Source of the DNA: Paracoccaceae bacterium
Lineage (GTDB): Bacteria; Pseudomonadota; Alphaproteobacteria; Rhodobacterales; Rhodobacteraceae
Assembly: GCA_003567315.1 (NCBI GenBank)
Contig: PWZT01000028.1
Span: forward strand, 1-64,000
DNA length: 64,000 bases
Direction: 5' to 3'
The translations under genes were made by a program, and so were the position numbers. How positions within the stretch are numbered: the first letter of the stretch is position 1; each line of letters opens with the position of its first letter. Below the pieces are notes generated by a model. It did not search any database, was not told the origin of the DNA, and saw nothing but the letters and a program-made list of their open reading frames with translations. Positions 1-64,000 of this stretch are shown here, one piece after another.

Positions 1-261
1 ACCAAAAGCGCCGAGATGACCGAAGCCGAGATGCTGCGTCACGCCTTCATGGAGTTCGACGACCTGCCCGAATGCCTCTCCCCGCCCGAGATCGTGCCCG
101 GCGGCGTGCATGAGGTGCTGCAATTCCGCATCGCTGAACTGAAGCCCGATCTGGTGGTGATCGGCAGCCATTCGGGGCGCGACCCCAAGCGCTTGGGCAA
201 TTACACCCGCGATCTGATGCGCGCGCCCCCCACCGATATGCTCGTCGCCAAGCCCGATTGA
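1..261 (+). CDS. Universal stress protein, C-terminal part (cut by window edge)
   Basis: The frame is open from the first base, so the gene begins upstream of the window and only about 86 residues are visible. The end has the layout of the Usp fold's nucleotide-binding loop: LVVIGSHSGRD, then LGNYTRDLMR and a final strand DMLVAKP, resembling the G-x2-G-x9-G(S/T) signature. Usp proteins are cytoplasmic, often ATP-binding dimers linked to stress survival. The first motif glycine is present but the second is only loosely matched, so ATP binding cannot be claimed. It lies 124 bp before pdhA on the same strand and is probably a separate unit. Confidence 0.7.
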   Translation, partial: TKSAEMTEAEMLRHAFMEFDDLPECLSPPEIVPGGVHEVLQFRIAELKPDLVVIGSHSGRDPKRLGNYTRDLMRAPPTDMLVAKPD

Positions 262-385
262 GCCCCCGCGCAGCTTTGTGCTGCCTGCATTCCGGACATG
301 CGGAAAAACCCTCGCAAGTCGTGAAAATTTGCGCTAAGGAATGGTTTAACGTTGAACTATTCCGGACCGGGAGGGGGTGCCGCAC

Positions 386-1375
386 ATGGCCACAAGAAAA
401 TCCACTGCCAAACCAAATGCTTCTGCGGAAGAGCTGATGGGCTACTACCGCGACATGCTGCTGATCCGTCGATTCGAGGAAAAGGCGGGGCAGCTCTACG
501 GCATGGGGCTGATCGGCGGCTTCTGCCATCTCTATATCGGGCAGGAAGCCGTTGTCGTGGGGCTCGAAGCCACGGCCAAGGAGGGTGACAAGCGCATCAC
601 CACCTATCGCGACCACGGCCACATGCTCGCCTGCGGCATGGATCCCAAGGGCGTGATGGCCGAGTTGACAGGCCGCGAGGGCGGGCTGTCCAAGGGCAAG
701 GGCGGCTCGATGCACATGTTCTCCAAGGAAAAGCATTTCTATGGCGGCCACGGCATCGTCGGCGCCAATGTGCCGCTGGGCGCGGGCCTCGCTTTCTCCG
801 ACATGTATAAAGGAAATGACAACGTCACCTTCACCTATTTCGGCGATGGCGCGGCCAATCAGGGCCAGGTCTATGAGACCTACAACATGGCGATGCTCTG
901 GACCCTGCCCGTCATCTTCGTGATCGAGAACAACAAATACGCCATGGGCACCTCTGTCCAGCGCGCCACCAAATCGCCCTCGCTCTGGGAGCGCGGTGCC
1001 GCCTACGGCATCAAGGGCGAGGAAGTGGACGGCATGGATGTGCTCGCCGTCAAGGCTGCGGGCGAGAAGGCCGTCGCGCACTGCCGCGCGGGCAAGGGCC
1101 CCTATATCCTCGAGATCATGACCTATCGCTACCGCGGCCATTCCATGTCCGACCCTGCGAAATACCGCACCCGCGACGAGGTCCAGAAGATGCGCACCGA
1201 ACGCGACGCGATCGAGCATGTCCGCGAATTGCTGCTGCAGGGCAAGCATGCGAGCGAGGACGATCTCAAGGAGATCGACAAGGAGATCAAGGCCATCGTC
1301 AATGAGGCCGCCGAATTCTCGAAGGAGAGCCCCGAGCCTGCGCCCGAGGAACTCTGGACGGATATCTACGCGTAA
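386..1375 (+). CDS. pdhA: Pyruvate dehydrogenase E1 component, alpha subunit
   Basis: E1 alpha carries out thiamine-diphosphate-dependent decarboxylation of pyruvate and, with PdhB, reductively acetylates the lipoyl groups of the complex. The 329-residue protein has the ThDP motif starting [17 protein letters not shown] (about residue 153) and ending in IENN, plus the C-terminal loop [15 protein letters not shown]. Length is normal for the family. The ATG at 386 is preferred over an in-frame GTG at 377 because GGAGGGGG (370-377) sits 8 nt before it. It is the first gene of pdhA-pdhB-pdhC, with 20 bp to pdhB. No lpd (E3) gene follows. Confidence 0.97.
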
Positions 1376-1395
1376 GCCGAGGGAGGAGACAGAAC

Positions 1396-2775
1396 ATGGC
1401 AACCGAAGTACTCATGCCCGCCCTCTCGCCCACGATGGAAGAAGGCACACTCGCGAAATGGCTCGTCAAGGAGGGCGATACCGTATCCTCTGGCGACATT
1501 CTCGCCGAGATCGAGACCGACAAGGCCACGATGGAATTCGAGGCCGTCGATGAAGGCACCATCGGCAAGATCCTGATCGAGGCCGGCACCGAAGGCGTGA
1601 AGGTCAACACCCCCATCGCCATTCTGGTCGAAGAAGGCGAAGAGGTGCCCGCAGAGGGCGCCAAGGCCGAGACCGCGCCCGCCCCGGCCGCGCTGAATGG
1701 CGAGGAAGGCAAGACCGCCGCGCCCGCCACGGCCGCCCCTGCCCCGGCAGAGCCCAAGCCCGATACCTCGCCCGACTGGCCCGAGGGCACCAAGATGAAG
1801 ACCCAGACCGTGCGCGAGGCTTTGCGCGACGCCATGGCCGAAGAGATGCGCAGCACGGACGAGGTGTTCGTGATGGGCGAAGAGGTCGCCGAATATCAGG
1901 GCGCCTACAAGATCACCCAAGGCTTGCTCGACGAGTTCGGCGCGCGCCGGGTGATCGACACCCCGATCACCGAGCATGGTTTTGCCGGCATCGGTGTCGG
2001 CGCGGCCTTTGGCGGGCTGCGCCCCATCGTCGAATTCATGACCTTCAACTTCGCGATGCAGGCCATCGACCAGATCATCAACTCGGCGGCCAAGACACTC
2101 TACATGTCGGGCGGGCAGATGGGCTGCCCCATCGTCTTCCGCGGCCCCAATGGTGCAGCCGCACGCGTGGCCGCGCAGCACAGCCAGTGCTATGCCGCGT
2201 GGTACAGCCAGATCCCCGGCCTCAAGGTCGCGATGCCCTATTCGGCGGCCGATGCGAAGGGCCTGTTGAAAACCGCCATCCGCGATCCCAACCCGGTGAT
2301 CTTCCTCGAAAACGAAATCCTCTATGGCCGCAGCTTCGATGTGCCCGATCTCGAGGATTTCACCGTGCCCTTCGGCAAGGCCAAGACCTGGCGCGAAGGC
2401 TCTGATGTGACCATCGTGAGCTTCGGCATCGGCATGACCTATGCGCTGGAAGCTGCCGAGCGCCTCGCAGGCGACGGGATCGAGGCCGAGGTGATAGACC
2501 TGCGCACGATCCGGCCCATGGATACCGACGCGATCCTCGCCTCGGTGCGCAAGACCAACCGCCTGATCACGGTCGAGGAGGGCTTCCCGCAAGGCTCGGT
2601 CGGAAATTACATCACCTCGGTGGTGATGGAGCAGGCCTTCGACTATCTCGACGCGCCGGTGATCAATCTGGCTGGCAAGGATGTGCCCATGCCCTATGCC
2701 GCCAATCTCGAGAAACTGGCGCTGGTCACGACCGATGAAGTGGTCGAGGCCGCGCATAAAGTCACCTATCGCTGA
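1396..2775 (+). CDS. pdhB: Pyruvate dehydrogenase E1 component, beta subunit with N-terminal lipoyl domain
   Basis: This is the beta subunit of the E1 heterotetramer. The 459-residue protein is longer than a bare E1 beta because it starts with a lipoyl domain (residues 1-80, lipoylation site ETDKATMEF, Lys43) and an Ala/Pro/Glu-rich linker (about 85-130). The transketolase-like body follows from about 135 ([23 protein letters not shown]). A lipoyl-E1 beta fusion is typical of alphaproteobacteria. The start has GGAGGAG upstream. The lipoyl domain is nearly identical at DNA level to that of pdhC. It is co-transcribed with pdhA and pdhC (14 bp to pdhC). Confidence 0.97.
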
Positions 2776-2789
2776 GGGAGGAGATCGCG

Positions 2790-4094
<1,305 letters not shown>

Positions 4095-4100
4095 GACATT

Positions 4101-4130
4101 GCGGCAGGTGGGCGAGCCCCCACCTGCCGC
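4101..4130. terminator. Strong hairpin between convergent pdhC and cysE
   Basis: A perfect 12-bp stem, GCGGCAGGTGGG (4101-4112) with CCCACCTGCCGC (4119-4130), lies in the 40-bp gap between the converging ends of pdhC and cysE. There is no uridine tract on either side, so it is a terminator-like or RNA-protecting hairpin rather than a textbook intrinsic terminator. Confidence 0.6.
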
Positions 4131-4134
4131 GAAA

Positions 4135-4965
4135 CTATATCTCACCCTTGAACAACTGATCCATCGTCAGCGAGGGCTGCGCGCAGCCTGCCTCGCCCAC
4201 GATGCGTGCGGGCACCCCGGCGACGGTCTTGCGCGACGGCACATCCTCCAGCACGACCGATCCGGCCGCGATCCGCGCGCAATCGCCCACGCTGATATTG
4301 CCCAGCACTTTCGCGCCTGCGCCAATCAGCACCCCATGGCCGATTTTCGGGTGCCGGTCGCCATCTTCCTTGCCGGTCCCGCCCAGCGTGACCGAATGCA
4401 GCATCGAGACATTGTCGCCCACCACCGCCGTCTCGCCAATGACGATGGAATGCGCGTGGTCGATCATGATGCCCTTCCCGATCTGCGCGCCGGGATGAAT
4501 ATCGACCCCGAAACATTCGGATACGCGCATCTGGATCAGGCTCGCGAAATCCACACGCCCCTGCTCGCACAGCCAATGCGCGATCCGGTAAGCCTGCACG
4601 GCCTGAAACCCCTTGAAATAGAGGATCGGCTTCATGAAGCGGTTGCAGGCCGGGTCGCGCTCATAGGTCGCCACGATATCGGCGCGCGCCGCCTCGCCAA
4701 GGCTCGGATCATCGGCATGGGCCGCATCCATGATCTCGCGCAGGATCTGCTCGGACAATTCCGCCGAGGCGAGCTTCTGCGACAGCCGGAAGGCCAGCGC
4801 CTGCTCCAGGGTGCGGTGATGCAGGATCGATGAATGAAATACACCGCCCAGAAGCGGCTCCTGCTCCAGCGCTGCCTGCGCTTCCTCGCGAATACGCGCC
4901 CAGACCGGATCGAGCTGCGCGATCTCCGCGCGGCGCTGTGCGGGGGATTTGTTTTGCGATATCAT
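4135..4965 (-). CDS. cysE: Serine O-acetyltransferase
   Basis: CysE acetylates L-serine with acetyl-CoA to give O-acetylserine, the first step of cysteine synthesis. The 276-residue product has the alpha-helical N-terminal SATase domain (WARIREEAQAALEQEPLLGGVFHSSIL) and a left-handed beta-helix of hexapeptide repeats from about residue 170 (GVDIHPGAQIGKGIMIDHAH, VIGETAVVGDNV) with the catalytic DHAH segment and the GGTGK loop. Length matches the family. I chose the ATG at 4965 (GAGAA just upstream); an in-frame ATG at 4980 would add five residues. It is transcribed away from the OlsB-like gene, 94 bp downstream of it. Confidence 0.95.
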   Translation of the reverse strand: MISQNKSPAQRRAEIAQLDPVWARIREEAQAALEQEPLLGGVFHSSILHHRTLEQALAFRLSQKLASAELSEQILREIMDAAHADDPSLGEAARADIVATYERDPACNRFMKPILYFKGFQAVQAYRIAHWLCEQGRVDFASLIQMRVSECFGVDIHPGAQIGKGIMIDHAHSIVIGETAVVGDNVSMLHSVTLGGTGKEDGDRHPKIGHGVLIGAGAKVLGNISVGDCARIAAGSVVLEDVPSRKTVAGVPARIVGEAGCAQPSLTMDQLFKGEI

Positions 4966-5059
4966 TTCTCTGCGTCCCATGGCTGAGGCCGACCAACACG
5001 GCATGACCAAGAAATAATGATTCTGGCGCATAAAACAACGCTGGCCATGCAGAAAGCAC

Positions 5060-5845
5060 TCAGACCTTCGCCAGCGTCTGCAACACCCGCAATCGCGCAG
5101 GCGGGATCGCGCTGATATCCACGGCTGCAAAGACATGCAGTGTATCGAGGTCGCGGTCGCAGACAGCGTGATCCGACACCCATCCCCCCATCGCCAGATA
5201 CAGCCGCAACAGGGCGGGGATCCTGCGCAGATCATCGGCTGCGACAGGCCCGGCCGCGCGGGCCAGCTCATAGGTCTCGCCACTGCCCGCGCCGCGCCCC
5301 GGTCGCAGCCCCTCCGGCCCGATATGGCGCGCATGCAGATAGCGCAGCGCCTTGCGGTGACGCGCAGGCGCTGCGCCCGGGAACGAGGCGCAGCCGATCA
5401 GCATATCCGCCCCCCCGGCCTGCGCCGCCCGCGTGAGCCCCGCCAGCAAGGCGCGCGGGGCGTCAGGATCCTGCACATGGTCCGCGCGCAGACAGATCCG
5501 CCCGATCTCCATCAGCCGCAACCCCGAGGCCGCCAGTCGCCCGAGATCATAGACCTGCGCGCAGTAGCTTGTCAGGACTTCCTCCAGGCTGGTGAGCATG
5601 CGCAGACGCGCCGCGCACAGGGCTGCGCCGTCCTCACGATCTGTCACCAGAAGATGCACGCAAAGCGGGTCGAACCGGTCGAGATCGCTTGCACGCGGAT
5701 CCCCACGAAACCGAACGGCCCGCAAGTCCTGCACGGCGCGCATGTCCTGTTCCGTCACCACAAGCCGCAGATGCAACCTGCCGAAGCGCGCCTCAACTGC
5801 ACCAGGTGAGATCAATGCCGTCGGCGCAAACTGTTTCACGAACAC
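5060..5845 (-). CDS. OlsB-like ornithine/acyl-ACP N-acyltransferase (GNAT-type)
   Basis: The 261-residue product resembles the OlsB family, which transfers a 3-hydroxyacyl chain from ACP to the alpha-amino group of ornithine in ornithine-lipid synthesis. Family-like segments are an N-terminal FGRLHLRLVVTEQDMRAVQDLR, the strand LCVHLLVTD, and the core LMEIGRICLRADH followed by MLIGCASFPG. No PlsC-like partner (OlsA) is adjacent, so the exact substrate is not settled by context. Some relatives are annotated as hemolysin-like GNAT proteins. It lies between bamE and cysE on the minus strand. Confidence 0.75.
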   Translation of the reverse strand: MFVKQFAPTALISPGAVEARFGRLHLRLVVTEQDMRAVQDLRAVRFRGDPRASDLDRFDPLCVHLLVTDREDGAALCAARLRMLTSLEEVLTSYCAQVYDLGRLAASGLRLMEIGRICLRADHVQDPDAPRALLAGLTRAAQAGGADMLIGCASFPGAAPARHRKALRYLHARHIGPEGLRPGRGAGSGETYELARAAGPVAADDLRRIPALLRLYLAMGGWVSDHAVCDRDLDTLHVFAAVDISAIPPARLRVLQTLAKV

Positions 5846-5903
5846 ATCCCGCGATTACCACTCCTGACGGGTGCAGTAGCGTCGCCGGACCGGGTTCGCG
5901 GCA

Positions 5904-6353
5904 CTAGTTATTGATCAGTTGCGCCGGGTTGAACTGGCCGAAATTGCTCAGAAGCTGACGCAGGATCGTGCCCCCGGTCGGCCCGGTCGAGGTCACCCGC
6001 CGCGACAGCGCCACGACTTCCCCGTCCTCCAGCCCGTAGCGTTCGATGTTGCTTACACGGTCCGACCCATCGAAGGAGATCATCACCACTTGCCGGTCAA
6101 TCTCCTCCGGTGCGCGCCAGCCGCGCTGCACCCAGTCGCTTTGCACATAATACCAGGCCGATCCTTCCATCACGCCTGTCATACTTGGCCGTCCGATCTT
6201 TTCCTCGACACTTTCGCGGGTGTCGCGGGCAACCTCGATTTGCGCCAACTCGGTGTCATCGGGCGCATAGCCATGAAAGCGGGGCATCGGGCTGCAGGCG
6301 GCGACGACAAGCAGCAACACCGGTAATGCAAGCCTTGGCAGAAATGACATCAT
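5904..6353 (-). CDS. bamE: Outer-membrane assembly lipoprotein BamE (SmpA/OmlA family)
   Basis: BamE is a small lipoprotein of the BAM complex that inserts beta-barrel proteins into the outer membrane. The 149-residue product has a lipoprotein signal (hydrophobic LALPVLLLVVAAC, lipobox VAAC, Cys20) and the SmpA/OmlA core: residues resembling the LxxGxS/T element (VEEKIGRPSMTG), then SAWYYVQSDW and a strand VVMISFDGSDRVSNIERYGL. Two adjacent ATGs (6353, 6350) are possible starts. It is divergent from the yceD-like gene at 6525. No other bam genes are in the window. Confidence 0.88.
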   Translation of the reverse strand: MMSFLPRLALPVLLLVVAACSPMPRFHGYAPDDTELAQIEVARDTRESVEEKIGRPSMTGVMEGSAWYYVQSDWVQRGWRAPEEIDRQVVMISFDGSDRVSNIERYGLEDGEVVALSRRVTSTGPTGGTILRQLLSNFGQFNPAQLINN

Positions 6354-6524
6354 ACGCGCTGCTCGTCCCTCTGTCTCACAGCCCTGCCTGCGGGTTTCGG
6401 CACGCGATCTCAGGGCCAGCCCTCTGGCTGTCAGGTATTGGATACAGAAGGATGCGTGAGACTTCAAGAATGGAACACACGCCCCTATATCTTCGCGAAA
6501 TCGCTGAAACATGACGAGGCCCGC

Positions 6525-7112
6525 ATGTCCGAGCACGCCACTGACATCACCACGCTGTCCCTGACCCCGCCGCTGCGCGCCACACGGCTGGAGGGACGCA
6601 AGCCGCATGAGATCGACCTGCAACCTGATGCCGAGCAGCGCGCCCGGATCGCGCAGATGCTGGGGCTGGAGGCAGTGCGCAAGTTTCGCTTCACCGCCCG
6701 CCTCAGCCCCCTTGGCCGCAGCGACTGGGACCTCACCGGCACGCTGGGCGCGACCGTGGTGCAAAGCTGCGCTGTCACCCTCAATCCAGTGACCACGCGA
6801 ATCGACGAGCCCGTGCGGCGTCAGTTTCTCGCCGACATGCCCGAGCCCGAAGCTCTTGAAGTCGAGATGCCCGAGGATGACAGCCTCGAGAAGCTGGGCG
6901 CGGAAATCGACATCAGCGCTATTGCCATTGAGGCGCTTTCGCTTGCGCTGCCCGCATTCCCCCGCTCCGAGGCCGCGCGCGACGCCGACGAGCTGGCGCT
7001 CGAAAGCCGCCCGCCGGGGGCCGCGCCCATTGCGGAGGAAAAGGTCAAACCCTTCGCCAAACTGGCTGATCTGAAAGCGAAGCTCGAACAGCGCGAGCGG
7101 GATGAGGAATAA
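6525..7112 (+). CDS. YceD-like DUF177 protein
   Basis: DUF177/YceD proteins are encoded next to rpmF across bacteria and are linked to large-ribosomal-subunit RNA metabolism. The 195-residue protein shows the family's central part: GTLGATVVQSCAVTLNPV (the conserved VxQxCxVTLxPV segment), then FLADMPEPE, an acidic stretch EMPEDDSLEKLGAEIDISAIAIEALSLALPAFPR, and a C-terminal PFAKLADLKAKL. The ATG at 6525 is chosen because it begins the conserved region; earlier in-frame codons have no clear ribosome site. rpmF, plsX and fabH follow in the usual order. Confidence 0.88.
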   Translation: MSEHATDITTLSLTPPLRATRLEGRKPHEIDLQPDAEQRARIAQMLGLEAVRKFRFTARLSPLGRSDWDLTGTLGATVVQSCAVTLNPVTTRIDEPVRRQFLADMPEPEALEVEMPEDDSLEKLGAEIDISAIAIEALSLALPAFPRSEAARDADELALESRPPGAAPIAEEKVKPFAKLADLKAKLEQRERDEE

Positions 7113-7280
7113 TCCTTGCAAGGCTCCCAATAATCACTATTTTGCGCGGCTCATGCATTGAGGGCTTGGAAGCGCGGCGCAATCCGTGTATGCCGCGCCG
7201 CAATCGCTTCTTCACTTTTCGCATCTGGTGTGCCTTGTCGCAGGCATCTGACCCGGATGCCCTGACAACTGAGGTCTGAC

Positions 7281-7487
7281 ATGGCTGTTCAACAGAACCG
7301 CGTAACCCGCTCTCGCCGCAACATGCGCCGCGCGCATGACGCCCTTGTGGCGGCAAACCCCAATGAGTGCCCCAATTGCGGCGAACTCAAGCGCCCGCAT
7401 CACGTCTGCCCTTCCTGCGGTTTCTACAATGACCGCGAAGTTGTGGCACAGGGGACCGAGGTCGATCTGGAAGACGACGCAGCCTGA
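7281..7487 (+). CDS. rpmF: 50S ribosomal protein L32
   Basis: The 68-residue protein starts [22 protein letters not shown], the basic N-terminus of L32, followed by a zinc-ribbon with four cysteines ([18 protein letters not shown]) and an acidic tail. Length is slightly long for L32, as is common in this group. It sits between the yceD-like gene and plsX, the classic arrangement coupling ribosome and phospholipid synthesis. Confidence 0.97.
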
Positions 7488-7535
7488 TCGCGCCTGTCCC
7501 GCAACAGGGTGGCTCATGGCAAGCGCGCAAAACAG

Positions 7536-8660
7536 ATGACGACAGACACCAGCCAGCGGATCATCATTTCCGTGGATGTCATGGGGGGCGATGAAGGCCC
7601 CTCTGCTGTCGTTGAAGGTTGCGCGCGGTCGGCAGAGAAGAACTCCGAGATCGGCTTCTTGTTGCACGGGGACGATGCTGTCATCACCCCGCTGCTGTCC
7701 AGATATCCGGTGCTTGGCCCCATCACGCAGGTCAGGCACAGCCCCGGCGTGGTCAGCATGGATGACAAGCCCGCGCAGGTCATGCGCCGTGGGCGCGAAA
7801 CCTCGATGTGGTCGACCCTGTCCGCGCTGCGCGATGGCGAGGCGCAAGCGGCAGTTTCCTGCGGCAACACTGGCGCGCTGATGGCCGTTGCCGTGCTGCG
7901 CCTGCGCAAGCTGCATGGCGTGCATCGCCCGGCGATTGCCTGCCTCTGGCCGTCGCGCGGCGAAAGCGGTTTCAACACCATGCTCGATGTCGGCGCCGAT
8001 GTGCGCGCCGATGAGGAATCGCTGCTGCAATACGCGCTGATGGGCGCGGCGTATTACCGCAATGCCTTCGACGCCCCCCGCCCGCGCGTGGGGCTTCTCA
8101 ATGTCGGCACGGAGGACCACAAGGGCCGCGCCGAGATCAAGGAAGCCGCGCGGCTCATCACCGACGCCGCCGAGATCGGGCGCTATGATTTCGTGGGCTT
8201 CGTCGAAGGCAATGACCTGCCCTCGGCCCATGTCGATGTCATCGTGACGGACGGATTCACCGGCAATATCGCACTCAAGACAGCCGAGGGCACGGCCAAG
8301 CTCATCAGCGACACCTTGCGCGAGGAACTCACGGCCTCGCTTGCCTCGAAACTCGGCGCGCTCGCCGCCACCGGCCCGCTGCGCCGCCTGCGCAAGCGCA
8401 TGGATCCGCGGCGGATGAATGGCGGCGTATTTCTCGGGCTCAACGGCACTGTCGTCAAATCGCATGGCTCGGCCGATGCCACGGGCGTCTCCGCCGCGAT
8501 CAAGCTCGCCTTCCGCCTCGCGCAATCGGGCTTTCAGGCGCGCATGGCCGAGCGGCTGGCCTCGGTCGCCGATGCCGTGCAGGAGCGCGTCCTCAATCAG
8601 GACGATGCCAGCGCCGACCCCGGCCCCAAAGACAAGGACAAACCCGAGGAGCAGGCATGA
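7536..8660 (+). CDS. plsX: Phosphate acyltransferase PlsX
   Basis: PlsX makes acyl-phosphate from acyl-ACP, the acyl donor for PlsY in phosphatidic acid synthesis. The 374-residue protein opens with the family hallmark IIISVDVMGGDEGPSAVVEG and contains AAVSCGNTGALMA, IACLWPSR and VDVIVTDGFTGNIALKTAEG. ATG 7536 (MTTDTSQRI) is preferred over a GTG at 7509. The stop overlaps the fabH start by 4 nt (ATGA), so translation is probably coupled. Confidence 0.96.
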   Translation: MTTDTSQRIIISVDVMGGDEGPSAVVEGCARSAEKNSEIGFLLHGDDAVITPLLSRYPVLGPITQVRHSPGVVSMDDKPAQVMRRGRETSMWSTLSALRDGEAQAAVSCGNTGALMAVAVLRLRKLHGVHRPAIACLWPSRGESGFNTMLDVGADVRADEESLLQYALMGAAYYRNAFDAPRPRVGLLNVGTEDHKGRAEIKEAARLITDAAEIGRYDFVGFVEGNDLPSAHVDVIVTDGFTGNIALKTAEGTAKLISDTLREELTASLASKLGALAATGPLRRLRKRMDPRRMNGGVFLGLNGTVVKSHGSADATGVSAAIKLAFRLAQSGFQARMAERLASVADAVQERVLNQDDASADPGPKDKDKPEEQA

Positions 8661-9634
8661 CCACCACCCGACCTGTTATTCGCGGAACCGGTCACTACCT
8701 GCCCGAACGCGTCGTTCCCAATTCGGAATTCGCCGAATCGCTCGACACCAGCGATGACTGGATCGTGTCGCGCTCCGGCATCGAACGGCGCCATTTCGCG
8801 GCAGAGGGCGAATACCCCTCCGACCTCGCCATCAAGGCGGCAACTGCCGCGCTGGAAAACGCGGGCCTCACAGCCGCCGACATCGATGCCGTGATCGTCG
8901 CCACATCCACCCCCGATTATACTTTCCCCGCAGTCGCGACACAGGTGCAGGCCGGGCTCGGCATCACCAAGGGCTTTGCCTTCGACATCCAGGCCGTCTG
9001 CGCGGGCTTCGTCTTCGCGCTGGCCAATGCCAGCGGGCTGATCATGGCCGGTCAGGCGCAGCGGGTGTTGGTCATCGGGGCCGAGACCTTCTCGCGGATC
9101 ATGGATTGGAATGACCGCGCGACCTGCGTGCTCTTCGGCGATGGCGCAGGCGCAGTGGTGCTCGAAGCGCAGCCCGGCGCGGGCGACAACAGCGACCGGG
9201 GCGTGCTGGCCTGCGATCTCAATTCCGACGGGCGCTATCGCGACCTGCTCTATGTCGATGGCGGTGTGTCGCGCACCGGTCAGGCCGGGGCGTTGCGCAT
9301 GCAGGGGCGCGAGGTGTTCCGCCACGCAGTCGAAAAGCTGGCCGCGACGGCCCATGCCGCGCTCGACAAGGCCGGGCTCCGCGCCGATCAGGTGGACTGG
9401 ATCGTGCCGCATCAGGCCAATCTGCGCATCATCAAGGGCACCGCGCAAAAGCTGGGCCTGCCGATGGACAATGTGATCGTCACAGTGCAGGACCATGGCA
9501 ACACTTCGGCCGCCTCGATTCCGCTCGCGCTCTCGGTCGCCAATGCGCAAGGCAAGTTCAAGCCCGGCGATCTGGTTTTGACAGAAGCGATCGGCGGCGG
9601 GCTGAGCTGGGGCGCAGTGGCGCTGCGTTGGTAA
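8657..9634 (+). CDS. fabH: 3-oxoacyl-ACP synthase III
   Basis: FabH starts fatty-acid synthesis by condensing acetyl-CoA with malonyl-ACP. In the 325-residue product the Cys-His-Asn triad is visible: Cys115 in DIQAVCAGF, His in IVPHQANLRI (about 254) and Asn in DHGNTSAASIPLAL (about 284). The C-terminal GGGLSWGAVALRW is typical. It overlaps plsX by 4 nt and precedes ihfA by about 100 bp. Confidence 0.97.
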   Translation: MTTTRPVIRGTGHYLPERVVPNSEFAESLDTSDDWIVSRSGIERRHFAAEGEYPSDLAIKAATAALENAGLTAADIDAVIVATSTPDYTFPAVATQVQAGLGITKGFAFDIQAVCAGFVFALANASGLIMAGQAQRVLVIGAETFSRIMDWNDRATCVLFGDGAGAVVLEAQPGAGDNSDRGVLACDLNSDGRYRDLLYVDGGVSRTGQAGALRMQGREVFRHAVEKLAATAHAALDKAGLRADQVDWIVPHQANLRIIKGTAQKLGLPMDNVIVTVQDHGNTSAASIPLALSVANAQGKFKPGDLVLTEAIGGGLSWGAVALRW

Positions 9635-9677
9635 AGACACGCTCGCGCCTTTAATTCCGCCCGGCAAGCACCTGTTA

Positions 9678-9706
9678 TTGACTCGAAAAACCCTTTGGCT
9701 CATGCT
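9678..9706 (+). promoter_or_regulatory. Putative sigma-70-type promoter of ihfA
   Basis: TTGACT (9678-9683) and CATGCT (9701-9706) are 17 bp apart, 30 bp before the ihfA start codon, in the gap between fabH and ihfA. The -35 is good and the -10 weak. ihfA could also be read from upstream genes. Confidence 0.45.
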
Positions 9707-9735
9707 TTGCCCAAGGCTTGCCCGGGGGATGAAAC

Positions 9736-10044
9736 ATGTCAGACAAGACATTGACACGAATGGATTTAACAGAAGCTGTTTTTCGCGAAGTCGGCTTGTC
9801 GCGCAACGAGTCTGCGGCATTGGTGGACTCCGTGCTCCAGCATGTCTCGGACGCGCTTGTGCGCGGCGAGCATGTCAAGATTTCCTCTTTCGGCACGTTT
9901 TCCGTGCGCGACAAGAATGCGCGCATCGGGCGCAATCCCAAAACCGGCGAGGAGGTTCCCATCTCCCCGCGCCGCGTGCTCACCTTCCGCCCCTCCCACC
10001 TGATGCGCGACCGTGTCGCCGAAGGCAACCGACAGCAGGTGTAA
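9736..10044 (+). CDS. ihfA: Integration host factor, alpha subunit
   Basis: IHF is a sequence-specific DNA-bending heterodimer in recombination, replication and transcription. The 102-residue protein has the HU/IHF fold: N-terminal helices [21 protein letters not shown] (after MSDKTL), the beta-arm [40 protein letters not shown] region with the intercalating Pro in RNPKTG, and a C-terminal helix. The partner ihfB is not in the window. It lies 3 bp upstream of the MerR-type gene and is probably co-transcribed with it. Confidence 0.94.
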
Positions 10045-10047
10045 GAC

Positions 10048-10944
<897 letters not shown>

Positions 10945-10984
10945 CAACTCGGTCGCTTTTGTCATGACCGGCCAGGATTAGGCC

Positions 10985-11012
10985 TTGCTCTCGCACATAA
11001 ATCTTGTAGATA
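10985..11012 (+). promoter_or_regulatory. Putative promoter of tRNA-Pro(GGG)
   Basis: TTGCTC (10985-10990) and TAGATA (11007-11012) are spaced 16 bp and end 16 bp before the mature tRNA 5' end at 11029, a normal distance for a stable-RNA promoter. Confidence 0.5.
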
Positions 11013-11028
11013 GAGCGGCGTAAAACGT

Positions 11029-11105
11029 CGGGCTATGGCGCAGTCTGGTAGCGCGTCCGTCTGGGGGACGGAAGGTCGCAGGTTCAAGTCCTGCTAGCCC
11101 GACCA
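11029..11105 (+). tRNA. tRNA-Pro (anticodon GGG)
   Basis: Cloverleaf by eye: acceptor CGGGCTA pairs with TAGCCCG, D-arm with GGTAGCGC, anticodon stem TCCGT/ACGGA around loop CTGGGGG giving anticodon GGG (reads CCC/CCU), T-arm GCAGG TTCAAGT CCTGC, discriminator A, encoded CCA end at 11103-11105. Total 77 nt. Confidence 0.96.
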
Positions 11106-11124
11106 TATCCACGCCGCTCGGAAA

Positions 11125-11403
11125 TCAGCGCTTGAAGGCGCGTTCAAACGCGGTGGTCATATCGTTCCACGCTTTCTCCATGCCCTCGCGGATGTCGCCC
11201 CAGGCCTTCTCGCTGCTGTCGCGCGCCTCACGAAGCTTCTCTTCGAACTCATCGCGCTGTTTCTTCATCTCGGCGATCTGATCTTCGTATTTCTGCTTCA
11301 TATCGGCCTGCGACTCCCGCGCCTTGGCCTCATATTTCGCAATCTCGGCATTCCATTCGTCAATCTTCGCCTTGGTCTTTTCGATATATGCGTCACGGTC
11401 CAT
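11125..11403 (-). CDS. Small coiled-coil protein of unknown function
   Basis: A 92-residue, highly charged protein almost wholly predicted helical coiled coil: IEKTKAKIDEWNAEIAKYEAK, then DQIAEMKKQRDEFEEKLREA and a C-terminal AWNDMTTAFERAFKR. There is no signal peptide or membrane segment. The start is convincing: AGGAGG lies 7 nt before the ATG at 11403. I do not recognise a named family. The gene sits alone, converging on tRNA-Pro, with its end only 20 bp from the tRNA 3' end. Confidence 0.8.
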   Translation of the reverse strand: MDRDAYIEKTKAKIDEWNAEIAKYEAKARESQADMKQKYEDQIAEMKKQRDEFEEKLREARDSSEKAWGDIREGMEKAWNDMTTAFERAFKR

Positions 11404-11546
11404 AAGTTTCCTCCTTCTCAATTCGTGGTGCTCCAAGAGGTAGGCACTCCGCGCGCGCCTTACAAGCCGCATGGGCTTGCGCGCCCTTCCAACCGGCCCG
11501 ACCATCCGCTAAGACACAAGCGAACGCCGCAAGCCGGGGAGGCATC

Positions 11547-12629
11547 ATGTCACGCATCGGAGTCCTGCCCGCACAGACCCTGCGCGCCATGATCGCACGC
11601 GGCGAGATCACCGCCCAGCCAGACATCGACGAAAGCCAGATCCAGCCCGCGAGCCTCGATCTGCGGCTGGGGTCGCGCGCGTTTCGCGTGCGCGCCTCGT
11701 TTCTGGCAGGCAAGGGCCACAGCGTTGCGCAGCGGCTGGCGGATGTCGAAATGCACCAGATGGATCTCCGCGACGGCGCAGTGCTGGAAAAGGGCTGCGT
11801 CTATGTCGTGCCCCTTATGGAACGCCTCGCGCTGCCTGTCGGCATTCAGGCTGTCGCCAATGCCAAAAGCTCGACCGGCCGGCTCGATCTGCTCACCCGT
11901 GTCATCACCGATGACGGCACCGAATTCGACCGCGTGCCCGAAGGGTATCATGGCCCGCTCTATGCCGAGATCTGCCCGCGCTCCTTCTCGGTGCTGGTGC
12001 GCCCCGGGATGCGGCTCAACCAGATCCGCTTCCGCCGTGGGCAGGCGGTGCTTGCCGATACCGAGCTTGCCGCGCTGCATGCCGCGCAGACGCTGGTGCC
12101 GGGCGATCCCATGATCTCCGAGGGGCTCGGCTTCTCGGTCGATCTGCGCCCGGACGCTGGCACATTGGTCGGCTACCGCGCGAAACCCCATACCGGCGTG
12201 ATCGATCTCGACCGCATCGGCGCCTATGCGGCGGCTGATTTCTGGGAAGAGCTGCACAGCGCCGAGGGCCGCATCATCCTCGATCCGGGCGCCTTCTACA
12301 TCCTCGTGAGCCGCGAATCGGTGCATATCCCGCCCGATTACGCCGCCGAAATGGCCCCCTATCTGGCCATGGTGGGCGAGTTCCGCGTCCATTACGCAGG
12401 CTTTTTCGACCCCGGCTTCGGCCATGCGCCCGCAGGCGGCGCAGGCGCGCGCGGCGTGCTGGAGGTCCGCTGCCATGAAGCGCCCTTCGTGCTCGAGCAC
12501 GGCCAGATCGTCGGGCGGCTGGTCTACGAGCGGATGGCCGAACGGCCAGAGCAGCTCTACGGGCGTGAGATTGCCTCCAACTACCAGGGCCAGGGCCTGA
12601 AACTTTCAAAGCATTTCAAGGTGGTATGA
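11547..12629 (+). CDS. dCTP deaminase-like protein (long, double-domain form)
   Basis: Dcd converts dCTP to dUTP for thymidylate synthesis. At 360 residues this is nearly twice the usual 190, consistent with two dUTPase-like folds in tandem, a form common in alphaproteobacteria. The first half has the catalytic-type elements: IQPASLDLRLG, the NAKSSTGRLDLLTRV loop, and YHGPLYAEICPRSFSVLVRPGMRLNQIR. The second half repeats related motifs (GAFYILVSRESVHIP, EVRCHEAPFVLEHGQIVGRLVYERM). It follows the usual annotation of the family; activity of the second half is unknown. 4 bp upstream of the marC-like gene. Confidence 0.88.
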   Translation: MSRIGVLPAQTLRAMIARGEITAQPDIDESQIQPASLDLRLGSRAFRVRASFLAGKGHSVAQRLADVEMHQMDLRDGAVLEKGCVYVVPLMERLALPVGIQAVANAKSSTGRLDLLTRVITDDGTEFDRVPEGYHGPLYAEICPRSFSVLVRPGMRLNQIRFRRGQAVLADTELAALHAAQTLVPGDPMISEGLGFSVDLRPDAGTLVGYRAKPHTGVIDLDRIGAYAAADFWEELHSAEGRIILDPGAFYILVSRESVHIPPDYAAEMAPYLAMVGEFRVHYAGFFDPGFGHAPAGGAGARGVLEVRCHEAPFVLEHGQIVGRLVYERMAERPEQLYGREIASNYQGQGLKLSKHFKVV

Positions 12630-12633
12630 GCCA

Positions 12634-13299
12634 ATGTTGGAGTTCCTCGATTTCATTGACTTAGCCTTTGTCATCACCGCCTTTGTCACGCTCTTCGTGG
12701 TGATCGACCCGATCGGCACCGCCCCGATCTTTCTGGCGCTGACCCAGGGCATGACGCCCGCGCGCCGCCGCGCCATCGGCATTCGCGCCTGTGTCATCGC
12801 CGCCATTCTTCTGGCGCTGTTCGGCATCGCGGGCGAGGATTTCCTGCGCTCGGTCGGCATCTCGATGCCGGCCTTCCAGATCGCAGGTGGGATCCTGCTG
12901 TTCCTGACCGCGCTCGACATGCTTTTCGACCGTCGCACCCAGCGGCGCAAGGAACATGCCGATGAGGGGCCGACGCCCGCCGATGACCCCTCCGTCTTCC
13001 CGCTGGCCATGCCACTCATCGCCGGTCCCGGGGCGATGGCCAGCATGGTGCTGCTCATCGGCGAGACGGGGCGCAGCCCGCAAGGCATGGGGCTGGTGAC
13101 GCTGGTAATGCTCGCTGTGATCGCGCTGGTGCTTCTGGCCTTCCTCTCCGCCGGGCTGATCGAGCGGCTCTTGCGGCGCACCGGCACGATGGTGATGACA
13201 CGCCTCTTCGGGCTCTTGCTGGCCGCCCTTTCGGTGCAATTCGTCCTGAACGGGGCCACGGCCATCGGCATCCTGCCGCAAACTGCGCCAATGCCCTGA
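12634..13299 (+). CDS. MarC-family inner-membrane protein
   Basis: The 221-residue protein has about six hydrophobic helices and the UPF0056/MarC motifs: FVTLFVVIDPIGTAPIFLAL at the N-terminus, GEDFLRSVGISMPAFQIAGG, and FPLAMPLIAGPGAMASMVLL. The family's transport role is not established; an early link to multiple antibiotic resistance did not hold up in E. coli. It is 4 bp after the dcd-like gene and probably in the same transcript. Confidence 0.92.
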   Translation: MLEFLDFIDLAFVITAFVTLFVVIDPIGTAPIFLALTQGMTPARRRAIGIRACVIAAILLALFGIAGEDFLRSVGISMPAFQIAGGILLFLTALDMLFDRRTQRRKEHADEGPTPADDPSVFPLAMPLIAGPGAMASMVLLIGETGRSPQGMGLVTLVMLAVIALVLLAFLSAGLIERLLRRTGTMVMTRLFGLLLAALSVQFVLNGATAIGILPQTAPMP

Positions 13300-13686
13300 G
13301 CGCGTCGCCCGGTCTGCCGTCAAGCCCCGTTCCCGATCAGCCCGGCGTATCCGACTGCGCGAATTGCCTTCATCTTGTCCCAAATACGCGCGCCGTCAGG
13401 CGCGCTTCTCCCCGAGAGGCGGCATACGCACTCCAGACGATGCGCGGCCCCAAGGGCGGCGCGCCAATGTGATCGAGGATCGCTCCAGGCGCAGTGAAAC
13501 CTTTTCATCGGTGACGCCCATTGCGCGTGACATGATCCCGCGCGGTCTCTACGCTGCGTCCCGCAATCGGGACACGCGGGTCAAGCCGGGCAATATCTTG
13601 CTTGAAGCCGCAGGCGCTGTGGCGTCGGATATGGCGCGTCCCGTGATCGGTCGGGAAGGTCAGCGAGAGGCGAAAGGGCACCGCGC
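13300..13686. other. Intergenic region with one dispersed-element copy
   Basis: This 387-bp gap between two plus-strand genes holds one copy of the dispersed 3'-end element with its GCGCGCC hairpin (13368-13405, minus orientation). I see no convincing gene in the rest; short open frames here have atypical Arg/Ala-rich composition and overlap the repeat. Confidence 0.6.
13368..13405 (-). repeat. Dispersed 3'-end element, copy 1
   Basis: Minus-strand reading: hairpin GCGCGCC-TGAC-GGCGCGC (13388-13405) runs directly into GTATTTGGGACAAGATGAAG (13368-13387). It is the only one of the seven copies not downstream of a gene on the same strand. Confidence 0.8.
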
Positions 13687-14751
13687 ATGAGAAAGCATAC
13701 GCAAACCGCGCCCCCGGAAAATCCCGCCTTGGCCGAGGGCCTGGACGTCAAGGCGCGGGCCGATGCGCCCGTATTCTGGCCGATCCGTCTGCAACAGCGG
13801 CTGGGCCTCCCCGGCATCAGCGGGGGTCTCGTCACAGCCACGTATCTGCTGCTCGCCTGGCTTGCAGCGGGGCGCGGGCCAGTCGCGGCATTCCCAACCG
13901 CACAAATGGGAGAGACGCTGTTTTTCGCGCTCTCGCTCGGCCTGATCGTCGAACTGGCCGCGCTCATACCGCGCGCCGCGCAGCGCGATCTGGACGCACT
14001 GGCCAGCGAAATGACACCAAACACCGCGCTTTTCGCGCAACTCAAAGCCGCGCTGATCCGCTACCCATCCAGCGATGTCGCGGTGAATGCCGCAATCGGG
14101 CTCGGGATCGGCGTGGCGCATGTCGCCCTGCTCGGGACCGGCCGGGAGGCTGTGGCGGGCGACGCGCGCGCTGTCATCCTGGCACTCGGCACGATCCTGC
14201 TCTGGGCGATGATGGTGCAAACCGGCTCCCTGCTTGTCGCCAATGCCCGGCTTTTTGCACAAATCGGGCGCAGCGCGGTCAGGGTGGAACTGCTTGCACT
14301 CGACCGGCTCCGCCCCATTGCAAGCGCCGCCCTGCGCCCGATGCTGCTCGTGATGGTGCTGCTGGCAGCCTACCCGCTGATGTTGCTCGGCACGGACGGG
14401 TTTGACGCATCGGCCGCCATCGGGCCCGTGGCCACAGCGCTGCTTGCGCTGGCAGTGGTATGGCTGCCCTTACATGGCCTGCGCGCACGCATTCACACGG
14501 CGCGTGCGCAGCAGATCGCCCGGATCGATGCTGCGTTGCAACAGACGTTGCAATCGGTTGACCGGCATGGCGCCCCTGCCGATCCGCAGCGCGCAGAGGC
14601 GTTGAGCGCTCTTCGCAGCAGAGTGCTGGCCGCGCCCACACTGCCTCTCGGGCTGGGTGGTGTCGGGCGGGGGCTGATCTACCTCGCACTGCCAGTGGCA
14701 ACCTGGGGTGGCAAGGGCTTCGCCGAAGGAGTGCTGAGCTGGCTCTTCTGA
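13687..14751 (+). CDS. Membrane protein of unknown function
   Basis: A 354-residue protein with a polar N-terminus (about 45 residues) and hydrophobic segments at roughly 50-70 (GLVTATYLLLAWLAAG), 80-100, 140-155, 165-185, 220-240 (LLVMVLLAAYPLMLLG), 250-270 and near the C-terminus (LIYLALPVATW). A cytoplasmic-looking helical stretch (ARAQQIARIDAALQQTLQSV) lies between the last two. I recognise no family. It has no close operon partner: a 387-bp gap precedes it and 171 bp follow. The ATG at 13687 is the first reasonable start. Confidence 0.65.
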   Translation: MRKHTQTAPPENPALAEGLDVKARADAPVFWPIRLQQRLGLPGISGGLVTATYLLLAWLAAGRGPVAAFPTAQMGETLFFALSLGLIVELAALIPRAAQRDLDALASEMTPNTALFAQLKAALIRYPSSDVAVNAAIGLGIGVAHVALLGTGREAVAGDARAVILALGTILLWAMMVQTGSLLVANARLFAQIGRSAVRVELLALDRLRPIASAALRPMLLVMVLLAAYPLMLLGTDGFDASAAIGPVATALLALAVVWLPLHGLRARIHTARAQQIARIDAALQQTLQSVDRHGAPADPQRAEALSALRSRVLAAPTLPLGLGGVGRGLIYLALPVATWGGKGFAEGVLSWLF

Positions 14752-14922
14752 CCCTCTGCCTGGCTGACCGGTGCGTGGAGCATACTGCGTGGCCCGTCCG
14801 GCTTGGCTGTGTTGGGCTGTTCATCGCCAAGCCAGATGCCGGAGCAAAAAACCAAGGGCTTGGCGAACCGAAAAAGCCTTGCTAGGTTACGGGCTCATGT
14901 GTCTTTCCCAAAGCCGGTTTTC

Positions 14923-15780
14923 ATGCGCCACAGCCTGCCCACGATCCCGCAATTCTACGTGACCGCCCCCCAGCCCTGCCCCTATCTCGCGGGCCGGATG
15001 GAGCGCAAGCTGTTCACGGCGCTGCAGGGCGATCAGGCCGAGGCGATGAATGACACGCTCTCAAAACAGGGCTTCCGGCGCTCGCAGAATGTGCTCTACC
15101 GCCCCTCCTGCGCGGATTGCTGCGCCTGCCTGTCGGCGCGCATAAGGGTCGCGGATTTCAAACCCACCCGCTCGCAACGCCGCGTGATGAAGCGCAACCG
15201 CCATCTGCAGCGCCATGTCACCAGCGCCTGGGCCACCGAGGATCAGTACGACCTTTTCCGCCGCTACCTCGATTCGCGCCATGCCGATGGCGGAATGGCG
15301 GATATGGATGTGTTCGAATTCGCCGCGATGATCGAGGAAACGCCAGTGCGGACGCGGGTGCTGGAATATGTGGGCCATGGCGCGAACGGGCGGCGGCAAT
15401 TGCAGGCCGTGTGTCTCAGCGATGTGCTCGATGACGGGTTGAGCCTTGTCTATTCCTTCTTCGACCCCGACCACGCCGCGCGCTCGCTTGGCAGCTTCAT
15501 GATCCTCGATCAGATCGAGCTTGCGCGTCAGATCGGCCTGCCTTTCGTGTATCTGGGCTATTGGGTGCCGGGCAGCCCCAAGATGGATTACAAGGCGAAA
15601 TTCTCCGCGCTCGAAGTCTATCACGAGGGCGCATGGCAGACGCTGCGCGACCCGGCGCGCTATTCGGGCACAACCCATCCGCTCTCGGTCAAACCCATCG
15701 CCGAGCAAGTGGCCGGGCTGACATTGCCCGGGACGCTCAGCGCGCCGATTGCCCCGAGAACCCCGCGCCGCGAAAAATGA
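14923..15780 (+). CDS. bpt: Bacterial aminoacyl-tRNA-protein transferase (Bpt/Ate1-like)
   Basis: Members of this family transfer an amino acid from its tRNA (leucine in Bpt) to the N-terminus of proteins exposing Asp or Glu, marking them for N-degron proteolysis. The 285-residue product shows the ATE N-terminal cysteine cluster ([30 protein letters not shown]) and the C-terminal domain with [27 protein letters not shown] and [13 protein letters not shown]. Start at 14923 ([12 protein letters not shown]) is chosen because it matches the family's usual N-terminus; upstream in-frame codons add an unlikely 40 residues. Confidence 0.92.
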
Positions 15781-15848
15781 ACTGCCCCCGGAGGGCGGAG
15801 ACGCTGAACCCGCGCCCCAGCGCCAGCCAAAACGACCCCGCGCCTCAA

Positions 15849-15900
15849 CTTCATCTTGCCAGAAATACTCTCGCCGAAGGCAGCGCGCCGACAGGCGCGC
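15849..15900 (-). repeat. Dispersed 3'-end element, copy 2 (with hairpin)
   Basis: Minus-strand reading: hairpin GCGCGCC-TGTC-GGCGCGC (15883-15900), a mini hairpin GCCTTCGGC, then GAGAGTATTTCTGG and CAAGATGAAG ending at 15849. It lies 46 bp downstream of the minus-strand yjbQ-like gene, in the gap converging with bpt, and probably acts at that gene's 3' end. Confidence 0.85.
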
Positions 15901-15945
15901 TCCCCGACTGTGAAACATACCGCCATAGCTTGATCGTGCGGCGTT

Positions 15946-16362
15946 CTAGCGCAGCATCACCACCACTTCGCGCGCATGCGGGGCGTCGCGGTGCTCGACA
16001 AGGTAAATCCCCTGCCAGCGCCCCAGCAGCATCCGCCCGTCGATCACGGGGATTTGCAGACTGGTCGGCAAGAGCGCTGCCTTGATATGCGCGGGCATGT
16101 CGTCCGGCCCCTCGATCCGGTGGGTGAGCCAGTTCATCTGCGGATGATCGGCATGGGGCGCGAGCCGCGTCAGAAACCCCATCAAATCGGTCTGCACATC
16201 CGGGTCGGCATTTTCCTGAATCAGCAGGCTGGCGGAGGTATGGCGGATGAACAACGTGAGCACGCCTGTGCCCTCCAGCATCGGGATGATGCTCCGGGTG
16301 ATCTCGTAGAATCCCGCGCCCTGCGTGCGGATGCTCAAGCGTTGGCAGGCAGGCTCCGGCAT
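15946..16362 (-). CDS. YjbQ-family protein (UPF0047)
   Basis: A 138-residue single-domain protein with the family signatures GVLTLFIRHTSASLLIQENADP, the H-rich middle (WLTHRIEGPDDMPAHIKAALL) and the end LLGRWQGIYLVEHRD. E. coli YjbQ shows weak thiamine-phosphate synthase activity, but the physiological role is unknown. It lies just downstream of the DUF1178 gene (12 bp), likely one transcript. Confidence 0.92.
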   Translation of the reverse strand: MPEPACQRLSIRTQGAGFYEITRSIIPMLEGTGVLTLFIRHTSASLLIQENADPDVQTDLMGFLTRLAPHADHPQMNWLTHRIEGPDDMPAHIKAALLPTSLQIPVIDGRMLLGRWQGIYLVEHRDAPHAREVVVMLR

Positions 16363-16374
16363 CGCAGGGCTGCG

Positions 16375-16800
16375 TCAATTGGTATTGCGCGCAGGCGCAA
16401 AGGGCAGCGGCAGCACGGGCACGCCGTCATCAAGCAGCGCCTTGGCCTCGTCGGGCGCGGCTACACCATGGATGGGCCGGTCGGGAATGTCGCCGAGGTA
16501 CATCGCCCGCGCCTCGGTCACGAACTGATCGCCGACGTCATTGGAATGCGCTTCAATATAGGCGCGCAAGTCTTTGATTTTCTGTGATATATCTGGGGGT
16601 TCGGGCGTGCTTTCAGGTATTGCAGGCGCAGTGCTCGCCCCCGTGATCGCGGGTGCCATCAACGCCTTTTCGATCTTGCCGGAACCGCAATGCGGACATG
16701 TCACCATCCCGCGCGCATTGAGTGTGTCAAAGGCCGACCCGGATTGAAACCAGCTTTCGAAACTGTGCCCTTCGGCGCATTTCAGAGAGAACTTTATCAT
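16375..16800 (-). CDS. DUF1178 zinc-ribbon protein
   Basis: The 141-residue product begins MIKFSLKCAEGHSFESWFQS and has a CPHCGSG knuckle, so two cysteine clusters could hold one zinc ion. After a Pro/Ala linker comes a conserved helical region (LRAYIEAHSNDVGDQFVTEARAMYLGDIPDRPIHGVA). Function is unknown; the family is largely alpha- and betaproteobacterial. I use ATG 16800, as the conserved segment starts there; GTG and ATG codons slightly upstream are less likely. It is divergent from the glutathione peroxidase. Confidence 0.9.
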   Translation of the reverse strand: MIKFSLKCAEGHSFESWFQSGSAFDTLNARGMVTCPHCGSGKIEKALMAPAITGASTAPAIPESTPEPPDISQKIKDLRAYIEAHSNDVGDQFVTEARAMYLGDIPDRPIHGVAAPDEAKALLDDGVPVLPLPFAPARNTN

Positions 16801-16919
16801 GAACTGAACTACTCGATTACGCATGGAGAATTATACAGCAGCAATTTCAGATCAAGCCAAAATACCTTGCCGAACCCTCTGTTCCGGCTAGTTTTCGCCG
16901 AAGTCTCACGGAGGGTGCC

Positions 16920-17426
16920 ATGCTCAGGATCGCTGCAATGCTCGTTTCACTCTTTGCCCTGCCTACCCATGCGTTTACCTTCACCGGGCTTGATGGAAGC
17001 CGCATCGACTTGAGCGACTGGCGCGGGACACCGGTTCTGGTGGTCAATACGGCCTCGCTGTGCGGCTTCACCCGGCAATATGGCGACATGCAGGCGCTTT
17101 ACGAGGAATACGGCCCGCAAGGGCTTGTCGTGCTTGCGGTCCCGTCCGATGATTTCCGCCAGGAGTTGTCGAGCAATGAGGAAGTCGCCGATTTCTGCCG
17201 CGTGCAGACCGGGCTGACCTTCCCGATCACGCAGATCACGCCCGTGCGCGGGTCGCAGGCACACCCGTTTTACCAATGGCTTGCCGAGGAACATGGGCAT
17301 GTGCCCTCGTGGAATTTCAACAAGGCGCTGATCGGGCCGGAGGGAGAGTTGATGGGCTTCTGGGGGTCGCGGACCCGCCCCACGGCACGCGCCATCACCA
17401 GCCAGATCCGCACCGCCCTGCCCTGA
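16920..17426 (+). CDS. Glutathione peroxidase-family protein, probably exported
   Basis: A 168-residue thiol peroxidase reducing peroxides. It has an N-terminal signal-like segment (MLRIAAMLVSLFALPTHA), the peroxidatic Cys48 in VVNTASLCGFTRQYG, and the WNFNKALI motif with the tetrad Trp and Asn. Unusually, the tetrad Gln motif (normally in a PCNQFG-like segment) is replaced by PSDDFRQEL, so the active site differs from classic enzymes. The protein uses cysteine, not selenocysteine. GGAGGG lies 7 nt before the ATG. It lies 87 bp before the deacetylase-like gene. Confidence 0.9.
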   Translation: MLRIAAMLVSLFALPTHAFTFTGLDGSRIDLSDWRGTPVLVVNTASLCGFTRQYGDMQALYEEYGPQGLVVLAVPSDDFRQELSSNEEVADFCRVQTGLTFPITQITPVRGSQAHPFYQWLAEEHGHVPSWNFNKALIGPEGELMGFWGSRTRPTARAITSQIRTALP

Positions 17427-17431
17427 TCCAC

Positions 17432-17459
17432 TTTTTCACATGGTGAAATCGTTTTTCAT
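17432..17459 (+). repeat. Upstream copy of a 28-bp direct repeat
   Basis: This segment matches 17506-17533 at all but three or so positions, 74 bp apart. It contains the palindrome TTTCAC-ATG-GTGAAA and the inverted repeat TGAAA-N5-TTTCA. It lies in the gap between the peroxidase and the deacetylase-like gene, as an operator would. Confidence 0.75.
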
Positions 17460-17505
17460 AATCAGACCGCCAAGTGCCAAATCGGGCCGGTTGCTGGCAG
17501 GGTAT

Positions 17506-17533
17506 TTTTTCGCATGATGAAACCGTTTTTCAT
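17506..17533 (+). promoter_or_regulatory. Second copy of the 28-bp repeat, overlapping a start codon
   Basis: The downstream copy spans the start codon at 17514 and carries a perfect inverted repeat GATGAAA-N5-TTTCATC (17515-17533). A protein bound here would block translation initiation or early elongation, or the RNA could fold as a hairpin over the start. Confidence 0.55.
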
Positions 17534-18656
17534 CGGCTCGGAAATCTACCGCGGCTCCAGCTATGGCGCGTGGCACCCGCTGCACATCCCGCGTGTCTCC
17601 ACCGTGATGGATTTGGCGCGTGCGCTGGGCTGGCTGCCGCAGGCGCAATTCCGCACCAGCCCGCGCGCGAAACCCGAGGCGCTGACGGCCTTCCACACGC
17701 CGGATTACATCGCAGCATTGCAGGCCGCCGAGGCCGCGCAGGAGGTCAGTGACGCGACGCGCAAGCGGCACGGTCTGGGCAGCACCGCAAACCCGGTCTT
17801 TCCCGAGATGTTCCGCCGCCCCGCCACGGGCGCCGGGGGCGTGATGCTCGCGGCGGAGCTGGTGCGCGATGGCGGGGTCGTGCATGTGCCCGGCGGGGGC
17901 ACGCATCACGCGATGGCCGATTACGCGAACGGATTCTGCTATCTCAACGACCCCGTGTTCAGCCTTCTGGCGCTGCGCCATCTGGGGCTGTCGCGCATCG
18001 CCTATGTCGATATCGACGCGCATCATTGCGACGGGGTGGAGGCGGCGCTCTCGGGCGATGACGACATGCTGCTGATCTCGGTGCATGAAGAGAAACGCTG
18101 GCCCTTCACGGGCAGGCTCGGCGATGCGGGCAGTGGGCGCGCGATCAATCTGCCTGTGCCGCGCGAGCTCAATGATAGCGAGATGCGCGTGATCCTGCAG
18201 CGGCTGATCCTGCCCGCGCTGGAGCGTTTCGCGCCCCAGGCCATCGTTCTGCAATGCGGATCGGACGCGATCGAGGAAGACCCGCTGTCGCGGCTCGCGC
18301 TGTCGAACAATGCCCATGCCGAGGTCGCGCTGGCGCTGCGCGGAATGGCCCCGCGCATGGTGGTGCTGGGCGGGGGCGGCTATAACCCGTGGTCCGTCGC
18401 GCGCTGCTGGACGCGCATCTGGGGCGCGCTCAATGGCCATGTGCTCGACGGCGCCCTGCCGGACGCGGCGCGGGATGTGCTGGCGGGGCTGTCATGGAAC
18501 CGCCGCGCGCGCGGGCGCAACCCGCCTGCGCATTGGTTCACCACGCTCAATGACCCCCCGCGCGAAGGCCCGGTGCGCGCTGAAATCCTCCAGCGCATCG
18601 CCAAACTTGCCGCTACATCACCTTTTGCCCGCAACTTCGGCAGAAAAACCGCCTGA
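17514..18656 (+). CDS. Histone-deacetylase-like amidohydrolase (AcuC/acetylpolyamine type)
   Basis: The 380-residue protein belongs to the zinc-dependent arginase/deacetylase fold used by AcuC and acetylpolyamine amidohydrolases to remove acetyl groups from lysine or polyamines. Visible active-site parts are GGGTHHAMAD (His pair), VDIDAHHCDGVE (metal-binding Asp and His), and LQCGSDAIEEDPLSRLALSN (second metal Asp), with the GGGGYNP loop containing the family's catalytic Tyr. The substrate is not evident. Two ATGs open the gene, embedded in a 28-bp repeat with operator-like symmetry. Confidence 0.88.
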   Translation: MMKPFFIGSEIYRGSSYGAWHPLHIPRVSTVMDLARALGWLPQAQFRTSPRAKPEALTAFHTPDYIAALQAAEAAQEVSDATRKRHGLGSTANPVFPEMFRRPATGAGGVMLAAELVRDGGVVHVPGGGTHHAMADYANGFCYLNDPVFSLLALRHLGLSRIAYVDIDAHHCDGVEAALSGDDDMLLISVHEEKRWPFTGRLGDAGSGRAINLPVPRELNDSEMRVILQRLILPALERFAPQAIVLQCGSDAIEEDPLSRLALSNNAHAEVALALRGMAPRMVVLGGGGYNPWSVARCWTRIWGALNGHVLDGALPDAARDVLAGLSWNRRARGRNPPAHWFTTLNDPPREGPVRAEILQRIAKLAATSPFARNFGRKTA

Positions 18657-18746
18657 GCGCCCGCGCCGCAGCTCTGGAACGCTTGCACCACACTCTCGCG
18701 GCGCATAAAGAGTGGCGCGGAAAGTCTGGGGGAGAAGGATCGGCCG

Positions 18747-20003
18747 ATGCCGCTTCTGGTCATGAAATTCGGCGGCACTTCGGTGGCTGATCTGGGGCGC
18801 ATCCGCAACGCGGCCGAAAAGGTGCGCGCGGAAGTGGCGCGCGGCTATGATGTGATCGTCATCGTATCGGCCATGTCGGGCAAGACCAACGAGCTTGTGG
18901 GGTGGGTGAACGAGACCTCGCCGCTTTATGACGCGCGCGAATATGATGCGGTGGTGAGTTCGGGCGAGAATGTCACCGCCGGGCTGATGGCGCTGACATT
19001 GCAGGAGATGGATGTGCCCGCGCGCTCCTGGCAGGGCTGGCAAGTGCCGATCCAGACCACGAGCCAACATGGCGCGGCCCGCTTTGTCGATATCCCGCGC
19101 GCCAATCTGGACGCGAAATTCGCCGAGGGCTTCAAGGTCGCCGTGATCGCAGGCTTCCAAGGCGTGAGTCCCGAGGGCCGCATCACCACGCTGGGGCGCG
19201 GCGGCTCGGACACGACCGCAGTCGCCTTCGCCGCGGCCTTCGAGGCAGAGCGCTGCGACATTTATACCGATGTCGATGGCATCTACACGACCGATCCGCG
19301 TATCACCTCGAAAGCGCGCAAGCTGGAAAAGATCAGCTTCGAGGAGATGTTGGAACTGGCCTCGCTCGGCGCGAAGGTCTTGCAGACGCGCTCGGTCGAG
19401 CTTGCCATGCGCTACAAGGTGCGGCTACGCGTGCTGTCATCTTTCGATGATACGGATGAGCAATCAGGAACTCTGGTCTGTGATGAGGATGAGATCATGG
19501 AATCGAAAGTCGTCTCGGGCGTGGCCTATAGCCGCGAGGAAGCCAAGCTGACCCTCGTCACAGTCGAGGACCGCCCCGGTATCGCCGCGGCCATTTTCGG
19601 CCCGCTCGCCGAGGCTGGGGTGAATGTGGACATGATCGTCCAGAACATCTCGGAAAACGCGCAAGGCCATGACAAGCCCGTGACCGACATGACCTTTTCC
19701 TGCCCGGTCGATCAGGTCGCGCGCGCGCGCAAGGCGCTGGAAGGCGCGCGCGATGCGGGCCAGATCCGGTATGACAGGCTGGAGGTGGATGAGGATGCGG
19801 CCAAGGTGTCGGTGGTGGGCATCGGGATGCGCAGCCATGCGGGTGTTGCCGCGCGAATGTTCAGCGCCCTTGCTGAAGAACGCGTCAATATCAAGGTGAT
19901 CGCCACCTCCGAGATCAAGATTTCAGTGCTTATTGACAGAAAATATATGGAACTGGCCGTTCAGGCGCTCCATGATGCGTTCGAATTGGACAAGACCGGC
20001 TGA
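18747..20003 (+). CDS. lysC: Aspartate kinase
   Basis: Aspartokinase phosphorylates aspartate at the head of the lysine, threonine, methionine and diaminopimelate pathways. The 418-residue product starts VMKFGGTSVADLGRI, contains TLGRGGSDTTAVAFAAAFEAERCDIYTDVDGIYTTDPR, and ends with two ACT domains (about 265-335 and 345-415: LVTVEDRPGIAAAIFGPLAEAGVNVDMIVQN, SVVGIGMRSHAGVAARMFSALAEERVNI), implying feedback control by amino-acid end products. Start ATG 18747 has GGGGGAGAAGG upstream. ptsP follows 31 bp later. Confidence 0.97.
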   Translation: MPLLVMKFGGTSVADLGRIRNAAEKVRAEVARGYDVIVIVSAMSGKTNELVGWVNETSPLYDAREYDAVVSSGENVTAGLMALTLQEMDVPARSWQGWQVPIQTTSQHGAARFVDIPRANLDAKFAEGFKVAVIAGFQGVSPEGRITTLGRGGSDTTAVAFAAAFEAERCDIYTDVDGIYTTDPRITSKARKLEKISFEEMLELASLGAKVLQTRSVELAMRYKVRLRVLSSFDDTDEQSGTLVCDEDEIMESKVVSGVAYSREEAKLTLVTVEDRPGIAAAIFGPLAEAGVNVDMIVQNISENAQGHDKPVTDMTFSCPVDQVARARKALEGARDAGQIRYDRLEVDEDAAKVSVVGIGMRSHAGVAARMFSALAEERVNIKVIATSEIKISVLIDRKYMELAVQALHDAFELDKTG

Positions 20004-20034
20004 CGCATCCCACGCCGGATAATTTGGAGGGGCC

Positions 20035-22281
20035 ATGCCCCACAGACTCGAGACCGACAGCCGAAAGCTGCTGCGCCGCCTGCGCGACGAGATGTCCCTG
20101 TCCAATCCCGGGCAGGAGCGGCTGGACCGGATTACCACGATCATCGCCGAGGCGATGAGGGTGGAGGTGTGCTCGATCTATCTGTTTCGCGACCCCGACA
20201 CGCTGGAGCTTTGCGCGACCGAAGGGCTGAAGCCGGAGGCTGTGCACAAGACGAGGCTGCGTCTGGGCGAAGGGCTGGTGGGCAAGGTCGCGCGCACCTC
20301 CAAGCCCGTCAACAGCGCCGATGCGCCTGCCGAGCCCGGCTTTCGCTATATGGCCGAGACTGGCGAAGAGGTGTTCACCTCTTTCCTGGGCGTGCCGATC
20401 CAGCGCCTGGGCGAGCGGCTGGGCGTGCTGGTGGTGCAGGCCAAGGAACGGCGGCTATACTCGGAAGACGAGATTTACGGGCTCGAAGTGGTCGCGATGG
20501 TGCTCGCCGAGATGACCGAGCTGGGCGCTTTCATCGGCGAGGAGACGAGCTTCGCCGCGACCCACAAGCACCCGCTCATGGTGCGCGGCGTGACCGCGCA
20601 GGAGGGCGAGGCCGAGGGCGAGGTCTGGCTGCACGAGCCGCGCGTTGTGATCACCAATCTGGTCAATGATGACAGCGCCGCCGAATTGCAGCGGCTGGAA
20701 GATGCGGTCGCGGAGTTGCGGGTTTCGGTCGATCAGCTTCTGGCCAATGCCGGTGGGCGCGACAAGGAGCAGCAGGAAGTCCTGCTCACCTACCGGATGT
20801 TTGCCAATTCGCGCGGCTGGCTCAAGCGGATGGAAGAGGATATCCGGCTTGGGCTCTCGGCCGAGGCCGCAGTGGAGAAGGAACAATCCGCCGCGCGCGC
20901 ACGGCTCGAGACTGTGCCCGATGCCTATTTGCGCGACCGGCTGCATGATCTCGATGACCTCTCGAACCGGCTGTTGCGCATTCTCACGGGTCAGGGCAAC
21001 GAGACCGGCGCCGAAATGCCCGAGCGGCCCATCCTTGTTGCGCGCAATATCGGGCCGGGGGAATTGCTCGATTACGGGCGCAAGCTGCGCGGGGTCGTGC
21101 TGGAGGAAGGCTCGGTCGGCAGCCATGCGACGATCGTGGCGCGCGCGCTCGCGATCCCGCTTCTGATCAATGTCCCGCGCATTTCGACCGAGGCGCTGAC
21201 GGGCGATCACATTCTGGTCGATGGCACCGAGGGTGTGGTGCATCTGCGCCCCGATGACAGCATCTCGGCGGCATTTCGCGACAAGATGGCGATGCAGGCC
21301 AAGGCGCAGGAGCGCTTCGCCAGCCTGCGCGACAAGCCCGCGCAGGCGCGCTGCGGCACGACCGTGAGCCTGAAGATGAATGCCGGGCTGATGGCCGATC
21401 TGCCCTCGCTGCCCTCGTCGGGGGCGGATGCGGTGGGGCTGTTCCGGACCGAGCTGCAGTTTCTGGCGCAGGACAAGATGCCCAAGCGCTCGGATCTGGT
21501 GGCCAATTACGCGCGCGTGCTGGATGCCGCGCAGGGCAAGCGCGTCTATTTCCGCACGCTCGATATCGGCTCGGACAAGGTCATGCCCTATATGAAGCGC
21601 CCCGATGAGCCAAACCCGGCGATGGGCTGGCGGGCGCTGCGCGTGGGGCTCGACAAGCCCGGGGTGCTCAGGATGCAACTTCAGGCGCTGATCCGCGCGG
21701 CCGATGGGCGGGCGCTGAGCGTGATGTTCCCCCTGGTCGCCACGATCAGCGAATTCACCCGCGCGCGCGACATGTTCCTGCGCGAGATCGAGCGCGAGCG
21801 GCGTTTGGGGCATGCGCTGCCCGAGAAGGTGGAAGTGGGCGCGATGCTGGAGACGCCCTCGCTCGCCTATGCGCCGCAAAGCTTCTTCGAGACAGTGGAT
21901 TTCCTCTCCATCGGGGGCAATGACCTCAAGCAGTTCTTCTTCGCGGCGGATCGCGAGAACGAGCTGGTCCGCAAGCGTTATGACACGCTCAATGTGAGCT
22001 TTCTGACCTTTCTGCAGGTGATCGTGGATCGCTGCCACGAGAGCAACACGCGGCTTTCGTTCTGCGGCGAGGATGCCGGGCGGCCCGTTGATGCGCTGGC
22101 GCTGGCGGGGATCGGGTTTCCGTCACTGTCGATGCGCCCGGCCTCGATCGGGCCAGTGAAATCCTTGATCCGCCGGGCCAATCTCAACGAGGTCTCGGAG
22201 CTGATCGCGCGCGTCCAGTCGCGTGGGCTGGAAAGCGCGCGGCCCGCGCTTCTGGATTACGTCGCCACGCTGGTGGAGTGA
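20035..22281 (+). CDS. ptsP: Phosphoenolpyruvate-protein phosphotransferase PtsP (EI-Ntr)
   Basis: EI-Ntr starts the nitrogen-linked phosphotransferase relay by moving phosphate from PEP to NPr. The 748-residue protein has an N-terminal GAF domain (about 15-165; LRLGEGLVGKVARTSKPVN), the phosphohistidine swivel domain with His364 in GSVGSHATIVARALAIPLLI, and the C-terminal PEP-binding barrel (GLFRTELQFL, FRTLDIGSDKVMPY, LSFCGEDAGRPVDAL with the catalytic Cys). It is complete. The GAF domain may sense glutamine or 2-oxoglutarate, as in enterics. It lies close behind lysC, an arrangement seen in related genomes. Confidence 0.96.
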   Translation: MPHRLETDSRKLLRRLRDEMSLSNPGQERLDRITTIIAEAMRVEVCSIYLFRDPDTLELCATEGLKPEAVHKTRLRLGEGLVGKVARTSKPVNSADAPAEPGFRYMAETGEEVFTSFLGVPIQRLGERLGVLVVQAKERRLYSEDEIYGLEVVAMVLAEMTELGAFIGEETSFAATHKHPLMVRGVTAQEGEAEGEVWLHEPRVVITNLVNDDSAAELQRLEDAVAELRVSVDQLLANAGGRDKEQQEVLLTYRMFANSRGWLKRMEEDIRLGLSAEAAVEKEQSAARARLETVPDAYLRDRLHDLDDLSNRLLRILTGQGNETGAEMPERPILVARNIGPGELLDYGRKLRGVVLEEGSVGSHATIVARALAIPLLINVPRISTEALTGDHILVDGTEGVVHLRPDDSISAAFRDKMAMQAKAQERFASLRDKPAQARCGTTVSLKMNAGLMADLPSLPSSGADAVGLFRTELQFLAQDKMPKRSDLVANYARVLDAAQGKRVYFRTLDIGSDKVMPYMKRPDEPNPAMGWRALRVGLDKPGVLRMQLQALIRAADGRALSVMFPLVATISEFTRARDMFLREIERERRLGHALPEKVEVGAMLETPSLAYAPQSFFETVDFLSIGGNDLKQFFFAADRENELVRKRYDTLNVSFLTFLQVIVDRCHESNTRLSFCGEDAGRPVDALALAGIGFPSLSMRPASIGPVKSLIRRANLNEVSELIARVQSRGLESARPALLDYVATLVE

Positions 22282-22323
22282 TACTGGCACCGCCCTCTCC
22301 CCTTGCATCGCACCCAAATCCGT

Positions 22324-22397
22324 CCTTGCCGCAGGCAAGGGCAGCGCCCTCGGGGCGTGCAGGGGCGGGTGGGTGGGTGCGGCCCGAGGGCGCTTTT
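22324..22397. terminator. Hairpins between convergent ptsP and GNAT gene
   Basis: Two inverted repeats: CCTTGCC-GCA-GGCAAGG (22324-22340) and a long-range 11-bp stem GCGCCCTCGGG (22344-22354) with CCCGAGGGCGC (22383-22393) followed by TTTT. The second ends in a short T run, so it may terminate ptsP transcription, although its loop is long. Confidence 0.5.
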
Positions 22398-22420
22398 GCG
22401 GGGCGAAGCTGCCAAACGGA

Positions 22421-22918
22421 TCAGCCGGAAACCTCTTGCGGCACGGCTTTCGTGACTGCACCGCCCACCCCATCCCAAGCGCCAGGCACGAGCGCCAGGC
22501 CGAGCACGCGCGCGGGGTTCGTGGGCGGCGGCATCTCCACCCCCTCGCATAGGGCAAAGCCGAAGCGGCTGTAATAGGGCGCGTCACCCACCAAGAGCAC
22601 GCGCGCCCAGCCACCCGCACGCGCACGCGCGAGGCTTTCGCGGATCAGCCAGCCACCCAGCCCCTCGCCCTGATGCGTGGGATGCACCGCAATCGGCCCC
22701 AGAAGCAGGGCGTCACGGCCGCCCACCTGCACGGGCCAGTAGCGGATCGCCGCCGCCAGCCCGTTCTCGTCGCGCAGGGTCAGACACAGCGCCGCCACAG
22801 GGGGCACATCATCGCGCAGCCGGTAGGAGGACAGCGCTTCGCGCCCGGGCGCGAAGCACAAATCGAAAAGCGCCTCGACCTCCCACCAGTCGGCCGGTGT
22901 TTCCTGTGTTATCTGCAT
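22421..22918 (-). CDS. GNAT-family N-acetyltransferase (YhbS-like)
   Basis: A 165-residue acyl-CoA-dependent acetyltransferase. The acetyl-CoA pyrophosphate loop is clear: LLLGPIAVHPTHQGEGLGGWLIRESLARAR (Q/R-x-x-G-x-G/A form QGEGLG), followed by VLLVGDAPYYSRFGFALCEGVEMPPPTNP, the C-terminal signature of YhbS-like proteins. The substrate is unknown. It is divergent from the flavin reductase-like gene with 80 bp between starts. Confidence 0.88.
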   Translation of the reverse strand: MQITQETPADWWEVEALFDLCFAPGREALSSYRLRDDVPPVAALCLTLRDENGLAAAIRYWPVQVGGRDALLLGPIAVHPTHQGEGLGGWLIRESLARARAGGWARVLLVGDAPYYSRFGFALCEGVEMPPPTNPARVLGLALVPGAWDGVGGAVTKAVPQEVSG

Positions 22919-22998
22919 GCTCGGCCCGCGCGGATCTGTGCTGGCAGCGCCCGTAGCATGACGCTAGGGTGCGCGCAAACATAACGGAGAAGCCTCGC

Positions 22999-23604
22999 AT
23001 GTTCTACGAGCCCCGGCACGGCCACGGCCTGCCGCATAACCCGTTCAACGCCATCGTGACCCCCCGGCCCATTGGCTGGATTTCCACGCGTGGCGCGGAT
23101 GGGCAGGACAATCTCGCACCCTATTCCTTCTTCAACGCCGTGGCCTATGTGCCGCCGCAGGTGATGTTCGCCTCGACCAGCGCCAAGCCGGATCGCGATG
23201 GCACCAAGGATTCGGTCGCCAATATCCGCGAGACCGGCGTGTTCTGCGTCAATATCGTGGAATATTCGGCGCGCGATGCGATGAATGCCACCTCGGGGCC
23301 CTGGCCGCGCGAGGTCGATGAGTTCAGCCATGCCGAGCTTGCGCGCGCGGATTGCCGGATGATCGAGGCCGCGCGCGTGGCGCAGGCGCCTGCGGCGCTG
23401 GAATGCCGCATGACCGAGATCGTCACACTGAAAGGGGACGCCAATTTCCTCGTGCTGGGCGAGGTGGTGGGCGTGCATATGCGCGCGGATTGTCTGGTGG
23501 ACGGCCGCTTCGACATCACGCGGTTTCAGCCGCTCGCGCGCTGCGGCTATCGCGATTACGCAACCGTGCGCGAGGTGTTCAGCCTCAAGCGGCCGGGCGA
23601 ATAG
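22999..23604 (+). CDS. Flavin reductase-like (FMN-binding split-barrel) protein
   Basis: The 201-residue protein matches the flavin reductase/DIM6-NTAB domain: NPFNAIVTPRPIGWISTRGADG, NLAPYSFFNAVAYVPPQVMF, DSVANIRETGVFCVNIVEY, then EIVTLKGDANFLVLGEVVGVHM. Such proteins bind FMN; some reduce flavin for partner monooxygenases, others have no known role. No oxygenase partner is nearby. ATG 22999 is preferred over an in-frame ATG at 22969 because the family's N-terminus starts MFYEPRHGHGL and AACGGAGAAG lies upstream. Confidence 0.88.
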   Translation: MFYEPRHGHGLPHNPFNAIVTPRPIGWISTRGADGQDNLAPYSFFNAVAYVPPQVMFASTSAKPDRDGTKDSVANIRETGVFCVNIVEYSARDAMNATSGPWPREVDEFSHAELARADCRMIEAARVAQAPAALECRMTEIVTLKGDANFLVLGEVVGVHMRADCLVDGRFDITRFQPLARCGYRDYATVREVFSLKRPGE

Positions 23605-23622
23605 GCCCGGCGGCGTCGCGCG

Positions 23623-24366
23623 TCACTCGGCGGCCGACGGGGTGGACTGATCGCTTTCGGCCTCACTCGCGGCCTTGCGCGGCTTGCGGGGGGCGCGCTT
23701 GGGCTTTGCAGGCGCATCGCCAGAGCCATCCTCCGCCGTCTCGGCCTTCTTCGCACGTGGCTTGCGGCGATTGGCGGGCTTTGCCGGTGCCTCGGCCTCG
23801 GGCGCGGGGTCAGCTTGGCTTCTCTGGCTCTCGGGGGTCTCGACCAGCCCGGACTCCTGCCCGCCCTGTTCGCCCATATCCTGCACGGTAAAGGCGCTCG
23901 CATCGTGGCTGTCGCGGCCCGCGCCATTCACCTGGGGCTGGCTGGGCTGCGCATCGCTTTCCCTTGCAGGGCCGCGCTGGTCGTCGCGGCGGTTCTGATG
24001 CTGCTGGTTGTGATGCTGCTGATTGCGATTGTCGGAACCGTTATTGTTGCGCCGGTCGTCCTGCGCGTTGCGGTTGCGCTCTTCCTGCTGCTGGCGCCGG
24101 GCTTCCTGTTCGGCCTGCTGCTCGCGCTGCGCCTGCGCCAGCATGCGTGTGTAATGCTCGGCATGCTGCTGGAAATTCTCCGCCGCGACCCGGTCATTGG
24201 ACAATTGCGCGTCGCGGGCGAGCACCTGATATTTATCGATGATCTGCTGCGGCGTGCCGCGCACCTTGCCCTCGGGGCCGGAGCTGTCGAACACGCGGTT
24301 TACGATATTGCCAAGCGTTTTCGGGCGGTTCGATTTCGAACGCGAACGTTTGTTGGGTGATCTCAT
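23623..24366 (-). CDS. DUF4167 protein (basic N-terminus, Gln/Asn-rich middle)
   Basis: The 247-residue product starts MRSPNKRSRSKSNRPKTLGNIVNRVFDSSGPEGKVRGTPQQII, the conserved DUF4167 domain (to about 85), with YQVLARDAQLSNDRVAAENFQQHAEHYTRML. The middle is rich in Gln, Asn, Arg and Asp (about 90-160) and the end is a Lys/Arg/Pro/Ala-rich tail, so most of the protein is probably disordered and could bind RNA or DNA. The family is alphaproteobacterial and of unknown role. It is downstream of prmC on the same strand, 224 bp away. Confidence 0.9.
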   Translation of the reverse strand: MRSPNKRSRSKSNRPKTLGNIVNRVFDSSGPEGKVRGTPQQIIDKYQVLARDAQLSNDRVAAENFQQHAEHYTRMLAQAQREQQAEQEARRQQQEERNRNAQDDRRNNNGSDNRNQQHHNQQHQNRRDDQRGPARESDAQPSQPQVNGAGRDSHDASAFTVQDMGEQGGQESGLVETPESQRSQADPAPEAEAPAKPANRRKPRAKKAETAEDGSGDAPAKPKRAPRKPRKAASEAESDQSTPSAAE

Positions 24367-24590
24367 GCGTAACTGATTCCTGCCTATATTGGCACGCTGT
24401 GCAGCGCTTCGGTCTTGGCGGCCAAGCGCCGATCCGGACTGCGAATTGGGAGCGTTTTTTGGCGCGGCGGCTCCGTGTTGGCCGCTGCCTGATAGCTGAG
24501 ATGGCATGCTTGAGAGCGCAAGGCAAGCCCAATGCTGCGAAAATCTCCATTCTGTGCGGTTTTTGGCGGATTTGTCATGGCACGGGGCGC

Positions 24591-25433
24591 TCAGCGGGCC
24601 TGCGCGACCACCACCCGGCCGCGCCCGGTCAGATCGGGCAGGATGCGTGGATCATGCAAGCCCGCATCCGACATCAGCGAAGCCACCTCGGGCCCCTGCC
24701 CCAGCCCGATCTCGACCATCAGCCAGCCATTGGGGCGCAGATACGTTGCTGTCTGCGCAGTAATCGCACGATAGGCCGCAAGCCCTGTGCCATCGCACGC
24801 GGCGGGCACGAGCGCCATGCGCGGCTCCCACAGCCGCGTGTCGAGGGCGAGCGTGTCATGGTCAGGCGCGGCGATATAGGGGGGGTTGGCAACGATCAGA
24901 TCGAACTGGCCCGCGACCTCCGCGAACCAGTCGGAGCACTGAAATGCCGCACGCGCTTCGAGCCCGAGCGCGGAGGCGTTCTTCCGCGCGACCTCCAGCG
25001 CGGCGGCGGAGAGATCGACGCCGAGCCCCGTGGCCTGCGGGCGCTCTGCCAGAAGCGTGAGCAGGATCGCGCCGCTGCCGGTGCCGAGGTCGAGAAGGCG
25101 CGAAAAGGGCTGCGCGAGGGCGGCCTCAATCAGGGTTTCGGTCTCGGGGCGCGGGTCGAGCACATCGGGGGTGACATGAAAGCGCCGGCCCCAGAACAGC
25201 CGCGCGCCGGTGATCTGGGCAACAGGCTGGTGGCGGGCGCGCGCGGCGATGGCCGCGCGAAAGCGCGTGATCTGCGCAACGCTCATCTGGTCGTGCAGCG
25301 CCAGTGTCAGGCGGTCAGGCGCGAGGTCCAACGCATGCGCCAACAACCAGCGCGCATCGCGGGGGGCGCCCTCGATCCCGGCGGCGCGCAGTTGCGCGAT
25401 GCCCTCGGCGAGCAGGGCCTGCGCCTGCATCAT
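24591..25433 (-). CDS. prmC: Peptide-chain-release-factor glutamine methyltransferase
   Basis: PrmC methylates the GGQ glutamine of release factors. The 280-residue protein has the N-terminal substrate-binding helical domain (about 1-80), the SAM motif [36 protein letters not shown], and the catalytic NPPY motif in [15 protein letters not shown]. The stop/start overlap with prfA is 4 nt (ATGA), so enzyme and substrate are translationally coupled. Confidence 0.96.
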
Positions 25434-26485
25434 GCCTCCATTTCGGCCAGACGCGCGGCCTGATCGGCGGCGATCAGCGCGTCGATCACCTCGTCGAGAT
25501 CGCCCTGCATCACCGCCTCGAGCTTGTAGAGCGTGAGGTTGATGCGGTGATCGGTCATGCGGCCTTGCGGGAAATTATAGGTGCGGATGCGCTCGGAGCG
25601 GTCGCCCGATCCCACCTGCGCGCGGCGCGTATCCGCGCGGGCCTCGGCGGCGCGCTGGCGCTCCATGTCAAAGAGTTTTGCGCGCAGCACCTGCATCGCG
25701 ATGGCGCGGTTCTGGTGCTGGGATTTCTCCGAGGAGGTGACGACGATGCCGGACGGGATATGGGTCAGGCGCACGGCCGAATCGGTGGTGTTCACATGCT
25801 GCCCGCCCGCGCCCGAAGCGCGCATCGTGTCGATGCGGATGTCCTGCGCGGGGATGTCGATATCGACCTCCTCGGCCTCGGGCAGCACGGCGACCGTGGC
25901 CGCGGAGGTATGGATGCGCCCACCCGATTCGGTGACCGGCACGCGCTGGACGCGGTGCACCCCGGATTCGAATTTGAGCCGCGCAAAGACCCCCTCGCCC
26001 GCGATCCGCATGACCGCCTCGCGCAGGCCGCCAAGCTCGGTTTCCGACAGGCTGACCATCTGCACCTGCCAGCCGCGACTTTCGGCATACCGCTGGTACA
26101 TGCGCAGAAGATCGGCAGCGAAAAGGCTCGCTTCCTCACCGCCCGTGCCGGGGCGCAATTCGATCAGCGCGGGGCGCGCATCGGCGGCGTCGCGCGGCAG
26201 AAGGGCCAGGCGCAGGGCTTGCTCCAGCTCCGGCAGCGCCTGCTCGAGCCGCGCGAGTTCTTCCTCTGCCAACGCGCGCATCTCCGGATCGTCGCGCAGC
26301 GCAAGCGCCTCTTCGCGATCCGCGAGCGCCTGCTGATAGGCAGTGATCTGCGCAACGACGGGCTTGAGTTCGGCATATTCACGGGTCAGCGCAGCGATCT
26401 CATCCGAGGCCACGCCCTCCATCAGCCGCGCTTCGACGAAGCCGAACCGGCGGGTGATCTGATCGAGCGTGTCCGAGGCAAACAT
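25430..26485 (-). CDS. prfA: Peptide chain release factor 1
   Basis: RF1 recognises UAA and UAG stop codons and triggers peptide release. The 351-residue product contains the GGQ motif ([25 protein letters not shown]), the domain-2 stop-recognition region ([28 protein letters not shown]) and the C-terminal [26 protein letters not shown]. Start ATG 26485 ([14 protein letters not shown]) is chosen over a longer in-frame extension that would add 12 unlikely residues. Confidence 0.97.
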
Positions 26486-26637
26486 GCGCGCTGTGATGGC
26501 GAAAGCCGCGCGCCCGGTCAAGGCCGTATGCGGCCATGCGACCTGTTCGCTCGGCGCAGCGCTGGACGGCAGGCGGCAGAGGAATTACAACATGCAACAA
26601 AGGCCATTGCGGCCGTTGATTTCAGATTCGGGACCTC

Positions 26638-27951
26638 ATGGGCGATTTCGCCGCGTATCTTGATACGGCTTTCTGGGTCAGTGCCGGGGCAATCCTTCTG
26701 TTGCTGGTCATCTCGGGGCTCTTTTCGGGCTCGGAAACCGCGCTGACTGCCTCGAGCCGGGGCAAGCTGAAAGCACAGGCCGACAAGGGCGAGACCGGCG
26801 CGCAGCGCGCGCTCACGCTGACTGATGACAGTGAGCGCATGATCGGCGCGATCCTGCTGGGCAACAACCTCGTCAATATCCTTGCGGCGTCGCTGGCCAC
26901 CGCGCTGTTCACGCGGCTTTTCGGCGATAGCGGGGTGGCGCTGGCCACGCTGGTCATGACGCTTCTGGTGCTGGTCTTTGCCGAGGTGCTGCCCAAGACC
27001 TATGCCATCTCCAACCCCGAACGCGCGGCGACGCGCGTGGCCCCGGCGCTGCGCTGGGTGGTGGCGATCTTCTCGCCAGTGGTGAGTGTGGTGCGCTTTA
27101 TCGTGCGTCGGGTGCTGGCCGTGTTCGGGGTGCGCATCGACCCTGACAGCAACATCCTGTCGGTGCATGAGGAAATCGCGGGCACGCTCGCGCTGGGGCA
27201 TTCCACGGGCTCGGTCGAGAAGGAGCATCGCGACCGGCTGATGGGCGCGCTCGATCTGTCGGAGCGCACGGTCGAGGAGATCATGCGCCATCGCAGCCAG
27301 ATCGAGACCGTCAACGCCGAGGATCCGATCGCGGACATCATCGCGCAATGCATCGCTTCGCCGCATTCGCGGCTGCCGATGTATCGCGACGAGCCCGAAA
27401 ACATCATCGGCATTCTCTATGCGCGCGATCTGGTGCGCGAGATGCACCGGCTGGTGCTGGAAGCCGGGGGCGATTATTCGGCGATCAGCGCGCTTGATCT
27501 GAATGCGCTCGCGCGCCCGCCCTATTTCGTGCCGGAGACCACGCCTCTCGATGAACAGATGCAGGAATTCCTGCGGCTGCGGCGGCATTTCGCGCTGGTG
27601 GTGGATGAATACGGCGCGCTGCATGGGCTGATCACGCTCGAGGATATTCTGGAAGAAATCGTGGGCGAGATCGAGGATGAATATGACACCGACCTCGCCC
27701 CGGAGATCGAGGTGAGCGAGGCGGGGGATGTGCAGGTCGATGGGGCGATGACCATTCGTGACCTCAACCGCGCGATGGATTGGAGCCTGCCGGATGAGGA
27801 AGCGGTGACAGTCGCCGGGCTGGTGATCCATGAGGCGCAGGCCATCCCGGAGGAGGGACAGGTGTTTTCCTTCCACGGTACGCGCTTCGAGATCGTGGCT
27901 CGCGACGGCAACCGGATCACCCGGCTGCGGCTGCGGCGGCGCGAGAGTTGA
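26638..27951 (+). CDS. CNNM/CorC-type membrane protein with CBS domains (hemolysin-family label)
   Basis: The 437-residue protein has a DUF21/CNNM transmembrane domain (about 15-195; LLLVISGLFSGSETALTASSRGKL, GNNLVNILAASLATALF), a CBS pair (about 210-335; RSQIETVNAEDPIADIIAQCI, EEFLRLRRHFALVVDEYGALHGLITLEDILEEIVGEIEDEYD-type segment) and a C-terminal CorC_HlyC domain (about 350-435). Such proteins are linked to magnesium/cobalt export; older 'hemolysin' labels are historical. Divergent from prfA. A dispersed-element copy follows its stop. Confidence 0.9.
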   Translation: MGDFAAYLDTAFWVSAGAILLLLVISGLFSGSETALTASSRGKLKAQADKGETGAQRALTLTDDSERMIGAILLGNNLVNILAASLATALFTRLFGDSGVALATLVMTLLVLVFAEVLPKTYAISNPERAATRVAPALRWVVAIFSPVVSVVRFIVRRVLAVFGVRIDPDSNILSVHEEIAGTLALGHSTGSVEKEHRDRLMGALDLSERTVEEIMRHRSQIETVNAEDPIADIIAQCIASPHSRLPMYRDEPENIIGILYARDLVREMHRLVLEAGGDYSAISALDLNALARPPYFVPETTPLDEQMQEFLRLRRHFALVVDEYGALHGLITLEDILEEIVGEIEDEYDTDLAPEIEVSEAGDVQVDGAMTIRDLNRAMDWSLPDEEAVTVAGLVIHEAQAIPEEGQVFSFHGTRFEIVARDGNRITRLRLRRRES

Positions 27952-27983
27952 GCGGCGCGGTGCCGGGTCTTGGCGGCAGATTT

Positions 27984-28005
27984 GAGTATTTTTGGCAAGA
28001 TGAAG
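27984..28005 (+). repeat. Dispersed 3'-end element, copy 3
   Basis: GAGTATTTTTGG then CAAGATGAAG, 32 bp after the stop of the CNNM/CorC-like gene and on the same strand. A weak hairpin (TGCCG...CGGCA, 27961-27978) lies just before it. The gap is convergent with the ABC ATPase gene. Confidence 0.85.
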
Positions 28006-28033
28006 CAGGGTTGGGCAGTTTTTTCCCAGTCGC

Positions 28034-28969
28034 TCAGGCGGCCTTGTCGGAGGTCAGGGCGAGGAAGACATCCTCGAGATCGGCCTCTTCGCTCGAGACA
28101 TCCACGATCTGCCCGCCTGCGCGTGTGACCGCCGCGAGAATCTCTCCCGCCGAGACCTTGCCGCGCCGATAAGTGATCGCGATATACCCGTCAGCGCGAT
28201 GTTCGAGTGTCACATCCTCGGGCAGGTCAAGCTGGCCCGGTGTGGTTTCGAGCTTGAGCAGCAAGGTTTTCGCATCGAGCCTGTCGAGCAGCGCCGAGGT
28301 CTTGTCGCGCACGACGACCGCGCCGTGATTGATGATGGCGACCTGGTCGCACATCTCCTGCGCTTCCTCGAGGTAATGCGTGGTGAGAATGATGGTCATG
28401 CCCTGCGCGTTGAGCTTGCGGACATTGGCCCAGAGCATCTGGCGCAGCTCGATATCGACGCCCGCAGTCGGCTCGTCAAGCACCAGAACCTGCGGGCGAT
28501 GCACCAGCGCCTTGCCCAGCAGCAGCCTGCGCCGCATCCCGCCCGAGAGCGTACGGGCATAGGCTTCGGCCTTGTCCGACAGTCCGATCAGATCGAGGAT
28601 CTCATCAGTGCGGCGCTGCGACTTCGGCACGCCATAAAGCCCCGCCTGCACCTCCAGCGCGCCGCGCGGGGTGAAGAAGGGGTCGATATTCAACTCCTGC
28701 GGCATGACCCCGATGGCGGCGCGGGACTGGCGTGGGTTGATATCCTGATCGAAGCCCCAGATCACCACGCGCCCTTCAGTCTTGGTCACAAGCCCCGCGA
28801 GAATGTTGATCAGCGTGGATTTCCCTGCCCCGTTGGGCCCCAGCAGCCCGAAGATGCTGCCTGCGGGAATGGTCAGATCGACGCCCGTGAGCGCAGCCTT
28901 GGGGGCAGAGCCCTTCTCGCCCGCATAGGTCTTGCGCAAGCCCGTGATCTCGATCGCGGTGTCGGTCAT
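28034..28969 (-). CDS. ABC transporter ATP-binding protein (CcmA/drug-type)
   Basis: A 311-residue ATPase with Walker A GPNGAGKSTLINILAG, signature LSGGMRRRLLLGKAL, Walker B VLVLDEPTAGVD and the switch His in ILTTHYLEEAQ. The C-terminal 80 residues (LLKLETTPGQLDLPEDVTLE...) are the extension of the ABC-2/multidrug exporter ATPases. The matching permease is not next to it: the neighbouring genes are a convergent CNNM/CorC-like protein and a divergent DUF805 gene. The partner must be elsewhere, so the substrate is unknown. Confidence 0.9.
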   Translation of the reverse strand: MTDTAIEITGLRKTYAGEKGSAPKAALTGVDLTIPAGSIFGLLGPNGAGKSTLINILAGLVTKTEGRVVIWGFDQDINPRQSRAAIGVMPQELNIDPFFTPRGALEVQAGLYGVPKSQRRTDEILDLIGLSDKAEAYARTLSGGMRRRLLLGKALVHRPQVLVLDEPTAGVDIELRQMLWANVRKLNAQGMTIILTTHYLEEAQEMCDQVAIINHGAVVVRDKTSALLDRLDAKTLLLKLETTPGQLDLPEDVTLEHRADGYIAITYRRGKVSAGEILAAVTRAGGQIVDVSSEEADLEDVFLALTSDKAA

Positions 28970-29115
28970 CGCCTGTTCTCCTCATTCGCGCCCGCGCCAT
29001 AGATAAGCGTTTGCGCGCGGATGAAAAGCCGATTGACAGTCGCGGGGTTGACCGGGGCGTTCAGGGATGATGAGGCTGTGGGGCGAAAACCAGGACAGAA
29101 CAGGAGGTTCAAGCG

Positions 29116-29580
29116 ATGGTCGAATTGCTGACGAGTTTCGAAGGGCGCATCCGGCGGGGTCAATACTGGCTGGGCCTTTTGATCATTGTCGTGGCGGCGC
29201 TTGTGCTTGGCGCGATTTTCGGCGCCCTGTTCGGTGACGGATTTTTCGGGCGGCTCTTGGTGCTGCTGATCACGCTGGGGCTGCTCTATCCGGCGCTGGC
29301 GCTGGGCACCAAGCGGCTGGCGGATCGGGGCCAGCCGCCGCTGCCGAAACTCGCGATCTTCTTTGTGCCGGGGGTGCTGCTGACCGTAATCGACGCCTTC
29401 CAGATCGGGTATCGCCCGGTGCAGGGCATTCCGGGGGCCGAGGGCGTGATCATGATGCCGGGCACGCCAAGCATGATTCTGGGCGTGATCGCGCTGGGTG
29501 TGGGGATCTGGGCGCTGATCGAGCTGGGTATTCTCAAGGGCGACCCGGAGGCAAATGCCTATGGCCCGCCGCCGGGCTGA
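29116..29580 (+). CDS. DUF805 membrane protein
   Basis: The 154-residue protein begins with the family's amphipathic segment MVELLTSFEGRIRRGQYWLGLLIIVVAALVLG and has further hydrophobic helices at about 45-65 (LLVLLITLGLLYPALALGTKRLADRG) and 115-140 (MILGVIALGVGIWALIELGIL). The AGGAGG at 29101 supports the start. Role unknown; DUF805 proteins are small inner-membrane proteins with three or four helices. It stands alone. Confidence 0.85.
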   Translation: MVELLTSFEGRIRRGQYWLGLLIIVVAALVLGAIFGALFGDGFFGRLLVLLITLGLLYPALALGTKRLADRGQPPLPKLAIFFVPGVLLTVIDAFQIGYRPVQGIPGAEGVIMMPGTPSMILGVIALGVGIWALIELGILKGDPEANAYGPPPG

Positions 29581-29654
29581 GCGCCTTGGCGCTTGCCCGA
29601 CCTGCGCGCGATCCTGTATGCTTGGCCAAACACCAGATGACAGAGGCGAGATGC

Positions 29655-29852
29655 ATGACCAACCCCTTGAGCTTTGATCCCCCCGAACAGGAAATCGTCA
29701 CCGCGATGCGCGTGTGCTGCGACGGGGGCGAAGGCGCGCTGGGGCATCCGCGCGTGTGGCTCTCGATCAGCCACGAGACCGGCATGGTGGAATGCCCCTA
29801 TTGCGACAAGCGCTTCATCCATGAGGACTGGGCGGATGACCACGCGGCCTGA
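29655..29852 (+). CDS. Zinc-finger (zf-CHCC, NDUFS6-like) protein
   Basis: A 65-residue protein with the Cys-His-Cys-Cys pattern of the zf-CHCC domain: VCCDGGEGALGHPRVWLSI, then CPYCDKRFI. The mitochondrial complex I subunit NDUFS6 carries the same domain and alphaproteobacteria have this small homologue. I start at ATG 29655 (MTNPLSFDPP); an in-frame ATG at 29637 would add six residues. The 3' end overlaps the convergent gene at 29798-30328 by 55 nt. Confidence 0.85.
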   Translation: MTNPLSFDPPEQEIVTAMRVCCDGGEGALGHPRVWLSISHETGMVECPYCDKRFIHEDWADDHAA

Positions 29853-30328
29853 GCGTCGCTGAGCAGCATCGGGGTCTCACCACACATCAGATCGCCATCG
29901 ATGCGGGTGCGGGTGCGGTCCAGAAACGGCTCGATATTCTCACCCGCCCAGGCCTGCACCCGCCCGAAACCGCTGATGATCCCCGTCCCGCGCGCAGTGC
30001 CAGTCTCGCTGTCCTGATAGTAATAAACGATCCGGCCCGCGAGCCCGTCCTCGCATTCAAAACGCGCGCGCCCGAATTGCAGCGTCTCGCCGACCGCCCA
30101 TTCGCCAGTGCATGCCACGCCCGTATTGGTCTCGCCTTCCAGCGTGCCTTCATTCCAGCCTATCGCGCGCCCCACGAAATAGACGCTTTCACCCGGCATG
30201 CAGGCGACAACGGGCGCGCAGCTTTGCGGGGATCCCGGGACATTTTCGCAATCGGGCAAGTCCAGCGCTTGCACCGGTGCGCAGAAAGCTATCGTCATCA
30301 GCACCGCCATTGGGTAGGACTTGCGCAT
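29798..30328 (-). CDS. Secreted protein of unknown function
   Basis: A 176-residue protein with a Sec signal (MRKSYPMAVLMTIAFCAPVQALDL). The mature part has six or seven cysteines (DCENVPGSPQSCAPVVACMPG, GVACTGEW, RFECEDG, LMCGETP), suggesting disulfides in the periplasm. A pattern of strands (ARFECEDGLAGRIVYYYQD) hints at a beta fold. I recognise no family. Its last 55 nt overlap the zinc-finger gene on the other strand. It is divergent from polA (60 bp). Confidence 0.75.
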   Translation of the reverse strand: MRKSYPMAVLMTIAFCAPVQALDLPDCENVPGSPQSCAPVVACMPGESVYFVGRAIGWNEGTLEGETNTGVACTGEWAVGETLQFGRARFECEDGLAGRIVYYYQDSETGTARGTGIISGFGRVQAWAGENIEPFLDRTRTRIDGDLMCGETPMLLSDAQAAWSSAQSSWMKRLSQ

Positions 30329-30388
30329 ATCGACCTCGCCGCGTCACAACGGTCGAGAGCTTAAGACAAGCGAGAGGGGCATCGCAAC

Positions 30389-33190
30389 ATGAGTTTCGGC
30401 AAGGGCAGCCATCTGCATCTGATTGACGGCTCGGCCTATATCTTCCGCGCCTATCACGCGCTGCCGCCGCTTACGCGCAAATCCGACGGGTTGCCAGTGG
30501 GCGCCGTGGCAGGCTTTTGCAACATGCTCTGGCGCTATCTGGGCGAGAATGGCGCGAGTGCGGATGCATCCACCCATGCCGCCGTGATCTTCGACTATTC
30601 CTCCAAGACCTTCCGCAACGACATTTACGACCAATACAAGGCCAACCGCCCCGAGCCGCCCGAGGATCTGCGGCCGCAATTCCCGCTCACGCGCGACGCG
30701 AGCCGCGCCTTCAACCTCGCGACCATCGAGATCGAGGATTACGAGGCCGATGACATCATCGCCACGCTCGCGCGGCAGGCGCGCGAGGCCGGGGGGCGGG
30801 TGACGATCATTTCCTCGGACAAGGATCTGATGCAGCTTGTGGGCGACGGAGTCGAGATGCTCGATGCGATGAAGAACAAGCGCATCGGGGTGGAAGAAGT
30901 GGTCGAGAAATTCGGCGTGGGCCCCGAGCGCGTGGTGGATGTGCAGGCGCTCGCAGGCGATTCGGTCGATAATGTGCCCGGTGCGCCGGGGATCGGGATC
31001 AAGACGGCCGCACTTCTGATCAATGATTTCGGCGATCTGGAAACGCTGCTGGAGCGTGCCGAAGAGATCAAGCAACCCAAGCGCCGCGCAACCCTTGTGG
31101 ATCATGCCGAACAGATCCGGATCTCCAAGCGGCTGGTGCTGCTCGACGATCAGACCCCGCTCGATTTCACGCTGGAGGATCTCGAGGTCCGCGCGCCCGA
31201 GGCGGACACGCTGCTGGGCTTTCTCAATGACATGGAGTTCCGCACGCTGACCCGCCGCGTGGCCGAGCATTTCGGCACCGAGCCCCCTGCCCTACCAGAC
31301 CCCGCGCCCACCGCGCAGGCAGAGGCGCAGGACGCCGAGCAACCGGCGTTTGCCGAGGCCGAATATCTCTGCATCCGCGATCTGGACGATCTGCGCGGCT
31401 GGATTGCCGAGATCGAGGAGTTGGGCCATGTCGCGGTCGATACCGAAACCACCTCGCTCGATGAGATGCGCGCGGAGCTTGTGGGGATCTCGCTTTGCGT
31501 GAGGCCCGGGCGCGCGGCCTATATCCCGCTACAGCATCGCGCGGGCGGGGGCGATCTTTTCGGCAGCACGGAACTGGTCGAGGGGCAGATCCCGCTCGAT
31601 GCCGCGCTGGATCTGCTCGGGCCGATGCTGGAAGACCCGGCGATCCTCAAGATCGGGCAGAACATGAAATATGACGCCAAGATCTTCGCGGGGCTCGGGA
31701 TCACGGTCGCGCCCATCGATGACACGATGCTGATGTCCTATGCGCTGCATGGGGGCCTGCACGGGCACGGGATGGACGCGCTCTCGGACCGCTACCTCAA
31801 CCACCAGCCCATCGCCATCAAAACGCTTCTGGGCGGCGGCAAATCCGCGATCACCTTCGACCGTGTGCCAATCGAGGAGGCCACGCGCTACGCCGCCGAG
31901 GATGCCGATATCACGCTGCGGCTGTGGCAGATGTTCAAGCCGCGCCTGCACGCCGCGCAGGTGACGCGCGTCTATGAAACGCTCGAGCGCCCGTTGGTGC
32001 CGGTACTTGCCGCGATGGAGCGGCATGGGATCAAGGTGGATCGCGACGCGCTTTCGCGCATGTCCAATGCCTTTGCGCAGAAGATGGCGGGGCTCGAGGC
32101 GGAGATCCACGAGCTTGCGGGCGAGACATTCAATGTGGGCTCGCCCAAGCAACTGGGCGAGATACTGTTCGACAAGATGTCGCTGGAGGGCGGCAAGAAG
32201 GGCAAGACCGGGGCCTATGCCACGGGGGCGGATGTGCTGGAGGATCTGGCCGCCGAAGGGCACGACCTGCCTGCCCGCGTGCTCGACTGGCGGCAACTTT
32301 CGAAACTGAAATCGACCTATACGGATGCGTTGCAGGACCATATCCACCCCGAGACTGGCCGCGTGCACACCTCTTATGTGATTACGGGGGCAGTGACGGG
32401 GCGACTTTCCTCGACTGATCCGAACCTGCAGAATATCCCGATCCGCTCTGAAGAAGGGCGGCGCATCCGTACTGCATTCGTGGCCGAGCCCGGCCACAAG
32501 CTGGTCGCGCTCGACTACAGCCAGATCGAGCTGCGGATCTTGGCCCATATCGCAGGGATCGACAGCCTGAAATCGGCCTTTCGCGAGGGGCAGGACATCC
32601 ATGCGATGACCGCCTCCGAGATGTTCGGTGTGCCGATGGAGGATATGACCTCGGAGGTCCGGCGCCGCGCCAAGGCGATCAATTTCGGGGTGATCTACGG
32701 AATTTCGGGCTATGGGCTTGCCCGCAACCTGCGCATTCCGCGCGCGGATGCGCAGGCTTTCATCGACACCTATTTCGAGCGTTTCCCCGGCATCCGCGCC
32801 TATATGGATGACACAGTGGCCTTCGCGAAAAAGGAAGGCCGGGTCGAGACGCTGTTCGGGCGGCGCATCCACACGCCCGAGATCAACGCCAAGGGCCCCG
32901 GCGCAGGCTTTGCGCGGCGTGCGGCGATCAATGCGCCGATACAGGGCACTGCGGCTGACATCATCCGCCGCGCGATGGTCCGTCTGCCGCAGGTGATTGA
33001 AGACCAGCCCGCGAAGATGCTGTTGCAGGTGCATGACGAGCTGGTGTTCGAGGTGGCGGAAGACGCAGTCGAGATTGTGATCGACCGGGTCCGCGAGGTG
33101 ATGGAGGCTGCCGCCGAGCCCGTGGTGAAGCTGAGCGTGCCGCTGGTGGTGGATGCGGGGGTGGGCGCCAGTTGGGCCGAGGCGCATTGA
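30389..33190 (+). CDS. polA: DNA polymerase I
   Basis: Full-length 933-residue Pol I for Okazaki-fragment maturation and repair. It has an N-terminal 5'-3' exonuclease domain (LHLIDGSAYIFRAYHALPPL, DYEADDIIATLAR, SSDKDLMQLVG), a 3'-5' proofreading domain whose first motif is intact (VAVDTETTSLDEM, about residue 350), and the polymerase domain with motif A ALDYSQIELRILAHIA (about 707), motif B RRRAKAINFGVIYGISGYGL (about 760) and motif C LLQVHDELVFEV (about 881). A dispersed-element copy follows the stop. Confidence 0.98.
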   Translation: MSFGKGSHLHLIDGSAYIFRAYHALPPLTRKSDGLPVGAVAGFCNMLWRYLGENGASADASTHAAVIFDYSSKTFRNDIYDQYKANRPEPPEDLRPQFPLTRDASRAFNLATIEIEDYEADDIIATLARQAREAGGRVTIISSDKDLMQLVGDGVEMLDAMKNKRIGVEEVVEKFGVGPERVVDVQALAGDSVDNVPGAPGIGIKTAALLINDFGDLETLLERAEEIKQPKRRATLVDHAEQIRISKRLVLLDDQTPLDFTLEDLEVRAPEADTLLGFLNDMEFRTLTRRVAEHFGTEPPALPDPAPTAQAEAQDAEQPAFAEAEYLCIRDLDDLRGWIAEIEELGHVAVDTETTSLDEMRAELVGISLCVRPGRAAYIPLQHRAGGGDLFGSTELVEGQIPLDAALDLLGPMLEDPAILKIGQNMKYDAKIFAGLGITVAPIDDTMLMSYALHGGLHGHGMDALSDRYLNHQPIAIKTLLGGGKSAITFDRVPIEEATRYAAEDADITLRLWQMFKPRLHAAQVTRVYETLERPLVPVLAAMERHGIKVDRDALSRMSNAFAQKMAGLEAEIHELAGETFNVGSPKQLGEILFDKMSLEGGKKGKTGAYATGADVLEDLAAEGHDLPARVLDWRQLSKLKSTYTDALQDHIHPETGRVHTSYVITGAVTGRLSSTDPNLQNIPIRSEEGRRIRTAFVAEPGHKLVALDYSQIELRILAHIAGIDSLKSAFREGQDIHAMTASEMFGVPMEDMTSEVRRRAKAINFGVIYGISGYGLARNLRIPRADAQAFIDTYFERFPGIRAYMDDTVAFAKKEGRVETLFGRRIHTPEINAKGPGAGFARRAAINAPIQGTAADIIRRAMVRLPQVIEDQPAKMLLQVHDELVFEVAEDAVEIVIDRVREVMEAAAEPVVKLSVPLVVDAGVGASWAEAH

Positions 33191-33204
33191 CGCGAGGCCG
33201 CATT

Positions 33205-33226
33205 GAGTATTTCTGGCAAGATGAAG
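33205..33226 (+). repeat. Dispersed 3'-end element, copy 4
   Basis: GAGTATTTCTGG then CAAGATGAAG, 14 bp after the polA stop and on the polA strand. It sits in the 43-bp gap converging with the adenine deaminase gene. No strong hairpin precedes this copy. Confidence 0.85.
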
Positions 33227-33233
33227 CCGCAGA

Positions 33234-34922
33234 TCAGATCAGTCTGAATTGATGGACATCGACCATGCCGCGATCGGTGATCTTGAGATGCGGGATCACG
33301 GGCAGCGCGATGAAGGCGAGTTGCAGGAAGGGCTCTTCAAGCGTGACGCCGAGCGAGATGGCCGCTGCGCGCAGGGCAGTGAGTTGGGCATGGACCTCCT
33401 CGTAGCTGTCGAGCGACATGAGGCCGGCGACAGGCAGCGGGAGTTCGGCGAGGATTTTTCCCTCATGCGCGACAACAAACCCGCCTTCGATTTCTGACAG
33501 GCGGTTTGCGGCGCAGGCGAGATCTGCGTAATCTGTGCCCACGGCGACGATATTGTGGTGATCATGCGCGACCGTCGCCGCAATCGCACCGCGCTGCAGC
33601 CCGAAGCCGCGCACGAAGCCAGTGGCGATATTGCCGTTCCGGCCATGGCGCTCGATCACGGCCACGCGGGCAAGGTCGCGCGCGGGATCGGGGCGTTTGT
33701 CGCCCTCCTGTGGCGCGATGGCCTCACGCAGATGCTCGGTGAGGATCTTGCCCTCCATGATGCCGATGACGGGCGTTTCCGGCGCATCGCCCGCGCAGCG
33801 GAAATCCTCTGGCCCGACTCTTGGCGCCTGCACGGAGTTGCGCGCAACTGGCGCGATGGTCTCGCGCGCCGCAAAGGCGTCCTCGGAGACGACCTGCCCG
33901 GCGCAAAGGACCAATGAGGCGCGGCACTGCGCCAGATCGGGCAAGGCCACGATATCGGCGCGTTTGCCCGGGGCGATCTGGCCGCGATCCTTCAGCCCGA
34001 AAGCTTCCGCCGCCGAAAGCGAGGCCGCGCGATAGACTGCAAGCGGGTCGCACCCCAGCGCGATCAGGGAGCGGATCATATGGTCGAGATGGCCATGTTC
34101 CGCGATATCGAGCGGGTTTCGGTCATCGGTGCACAGGCACATATAGGGCGCGGTCACCGGCGTCAGCAGCGGCGCGAGCGCGACCATGTCCTTGCTGACC
34201 GAACCTTCGCGGATCAGGCAGCGCAGGCCCTTTTGCAGCTTCTCGCGCGCCTCTTGTGCGCTGGTCGATTCGTGTTCGGTGCGGATGCCCGCCGTGACAT
34301 AGGCATTGAGGTCACGCCCCGACAGCAGCGGCGCATGCCCGTCGATATGGCGGCCCGCGAAAGCGTGGAGTTTCTCCATGCAGCCCGGATCGCGGTGGAT
34401 CACGCCGGGGAAATTCATGAACTCCGCAAGGCCGATGACCTGCGGGTGATCCGCGAGGGTCTGGAGCGCCGCCGCATCGAGCGCGGCACCTGCGGTTTCC
34501 ATATGCGTGGAGGGCACGCAGGAGGACAGGTTCACGCGGATATCCATGACCGTGCGCGTGGCGGCCTCGAGGAAATAGCGGATCCCGTCGAGCCCTGCGA
34601 CATTGGCAATCTCATGCGGGTCGCAGATCGCAGTGGTGACCCCGCGCGGGGCCACGCAGCGGTCGAATTCGAAGGGTGTTACCAGCGAGGATTCGATATG
34701 CAGATGCGTGTCGATGAAGCCCGGCACCAGCGTCTGGCCGGGCAGTTCGATCACCTCGCGGGCGTCATACTCCGCGCCAATGCCGACAATCACCCCCTCG
34801 CAGATGGCCACATCGCCTGCGATGCGCGCGCCGGTGACAGTGCAGAGCACGTCGGCCCCGCGCAGGACCAGATCGGCGTGTGTCTCGCCGCGCGCGGCGG
34901 CAATGCGTGTCTCGAGGCTCAT
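33234..34922 (-). CDS. ade: Adenine deaminase
   Basis: Ade hydrolyses adenine to hypoxanthine for purine salvage. The 562-residue protein of the amidohydrolase superfamily shows the metal site [32 protein letters not shown], the conserved [14 protein letters not shown] and [21 protein letters not shown], and C-terminal domain motifs [24 protein letters not shown]. Length matches the bacterial two-metal Ade family, which is distinct from the adenosine-deaminase-like adenine deaminases. Confidence 0.95.
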
Positions 34923-34982
34923 GGACCGCTCCCCTGTTGGATCGGCGCCACTGTGCCGCGCGCCTCACGGCGAGGCAAGGGC

Positions 34983-35591
34983 TCAGGCTGGCGCAGTGGT
35001 GCGCGCGCGCGCATGGAGGTCGTAATCCTCGGGGAACTTGGCCTCCAGTCGGGCGCGCAATTCCGGCGACAGGGTGATCTGCCAGTCAGGCGAGACATTG
35101 CGCTGCTCGAGCGTAATCGGGTGATCGAGCCGCGCGCCGAGCCAGTCAGTGAAGGCCGCCATCGCGTCATAGCGGAAGAGATGGTCAACCGTGGTGCCGC
35201 TCTGCGGGTGGATCAGGAAGCGCCAGGGGCGCCCGACCGCGGCATAGGGGGGTTGCGGGTCTGACAGATAGCCCTCGACGAACTGATCGAAGCTGAGCCC
35301 GCGTGTGCTGCGCGGCGTGCCATTGAGCCATGCCCCGTGGCGGAAGCGGAACCAGCTTCCCAGCCAGTCATCGAGCCTGCGGATGAGCGCGGTGGTCTCG
35401 GGGGGTGTATCGGTGAACATCAGGATGGCTTTTTCAACGCGCCATTTATAGCGCTGAAAGGTGCAGTGCTTCAGATTGGGATCATTCTGAAACACAATAT
35501 CGGCCTTGGGCGCCAGCGCATGCTCGATCGCAGTGCTGCCACTTTTGGGGGCGGCGAGAAAGACCAGCTTGTGTTTGTGAAAATAGAGCAT
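34983..35591 (-). CDS. Sulfotransferase-like protein
   Basis: The 202-residue product starts MLYFHKHKLVFLAAPKSGSTAIEHAL, resembling the 5'-phosphosulfate-binding loop (PKSGST) of PAPS-dependent sulfotransferases. Later it has FRFRHGAWLNGT and RFLIHPQSGTTVDHLFRYD. It is shorter than typical sulfotransferases and I cannot identify the 3'-phosphate-binding motif with confidence. ATG 35591 is preferred over a GTG at 35597 on ribosome-site spacing. It lies upstream of adenine deaminase and downstream of the glycosyltransferase gene on the same strand (58 bp), so it might modify the same polymer. Confidence 0.7.
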   Translation of the reverse strand: MLYFHKHKLVFLAAPKSGSTAIEHALAPKADIVFQNDPNLKHCTFQRYKWRVEKAILMFTDTPPETTALIRRLDDWLGSWFRFRHGAWLNGTPRSTRGLSFDQFVEGYLSDPQPPYAAVGRPWRFLIHPQSGTTVDHLFRYDAMAAFTDWLGARLDHPITLEQRNVSPDWQITLSPELRARLEAKFPEDYDLHARARTTAPA

Positions 35592-35649
35592 CCGCACCTC
35601 ATGTGAGCCTTACGATGGTTGTGCCACCCTCGCTTTGGTGCTGCAAGCC

Positions 35650-37593
35650 TCAGTGTGTGGGGCGCGCTACTGCAATAGCGTCGAAGCTCGCAGAGTGTTC
35701 GCCGTGCGAGGTCTTGTCCCAGTAGAATGGTGCGGAAATCAACTCCCAGAGCGCCTTGTATACCGCGAGCACGGCGAGCGGGAAATAACCATGCAGCGTG
35801 GGCAACCATAACCGCAGATGACGATGCCCGGAGCCGCGCAACGCAACATAGCCCACAGTCAGGGTCACGGCCTCGGACAGCACGAAGACCCCGATGAAGC
35901 CAACCATCACAGCGGTGCTGAACACTTCCTGCAACGGATGGCCGAGCCCCAGCAGCATGAGCCAGAAGGTCCACAGAAGCGGCGCGAGCATGAACTGGAC
36001 CAAAGTACCGAGAAACAGCACCTGGATGCCGAAGAATTTCCATGCGCCGAGTTGCTTCCAAAGCGCGTACGGATTGCGCATATGCACCAACCACGTGACA
36101 GCGTAGCCCTTCAACCATCGCGAGCGTTGCTTGACCCAGGGGATCGCGCGGCAATTCGCCTCTTCCAGAGTGACAGTGCCCAGAAGCTGCGTGTAATAGC
36201 CATGCCGTGCGAGCCGGATGCCGAGATCGGCGTCTTCGGTGACGTTATGCGCGTCCCAGCCACCGAGCTTTTCGAGAATATCGCGCCGGAAAAAGAGCGT
36301 GGTGCCGCCCAGCGGCACTGCAAGCCGCAGGCGCTGCATCCCGGGCAGGATAATGCGGAACCATGTGGCATATTCGATGGTGAAACAGCGCGACAGCCAG
36401 TTGCTGCGCGCATTGTAGAAGTCGAGCACGCCCTGCACGCAGGCGAGATTGGGCGGGCCGTTCTGGAAGCAGCGCACGACACGGTGGATCTGGTTGGGCT
36501 CGGGCGCGTCCTCGGCATCGTAGACGCCGATGATCGCGCCACGCGCAAACAGCATCGCATAGTTGAGCGCGCGCGGCTTGGTCTTGAGTGGCGCGTCGGG
36601 CACGACGACGACGCGCATCCAGCGCGGCAGATCCTCGCGGTCAAGCGCCGCACGGGTGGCGAGATCGTGTTCTTCCACCACCAGCAGGATATCGAGCAAT
36701 TCGCGCGGCCATGTCAGCCGCGAAAGCCGGTTGATGAGGCGCGGCAGGACGCGGGTTTCATGAAACAGCGGCACCAGCACGGTCACGATGGGCTGGCGTT
36801 GCGCCACGATGGTCTTGTCGGGGGGTGGCGCGCGGGGATCGGCCTGGTTGCGGTTCTGGGCCGCAAAAGCCGCAGCGACCTTGAGGCAGGAGGTCACCGC
36901 GAGGGTGAGGGTCGCCACCAGCGTCAGCACGAGCAATGTCTGCAACGGCGCCAGGATCGCCAGCGCGAGGATGACGACCAGCGCTGCGGCCAGGACATGG
37001 CCGAACCAGCGGCTTTGCATCCGTCGGCAGCTTTCCTTTTCGGCGACGCAGGTTTCGGCCCAGAGCTTGAGCCGGTTGCGCCGGGTTTTCAGCAGCGCTG
37101 CGACCAGATCGGCCTCGCTGGTGATGACCATCGCCACGCGGCCCAAACGTGCCTCGAGCATGGGCCGGGTCTGCTCGAACTCCGAGGGGCGGGCGCAGGC
37201 GATGATGGTGACATCGCCCGCACGCCGCAGCGGCAGGCATTTCAGGCTCAGGCATCGCGGCACGCCGACCCGGTCGATCAGGGCAGGATCGGGCATCGTG
37301 TCGGCGGTTAGCGAGATGAAGCTGGTGTCGTACTGACGCGCGAGCGCGGCGTTCAACTCGGCCTCGGTGACCAGATTGCGCGAGATCAGGAAATCGCCCA
37401 GATAACTGGCCTGACGCGACTGCGCTTCGAGCGCGCGCATCAGATCATCATGCGCGATGACCCCCATTTCCAGCAGGATATCGCCCAATTCCTTGCGCCG
37501 GGGCGCGTCCTTTCGGCGAACCACGAGCTGCAATAGCGGCCCGGAACCGCCGCCTGCTCGCCGGTGAGTGCCGAAAAACGCTGCCTGCCCCAT
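35650..37593 (-). CDS. Membrane family-2 glycosyltransferase with N-terminal MshEN (GspE-N) domain
   Basis: The 647-residue protein combines an N-terminal MshEN-type domain (about 30-165; ELGDILLEMGVIAHDDLMRALEAQ and YLGDFLISRNLVTEAELNAALARQ are its two repeats), two membrane helices (about 200-245), a GT2 catalytic domain (from about 270; IVTVLVPLFHETRVLPRLI, YDAEDAPEPNQ, TEDADLGIRL, and the QRSRW motif of processive synthases) and four or so C-terminal membrane helices. It probably makes or exports a polysaccharide. MshEN domains bind cyclic di-GMP, but here the key Arg of each repeat is Glu or Tyr, so binding is doubtful. Confidence 0.9.
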   Translation of the reverse strand: MGQAAFFGTHRRAGGGSGPLLQLVVRRKDAPRRKELGDILLEMGVIAHDDLMRALEAQSRQASYLGDFLISRNLVTEAELNAALARQYDTSFISLTADTMPDPALIDRVGVPRCLSLKCLPLRRAGDVTIIACARPSEFEQTRPMLEARLGRVAMVITSEADLVAALLKTRRNRLKLWAETCVAEKESCRRMQSRWFGHVLAAALVVILALAILAPLQTLLVLTLVATLTLAVTSCLKVAAAFAAQNRNQADPRAPPPDKTIVAQRQPIVTVLVPLFHETRVLPRLINRLSRLTWPRELLDILLVVEEHDLATRAALDREDLPRWMRVVVVPDAPLKTKPRALNYAMLFARGAIIGVYDAEDAPEPNQIHRVVRCFQNGPPNLACVQGVLDFYNARSNWLSRCFTIEYATWFRIILPGMQRLRLAVPLGGTTLFFRRDILEKLGGWDAHNVTEDADLGIRLARHGYYTQLLGTVTLEEANCRAIPWVKQRSRWLKGYAVTWLVHMRNPYALWKQLGAWKFFGIQVLFLGTLVQFMLAPLLWTFWLMLLGLGHPLQEVFSTAVMVGFIGVFVLSEAVTLTVGYVALRGSGHRHLRLWLPTLHGYFPLAVLAVYKALWELISAPFYWDKTSHGEHSASFDAIAVARPTH

Positions 37594-37664
37594 TGTCTCG
37601 TGCCCATACCCTGCCCCGGCATATGTGGCACGTAACCGGTAAACAAAAAGTTAATATGGCACGA

Positions 37665-38822
37665 TCAGGCCGGTTTGCGGGCGGCCATCGAGGCGGCGAA
37701 ACGCTCGAACAGGTAGAAGCTGTCCTGTGGGCCCGGGCTGGCCTCGGGGTGGTGCTGGACCGAAAACACCGGCTTGTCCTTGACGCGGATGCCGCAATTC
37801 GACCCGTCGAACAGCGAGATATGGGTCTCGACCACATCCGCAGGCAGGGTCTGGCTGTCCACGGCAAAGCCATGATTCATCGAGGTGATCTCGACCTTGC
37901 CGGTTTCGTAATCCTTCACCGGATGGTTCGCGCCGTGATGGCCGTGGTTCATCTTGACCGTGCGCGCACCAAGGGCAAGCGCGAGCATCTGGTGGCCCAG
38001 ACAGATGCCGAAGACCGGCAGATCGGCGGCCAGCACCTCGCGGATCATCGGCACGGCGTATTCCCCCGTCGCCGCCGGATCGCCCGGGCCGTTGGACAGG
38101 AACACCCCGTCAGGTTGCAACGCCAGCACATCCTCGGCGGTGGCGGTGGCGGGCAGTACGGTCACATCGCAGCCCGCCGAGGCGAGGCAGCGCAGGATAT
38201 TGCGCTTGGCCCCGTAATCGATGGCCACGACCTTGTGCTGCGGGGCACTCTGGCGGGTGTAGCCCTCGGGCCACGCCCAGCGCATCTCATCCCAGCGGTA
38301 GCTCTGCGCGCAGGTGACATCGCGCGCCAGATCGAGCCCGACAAGCCCGCTCCAGCCCCGCGCACGCGCCACCAGCGCCTCGATGTCGAAATTACCCTCG
38401 GGGTCATGCGCCAGTGCGACATGCGGCGCGCCCTGCTGGCGGATGGCACGGGTCAGGCGACGGGTATCGACGCCCCCGATGCAGATGCGCCCACGCTTGC
38501 GCAGCCAGCTCACCAGATCCTCGGCCGCGCGCCAGTTCGAGGGCGCCGTGGGATCCCATTTCACCACCATCCCGGCAGCGACCGGCTCGGCGGTTTCGTC
38601 ATCCTCGGGGTTCACCCCGACATTGCCGATATGCGGGAAGGTAAAGGTCACGATCTGCCCGGCATAGGAAGGGTCGGTCATGATCTCCTGATAGCCGGTC
38701 ATGGCCGTGTTGAAACACAGCTCTGCCACAGTCTCGCCCGTGGCCCCGAAGCCGCGACCGTGAAAGATGGTGCCATCGGCAAGGGCAAGGCAGGCTGTTG
38801 CTTTGGGCGATTGGGCAGACAT
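37665..38822 (-). CDS. carA: Carbamoyl-phosphate synthase, small (glutaminase) subunit
   Basis: CarA releases ammonia from glutamine for carbamoyl phosphate, used for arginine and pyrimidines. The 385-residue product has the N-terminal CPSase domain (LADGTIFHGRGFG, FNTAMTGYQEIMTDPSYAGQIV) and a class-I glutamine amidotransferase with nucleophile Cys in VFGICLGHQMLALALG and the C-terminal His-Glu pair (VQHHPEASPGPQDS). ATG 38822 has GGAGG upstream. carB is not in the window. It is divergent from the yqeY-like gene. Confidence 0.97.
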   Translation of the reverse strand: MSAQSPKATACLALADGTIFHGRGFGATGETVAELCFNTAMTGYQEIMTDPSYAGQIVTFTFPHIGNVGVNPEDDETAEPVAAGMVVKWDPTAPSNWRAAEDLVSWLRKRGRICIGGVDTRRLTRAIRQQGAPHVALAHDPEGNFDIEALVARARGWSGLVGLDLARDVTCAQSYRWDEMRWAWPEGYTRQSAPQHKVVAIDYGAKRNILRCLASAGCDVTVLPATATAEDVLALQPDGVFLSNGPGDPAATGEYAVPMIREVLAADLPVFGICLGHQMLALALGARTVKMNHGHHGANHPVKDYETGKVEITSMNHGFAVDSQTLPADVVETHISLFDGSNCGIRVKDKPVFSVQHHPEASPGPQDSFYLFERFAASMAARKPA

Positions 38823-38971
38823 GGGCGGGCCTCCATCGGATTTGCGCGCATCTCTAGGGCGCGCCGGGAGAAGAATCAAGCGACGCAACCACACGGCTTT
38901 GACGCCTTGTCGGCAGCAGGGCGCTTCGCTAGGATCGCGCGGTTGACCTCGCATCCCCGAAGGAGCCCCGA

Positions 38972-39430
38972 ATGTCCTTGCGCGACAAGATAACCAGCGA
39001 GTTGAAGGCCGCAATGAAGGCACGGGACACCAGGCGGCTGGCCACGCTGCGCCTGATCAACGCCGCGATCAAGGATCGCGAGATCGCGGCGCGGGGCGAT
39101 GAGGGGACCAATGGATTGTCCGATGCGGACCTCGTGGCCGTGCTCACGCGCATGGTCAAGCAGCGCCGCGATTCGGCGCGCGCCTATGAAGAGGCCGCGC
39201 GGCTCGATCTGGCAGAAACCGAACGCGCCGAGATCGAGGTGATCGAAAGCTTCCTGCCGCGCCAGTTGGACGAGGCGGAGATGGAGAAAGCGATTGAGGC
39301 CGTGATCGCCGAGACAGGCGCCAGCTCGGTGCGCGATATCGGCAAGGTGATGGGGCTGTTGAAGGCGCGCCATGCCGGGCAGATGGATTTCGGCAAGGCC
39401 GGCGCGCGGGTCAAGGCGCGGCTTGCCTGA
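38972..39430 (+). CDS. GatB/YqeY-domain protein
   Basis: The 152-residue protein matches the YqeY family: SLRDKITSELKAAMKARDTRRLATLRLINAAIKDREI, then MVKQRRDSARAYEEAARLDLAETERAEIEVIESFLPRQLDEAEME and MGLLKARHAGQMDFGKAGARVKARL. The fold is the tail domain of the GatB amidotransferase subunit, which contacts tRNA; the free-standing protein's role is unclear. carA-yqeY divergence is a common alphaproteobacterial arrangement, usually near dnaG. Confidence 0.93.
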   Translation: MSLRDKITSELKAAMKARDTRRLATLRLINAAIKDREIAARGDEGTNGLSDADLVAVLTRMVKQRRDSARAYEEAARLDLAETERAEIEVIESFLPRQLDEAEMEKAIEAVIAETGASSVRDIGKVMGLLKARHAGQMDFGKAGARVKARLA

Positions 39431-39487
39431 TCCACTCTGGAGCTGGGCGAAAACGCGCTATTTCCATCCGCAATCAACGGAGGGGAT

Positions 39488-40237
39488 ATGATGATTTCGC
39501 GGCTCGCTACGATCACCTTAACAACTGGTTTAATGGCACTGTCGCCCCTTGCGGCAGGGACCTTCGAATACTCACTCGGGGACACTGTCTTCGAAGGCTT
39601 TGTCGCCATGCCCGAGCAGGCGCCCCGTGGCGCGGTGCTGATCGTGCATGACTGGGACGGGCTCAACGCGCATGAGATCGCGCGGGCAGAGGCGATGGCC
39701 GCGGCAGGTTATGTCGGAATCGCGCTTGACCTGTTCGGGCGCGACGCGGTGCTGGAAGGTATCGAGGATTATCGCCGCGAAACAGGCGCGCTTTATGGCA
39801 ACCGCGCCGAATTCCGCGCCCGGATGCAGGCCGGGATCGAGGCCGCCTCCGCGCTTGAAGGCGTGCCAGCAGACATGGTGCTCACGGGGTATTGCTTTGG
39901 GGGTGCAGCGGCGCTTGAAGGCGCGCGCGCGGGTTTCGACATGGCAGGGTTTGTGAGCTTCCATGGCGGGCTCGCCACGCCTGACGGGCAGGATTACAGC
40001 GCCACTTCGGCGCCTGTGCTGGTGCTGCACGGGTCTGCGGACCCCGTCCCCGGATCCGGCATGGCAGATCTCGCGGCCCTGATGGGTGCGCTTGATGACG
40101 CGGGCATTCAGCATCATGCGCGCATTTTCGGCGGTGCGCGGCATGCCTTCACGGTCGAAGGCTCGAATGACTGGGATCCAGACGCCAATGCGGGCGCTGA
40201 AGCGGCCCTGCTGGAATTTCTGGAGGACGTCTTCTGA
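39488..40237 (+). CDS. Dienelactone-hydrolase-family protein, exported
   Basis: A 249-residue alpha/beta hydrolase with a signal sequence (MMISRLATITLTTGLMALSPLAAGTF). The catalytic triad is Cys in LTGYCFGGAAALEGA, Asp in LHGSADPVPGSG and His in GARHAFTVEGS. Classic dienelactone hydrolases are cytosolic; this branch is secreted and its substrate is unknown. GGAGGGG precedes the start. It ends 3 bp from the converging GntR gene. Confidence 0.88.
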   Translation: MMISRLATITLTTGLMALSPLAAGTFEYSLGDTVFEGFVAMPEQAPRGAVLIVHDWDGLNAHEIARAEAMAAAGYVGIALDLFGRDAVLEGIEDYRRETGALYGNRAEFRARMQAGIEAASALEGVPADMVLTGYCFGGAAALEGARAGFDMAGFVSFHGGLATPDGQDYSATSAPVLVLHGSADPVPGSGMADLAALMGALDDAGIQHHARIFGGARHAFTVEGSNDWDPDANAGAEAALLEFLEDVF

Positions 40238-40240
40238 GGA

Positions 40241-40897
40241 TCAGATCGAATACCGATCCTCAGCCATGGAATCCTGCCGCAGCCTTGTCTCGAAGGCCAG
40301 CGATATATGCTGTTTGAGCGCCTCATAGGCGCGGTCGCCATCGCCCTCGGCGATTGCCTCCACGATCCTGGCGTGTTCTTCCAGCGTCTGCTTGCCGCGC
40401 CCCGCGAACGAGATCGAGGTCGTGGCCAGAAGCGCCATCGAGCGGTGCACCAGATCGAGTTGCTGCACCAGATAGCGGTTATGCGAGGCGAGATGGATCT
40501 GCTTGTGAAACCGCTTGTTGGCACGGCTCAGGGCTTGCGGGTCATCGATCAGGCCGCGATCCTCCTCGATCATGGCGCGCAACAGGCGGACTTCCTCCTG
40601 CGTGGCGTGGCGCGCGGCCAGGCGCGCGGCGAGCCCTTCGAGCTCGGAGCGCACCACGTAAAGCTCGGCAAGCTGGTTGTGATCGAGCGATGAGACAATC
40701 AGCGAGCGCCCGTCGCGGGTGAGCAGCGATTGTGTCTCGAGCCTTTGCAGCGCCTCGCGGACCGGCGTGCGCGAGACCCCGAACCGCTCGGCCAGTTCAG
40801 ATTCCACCAGCCGGTCGCCGGGTTTGTAGAGGCCGACATCAATCGCCTCGAGGATCAGCGTGTAGGCGTCTTTCAGCGGTTTGGCGTCCATGCTCAT
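40241..40897 (-). CDS. GntR-family transcriptional regulator (FCD subfamily)
   Basis: The 218-residue protein has an N-terminal winged helix (AIDVGLYKPGDRLVESELAERFGVSRTPVREALQRLETQSLL) and an all-helical FCD ligand domain (about 85-215; LYVVRSELEGLAARLAAR, FHKQIHLASHNRYL, HARIVEAIAEGDGDRAYEALKQHISLAF). FCD members usually sense small carboxylates or sugar acids via a metal; His residues in the helices fit that. Start at 40897 or 40891. Divergent from the nucleotidase gene, which it might control, though no operator is evident. Confidence 0.9.
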   Translation of the reverse strand: MSMDAKPLKDAYTLILEAIDVGLYKPGDRLVESELAERFGVSRTPVREALQRLETQSLLTRDGRSLIVSSLDHNQLAELYVVRSELEGLAARLAARHATQEEVRLLRAMIEEDRGLIDDPQALSRANKRFHKQIHLASHNRYLVQQLDLVHRSMALLATTSISFAGRGKQTLEEHARIVEAIAEGDGDRAYEALKQHISLAFETRLRQDSMAEDRYSI

Positions 40898-40997
40898 GAC
40901 AGTCTCGATGCGCTTTTCCTCCACAAAAGCCGGGATCGGCCCGGATGACAAGCCCTCTCGGCTTGCGATGGCGACGGCGCGCGCTAGGATACCGCAC

Positions 40998-41645
40998 ATG
41001 CCAGCAGAACATTTCAGCCATGTCGAGGCATGGGTCTTCGATCTCGACAACACGCTCTACCCGCCCGAAATGCGCCTGTTCGACCAGATCGAGACGCGCA
41101 TGACGCAATATGTGATGGACACGCTGGGCGTCGATCAGCCTGAGGCGAACCGGTTGCGCAAGCACTACTGGGCGGAGTACGGCACCACGCTCGCCGGGTT
41201 GATGAGCGTGCATGACATCGACCCCCTGCCCTATCTGGTGGCCGTGCATGACATCGATTTCACGGTGCTCGCCCCCGATCCGGAGTTGCGCGACCAGATC
41301 GCAGCCCTGCCCGGGCGCCGGATCGTTTACACCAATGGCTCGGCCGATTATGCGCAGCGGGTCCTTGCGGGGCGCGGGCTCTCGGGGCTGTTCGACGCGG
41401 TTTATGGCGTGGAGGATGCAGGCTTCCGGCCCAAGCCCGAGGCGGCAGCGTTCGAGCGGGTCTTTGCCCGCGACGGGCTTGCGCCGCGCGTTGCGGCCAT
41501 GTTCGAGGATGACCCGCGCAATCTCGCCGCCCCGCATGCGATGGGGATGCGCACCGTGCATGTCGCGCCAGAGCCGCTGGAGGCCGCGCATATCCATCAC
41601 CACACCGATGATCTGGGCGGTTTTCTGGCGCGGCTGCGGGTCTGA
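40998..41645 (+). CDS. HAD-family pyrimidine 5'-nucleotidase-like phosphatase
   Basis: The 215-residue protein has the HAD nucleophile motif VFDLDNTLYPPEMRLFDQI, motif II RRIVYTNGSADYAQRVL, and motif III-IV KPEAAAFERVF...FEDDPRNLAAPHAMGM. The sequence resembles the SDT1/PHM8-like pyrimidine 5'-nucleotidase group that dephosphorylates UMP, CMP or pyridoxal phosphate. ATG 40998 is used because HAD motif I starts about 16 residues later; upstream in-frame codons overlap the divergent GntR gene. Confidence 0.88.
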   Translation: MPAEHFSHVEAWVFDLDNTLYPPEMRLFDQIETRMTQYVMDTLGVDQPEANRLRKHYWAEYGTTLAGLMSVHDIDPLPYLVAVHDIDFTVLAPDPELRDQIAALPGRRIVYTNGSADYAQRVLAGRGLSGLFDAVYGVEDAGFRPKPEAAAFERVFARDGLAPRVAAMFEDDPRNLAAPHAMGMRTVHVAPEPLEAAHIHHHTDDLGGFLARLRV

Positions 41646-41739
41646 AGGCCGGCAAGACAAAAAGTCGCGCGACATTCTGTCATGCTGCGGCGCAGCAAAA
41701 TTGCCGGTATTGCCGCTGCATCGAACTGGAGGAAGAGAT

Positions 41740-41949
41740 ATGGCCGATATGACCGCGACAAAATCCACCCGCAAGGCACTTCCCAAGATGCTGGAAAACG
41801 AACCCTGGGGCATCTGGGCCGCAATCCTCCTGGTGATCGCAGTCCTGGTGATCGCAGGGCTGACCATGGGGCTCAGCGGGCTGGTCATGGTCATGGTCCC
41901 TGCCTCTATCGGCATTCTCGCTGTCTTGAGCCTTGTCGTCTTCGGGTAG
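41740..41949 (+). CDS. Mini membrane protein A (paralogue of 42044-42247)
   Basis: A 69-residue protein: a short basic N-terminus, then ENEPWGIWAAILLVIAVLV and a second helix GLVMVMVPASIGILAVLSL, ending VVFG. Two transmembrane helices are expected. GGAGG lies 8 nt before the ATG. It aligns without gaps over its last 49 residues with the protein encoded 94 bp downstream. Function unknown; I recognise no named family. Confidence 0.8.
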   Translation: MADMTATKSTRKALPKMLENEPWGIWAAILLVIAVLVIAGLTMGLSGLVMVMVPASIGILAVLSLVVFG

Positions 41950-42043
41950 CGCGCACGTCGCTTGCTGATGCGGCAATCTGCCCTGCTGATCCGGCCCACG
42001 GCCATTCATACATCCTCGATGCATAATTCGAGGAGAACGAAAC

Positions 42044-42247
42044 ATGGCATCGAAAGGCGACCCGCATCGCAAACCCAATGACTGGCGCAAGGAAGAGGAG
42101 CCCTGGCCGCTCTGGGCGGCGATCATGGTGTTTCTCAATGTCTTTGTCATCGCAGGGATGGTCTGGGGATTGCCCGGGATCGTGACCGTGATGGTGGGCG
42201 CTGCGATGCTCGCGGTGGCGCTGCTGGTGCTGATCGTCTTTGGCTGA
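42044..42247 (+). CDS. Mini membrane protein B (paralogue of 41740-41949)
   Basis: A 67-residue protein with a charged N-terminus (ASKGDPHRKPNDWRKEEEPW) and two predicted helices (LWAAIMVFLNVFVIAGMVW, TVMVGAAMLAVALLVLIVFG). Shared residues with the upstream paralogue include EPW..WAAI, VIAG, the GL.G turn, VMV and the final [13 protein letters not shown] precedes the start. The tandem pair looks like a duplication that has diverged. Confidence 0.8.
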   Translation: MASKGDPHRKPNDWRKEEEPWPLWAAIMVFLNVFVIAGMVWGLPGIVTVMVGAAMLAVALLVLIVFG

Positions 42248-42266
42248 TGCGTGCGGGCGCGCCCTG

Positions 42267-43052
42267 TCAGCGCAACCGTGGTGGGCGCGCCGGGTCGCTG
42301 CCCGGTGGCGGGCTTTCCTCCTTCACGGGCGGTTGCGGCAGATCGAAGCGCAGCCCGACTCGGGCCAGTTCGGCCGCGCGCGGGGCATCGGCGTCGAGAA
42401 ATGTCACATCGAGCATCCCGGCCTCGACGCCCGAAAACCCCAGCGCCGTCTGCACCGCCCGCGTCAAGGCCGCCTCAGACCCCGGCGCAGGCGCGATGAA
42501 GGCCAGCATGTGCCCGCGCGCGCCGCTCTCATATTCCACGCCGGTCAGATAGGCCATCCGCGCGAGCCCTTCCATCCGCGCAAGCCGCTGGTCGAGCGCG
42601 AGCAGCAAGGGCTCCGGCAGACCCCTGGGCGGGTGCAGCGCAACCGCGCGCGAGGTCAATTCCTCGGGCCGTTCGGCAATCATCCGCGCCAACCAGTCGA
42701 GAATTTCCGGAGGCAGCAGCCGTGAGGATGGCGCGACCCCGAGGTTCAGCCCCAACCCCATCTGCTGCCCCGCCAGCATCTCGACCAGTGTCCGGCCCGA
42801 GAGCGCGGCATAGGGCGATGGCAGGCCGGTGAACTCGGTCAGACGGTCTTCGCTGTCGAAGGCAAGCACGATCCTGCCATCTTCGAGATCGAACACCTTG
42901 GGGGTGATCTGGTCGCCCTGCGCCTCCTGCTCCAGCAACAGCACCAGCTCGGACTCGACCAGCCGCCCGTAATAGCGCAGGCGCAGACTTGTGTCCTCGG
43001 GCGCGGCCTCGCAGGCTGCCCAGGCCTGATCGAGCAGCGTCTCATCCGTCAT
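42267..43052 (-). CDS. SseB-family protein
   Basis: The 261-residue product matches the SseB N-terminal domain: LRLRYYGRLVESELVLLLEQEAQGDQITPKVFDLEDGRIVLAFDSEDRLTEF and the segment LPSPYAALSGRTLVEMLAGQQMGLGLNLGVAPS. A C-terminal half (about 150-245) is predicted mixed alpha/beta and ends in a Pro-rich tail. SseB-family proteins have no agreed function. ATG 43052 has GGAGAGG upstream; a GTG two codons earlier is less likely. Confidence 0.82.
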   Translation of the reverse strand: MTDETLLDQAWAACEAAPEDTSLRLRYYGRLVESELVLLLEQEAQGDQITPKVFDLEDGRIVLAFDSEDRLTEFTGLPSPYAALSGRTLVEMLAGQQMGLGLNLGVAPSSRLLPPEILDWLARMIAERPEELTSRAVALHPPRGLPEPLLLALDQRLARMEGLARMAYLTGVEYESGARGHMLAFIAPAPGSEAALTRAVQTALGFSGVEAGMLDVTFLDADAPRAAELARVGLRFDLPQPPVKEESPPPGSDPARPPRLR

Positions 43053-43178
43053 TCGCACACCTCTCCGTCACTGCGGGTGCAGCTAAAGCGGGGGGCAGGG
43101 CTTGGCAAGGCCGGAGAGCCCGGCTTGTCTTCCATGCGGGGAAGGTCTATTACACATGTGAAGCAAACTGGAGCTCGC

Positions 43179-44105
43179 ATGCTTTCGCGCGGCACCTCTG
43201 TCCAACCCCTGACCGGGATCATCCTCAACCTCTCGGCGCTTCTGGTGCTGTCCAGCATGGCCGGTGTGGTCAAGGCCGTGAGCGCGCATGTGCCCACCGG
43301 TCAGGCCGTGTTTTCGCGCGCCTTCTTCTCGCTGCCCTTCATCCTGATCTGGATCGCCATGCAGGGCCCGCTGATGGACGGGCTGCGCATGGCCCGCCCC
43401 CGCCTGCATCTAGTGCGCGGGCTTCTCGGCTCGGCCACGCTGGGGATGAATTTCGTGGCGCTCTCGCTCCTGCCCCTGCCCGAGGTCACGACCATCGGCT
43501 TTGCCGCACCCGTTCTGACATTGATCTTCGCCGTGGTGCTGCTGGGCGAACGCGTCCGCCTGTTTCGCTGGACCGCCGTCGGGCTGGGGCTGGCGGGCGT
43601 GATGATCGTGGTCTGGCCGCGGCTGGCGCTGGGCGGCGAGGTTGACCAGATGGCGCGGATCGGTGCCCTGATGGCGCTGGGCGCGGCGTGCACGGCGGCG
43701 CTGGTCAAGATCCTCGTGCGCCGCATGGTCGTGACCGAGACCACCCCTGCCATCGTGTTCTGGTTCGCGATGACCGCAAGCCTCCTGTCGCTGGCCACAC
43801 TGCCTTTCGGCTGGGTCATCCCGTCGGGCGAGATCCTGCTTTTGCTGGTGCTGACAGGGGCGCTGGGCGGCATCGGGCAGTTGATGATGACGGCGAGCTA
43901 CCGCTTCGCCGATGCCTCGGCGCTCGCACCCTTCTGGTATGTGCAACTCTTCTTCGCCACTGCCATCGGCTATGTGTTTTTCGGCGAAGTCCCGACCGGG
44001 CCGATGATCATGGGCGCGAGCCTCGTGATCGCATCGGGACTGCTGATCCTGTGGCGCGAATCGCAGCTGGGCAAACAGACACAGGAGCGCATGCCGCTGA
44101 ACTAG
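43179..44105 (+). CDS. EamA-family (DMT) transporter
   Basis: The 308-residue protein has ten hydrophobic helices in two EamA repeats (about 12-145 and 155-300): SALLVLSSMAGVVKAVSAHV, FSRAFFSLPFILIWIAM, PLPEVTTIGFAAPVLTLIFAVVLLGERV in the first; PFWYVQLFFATAIGYVFFGEVPTGPMIMGASLVIASGL in the second. Substrate unknown. ATG 43179 is chosen from GGAG 5 nt upstream; an extended frame back to 43077 is not membrane-like. Confidence 0.9.
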   Translation: MLSRGTSVQPLTGIILNLSALLVLSSMAGVVKAVSAHVPTGQAVFSRAFFSLPFILIWIAMQGPLMDGLRMARPRLHLVRGLLGSATLGMNFVALSLLPLPEVTTIGFAAPVLTLIFAVVLLGERVRLFRWTAVGLGLAGVMIVVWPRLALGGEVDQMARIGALMALGAACTAALVKILVRRMVVTETTPAIVFWFAMTASLLSLATLPFGWVIPSGEILLLLVLTGALGGIGQLMMTASYRFADASALAPFWYVQLFFATAIGYVFFGEVPTGPMIMGASLVIASGLLILWRESQLGKQTQERMPLN

Positions 44106-44184
44106 ATTGCTTTTCGATCACGGTGTCGCGTCGCCGGTGGGACAGCGCGCCCTCTGATTTGTACAGGGCCTTTCGTGCGCAGAA

Positions 44185-44236
44185 GCGCGCCTGACGGCGC
44201 GCGGCCTTCGGCGAGAGTATTTTGGGCAAGATGAAG
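44185..44236 (+). repeat. Dispersed 3'-end element, copy 5 (with hairpin)
   Basis: Hairpin GCGCGCC-TGAC-GGCGCGC (44185-44202), mini hairpin GCCTTCGGC, then GAGAGTATTTTGGG and CAAGATGAAG ending at 44236. It is about 80 bp downstream of the EamA gene on the same strand. Confidence 0.88.
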
Positions 44237-44367
44237 TCACGGCGCGAAGGCTCGTCTCGGCAGGTGCAGGCTTGCCGGGACCGGGACGACCGCTTTCGCG
44301 ACAGGGCTGGCATCCTGCGCCGTGATCTGTTTTGATACCTTGCAATCAATCAGAAGGAGCCAGACCC

Positions 44368-44958
44368 ATGCGCACCGCGCTTATTGCCCTGCCCGCCGCG
44401 CTCGCCCTTTCGGCCTGTATCGAGGCCGATTTCACGCTTGATGTCCTTGGCGAGGATGAGGCCCGCATCACTGGCTTCATCGAAATGCAGCGCCAGATGT
44501 TCGAGATGGCGGGCGCGGACGACTCCTTCTGCCCCGACGATGAGGGCGCCAGCATGACCATGACCGACACCCATGTGCGCTGCGAATTCGACACCACCGG
44601 CACCTTCGAGGAAGTGATGATGGACGGCGTGGGCCCGGGCGAAGAGGTCGGCGCGGACGAAGACACGCCGGGCGAGATCGCCTATCTGGGTGATGGCCGC
44701 GTGCGCGTCTTCCTGCCGCTGGGCATGATGGGCAGCGAGATGGACGAAATGGCCGAAGACCCGGCCATGATGGAGATGATGGCACAGATGATGGCGGGGC
44801 TGTCGGTCAGCTACACAGTGCGCGGGCGCGAGATCGAGAGCTCGACAGGCGAGATCTCCGAAGATGGCACCAGCGCCAATATCAGCTTCGGGGTCGATGA
44901 CCTGATGGGACCGGCCGAAGAGCGCCCGGTCGATTTCGAAACGATTGTGCGTTACTGA
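44368..44958 (+). CDS. Lipoprotein of unknown function, acidic
   Basis: A 196-residue protein with a lipoprotein signal ([17 protein letters not shown], Cys17) and a very acidic, Met-rich body ([21 protein letters not shown]). Two cysteines (SFCPDDE, VRCEFD) may form a disulfide. The mature part resembles, loosely, the LppM-type beta/alpha lipoproteins, but I cannot assign a family. AAGGAG precedes the ATG. Its last 7 nt overlap the end of pgi on the opposite strand. Confidence 0.78.
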
Positions 44959-46559
44959 CGCTGCGCGCGCAGAAAGGCGATCAGCGCCCGGGTCGAGCCG
45001 TCCTTGGCGCTGGCATCCGCCCCCTCCAGCATCGGGCCGAGCGCAGTTGCAAGTTCCTTTCCAAGCTCGACCCCCCATTGATCGAAGGAGTTGATCCCGA
45101 GGATCACGCCTTCGACAAAGACCCGGTGTTCATAGAGCGCGATGATCTGGCCCAGCGTGAAGGGGGTGAGTTGGGGGTAGATCAGCGTGGTGGACGGGCG
45201 GTTGCCCGGAAAGACCCGGTGGCGCGCCTGCCGCTCCAACGCGTCGCCTTCCAGCCCCTTGGCTTGCATCAGCGCGCGCGCTTCCGCCAGCGACCGCCCG
45301 CGCAACAGCGCTTCGGATTGCGCGAGGCAATTGGCGGCCAGTAGCCGGTGCTGATGCGCGAGCCCCGGCTCATGGCCTTTTGCGGCGAGCAGGAATTCGC
45401 AAGGGACCACGCGCGTGCCCTGATGGATGAGTTGGTAGAAGGCGTGCTGGCCATTGGTCCCGGGCTCGCCCCAGACAATCGGGCCGGATTGGCGGTCCAG
45501 ATCGCGCCCATCCATGCCCACGCGCTTGCCGTTCGATTCCATCTCCAGCTGTTGCAGATAGGCGGGCAGACGCGCGAGCCGCTGGTCATAAGGCAGCACA
45601 GCGCGTGTGGCATGACCGCAGATCTGATTGTGCCAGATGCCGACCAGCGCCAGCATCACCGGCATGTTCGCGGCCAGCGGTGCGGCGCAGAAATGGCGGT
45701 CCATCGCGCGCCCGCCTGCGAGAAACTGGTCGAACGCCTCCGAACCGATGGCCAGCATCAGCCCCAGCCCGATCGGCCCCCAGAGCGAGTAGCGCCCGCC
45801 CACCCAATCGGCAAAGCCGAACACGCGCTCAGGCGCGATGCCGAAGGCAGCGGTCCTGTCGCGCGCGGTCGAGACAGCGGCGAATTGCGCGCCCGGATCG
45901 GCCACGCTCTCGGCCATCCAGTCGCGCGCGGTCTGCGCATTGGTCATCGTCTCGATGGTGGTGAAGGTCTTGGAGGCGACGATCACCAGCGTCCTCTCCG
46001 GGTCCAGCGCGCGTAGCGTATCGGCGATATGCGCCCCGTCGACATTGCTGACATAATGCAGGCGCGGGCCATCGTGATAGGGGGCAAGCGCGCGCGTCGC
46101 CATGGCAGGCCCCAGATCAGAGCCGCCGATGCCGATATTGACCACATCGGTGATCGCGCCGCCCTGCCCCTTGAGCCGCCCCTTGCGCACAGCCTCCGCG
46201 AAGGCATAGGCCCGGCCACGCTCGGCGCGCAATTCGGGCATGACATCGGCGCCATCGACCTCGATCACTGCCGCATCATCGGCGCGCTGCGCGATATGCA
46301 ACACGGCGCGGCCTTCGGTCTCGTTGATCTTCGCACCGCCGAACATCGCCGCGCGCGCCCCCTCAAGCCCCGCGCTTTCGGCCAGACGGAGCAGCAGCGC
46401 GCGCCCCTGCTCGTCGATATTCGTCTTGGAATAATCCAGCCGCATGTCATTGCAGGTGGCCGAGAAATCCTCGGCCCGCCCTGGCGCCTCGAAAAGCTCC
46501 AGAATATGCCGCCCCTCATGCGCGCGTTGGTGCCGCGCCAATTCGCCCCAGATGCTCAT
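44952..46559 (-). CDS. pgi: Glucose-6-phosphate isomerase
   Basis: Pgi interconverts glucose-6-phosphate and fructose-6-phosphate. The 535-residue protein contains [70 protein letters not shown] (signature) and [16 protein letters not shown], with Lys near the end in [15 protein letters not shown]. It is the last gene of zwf-pgl-pgi; a copy of the dispersed element lies between it and pgl, 15 bp before its start. Confidence 0.97.
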
Positions 46560-46573
46560 GCTCGCCCTTCATG

Positions 46574-46595
46574 CTTCATCTTGCCAAAAATACTC
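46574..46595 (-). repeat. Dispersed 3'-end element, copy 6
   Basis: Minus-strand GAGTATTTTTGG then CAAGATGAAG between pgl and pgi, inside an apparent operon, with an imperfect ACGCGC...GCGCGT hairpin before it (46601-46620, overlapping the pgl stop). If it terminates or processes RNA, it would lower pgi relative to zwf-pgl. Confidence 0.85.
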
Positions 46596-46620
46596 AAGAA
46601 AACGCGCGCGGCACGGCGCG

Positions 46621-47292
46621 TCATTCGGACCAATGCACCTGCGCCTGGTCCAGGATCGCCGCGATCGGCGCCTCGGCGGGCGCGAGCTTCGCTGCGCGCG
46701 TGATCGCGTCGCGCTTGGCCTGCCCGGTGATCAGCACATGCACGCGCACGGCGTTCTTGAGCACTGGCAAGGTGAGCGTCACGCGCGGCTCTCCGGCGGC
46801 CTCGGCGCGCATCGGCAGCAGGCTCGGCGCATCTGCGCGCAGCGCCGCCTTGAGGTTATCGGCCCCCGGAAACAGCGAGGCGGTATGCATATCCTCGCCC
46901 ATCCCCAGCAGCAGCACCGAAATCGGCAGATGCGGCGCGAGCCCTTCGCGCAGTTCCTCCAGCCCCTCTTCGGGGGTCGCGTAATCGGCATGCAGCGGGA
47001 CCAGGTGCGCGCTCGCCGCCCGCCCCACCAGCAGGCGCTCGCGCAACAGCCGCGTGTTCGAGCGCGGGCTGTCCTCGGGCACCCAGCGCTCGTCATTGAG
47101 CACCACGGAGATTTTCGCCCAGTCGATTTCCGCGCCGCTGAGCGTGTCGAAGACAGGCCCCGGGGTGGTGCCGCCGGGAACCGAGAGCGTGGCCCGCCCG
47201 GAGCCGCGCAGCGTCTCGCCCAGCTGCGAGGCGATGCGTTGCGCCACGCGCAGCATCATCATCTCGCGATCCGGGTATTCATGAAAATCCAT
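46621..47292 (-). CDS. pgl: 6-phosphogluconolactonase
   Basis: Pgl hydrolyses 6-phosphogluconolactone. The 223-residue product belongs to the DevB/SOL type: LRGSGRATLSVPGGTTPGPVFDTLSG, WAKISVVLNDERWVPEDSPRSN, ISVLLLGMGEDMHTASLFPGA with the active-site GMGxDxHxAS motif. The start codon overlaps the last base of the zwf stop (47292), so it is translationally coupled. Confidence 0.96.
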   Translation of the reverse strand: MDFHEYPDREMMMLRVAQRIASQLGETLRGSGRATLSVPGGTTPGPVFDTLSGAEIDWAKISVVLNDERWVPEDSPRSNTRLLRERLLVGRAASAHLVPLHADYATPEEGLEELREGLAPHLPISVLLLGMGEDMHTASLFPGADNLKAALRADAPSLLPMRAEAAGEPRVTLTLPVLKNAVRVHVLITGQAKRDAITRAAKLAPAEAPIAAILDQAQVHWSE

Positions 47293-48737
47293 CAGCGAAT
47301 CTCCCGCCAGCGCCGCCCGTCCTTGTGCATCAGCATGAGGGCCCCTTCCGGCCCTGTCGAGCCCGGGTCATAGGGCTCCGGCCGATCTCCGCGCGTCTCC
47401 CAGCCCTCGATGATGGGATCCACCCAGGCCCAGGCGGCCTCAACCTCGTCGCCGCGCATGAACAAGGTCTGATTGCCGCGGATCACATCCATGATCAGCC
47501 GCTCATAGGCATCGGGCACATAGAGATCATTGCCCAGCGCCTCGGCGAAACTCATGTCGAGCGCCACATCCTTGAGCCGCATGCCCCCCGGCCCCGGCTC
47601 CTTGATCATCACCCGAAGATCCATGCCTTCATCGGGTTGCAGGCGGATCACCAGCACATTCTCGCGCCAGAGATTGGACTCGCCGAAGATCGAATGCGGC
47701 GGCTCCTTGAAGGTGATGGCGATTTCCGAGACGCGCGATTTCAGCCGCTTGCCAGTGCGCAGGTAGAAAGGCGTGCCCTTCCAGCGCCAGTTCGACACAT
47801 GCAGCTTCATCGCGATGAAGCTTTCGGTGCGCGACTCGGGATTGCCTGCCTCGGTCAGATAATCCGCGCCGCCATTGCCACGATACTGGCCGCGCACATA
47901 GTCGCCCGGCCGCAACGGGTCGAGCGCGCGGATGACCTTGAGCTTTTCGTCGCGCATCGCATCGGGCTCGAAACAATGCGGCGGCTCCATCGCAATCAGG
48001 CACAGAAGCTGCATCAGATGGTTCTGCACCATATCGCGCATCGCGCCGGAATTGTCGTAATACTCCCCGCGCCCGTCAACGCCGACAGTTTCGGCCACTG
48101 TGATCTGCACATGATCGACGAATTGCGCGTTCCACAGCGGCTCGAACAGGATATTGGCGAAGCGCACCGCCATCAGGTTCTGGACCGTTTCCTTGCCCAG
48201 ATAATGATCGATCCGGTAGATCTGATCTTCGTGGAAATATTCCGCCAGCACCTGATTGAGCGCGCGCGCGGTCTGCAGATCCTTGCCGAAGGGCTTTTCC
48301 ACCACGATCCGCGAGTCGCGATCGGCAATCCCGCGCTGGTGCAGGCGTTGCGCGAGATCGCCGAAGAGGCTTGGCGCGACCGAGAAATAGAAGGCCCGCA
48401 CGACACCCTCGCGCATATGCTCGCCCAGCGCCTGCCAGCCACCCTCGCCGCGCGCATCAATGGCGACATAGCCCAGCATATCCATGAAACCCGCAAGCAC
48501 ATCGGGCTGGAGCTCATCCTTGGGCAGAAACTCCTCGAGCGCCGATGTGACCTGCGCCTGAAACTCCGCGCGCGACATCTCACTGCGCGCCGCGCCGATG
48601 ATGGCGGCACCTTCCGGGATCTGACCCTCTTTCCAGCGTCGATAAAGCCCGGGCAGGATCTTGCGGCGCGCCAGATCTCCCGTAGCCCCGAAGATCACGA
48701 GATCAAATTTCTCGACCGGAATGACGCGCGCAACCAT
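47292..48737 (-). CDS. zwf: Glucose-6-phosphate 1-dehydrogenase
   Basis: Zwf oxidises glucose-6-phosphate to 6-phosphogluconolactone, producing NAD(P)H, the entry to the Entner-Doudoroff and pentose phosphate routes. The 481-residue protein shows the nucleotide motif LVIFGATGDLARRKILPGLY and the catalytic signature YRIDHYLGKETVQNLMAVRF. GGAGGGTGTC precedes the ATG. A LacI-type operator and two other palindromes lie within 75 bp upstream. edd and eda are not in the window. Confidence 0.97.
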   Translation of the reverse strand: MVARVIPVEKFDLVIFGATGDLARRKILPGLYRRWKEGQIPEGAAIIGAARSEMSRAEFQAQVTSALEEFLPKDELQPDVLAGFMDMLGYVAIDARGEGGWQALGEHMREGVVRAFYFSVAPSLFGDLAQRLHQRGIADRDSRIVVEKPFGKDLQTARALNQVLAEYFHEDQIYRIDHYLGKETVQNLMAVRFANILFEPLWNAQFVDHVQITVAETVGVDGRGEYYDNSGAMRDMVQNHLMQLLCLIAMEPPHCFEPDAMRDEKLKVIRALDPLRPGDYVRGQYRGNGGADYLTEAGNPESRTESFIAMKLHVSNWRWKGTPFYLRTGKRLKSRVSEIAITFKEPPHSIFGESNLWRENVLVIRLQPDEGMDLRVMIKEPGPGGMRLKDVALDMSFAEALGNDLYVPDAYERLIMDVIRGNQTLFMRGDEVEAAWAWVDPIIEGWETRGDRPEPYDPGSTGPEGALMLMHKDGRRWREIR

Positions 48738-48762
48738 GACACCCTCCGTGTTGGATGATACC

Positions 48763-48776
48763 TGATGGCACCATCA
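48763..48776. promoter_or_regulatory. Palindrome TGATGG-CA-CCATCA upstream of zwf
   Basis: Six-base arms around a 2-bp centre, 26-39 bp before the zwf start. It may form an operator or an RNA hairpin in the leader just before the ribosome site. Confidence 0.4.
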
Positions 48777-48781
48777 CCCTG

Positions 48782-48797
48782 CAGGTTTGAGAACCTG
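48782..48797. promoter_or_regulatory. Palindrome CAGGTT-TGAG-AACCTG upstream of zwf
   Basis: Six-base inverted repeat with a 4-bp centre between the LacI-type site and the TGATGG palindrome. Candidate second regulator site or leader hairpin. Confidence 0.4.
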
Positions 48798-48809
48798 TTA
48801 GCGCTATCA
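48796..48809. promoter_or_regulatory. LacI-type operator upstream of zwf-pgl-pgi
   Basis: TGTTAGCGCTATCA differs at one position from the perfect palindrome TGATAGCGCTATCA, a form typical of LacI-family operators with a central CG in alphaproteobacteria. It lies about 60 bp before the zwf start, suiting repression or activation by a sugar-phosphate-sensing LacI protein. No lacI-type gene is in the window. Confidence 0.65.
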
Positions 48810-48853
48810 GCAGGATTTACCGGCTCGGGGCGTCCATGTCCACCCCGCCCGGA

Positions 48854-49552
48854 TCAGGCTTCAAGCTCCGTATCCCAATACAGGTAATCGAGCCAGCTTT
48901 CATGCAGGTGATTGGGCGGAAACCGGCGGCCGAGATTGCGCAACTGCTCGGATTCGGGGCGCATGGGGCGCGTGCGCAGTTTCATTCCGGCCTCGCGCAA
49001 TGTCTTGGAGCCCTTGCGCAGATTGCAGGGCGCGCAGGCCGCGACCACATTCTCCCAACTCGTTACGCCGCCAAGTTTGCGCGGGATCACATGGTCGAAG
49101 GTCAGATCGTTCTTCGCGCCGCAATACTGGCAGGAGAATTCATCGCGCAGAAACAGGTTGAAGCGGGTGAAGGCCACGCGCTTGCGCGGGCGCACATATT
49201 CGCGCAGCACCACGACCGAGGGCACGCGGATCTCCATCCGCTGGCTGCGCACGACATGATCATATTCCGCGAGAATATCCACACGGTCGAGAAACACTGC
49301 CTTGACGGCATCCTGCCATGCCCAGAGCGAGAGCGGGTAGTAGGAGAGCGGCCGGTAATCCGCGTTCAGGACAAGGGCCGGAAACTGGCGCAGCGCCACC
49401 GGCTCGCGCACAAACTCAGTTCTGAAATCACCATCCACAGGTGCCGCCTCCGATCTGGCAGCCCTTGGGGCGAATGTGTCGCGCCCCGCGGGGCCGAAAG
49501 AATGCTGCGCCACAGCATCATCATGAGCAGCACTATATCTTGCGAAAACCAT
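48854..49552 (-). CDS. HNH endonuclease-family protein
   Basis: The 232-residue protein has an HNH domain (about 135-195) with two zinc-knuckle CxxC pairs: FSCQYCGAKNDLTFDHVIPRKLGG, then SWENVVAACAPCNLRKGSKT. The DH of FDHVIPR would be the catalytic His. The N-terminal half has LVLNADYRPLSYYPLSLWAWQDAVKAVFLDRVDIL, common to a conserved family in alphaproteobacteria and others that is not tied to restriction. Its role is unknown. The first 40 residues look poorly conserved, so the true start may be later. Confidence 0.88.
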   Translation of the reverse strand: MVFARYSAAHDDAVAQHSFGPAGRDTFAPRAARSEAAPVDGDFRTEFVREPVALRQFPALVLNADYRPLSYYPLSLWAWQDAVKAVFLDRVDILAEYDHVVRSQRMEIRVPSVVVLREYVRPRKRVAFTRFNLFLRDEFSCQYCGAKNDLTFDHVIPRKLGGVTSWENVVAACAPCNLRKGSKTLREAGMKLRTRPMRPESEQLRNLGRRFPPNHLHESWLDYLYWDTELEA

Positions 49553-49683
49553 CTGGCAAGCGTTTCGAGCGCACCAGATGTCGCAGGCGGGAAGCTAGGG
49601 GAAAACGGTGACATTGCAATGACACTGCACAGCGCGGGTGCAGATTGCCTCTCTCAGAGGCAGTCCTTGGCGCGGCGCGGCGT

Positions 49684-50988
49684 TCACCGCTCTTCGGCCT
49701 CGCGCTCAGCTTCGGCTTCGGCTTCGGCTTCGGCCTCTGCCTCTCGCTCGGCCTCGGCCTGTTCGGCTGACCATTCCACAGCCGCCTGCAAGGCAACAGC
49801 CGAGGAGGTGGGCAGAATCGCGACATAGCTTTCGCTCTCCTCGGTCGGCATCGGCGCGCGGCGTGTCATCCGCCACAGCGCGTAGACCGCGATGCCTGCG
49901 AAGGTCACAGCCATCATCAGCCAGAACGCCTCCGGCCCGATCTGTTCCATCGCAGCGCCTGTGGTCAGCGGCCCGAGGATCGCCCCGAGCCCGAAGATGA
50001 AGACCAGCGCGCCCGAGGCCGCAGCCATTTCGTCCTGCGCCAGCCAGTCATTGGCATAGGCCAGAAACAACGCATAAAGCGGCGTCGTCATGCCGCCCGC
50101 CAGCAATGCCATGGCCAGCAGCACCACCTGCCCGCCCGGCAAGGCCCAGCCGATGAAGCTGAAGACCGCCCCGATGCAGGACGCGCCGAAAATGAGCAGG
50201 CGCCGATCCATCCGGTCCGAGAGCCAGCCGATGGGAAATTGCAGCAGCAGCGCGCCCGTGAAGAAGGCCGCGACCAGCAGCGCGACTTCGGCGGCGCTCA
50301 TCCCGGTCTGGCTGCCGTAAACCGCGCCCATGCCGGTCTGGGTGGCATAGACGCTGCCGAGCAGGAAAATGCCGATGGCCGAAAGCGGCGTGCGCCTGAA
50401 AAGCTCTTTCAGGGACAAGGCGCGTGTGATTTCCGCGGCCGGAACCGGGGTGGCGGCCAGCAGTATCGGCGCAAAGGCCAGCGACACGAGGATCGACGCG
50501 CCCATGAACAGGACCGAGGTGGTCTCATCGCCCGCGCTCAGAATCCCCTGCGCGCCGATCAGACCCAGCGTCTGCATCATCATATAGGTCGAAAGCACCT
50601 TGCCGCGGGTCTCGTTCGTCGCGGCATTGTTGAGCCAGCTTTCGGCCGTCACATAGATGCCCGACATGCAGAACCCGATCAGGATGCGCAGGAGCGTCCA
50701 GGCGATCGGATCGACCAGCAGCGGAAAGGCAATGAGCGCAGCCGACATGAAGCTGCCCAGAGCGGCGAAGACGCGCACATGGCCGACATTGCGAATCAGA
50801 AGCGGGGTCAGCCGCGCGCCTGACAGAAAGCCGATGAAATAACCCGAGGTGACGATCGCGAGCGCTGTGGTGGAAAACCCCTCCAGCCCGCCACGCACAC
50901 CGATCAGCGTGAAATGCATGCCGTTGCCCAGCATGATCAGCAATATGCCCAGCATGAGGGGCCAGACACCCGAGAACACCTTGCCCAT
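49684..50988 (-). CDS. MFS transporter with Glu-Ala repeat tail
   Basis: A 434-residue protein with 12 predicted helices in the major facilitator pattern: VWPLMLGILLIMLGNGMHF, ALAIVTSGYFIGFLSGARL, then FAALGSFMSAALIAFPLLV and the central break near residue 200. It resembles YcaD-like or sugar/drug exporters; substrate unknown. The C-terminus ends in a tail of alternating Glu-Ala units (EAEREAEAEAEAEAEAE) encoded by near-repeats of a TTCGGC-type hexamer (about 49687-49765). ATG 50988 is chosen as the first residue before helix 1. Confidence 0.87.
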   Translation of the reverse strand: MGKVFSGVWPLMLGILLIMLGNGMHFTLIGVRGGLEGFSTTALAIVTSGYFIGFLSGARLTPLLIRNVGHVRVFAALGSFMSAALIAFPLLVDPIAWTLLRILIGFCMSGIYVTAESWLNNAATNETRGKVLSTYMMMQTLGLIGAQGILSAGDETTSVLFMGASILVSLAFAPILLAATPVPAAEITRALSLKELFRRTPLSAIGIFLLGSVYATQTGMGAVYGSQTGMSAAEVALLVAAFFTGALLLQFPIGWLSDRMDRRLLIFGASCIGAVFSFIGWALPGGQVVLLAMALLAGGMTTPLYALFLAYANDWLAQDEMAAASGALVFIFGLGAILGPLTTGAAMEQIGPEAFWLMMAVTFAGIAVYALWRMTRRAPMPTEESESYVAILPTSSAVALQAAVEWSAEQAEAEREAEAEAEAEAEAEREAEER

Positions 50989-51113
50989 GATCGCGCCTTT
51001 CGCCCGAGCCTGTCTTCTCCCCGCGTGGTCTGTCGCACAGCCAATGCTGCAGCGCAGCGCAATTCGCGTCATTTGCTGGCGTTAAAGCGACATCCCTGCC
51101 CCGTCGGCGTGGC

Positions 51114-51785
51114 TCAGGCGCTGACAGGCAGTTTCTCGCGCAGGAAGGACAGCGCCAGCGACAGCCCGTCATGCGCAATTCCGTGGCCCGTGCCCTTGGA
51201 GACATGGCTGTAGGTCTCGAAACCCGCCGCAACCAGCGCATCCGCCGCTTCGGGCAGCGAGGCGGGCGGGACGACCTCATCCTGATCGCCATGGATCAGC
51301 AGCACGGGCGGCTTGGAGACAGCCTCGGCCGCCAAGAGTTCCGGGCGCATCAGCCGCCCCGAAAAACCGACAAGCCCGCCGATCGGGGCTGCGCGGCGCG
51401 GGGCGACATGCAGGCTCATCATCGTGCCTTGCGAGAACCCGACCAGCGCGAGGCGGTCCGGGGTCAGCCCTTCATCAGCCAGCACCTTGTCGATGAAGGC
51501 ATCGAGATCTGTCGCAGCCGCTGCGAGCCCGGCCAGCGCCTGTTCCTCGCTCGACCCGTCCAGCCAGGGGATCGGGAACCACTGAAAGCCGAACGGGTTG
51601 GCAGTGCAGCGTTCGGGCGCATCGGGCGCGAAAAACACCGTATCGGGCAGATGCGGCCCCAGCGGATCGGCGAGCCCCAAGAGATCGCTCCCATCCGCGC
51701 CATAGCCATGCACGAAGATCACCGCCGTTTTCGCAGCCCCACCCGAGGCCGGTCCGCGACGTTCCGATTTCAGCGCGCGTGTCAT
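51114..51785 (-). CDS. Carboxylesterase/phospholipase-like alpha/beta hydrolase
   Basis: The 223-residue protein belongs to the dimeric carboxylesterase family: TAVIFVHGYGADGSDLLGLADPL (oxyanion region), nucleophile Ser in LALVGFSQGTMMSL, Asp in LLIHGDQDEVVPP and His in GTGHGIAHDG. No signal peptide. Its start overlaps the stop of the upstream AlkA-like gene by 4 nt (ATGA), indicating a coupled operon. Confidence 0.92.
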   Translation of the reverse strand: MTRALKSERRGPASGGAAKTAVIFVHGYGADGSDLLGLADPLGPHLPDTVFFAPDAPERCTANPFGFQWFPIPWLDGSSEEQALAGLAAAATDLDAFIDKVLADEGLTPDRLALVGFSQGTMMSLHVAPRRAAPIGGLVGFSGRLMRPELLAAEAVSKPPVLLIHGDQDEVVPPASLPEAADALVAAGFETYSHVSKGTGHGIAHDGLSLALSFLREKLPVSA

Positions 51786-52435
51786 GTGATTCCTTCCCTG
51801 TCGGTTTCCACCCGGTAATAGGCCCAGAGCAACCCCGCTGCAACGCTGCGCCAGGGCGACCAATCAAGCGCGCGGCGCCGCAAAGCGGCCTCGCGGGGGC
51901 GTTCGGGCAACGCGTAGAGCCGCTTGACCGATTCCTGCAGCGCCAGATCAGCCGGCGCAAAGACATCCGCCCGCCCGAGGCTGAACATCGCGTAGATTTC
52001 CGCCGTCCAGCGGCCGATGCCCGGAACTTCGACAAGGATGCGCACGACCTCCTCATCGGGCAAATCGCGCAGCGCCTCGAAATCGATGCCCGAGGCGGCC
52101 AGCGCCCGCGCATAGCGCATCTTCTGCATCGACAGCCCCGGCGCGCGCAGCCCCTCATCATCGGCGGCCAGAACTGCCTCGGGCGTGGTGAGGCCCGCCG
52201 CCTCCATCCGACCCCAGATCGCGCGGGCGGCATGCGTGCTGACCTGCTGGCTGACGATCGCGGCAAGCAGATGCGCGAAGCCGTCGGGCCTGCGCCGCAA
52301 GGGCGGTGTGCCGGTCAGCGCAAGCGCATGGGCCAGGCGCGCATCGCGCTCTGCGAGCCATGCGGCGCCTTCCTCCATGCAGGCTTCGGTTTCGAGAATG
52401 CGCCCGACTGTCACCCGCGCGTCCTTTTGCTGCAC
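51782..52435 (-). CDS. DNA-3-methyladenine glycosylase II-like (AlkA)
   Basis: An HhH-GPD base-excision glycosylase of 217 residues. The helix-hairpin-helix is VRILVEVPGIGRWTAEIYAMF, followed by GRADVFAPADLALQ with the catalytic Asp of the GPD loop. Earlier there is FAHLLAAIVSQQVSTHAARAIWGR, the substrate-pocket helix. It would remove alkylated purines. The start is uncertain: GTG at 52435, a later GTG and an ATG are all possible; the conserved part begins near residue 20. Coupled to the esterase gene. Confidence 0.88.
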   Translation of the reverse strand: MQQKDARVTVGRILETEACMEEGAAWLAERDARLAHALALTGTPPLRRRPDGFAHLLAAIVSQQVSTHAARAIWGRMEAAGLTTPEAVLAADDEGLRAPGLSMQKMRYARALAASGIDFEALRDLPDEEVVRILVEVPGIGRWTAEIYAMFSLGRADVFAPADLALQESVKRLYALPERPREAALRRRALDWSPWRSVAAGLLWAYYRVETDREGIT

Positions 52436-52485
52436 ATGTAAAACACCTCTTCCAACCGCTCGGCAATGGCGCTAATCCTGCGCGC

Positions 52486-53703
52486 ATGAGCGATGCAGTT
52501 GCAACCCCCGATAACAGCCGCGCCAAGCGCAATGTGGCCGTCCTTGTCGCAGCCCAGGCAGTCGTGGGCGCGCAATTGCCGATCCTGTTCATCATCGGCG
52601 GGCTGGCAGGGCAGATGCTCGCGCCCAACCCGTGCTGGGCGACGCTTCCCATCTCGATGATCGTGCTGGGCTCCATGGCTGCCGCAACCCCGCTTGCGAG
52701 CTTCATGCAGGCTTACGGGCGGCGCGCGGGCTTCTGGGTGGCCTGTGGCGCAGGCGCTGTGGGGGCAAGCATTTCGGCCTATGGGCTGATGCTCGATTCC
52801 TTCCTGCTGTTCCTGCTCGGCTCCTTCATCACCGGCACCTACATGTCGGCCAATGGCTTCTACCGCTTCGCCGCGACCGACACCGCGAGCCCCGAGTTCC
52901 GGCCCAAGGCGATTTCTTATGTGATGGCAGGCGGCCTGCTCTCGGCAATCTTCGGCCCGCAGCTTGTCTCGCTGACCACGGATGCGATGTCGGTGCCGTT
53001 TCTTGCGACCTATTTCACAGTGATCGCGCTCAATGTCGCAGGCGCGGTGCTGCTCAGCGCGCTCGACATCCCGACGCCGCCCAAGCCCAGCAGCACGGCT
53101 CTGGCAGGGCGCTCGCGCAAGGAATTGCTGCAAGTGCCGGTCATCGCCGTCGCGGTCATATGCGGCACGGTCTCCTACGCGCTGATGAACCTGGTGATGA
53201 CCTCGACCCCGCTCGCGGTTGTGGGCTGCGGGTTCGACACGTCGGATGCGGCCAATATCGTCTCGGCGCATGTTCTGGCGATGTATGCGCCCTCCTTCTT
53301 CACTGGCCATCTGATCGCGCGTTTCGGCGCGCGCGCGATTGTCGGGCTGGGGCTCATTATCCTCGCAGCCTCTGGTGCAGTAGCCATGACCGGGGTGGAG
53401 CTGGAGCAGTTCTACATCGCGCTGATCCTGCTCGGCATCGGCTGGAATTTCGGCTTCATCGGGGCGACGAGCATGTTGACTGCCTCACACGGCCCCGAAG
53501 AGCGCGGACGGGTTCAAGGCATGAATGATATGATCGTGTTCGGCGGTGTTTTTGTCGCCTCGCTGAGTTCCGGCACGCTGATGAATTGCGCGGGCGGCAC
53601 GGCTGAAACCGGCTGGCAACTGGTCAATCTCGCCATGCTGCCCTTCCTTGCGCTTGCAGGCAGCGCGCTGATCTGGCTCGCCCTGCGCCCGCGCGAAGTG
53701 TGA
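52486..53703 (+). CDS. MFS transporter
   Basis: A 405-residue protein with 12 hydrophobic helices, including NVAVLVAAQAVVGAQLPILFIIGGLAG, ISMIVLGSMAAATPLASFMQ, FLLFLLGSFITGTYMSANGFYRFAA and, in the second half, FFTGHLIARFGARAIVGLGLII. The motif ASHGPEERGRVQGMNDMIVFGG near the end is shared with a group of alphaproteobacterial MFS proteins. Substrate unknown. It is divergent from the AlkA-like gene (50 bp). Confidence 0.88.
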   Translation: MSDAVATPDNSRAKRNVAVLVAAQAVVGAQLPILFIIGGLAGQMLAPNPCWATLPISMIVLGSMAAATPLASFMQAYGRRAGFWVACGAGAVGASISAYGLMLDSFLLFLLGSFITGTYMSANGFYRFAATDTASPEFRPKAISYVMAGGLLSAIFGPQLVSLTTDAMSVPFLATYFTVIALNVAGAVLLSALDIPTPPKPSSTALAGRSRKELLQVPVIAVAVICGTVSYALMNLVMTSTPLAVVGCGFDTSDAANIVSAHVLAMYAPSFFTGHLIARFGARAIVGLGLIILAASGAVAMTGVELEQFYIALILLGIGWNFGFIGATSMLTASHGPEERGRVQGMNDMIVFGGVFVASLSSGTLMNCAGGTAETGWQLVNLAMLPFLALAGSALIWLALRPREV

Positions 53704-53775
53704 TCACGCGCGCGCCGCGCGGGCCTTGTCAGACTGTCCTCTCCTGTGCTCTGATACTGTCAGGGGAGGACGATA

Positions 53776-55659
53776 ATGCGGGATTTCAGATCACAGGCCG
53801 ACCTGCGCGCCATCGAGGCTGAGGCCGATTGGGCCGCGCGCGACACACCGAAAACGGTTTTTCAGGCGCTGGAGCGCGTTGCAGAACGCCATGGCGCGCG
53901 CCCGGCGATCAGCTTCCAGATGTTCTCGGATGCGCGCGCGAAGGCTCAGACGCTGACATGGTCCGAGTTGAAGGGCCGCGTCACCCAGGCCGCCAATCTC
54001 TTCCGCAGCCTCGGGGTCAGCGAGGGCGAGACTGTCGCCTATATCCTGCCCACGCTCAATGAAACCGCGATCACGCTGCTCGGCGGGATGACCGCGGGCC
54101 GTGTCGCGCCCATCAACCCGCTGCTCGAGCCCGAGAAGATCGCCTCGCTGCTGCGCGAGACCGGCGCGAAAGCCGTGGTCACACTGCGCAGCTTTCCCAA
54201 GACCGATGTGGCGCAGAAGGTCGCCAAGGCCGTTGCGGATGCGCCGAATGTCGAGACTGTGCTCGAGTTGGACATGCTGCCGCATCTGAGCCCGCCGAAA
54301 AGCTGGATCGTGCCCCTGATCCGCCCGAAAAATGCGGTCACGCACAAGGCGCGCGTGCTGGATTTTCACCGCGAACTTGCCCGCCAGCCCGCCGACAAGC
54401 TGACCTTCGCGCCCGCCAATGGCGACCGGATTGCGGCGCTCTTTCACACTGGCGGCACGACCGGCATGCCGAAACTCGCCCAGCATCGGTTCGAGGGCAT
54501 GATCTATAATGGCTGGCTCGGCGCGGAGCTTCTGTTCACCGAGAAGGACGTGCTCCTCTGCCCGCTGCCGCTCTTTCATGTCTTCGCGGCCTATCCGATC
54601 CTGATGTGCTGCATCATGTCGGGCGCGCATGTCGTGTTTCCCACACCCCAAGGCTATCGCGGGGATGGCGTGTTCGACAATTTCTGGAAGCTGATCGAAC
54701 GCTGGGGCGTGACCTTCATGATCACTGTGCCGACCGCGCTCTCGGCCCTGATGCAGCGCAAGGTGGATGCCAAGATCGACACCCTGCGCACGGGGATCTC
54801 GGGCTCGGCAGCCCTGCCGCGCGAGCTTTACAAACGCTTCGAGCAGGCCACTGGCGTCCAGATCGCCGAGGGCTACGGGCTGACCGAGGCGACCTGCCTT
54901 GTCTCCTGCAACCCGATCGAGGGCACCAAGAAGATTGGCTCGGTGGGCCTGCCCCTGCCCTATACCAAGGTGAAGATCCTGCGCGAAGATAATGGCGGAT
55001 TCACCGAATGCGGCGTCGATGAGGGCGGCGAGATCTGCATCCTGAGCCCCGGCGTGAAGGAACCCACCTATACCGATGCCGAGAAGAATAACGGGCTCTA
55101 TGCGCCGGGCGGCTATCTGCGCACGGGCGATCTGGGGCGGCTCGATGCCGATGGCTATCTCTGGATCACCGGGCGGCAGAAGGATCTCATCATTCGCAGC
55201 GGCCACAATATCGACCCGGCCGAGATCGAGGAGGCGCTGCTCAGCCATCCCGAAGTGGCCTTTGTCGGCGCCATCGGCCAGCCCGACGCCAAGGCCGGCG
55301 AGTTGCCCTGCGCCTATGTCGAACTGGTCAGCGGAGCGCGGGCCACGCCGGAAGCGCTGCTCAAGCATGCGAAAGAGCATATATCCGAGCGCGCGGCGAT
55401 CCCCAAGCATATCGAAGTAATGGACACGCTGCCCAAGACCGCTGTGGGCAAGGTCTTCAAGCCCGATCTGCGACGACTCGCGATCAAGCGCGTTCTCAAC
55501 GCTGCGCTGAAGGACGCTGGCCTGTCAGCGGAGGTAAACGACGTCGTCGAGGACCGCAAACGCGGGCTTGTCGCGCGCATAAAGGCGCCAAGCGCAGTAA
55601 GCGACGACGATCTCGCGCAGGTGCTTGACGCGTTCACCATTCCATCCGAGCGCGCCTGA
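53776..55659 (+). CDS. Acyl-CoA synthetase (AMP-forming), FadD-like
   Basis: A 627-residue adenylate-forming enzyme that activates carboxylic acids to acyl-CoA through acyl-AMP. Motifs: the AMP-binding P-loop IAALFHTGGTTGMPKLAQHR, VQIAEGYGLTEATCLVSCNP, GYLRTGDLGRLDADGYLWITGRQKDLIIRSGHNIDPAEIEEAL and the C-terminal catalytic Lys in LPKTAVGKVFKPDL. Length fits medium/long-chain or aromatic-acid CoA ligases; the chain preference is not visible. GGGGAGGAC precedes the start. It stands alone between the MFS and lipoprotein genes. Confidence 0.93.
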   Translation: MRDFRSQADLRAIEAEADWAARDTPKTVFQALERVAERHGARPAISFQMFSDARAKAQTLTWSELKGRVTQAANLFRSLGVSEGETVAYILPTLNETAITLLGGMTAGRVAPINPLLEPEKIASLLRETGAKAVVTLRSFPKTDVAQKVAKAVADAPNVETVLELDMLPHLSPPKSWIVPLIRPKNAVTHKARVLDFHRELARQPADKLTFAPANGDRIAALFHTGGTTGMPKLAQHRFEGMIYNGWLGAELLFTEKDVLLCPLPLFHVFAAYPILMCCIMSGAHVVFPTPQGYRGDGVFDNFWKLIERWGVTFMITVPTALSALMQRKVDAKIDTLRTGISGSAALPRELYKRFEQATGVQIAEGYGLTEATCLVSCNPIEGTKKIGSVGLPLPYTKVKILREDNGGFTECGVDEGGEICILSPGVKEPTYTDAEKNNGLYAPGGYLRTGDLGRLDADGYLWITGRQKDLIIRSGHNIDPAEIEEALLSHPEVAFVGAIGQPDAKAGELPCAYVELVSGARATPEALLKHAKEHISERAAIPKHIEVMDTLPKTAVGKVFKPDLRRLAIKRVLNAALKDAGLSAEVNDVVEDRKRGLVARIKAPSAVSDDDLAQVLDAFTIPSERA

Positions 55660-55802
55660 GCAGCCAGCCCCTGCGCCGCGCGGCGAGTCATATTAGTCGC
55701 ATGCCAGCCAAAAATCGGGCCCTCCCGGAGCGCTCACGCATGTCAGCCTTGACATGGCGCCGCTCGCTGCCGATTCTGTTCGAAAAAAAATGTGAGGCAG
55801 AC

Positions 55803-56636
55803 ATGAGCAGTATCAGAACACCCGCGCTCGGCGCGGCTGTCCTTGTCGGTGTCGCGGCATGCGGTGGCGGCGGATCGGGGACCCCGGGAGACCAGGCGCG
55901 CAGCGCGACAACGATCAGCACTGACAATAGCGTGCATGCCGCCGAAGCCAGCGTCTCGCGCAATGATGACGGTCGCATTCTGCTGTCGATCACCGATGGC
56001 CCCATGGAAGGTGTGAGCGTCTTTTGCGAAGACGCGACGCTCGGGGCCTGCCAGGTCGTCGGCGGGCCTGCGAACACGAGCGGCGAAGGCAGCCTGATCA
56101 ATCGCAGCTACGGGCAATTCGCCTTTGTCGGCAATTTCAGCATCATGAAGCTTGTTGATGGCGAGAAGCAAGGCTCCACCCAGCTTGTCCATGATGCCAA
56201 TCCCGATCTCGGCCACACTGATGTCACCCTCCCCGAGGGCACGCGCAACTATAGCGGTCAATTCACGGCGACGGCGGATCTGGCCGATGGCCCTTCGGGT
56301 CTGGTCGAGGGTACCGCGTCGCTCGCCGCCGATTTCAACACCGCTGTCCTTGGCGGCAGTTTCACGGGGAGCTTCGATGATGCGACCGAAACCCGCGTGA
56401 CCGCGAGCTTCAACAATGTCACCATCGACGCGGCCAACGGGCAGTTCACGGCGACGGATGACACACTCATCCTGTTTCAGGATAGAGAAGTTTCCGGCGA
56501 CATCGATGGCGCCTTCTATGGGCCCAATGCCAGCGAGGCCGCAGGTATCTTCAGCTTCGGGGGGGACGACATCGGCAGCATGGATGGTGTCTTTATCGCC
56601 TGCGAGGGGGCCTCTGCGTCCTGCATCAAGCACTGA
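55803..56636 (+). CDS. TbpB-like surface lipoprotein
   Basis: A 277-residue lipoprotein (MSSIRTPALGAAVLVGVAAC, Cys20, then a GGGG linker). The second half has the alternating-strand pattern of the transferrin-binding-protein B beta-barrel domain: NYSGQFTATADL, VLGGSFTGSFDDAT, VSGDIDGAFYGPNASEAAGIFSFGG, ending with a short Cys-bearing strand. Such proteins can be displayed on the surface by Slam translocators; no Slam gene is nearby. The ligand is unknown. A dispersed element follows its stop on the other strand. Confidence 0.8.
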   Translation: MSSIRTPALGAAVLVGVAACGGGGSGTPGDQARSATTISTDNSVHAAEASVSRNDDGRILLSITDGPMEGVSVFCEDATLGACQVVGGPANTSGEGSLINRSYGQFAFVGNFSIMKLVDGEKQGSTQLVHDANPDLGHTDVTLPEGTRNYSGQFTATADLADGPSGLVEGTASLAADFNTAVLGGSFTGSFDDATETRVTASFNNVTIDAANGQFTATDDTLILFQDREVSGDIDGAFYGPNASEAAGIFSFGGDDIGSMDGVFIACEGASASCIKH

Positions 56637-56643
56637 CCTGGGG

Positions 56644-56665
56644 CTTCATCTTGCCCAAAATACTC
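56644..56665 (-). repeat. Dispersed 3'-end element, copy 7
   Basis: Minus-strand GAGTATTTTGGG then CAAGATGAAG, 58 bp downstream of proA on the same strand, in the gap converging with the lipoprotein gene. A GC-rich hairpin (GGCGCC-type, about 56690-56715) precedes it. Confidence 0.85.
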
Positions 56666-56722
56666 AAATGCAGCACGCGCGGCACAGCACAGCGCCCGCG
56701 CAGACGCGCTGGCGCCTGAGCT

Positions 56723-57975
56723 TCAACTCCGCACGGTCCCATCGCCACTGACCAGATACTTGAAGCTGGTCAGTTGCTCGGCCCCCACAGGCCCGCGCGC
56801 ATGCATCTTGCCTGTGGCGATCCCGATCTCCGCACCAAGGCCGAACTCGCCACCATCGGCGAACTGGGTGGATGCGTTATGCATCAGGATCGCCGAATCG
56901 AGCCCGGCAAAGAAACGGCGCGCGACCTCCCCGTCCTCGGCAATCACCGCTTCGGTGTGCTGCGAGCCGTGGGCACGGATATGCGCGATCGCGCCTGCAA
57001 CATCCTCGACCACCGCCGCCGCCATGATCATGTCGAGAAACTCGCGCCCGAAATCCTCCGGCCGCGCAGGGGTGACCCCGGGCAGATGCTCGAGCCCCGC
57101 GGCCCCGCGCATCTCCACCCCGGCCGCGACCAGATCGGCGATGATCTGCGCGCCCAAGCCCTCCACGATATCGCGATGCAGGAGCAGGCATTCCGCCGCC
57201 CCGCAAATCCCCGTGCGCCGTGTCTTGGCGTTCAGCACCACGCGCCGCGCCTTCTCCGGATCGGCCGAGGCATCGACATAGACATGGCAGATCCCCTCGA
57301 GATGGGCAAAGACCGGCACTCGCGCCTCGCGCTGCACCAGCCCCACCAGCCCCTTGCCGCCGCGCGGCACGATCACATCGATATGCTCGACCATCCGCAG
57401 CATGTCCGAGACCGCAGCGCGATCCGTGGTCTGCACAAGCTGGATCGCATCCTCTGGCAGCTTGGCCGCGCGCAAGCCAGCGATCAGCGCCGCGTGGATC
57501 GCGCGGGAGGAATGAAAACTCTCCGACCCCCCGCGCAGGATCACCGCATTCCCGGCCTTGAGGCAGAGCGCGCCCGCATCTGCGGTCACGTTGGGCCGCG
57601 ATTCGTAGATCACGCCCACCACCCCCAAGGGCGTGCGCACGCGCTGGATATGCAGCCCCGAGGGCCGATCCCATTCAGTCATCACCGCGCCCACCGGATC
57701 GGGCTGCGCCGCTACCTCGCGCAAGGCCCCGGCAATGCCCTCAACGCGGCTCTCATCCAGCGTCAGCCGGTCGAGCATCGCCCCCGACAGACCCTTGGCA
57801 CGCGCCGCTTCCAGATCGCGGGCATTCGCGGCGAGGATTTCCGCGCGGCTTGCCATCAGCGCTGCCGCCGCCTCTTCCAGCGCGCGGGTCTTGGCCTCTG
57901 GCGCGGCCGTTGCCAAGGCGCTTGCCGCCGCCCGCGCCCGCTTGCCCATTTCCAACATCTCTGCGCTGATCTCAC

Positions 57976-57979
<4 letters not shown>
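56723..57979 (-). CDS. proA: Gamma-glutamyl phosphate reductase
   Basis: ProA reduces glutamyl-5-phosphate to glutamate semialdehyde in proline synthesis. The 418-residue protein shows [66 protein letters not shown], and the active-site Cys in [19 protein letters not shown] 57979 overlaps the proB stop by 4 nt, indicating coupling. The operon order is obgE-proB-proA. Confidence 0.97.
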
Positions 57980-60137
<2,158 letters not shown>

Positions 60138-60279
60138 TTAGCGCAGGATACACCCGAGCGAAAGGCCCCTTGCGAGACGACGCGGTGCCCGCGCACCGAA
60201 CTCTGCCCGCGCCCGGGCATTGGAGCCAACACCTCACGATGACAGTTGAAAATCAGGCCTGAAGCGGGCGCAATAGAAA

Positions 60280-60388
60280 GACAATCTTAACCTCGCTGCG
60301 CTATCACTAGGTCATGCGATGGCGGTGATGAGCTGTTTCGTGTTTTCTCCCTCTCAAACTGGCTGCACCCTTCGGGTGCAGCTTTTTT
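60280..60388 (+). ncRNA. Possible small RNA or leader ending in a strong intrinsic terminator
   Basis: The 3' end is clear: GCTGCACCC-TTC-GGGTGCAGC followed by six T (60362-60388). Upstream is a C/T-rich stretch (TTTTCTCCCTCTC, 60346-60357) that could pair with ribosome-binding sites, as in anti-Shine-Dalgarno sRNAs. The 5' end is not known: TTGAAA at 60246 could be a -35, but the -10 is weak. The start coordinate is a guess. Confidence 0.4.
60362..60388 (+). terminator. Intrinsic terminator
   Basis: Nine-base perfect stem GCTGCACCC / GGGTGCAGC around loop TTC, followed directly by TTTTTT. No plus-strand protein gene precedes it within 3 kb, so it must end some other transcript. Confidence 0.9.
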
Positions 60389-60472
60389 CAGTGCGGGATC
60401 ATCGGCTTGTTCCTTGTAAATCGCGGTCAAACAGGCATCTGGACCTGGAAAATATCCTGTTCAGTTTTTTAG

Positions 60473-60501
60473 TTGACGCATCAGTGATTTCATCCTACGG
60501 T
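60473..60501 (+). promoter_or_regulatory. Putative sigma-70-type promoter for a small RNA
   Basis: TTGACG (60473-60478), 17-bp spacer, TACGGT (60496-60501). The -35 is close to consensus. A start at about 60508 would give an RNA of about 70 nt ending at the terminator at 60577. Confidence 0.55.
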
Positions 60502-60507
60502 CTGCGC

Positions 60508-60577
60508 AATTCGTCGGCCAGTCCGACAGGGAGAGATAAAAACAAAAGAAAATAGGGGCCTGCGGGCCCTTATTTTT
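60508..60577 (+). ncRNA. Candidate small RNA (about 70 nt)
   Basis: The predicted transcript has a first hairpin GTCGG-N5-CCGAC (60513-60527), an A/G-rich single-stranded linker (GGGAGAGATAAAAACAAAAG), and a terminator stem AATAGGGGCC / GGCCCTTATT (60551-60574, one G-U pair) with a T run. This is the layout of an Hfq-type or protein-sponging trans-acting sRNA. No open frame of meaningful length fits the transcript. I do not recognise a known Rfam family. Confidence 0.55.
60551..60577 (+). terminator. Intrinsic terminator of the candidate small RNA
   Basis: Stem AATAGGGGCC (60551-60560) with GGCCCTTATT (60565-60574), tetraloop TGCG, then T-rich tail to 60577. Confidence 0.85.
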
Positions 60578-60763
60578 GTGGCACATTCCCAGGTGCCGAA
60601 AGCCTGCAAGCCACCATGTCATTGCAACCGGTCTGGAGTAGTTACGTGAGGGGTCACATTCACAATCCATCACAGAGCCCGCAGCGCGGTTTTTCCGACT
60701 GACAGCCCGCAGGGGCCATGCTACGAACACCTCCGTAATCGACACGGAGGGAAAGTTCCGGAT

Positions 60764-61369
60764 ATGCCTAAGGACAGAATATCGCTTTATTCAACAGCCA
60801 CGGCCATGGCCCTGCTGCTTGCATCCGCCACCAGCGTGAGCGCGCAGACCGAGGAAGCCGAACAGCCACAGCTTCCCGATCTTTCGACCGGGGAAGTCAT
60901 CACCCCCGATGGCGAAGCCGACAGCTATGTCGGCAATACCCATGGCGATTGGGAACTGGTCTGCGCACGCGTCCCCGATGAGCCCGATCCCTGCCAGATG
61001 TATCAGCTCCTGCGCGATGCCGAAGGCAACGCCACCGCTGAAATCACGATGTTCCCGCTGCCAGAGGGTCAGGAAGCCGCTGCCGGCGCGACCATCCTGA
61101 CCCCGCTCGAGACATTGCTGACGGCGCAGCTTGTCATGTCGGTGGATGGTGGACAGGCCAAGCGCTACCCCTTCACCTTCTGCACAGCGATCGGGTGTAT
61201 CGCCCGCGTGGGCTTCACGTCCGAGGAGGTCGATGCGTTCCGGGCCGGCGCTGTTGCGCAATGGTCGCTGGTGCCGGTTGCAGCGCCCGATCAGGTTGTG
61301 GAACTCGATATGTCGCTCATGGGCTTCACGGCAGCTTTTGCGGAATTGACCGAGCAGCTTGAAGAGTGA
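60764..61369 (+). CDS. Invasion-associated-locus B (IalB) family protein
   Basis: A 201-residue exported protein (signal about 1-28, MALLLASATSVSAQ). The mature part has the IalB pattern: YVGNTHGDWELVCARVPDEPDPCQMYQLL (two Cys), ATAEITMFPLP, ATILTPLETLLTAQLVMSVDGGQAKRYPFTFCTAIGCIARVGF (two more Cys), then a C-terminal helix. IalB was described in Bartonella invasion, but the family is widespread in free-living alphaproteobacteria with unknown role. GGAGGG precedes the start. A strong terminator follows. Confidence 0.92.
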   Translation: MPKDRISLYSTATAMALLLASATSVSAQTEEAEQPQLPDLSTGEVITPDGEADSYVGNTHGDWELVCARVPDEPDPCQMYQLLRDAEGNATAEITMFPLPEGQEAAAGATILTPLETLLTAQLVMSVDGGQAKRYPFTFCTAIGCIARVGFTSEEVDAFRAGAVAQWSLVPVAAPDQVVELDMSLMGFTAAFAELTEQLEE

Positions 61370-61395
61370 TGTGCGCAAAGCAGCCAAGGTGATGA

Positions 61396-61421
61396 AACCC
61401 GGCCCACGTGCCGGGTTTTTT
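61396..61421. terminator. Bidirectional intrinsic terminator between ialB-like and mmcB
   Basis: Stem AACCCGGC (61396-61403) and GCCGGGTT (61410-61417), loop CCACGT, then TTTT. The flanks extend the pairing (GATGAAA / TTTCATG-like), so it can also act for the convergent mmcB transcript. Confidence 0.9.
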
Positions 61422-61439
61422 CATGCGCCGTGCAGCGCG

Positions 61440-61901
61440 CTACAGCCCCTGCCCCGCCCCGGGGTCGCGCAGCCGCGCAAGGCGCAGCGCCGCCTGGCGC
61501 GCGAAGAGGCAGGTCAGGCTCTTGCGCCGCGCCGCTGCGAGCGGCGTCGCCTGCGGCATGTGGATCAACTCGCCGCCATAGGGGTCGGCAAGGAAAAGCC
61601 CAGTGTCGGAGGGCAGGATGTCTTGCGGAAAATCCCGATCGACCGCCCAGAAAAACCGGTCACACCATGGCAGATACCCATGCCATTTCTGATCCGACAG
61701 GAAATCACTGCGCCCGGATTTGCATTCGATGATCCAGACCTCGCCCTTCGGTCCCAGCGCCATGATATCGACGCGCAACCCGCGCGCAGGCACGAATTCG
61801 GTCAGCGATGCAAAGCCGAGGCTCTCGAGACAGCGGCACACGCCGCGCGCAATGCTCTGCCCGCGTGTGAGGTCCATCTCCTGTTGTTCGCTTAGGCCCA
61901 T
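61440..61901 (-). CDS. mmcB: MmcB-family DNA repair protein
   Basis: MmcB is a nuclease-like protein linked to mismatch and mitomycin C damage repair in Caulobacter. The 153-residue protein shows GQSIARGVCRCLESLGFASLTEFVPARGLRVDIMALGPKGEVWIIECKSGRSDFLSDQKW, the PD-(D/E)xK-like core with Asp, Glu and Lys (VDIMAL...IIECKSG), and DRFFWAVDRDFPQDILPSD. It is probably a nuclease-fold protein. ATG 61901 is preferred to a GTG two codons upstream. Confidence 0.88.
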   Translation of the reverse strand: MGLSEQQEMDLTRGQSIARGVCRCLESLGFASLTEFVPARGLRVDIMALGPKGEVWIIECKSGRSDFLSDQKWHGYLPWCDRFFWAVDRDFPQDILPSDTGLFLADPYGGELIHMPQATPLAAARRKSLTCLFARQAALRLARLRDPGAGQGL

Positions 61902-62181
61902 CGACACAGCATGAACGTTAGGTGAACACAGGTCAAGTGTGTGCGCGGGGTTGCGGAGTACGTCACTGCGCCCTATGTCGACACTAGGCAGGTTCTGCTC
62001 TTCGCGTGTGCGGCTCTTTTCCAGTGGCCGATAACCATTTCCGAGGGAGCTGGCTCTGACAGGGTCGTGGCCTTGTTATCTGGCGCCCACCTGAAACTTC
62101 AGGCTCTCGGGAAATTCTCACCGCCACGGTCGCTGCGGGCCTGCCACTCTCGTCCCGCGCGGGGCGCAGAATATCGCGCGA

Positions 62182-62487
62182 TCACTTCTCGGAAATGCGC
62201 ACAGGCACCGGGTCGAAGCCGCGGATCGGCATGCCGCGGTCATCATCGTCGTCATCATCCTCGTCTTCATATCCCATGCGCATGATGCGGATGGCGAATT
62301 GCACCCCCGCAAACACCAGACCGTTGAAGAAGAAGATGAGAAACAGCCCGAGCAGTCCGTCATTGGACCCAAGCAGCAGACGCTGAAGGTTGGCCACGTC
62401 GAAATACACCAAAATTCCGGTGAACACTGCCGAGAGGCCAAAGCCAATGGCAACCTGCTGGATATAGACTTTCACGAGTTTCGGCAT
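62182..62487 (-). CDS. Small membrane protein with acidic tail
   Basis: A 101-residue protein with two predicted helices (VAIGFGLSAVFTGILVYFDV and LGLFLIFFFNGLVFAGVQFAI) and a cytosolic tail containing a run of acidic residues (EDEDDDDDDDRG). I know the pattern from conserved Rhodobacteraceae proteins but no function. The ATG at 62487 has GGAGCGAT upstream. The gene is alone, between mmcB and tRNA-Pro. Confidence 0.8.
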   Translation of the reverse strand: MPKLVKVYIQQVAIGFGLSAVFTGILVYFDVANLQRLLLGSNDGLLGLFLIFFFNGLVFAGVQFAIRIMRMGYEDEDDDDDDDRGMPIRGFDPVPVRISEK

Positions 62488-62591
62488 GCCATCGCTCCTT
62501 CAGCTATTCCATTACGACAGTTAATGCATCTTAGCGCTGAAACAAGCGCGCAGAGCCACACAATCAGCAGATGATTAAAACCGGCGAAAGA

Positions 62592-62651
62592 TCGCGTATC
62601 AGATGGGCGCGTATCAGATGGGCGCGTATCAGATGGGCGCGTATCAGATGG
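62592..62651 (-). repeat. 15-bp tandem repeat x4 starting at the CCA end of tRNA-Pro
   Basis: Read on the minus strand, the unit CCATCTGATACGCGC occurs four times (62637-62651, 62622-62636, 62607-62621, 62592-62606; the last with one change). The first copy begins with the CCA of the tRNA 3' end, so the tRNA trailer has been amplified. Confidence 0.95.
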
Positions 62652-62725
62652 TCGGGGCGGCAGGATTCGAACCTACGACCTACGGTACCCAAAACCGTCG
62701 CGCTACCAGGCTGCGCCACGCCCCG
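62649..62725 (-). tRNA. tRNA-Pro (anticodon TGG)
   Basis: Minus strand: acceptor CGGGGCG pairs with CGCCCCG, D-arm with GGTAGCGC, anticodon stem ACGGT/ACCGT around loop TTTGGGT giving anticodon TGG (reads CCA and others), T-arm GTAGG TTCGAAT CCTGC, discriminator A, encoded CCA (62649-62651). 77 nt. Confidence 0.96.
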
Positions 62726-62797
62726 ACTGCGCGACCCTTTACCCGGCTTGCTGAGCCGAGAAAAGAGGAAAACCTGCCTTAACGCCAGAAAAGGCGC

Positions 62798-63268
62798 TCA
62801 CTCGCACGGCCAGAGCGCGATGCTCTGATCGAGACGCGGGTGCCGCAATTCGCTGCCCTCCGAAATCCCCAGCATCGCGGACAGCCCGCCATTGATCTCG
62901 AGCACCATGAGCACATTGGGCCCGCCGGGGATCGGGGTTTCATCATGCGGCTGGGCGTTCTCATGCAGTCGCGTGACCTGCCCTGTCGGATCCACGAACA
63001 GCATGTCGAGCGGGATAAGCGTATTGCGCATCCAGAAGGAGGGCGATGTCGGGGCCTCGTAGATGAACAGCATACCCGCAGTGCGCGCAAGCCGCTCGCG
63101 ATGCATCAGCCCCTGCGCCCGCAACGCATCGGTATCCGCGATTTCCACAGTGAAGCGCGCCTGCCCCCAGGGGCCGCGCAGATCGACCTGATCCTCGCGA
63201 CAACTCGCCTGCGCCACCCCGACCAGAAGCGCGAGCCAGATCGCGGCCGTGGCAAGGAGTTTGCTCAT
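62798..63268 (-). CDS. DUF192 family protein, exported
   Basis: A 156-residue protein with a signal sequence ([21 protein letters not shown]). The DUF192 core is clear: [58 protein letters not shown], then [21 protein letters not shown]. Function unknown; the family is widespread. It overlaps the upstream cold-shock gene by 4 nt (ATGA) and is probably translated from the same transcript. Confidence 0.9.
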
Positions 63269-63813
63269 GTCCCGGGCCCGTCCTCGGTCTTGGGCGTGAG
63301 CCCGGCCTCCCATGGCTCGACCGAAACCGCCATGCGCCCGCGCTCACCATCCACCACGCGCAGCGCCACGGCCTCGCCTGATTGCAGATCCGCCATGCCC
63401 GCGCGGCGCAAGGTCTCCATGTGCACGAAGACATCCTCCGACTTGCCGAAAACATTGGCAAAGCCGAAGCCCTTGATCTTGTCGAACCATTTCACGCGCG
63501 CGGCCTCGAGCGGGATGGCGGGATCAGCGACGGGCGCATGCGGATCAACCGCAGCCCCGGGGTCGTCGGCTTCTTCGGGGGGATGGATTTCCAGCACTGT
63601 CTGCGTCTGCAGACCGCGTTCGGTTCGCTGGATGGAAATGCGCATCCGCGCCCGGTCACAGACCGAGCTGACACCGAAATTGCGCAGCGCATTTGCATGC
63701 AGCAACACATCGGCCTCGACCTCGTCCGACAGGATGAACCCGAACCCCTTGGCGGGATCGAACCATTTCACGACACCCGAAATGATCTCTGCAGCAGCTT
63801 TTTCTGTATCCAT
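63265..63813 (-). CDS. Protein with two cold-shock domains
   Basis: The 182-residue protein has two CSDs: residues about 12-75 ([32 protein letters not shown]) and about 108-172 ([31 protein letters not shown]). Both keep the RNP1-like KGFGF, while the RNP2-like motif is modified (DVLLH, DVFVH). They are joined by a Pro/Asp-rich linker ([19 protein letters not shown]). This double-CSD form is an alphaproteobacterial type that binds single-stranded nucleic acid. ATG 63813 is chosen; the upstream in-frame ATG would add about 23 poorly conserved residues. Confidence 0.92.
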
Positions 63814-64000
63814 TGAAATCGGCTCGCTCGATCCGGTCGATCTGTGGTCGGTTTTTTCTGGTCCTTCAAGATATGTCAGCACTTGGTGTCAAGAAGATGG
63901 CTGATGTCATGGATTGGTCTCCTGCATGGTCTCAAGGGGAGAGTCTTGTCACATCCCAGACGGCACCGGCGGCGGCCTTACGCCAGCGGAATCGATCATG

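Follow-up and report, generated by a model that had tools for sequence, protein, structure and literature searches.

The window, the whole stretch of 64,000 nucleotides analysed here, holds seven copies of a 22-bp word, which we call the core. Six of them read exactly GAGTATTTNNGGCAAGATGAAG and the seventh carries two mismatches, so the seven-copy family reported by the first-pass annotation of this DNA is real. The copies and their surroundings are as follows.

13368–13389, minus strand: core copy 1, GCGTATTTGGGACAAGATGAAG, two mismatches, type A hairpin; no same-strand gene upstream of the copy
13388–13405, minus strand: hairpin of copy 1, GCGCGCC-TGAC-GGCGCGC, overlapping the core by 2 bases
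15849–15870, minus strand: core copy 2 (type A, no mismatch), in a gap that none of the examined congeners shares
15883–15900, minus strand: hairpin of copy 2, GCGCGCC-TGTC-GGCGCGC
27984–28005, plus strand: core copy 3 (type D, no mismatch), in the convergent gap that follows a CNNM/CorC gene (26638–27951), common to the own genome and one dialect-2 congener
33205–33226, plus strand: core copy 4 (type D, no mismatch), 14 bp past polA (30389–33190) in a convergent gap common to the own genome and congener G440
44185–44202, plus strand: hairpin of copy 5, GCGCGCC-TGAC-GGCGCGC
44215–44236, plus strand: core copy 5 (type A, no mismatch), in a tandem gap that none of the examined congeners shares
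46574–46595, minus strand: core copy 6 (type D, no mismatch), between pgl (46621–47292) and putative pgi (44952–46559)
56644–56665, minus strand: core copy 7 (type D, no mismatch), in the convergent gap behind 56723–57979 (likely proA), which none of the examined congeners shares

When the first box of the core (GAGTATTT) was searched alone with up to two mismatches, six matches were found in the window versus 1.25 expected, and none of 100 shuffles reached six. Our own gene calls, made with a home-made caller, confirmed that a same-strand gene lies upstream of all copies except the one at 13368, and the GCGCGCC/GGCGCGC hairpin was found, as first described, ahead of the cores at 13368, 15849 and 44215. 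Some details of that description had to be corrected. GG and CAAG directly adjoin, so that the core forms a single uninterrupted 22-mer, position 44185 is the start of a hairpin while the core begins at 44215, and the core does not open on a T run, since it begins with GAGTATTT, in which a fixed A breaks the T stretch. Copy 6 lies 14 bp ahead of the start codon of the same-strand gene 44952–46559, whose pgi identity was assumed from the neighbouring genes.

The genome-wide search proposed by the first-pass annotation gave 107 sites in the own genome (2.84 Mb; 48 on the plus and 59 on the minus strand, up to three mismatches) and none with a reversed-pattern control. The family is also present in many Rhodobacterales genera, with about a hundred copies of the tag per genome. 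Its anatomy is often a hairpin, then box 1, a loose spacer of 2–3 bases and a tail (GGCAAGATGAAG in the own genome), that is, two fixed boxes flanking a looser spacer. One half of this bipartite tag is common to the whole group and the other half is spelled per lineage. The hairpin with box 1, used as bait, was detected in 67 of the 149 sampled genera, and lineage-specific tails were read for 16 of the 67 and for further genera. The word is nearly uniform within the own genome and within many others. Many element positions are kept within a genus but not between genera: the polA search gave a match in 146 of 149 genomes, and among the 30 loci examined, the polA 3' end carried box 1 and a tail in the own genome, G427 and G304. 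At least 120 stretches of viral contigs contained matches, with 17 copies, among the matches listed, in stretches above 52% GC; a 33-nt query gave no match in phage records. No description of the element was found among the matches listed from the open-licence literature, which is a weak negative.

In the window's genus, two dialects of the tail nearly exclude each other. Of the 31 genus genomes with at least ten copies, 25 are at least 90% one dialect, and dialect-1 counts range from 0 to 83 copies in the other 36 congeners. Across the 37 genus genomes, the counts for the two dialects gave a Spearman correlation of only −0.34 (p = 0.04). When the dialect-2 genome G440 was compared with the own genome (78 of its 82 copies, 76 of them outside clear genes), 29 of the 76 element gaps also held the element in the own genome. 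All 29 had the same direction, none only the opposite one, and the tail was switched in place; the search pattern fixed the dialect on each side, but the switch still carries information, since either genome contains a single copy with the word of the other. Positions and directions were also shared elsewhere in the genus (10 of 30 with G468; 9 of 29 dialect-2 loci). At such sites the tail alone changes, and the hairpin and flanks are often the same. The site of copy 6 is retained across the genus while its dialect switches. Of the 24 genomes with either word between pgl and pgi, 23 carry there the spelling of their majority dialect. In a tree of these genomes, in which G441 and G446 were scored as having no word through wrong starts and in fact carry dialect 1, well-supported branches require dialect 2 to have arisen at this site by two or more switches.

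Copies are almost never in coding sequence, with the exception of ileS. One copy lies in frame within this essential gene, in sense direction, mid-gene and without hairpin. Its tail is dialect 1 in the own genome and dialect 2 in G440, and in Paracoccus the copy has a Paracoccus-like spelling that follows the lineage dialect approximately. Because tails switch in place at shared sites and in ileS, the evolution of the tail is concerted and sequence-specific.

Three copies of the own genome were scored inside genes, including one in valS. This valS word (GAGTATTTGGAGCAAGATGAAG, coding EYLEQDED) was rejected as an element copy though it is kept in G468; we take it for a codon coincidence, since the DNA word is missing from Ruegeria valS (L094) and similar EY..DE codes occur in several viral proteins. 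Two of the three inside-gene calls in G440 (L577, L622), and some in the named-genome set, are likely over-long gene calls. Genes of the Paracoccus plasmid record, which was nearly unannotated, were called anew.

The copies lie next to the 3' ends of genes and are scarce in promoter-only gaps, with divergent gaps holding only one of 92 distinct copies in the own genome (obtained from 90 fetched sites among 100 listed of the 107, without 13368) and one of 78 in G440. The first-pass annotation had read them as dispersed terminators of transcription or as signals for RNA processing at 3' ends. On such a reading the tail would aid termination or 3'-end binding. The dispersal, the location at gene 3' ends and the frequent hairpin all stand, and like intrinsic terminators the element may present a GC hairpin and then a T-rich stretch. 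The mean folding z was lower upstream than downstream of the core in the own genome (−1.54 versus −0.17), in the listed named genomes (−1.20 versus −0.44) and in genome G391 (−0.65 versus −0.37), as scored with single-base shuffles on upstream and downstream stretches of unequal length. Upstream values below −1.5 were found for 48%, 41% and 25% of the copies, respectively. At the pgl/pgi site, a hairpin and T stretch appeared in about half of the 18 folded sequences; in several species, however, the hairpin is weak although the core is kept. The same-strand role as the main one was not supported by the orientation test that the annotation itself had suggested, in which direction was close to random. 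In tandem gaps, the copies with and against transcription were 24:22 in the own genome, 30:24 in G440, 34:21 in G391 and 45:35 in the listed named genomes (a set of at least 117 stretches, biased to the AAGATGAA word). The pooled ratio was 133:102 (p = 0.05), and a weak same-strand bias is possible. In 13 of 97 locus pairs, which are not independent, the same gap held the element in opposite directions. Unlike an intrinsic terminator, the element is thus almost independent of gene direction, its T stretch is interrupted at a fixed base, a sequence-specific tail follows the T stretch, and a sense copy without hairpin sits in the middle of ileS. The existence of dialects also speaks against termination. 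The earlier suggestion that the tail has a further role was supported. We consider termination improbable as the explanation of the family, and its role to be partial at most.

Copying without any reader, REP-like or by short-tract conversion from a master copy whose spelling would set the dialect, would explain other observations. Like REP/RAYT elements, the tag is extragenic, short, often with a hairpin and lineage-specific, and some of its subfamilies are expanding. In the GCGCGCC-hairpin type (type A) the repeat extends over about 75 bp, bounded where conservation is lost; this type lies in a gap common with G440 for only 2 of 29 copies versus 27 of 60 for the other types (p = 2e-4), and is a recent expansion. 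The mobile mini-element proposed earlier fits this subfamily. Type D of G391 has an extended consensus and points with the fork in 44 of 53 copies, tail-to-tail doublets recur (the stretch between the pair gave no relevant Rfam match with E up to 5 at four loci), and mixed genomes hold two words. Against copying, positions and directions are kept in the genus while the tail alone changes, and the spacer between the fixed boxes stays loose. Moreover, several hairpin types stand beside one shared core in a single genome, so that the hairpin varies and the flanking word is fixed, which is the reverse of the conserved palindrome of REPs, and the own genome has no Y1/RAYT transposase, which is present in 15 of 149 family genomes. 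Copying alone therefore seems rather unlikely. It is very improbable that the element is a replication or segregation site such as Ter, KOPS or Chi, obliged to point along the fork. In G391, 69 of 91 copies read (92 counted) do point with the fork, with an excess in every gene context, with the origin set at 2.70 Mb from parS-like sites (GC skew for the terminus is noisy), and 1 of 2000 shuffles gave a free two-arc split this good. But this was clear for type D (44/53) and not for type B (24/37), a difference that is not significant (p = 0.08), and no polarity was detected in the congeners G468 (best split 38/58, reached by 1121 of 2000 shuffles) or G440 (51/82, 988 of 1000).

We favour a putative lineage-specific factor that reads the DNA word, while some subfamilies would copy themselves as well. 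In this reading, to which we give a probability of about 0.45, the element is a dispersed 22-bp Rhodobacterales recognition tag of an invariant box 1, a loose spacer and a lineage box for a putative trans-acting factor. The reader, most likely a DNA-binding protein, would recognise both boxes, with a specificity for the second that differs by lineage; when it changes, selection or recombination drive would re-spell the copies. Copies would be tolerated mainly near gene 3' ends, because a 22-bp site that is bound there would disturb no promoter and no protein, and the hairpin ahead of many of them may also terminate the gene on its side.

DUS/USS serve preferential DNA uptake via a receptor such as ComP. 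For Neisseriaceae DUS, PMC3630211 describes a short word, uniform per species, with dialects between relatives and some two-dialect genomes, placed as inverted pairs at terminators and tolerated mainly in permissive places. On these points the tag behaves like DUS dialects, though outside that family: it is a bipartite word with a hairpin, nearly absent from coding sequence, and its 107 copies in the own genome fall well short of the thousands in which uptake sequences occur, which counts against a reader. Other observations do so too. Two or more tails, or mixed tails, were found in G298, G332, G378, G379, G415 and G418, and six congeners are mixed in dialect (each word counted at up to one mismatch). 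In several congeners, e.g. G453, G467 and G469, both words are rare or absent, G458 is the sole genome whose pgl/pgi word differs from its dialect, and G450, the closest congener by pgi, has 45 dialect-1 copies and lost the word at that site. The recent spread of type A and the fork-pointing subfamily of G391 are not predicted by a reader alone.

More tentatively, the tag may be a self-identity system, in which the second half serves as a lineage password for a diversifying putative factor, with genome-wide re-spelling enforced even in ileS. If the word is read by a factor, the Roseobacter group, Paracoccus and relatives, together a large and much-studied group, would have a so far overlooked recognition system that spans the genome and can switch its specificity. 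A link to DNA exchange would then be possible; gene transfer agents are known from this order. If the word is copied, a unit of about 12 bp evolves in concert at dozens of sites that stay in place, and a mechanism of short-tract conversion is required. In either case, the 37 genus genomes with two dialects, some of them mixed, provide a natural experiment for finding the reader or the copier by its association with dialect.

All seven dispersed copies reported in the window by the first-pass annotation were found. The core is a single contiguous 22-mer; GAGTATTTNNGGCAAGATGAAG was matched exactly by six copies, and 13368-13389 carried two mismatches. In the window's own genome (2.84 Mb in 102 contigs, 90% complete), 107 copies were detected with up to three mismatches and none with the reversed control pattern. 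Among the 92 own copies read (from 90 fetched of 100 listed sites), the box GAGTATTT and the tail were nearly invariant, and the two-base spacer between them was almost free in type B and merely biased in types A and D. These subfamilies were distinguished by upstream context.

Upstream context of the element subfamilies
Type A: GCGCGCC-TGAC-GGCGCGC plus GCCTTCGGCGA
Type B: hairpins of G-run/C-run, ending CCCCCG
Type C (only 5 copies): GCCTCCGGCGG
Type D: (hairpin-)NTT(T)

The type A hairpin, also claimed earlier for three copies, was present at 13368, 15849 and 44215. The other four window copies were type D, and those at 27984, 33205 and 46574 lie in gaps common to congeners. Copy 13368-13389, a type A element with a degenerate core, is antisense to the flanking genes on both sides and opposes its neighbours. 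Two further features of the window were recorded:

61989-62145, plus strand: 6S RNA match, 47.7 bits, barely above the Rfam gathering score of 46.4
58264-58343, minus strand: tRNA-Gly called by ARAGORN within the AA_kinase/PUA gene 57976-59091, not reported by Rfam and probably a false call

The exact word was found in 1 of 289 genomes of a class-wide sample, the window's own, and in 27 of 149 of a family sample with one genome per genus; reversed-control matches were zero in every row. Among 80 titles listed in a scan of named genomes, all except Kurthia, a Clostridia bin and one further bin were Rhodobacteraceae/Rhodobacterales, some of them by genus names which we take to belong there. When type C hairpin plus box 1 served as bait, with no constraint on the tail, the element was detected in 67 of 149 genera; in the other 82 it may be absent or otherwise spelled. 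Tails were listed for 16 of the 67 positive genera and were lineage-specific.

Tails in comparison genomes
G429: AACAGAAGAAG
G421: GAACAATGAAG
G419, nearly all listed copies: GCACA(A/G)AGAAG or GCGCAAAGAAG
G293: AAGAGATGAAA
G408, mostly: AAGGTGCAAAT
G350, mostly: CCAATAAGAAA

G418 was not uniform, with 27 TCGAGAGGATG and 8 CCAAGATGAA tails downstream of an identical hairpin; mixed tails were also seen in G298, G332, G378, G379 and G415.

Among the 37 genomes of the window's genus, an alternative word (dialect 2), GGCAAGAAAATG, is found in place of GGCAAGATGAAG (dialect 1). Dialect-1/dialect-2 copies numbered 103/1 in the own genome, 83/0 in G466, 0/72 in G470 and 1/82 in G440, whose element has the same anatomy with another tail and three free spacer bases. 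At least 90% of copies were of one dialect in 25 of 31 genomes with at least 10 copies, the remaining six being mixed. An own element was present in the gap for 29 of 76 G440 elements, with identical direction in 29/29. These 29 common gaps are in-place dialect switches, because each of the two genomes holds the other's word only once. At many switched sites the hairpin is the same and the flanks are near-identical (the pairs D3/O44, D12/O70, D15/O72 and D68/O65, for example). In-place switching was likewise seen at the pgl/pgi junction (30 loci fetched, own included): of 24 genomes with either word there, 23 had the one that predominates genome-wide, G458 being the sole mismatch; the hairpin varied by species from strong to weak and the core was kept. 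There, dialect-2 G471 is nested among dialect-1 G448, G464 and G465. On well-supported branches, dialect 2 must have been gained or lost at least twice, and parsimony gives five such changes.

The element word was also found in frame in two ileS genes of the own assembly, exactly in L277 and with two mismatches in L298, one of them in the tail, spelled ACG there; by our own estimate, chance would give an exact 20-base match about 5e-6 times per genome. Across 600 nt surrounding the element, the two genes (contigs C88 and C23) share 78% identity; one of them is either a paralogue or lies on a contig foreign to the bin. In dialect-2 G440, the corresponding position of ileS carries TTGAGTATTTCTGGCAAGAAAATG in frame, which matched the expectation formed before the locus was fetched. 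Paracoccus denitrificans ileS has GGGTATTTGGGAAACGGAAAAGG, close to intergenic spellings such as GAGTATTTGGAAAACGGAGAAAG, an approximate match based on few copies. In ileS of Sinorhizobium and Methylobacterium the loop is shorter and the word absent. The protein segment differs (LSIFGKMKP, LSISGKKMG, GIWETEKDA) while the DNA word tracks the lineage.

Arrangement of genes around the element, E (home-made gene caller; > gene pointing with E, < against E)
Own genome (n=92): >E< 41, >E> 24, <E< 22, <E> 1, inside genes 3, incomplete 1
G440 (n=78 of 82): >E> 30, <E< 24, >E< 20, <E> 1, inside 3
G391 (n=91): >E> 34, >E< 26, <E< 21, <E> 9, inside 1
Named genomes (n=127): >E> 45, <E< 35, >E< 28, <E> 4, inside 5, incomplete 10

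Divergent (promoter-only) gaps were avoided, more weakly in G391. The own genome favoured convergent gaps: with the window's 46 gaps as the basis for scaling, the approximate number of copies per gap was 0.10 where genes converge, 0.04 in tandem and 0.002 where they diverge. A terminator in a tandem gap must point with the genes. Orientation in tandem gaps was nearly random (pooled 133:102 with versus against the genes, p=0.05), and the hairpin-less sense copy in mid-ileS is presumably not an efficient terminator. The terminator or 3'-end role proposed by the first-pass annotation accounts for some hairpins and for placement relative to genes, but leaves direction, dialects and the ileS copy unexplained. 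Between genera, one gap may hold the element in either direction; in 13 of 97 locus pairs (not independent of one another) the opposite direction alone was present. Type D of G391 shows an extended consensus, and 44 of its 53 copies are oriented with the replication fork, the origin being placed by parS-like sites amid noisy GC skew; no fork polarity was seen in copy orientation in G468 and G440.

Tail-to-tail doublets, about 52-65 bp across, form long inverted repeats in several genera (G391:C1, L008, L088, L140). A motif, ACAGGCTGGAGAGCCGATGxxCGxGCAAGGTGAAGCC, is conserved near elements (L001, L036 at about 6339-6390, L048, L052, L092) and in four loci it lies between two tail-to-tail copies. 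The end of the motif is similar to the local tail (GAAAGGTGAAAG in L052, where the element tail is TTGAAAGATGAAAG), and no relevant Rfam match was found in four of its loci.

Type A is a longer repeat with conservation extending past the tail, and in types B and D conservation lies chiefly within the core. Type A expanded recently in the window's lineage, since it is seldom in gaps common to G440 (2/29 versus 27/60 for other own copies; Fisher p=2e-4). Such recent subfamily expansions indicate that elements are also copied. A purely copying model, in which short-tract conversion from a master copy would spread the word, is a possible alternative to recognition by a reader. RAYT-type copying is unlikely, because Y1 transposase is missing from the own genome and present in just 15 of 149 genomes. 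The favoured explanation is a putative sequence-specific, trans-acting reader of the element, which would yield genome-wide uniformity, lineage dialects, tails switched in place and a variable spacer flanked by two fixed boxes. Its best precedent is the dialects of DNA uptake sequences (PMC3630211).
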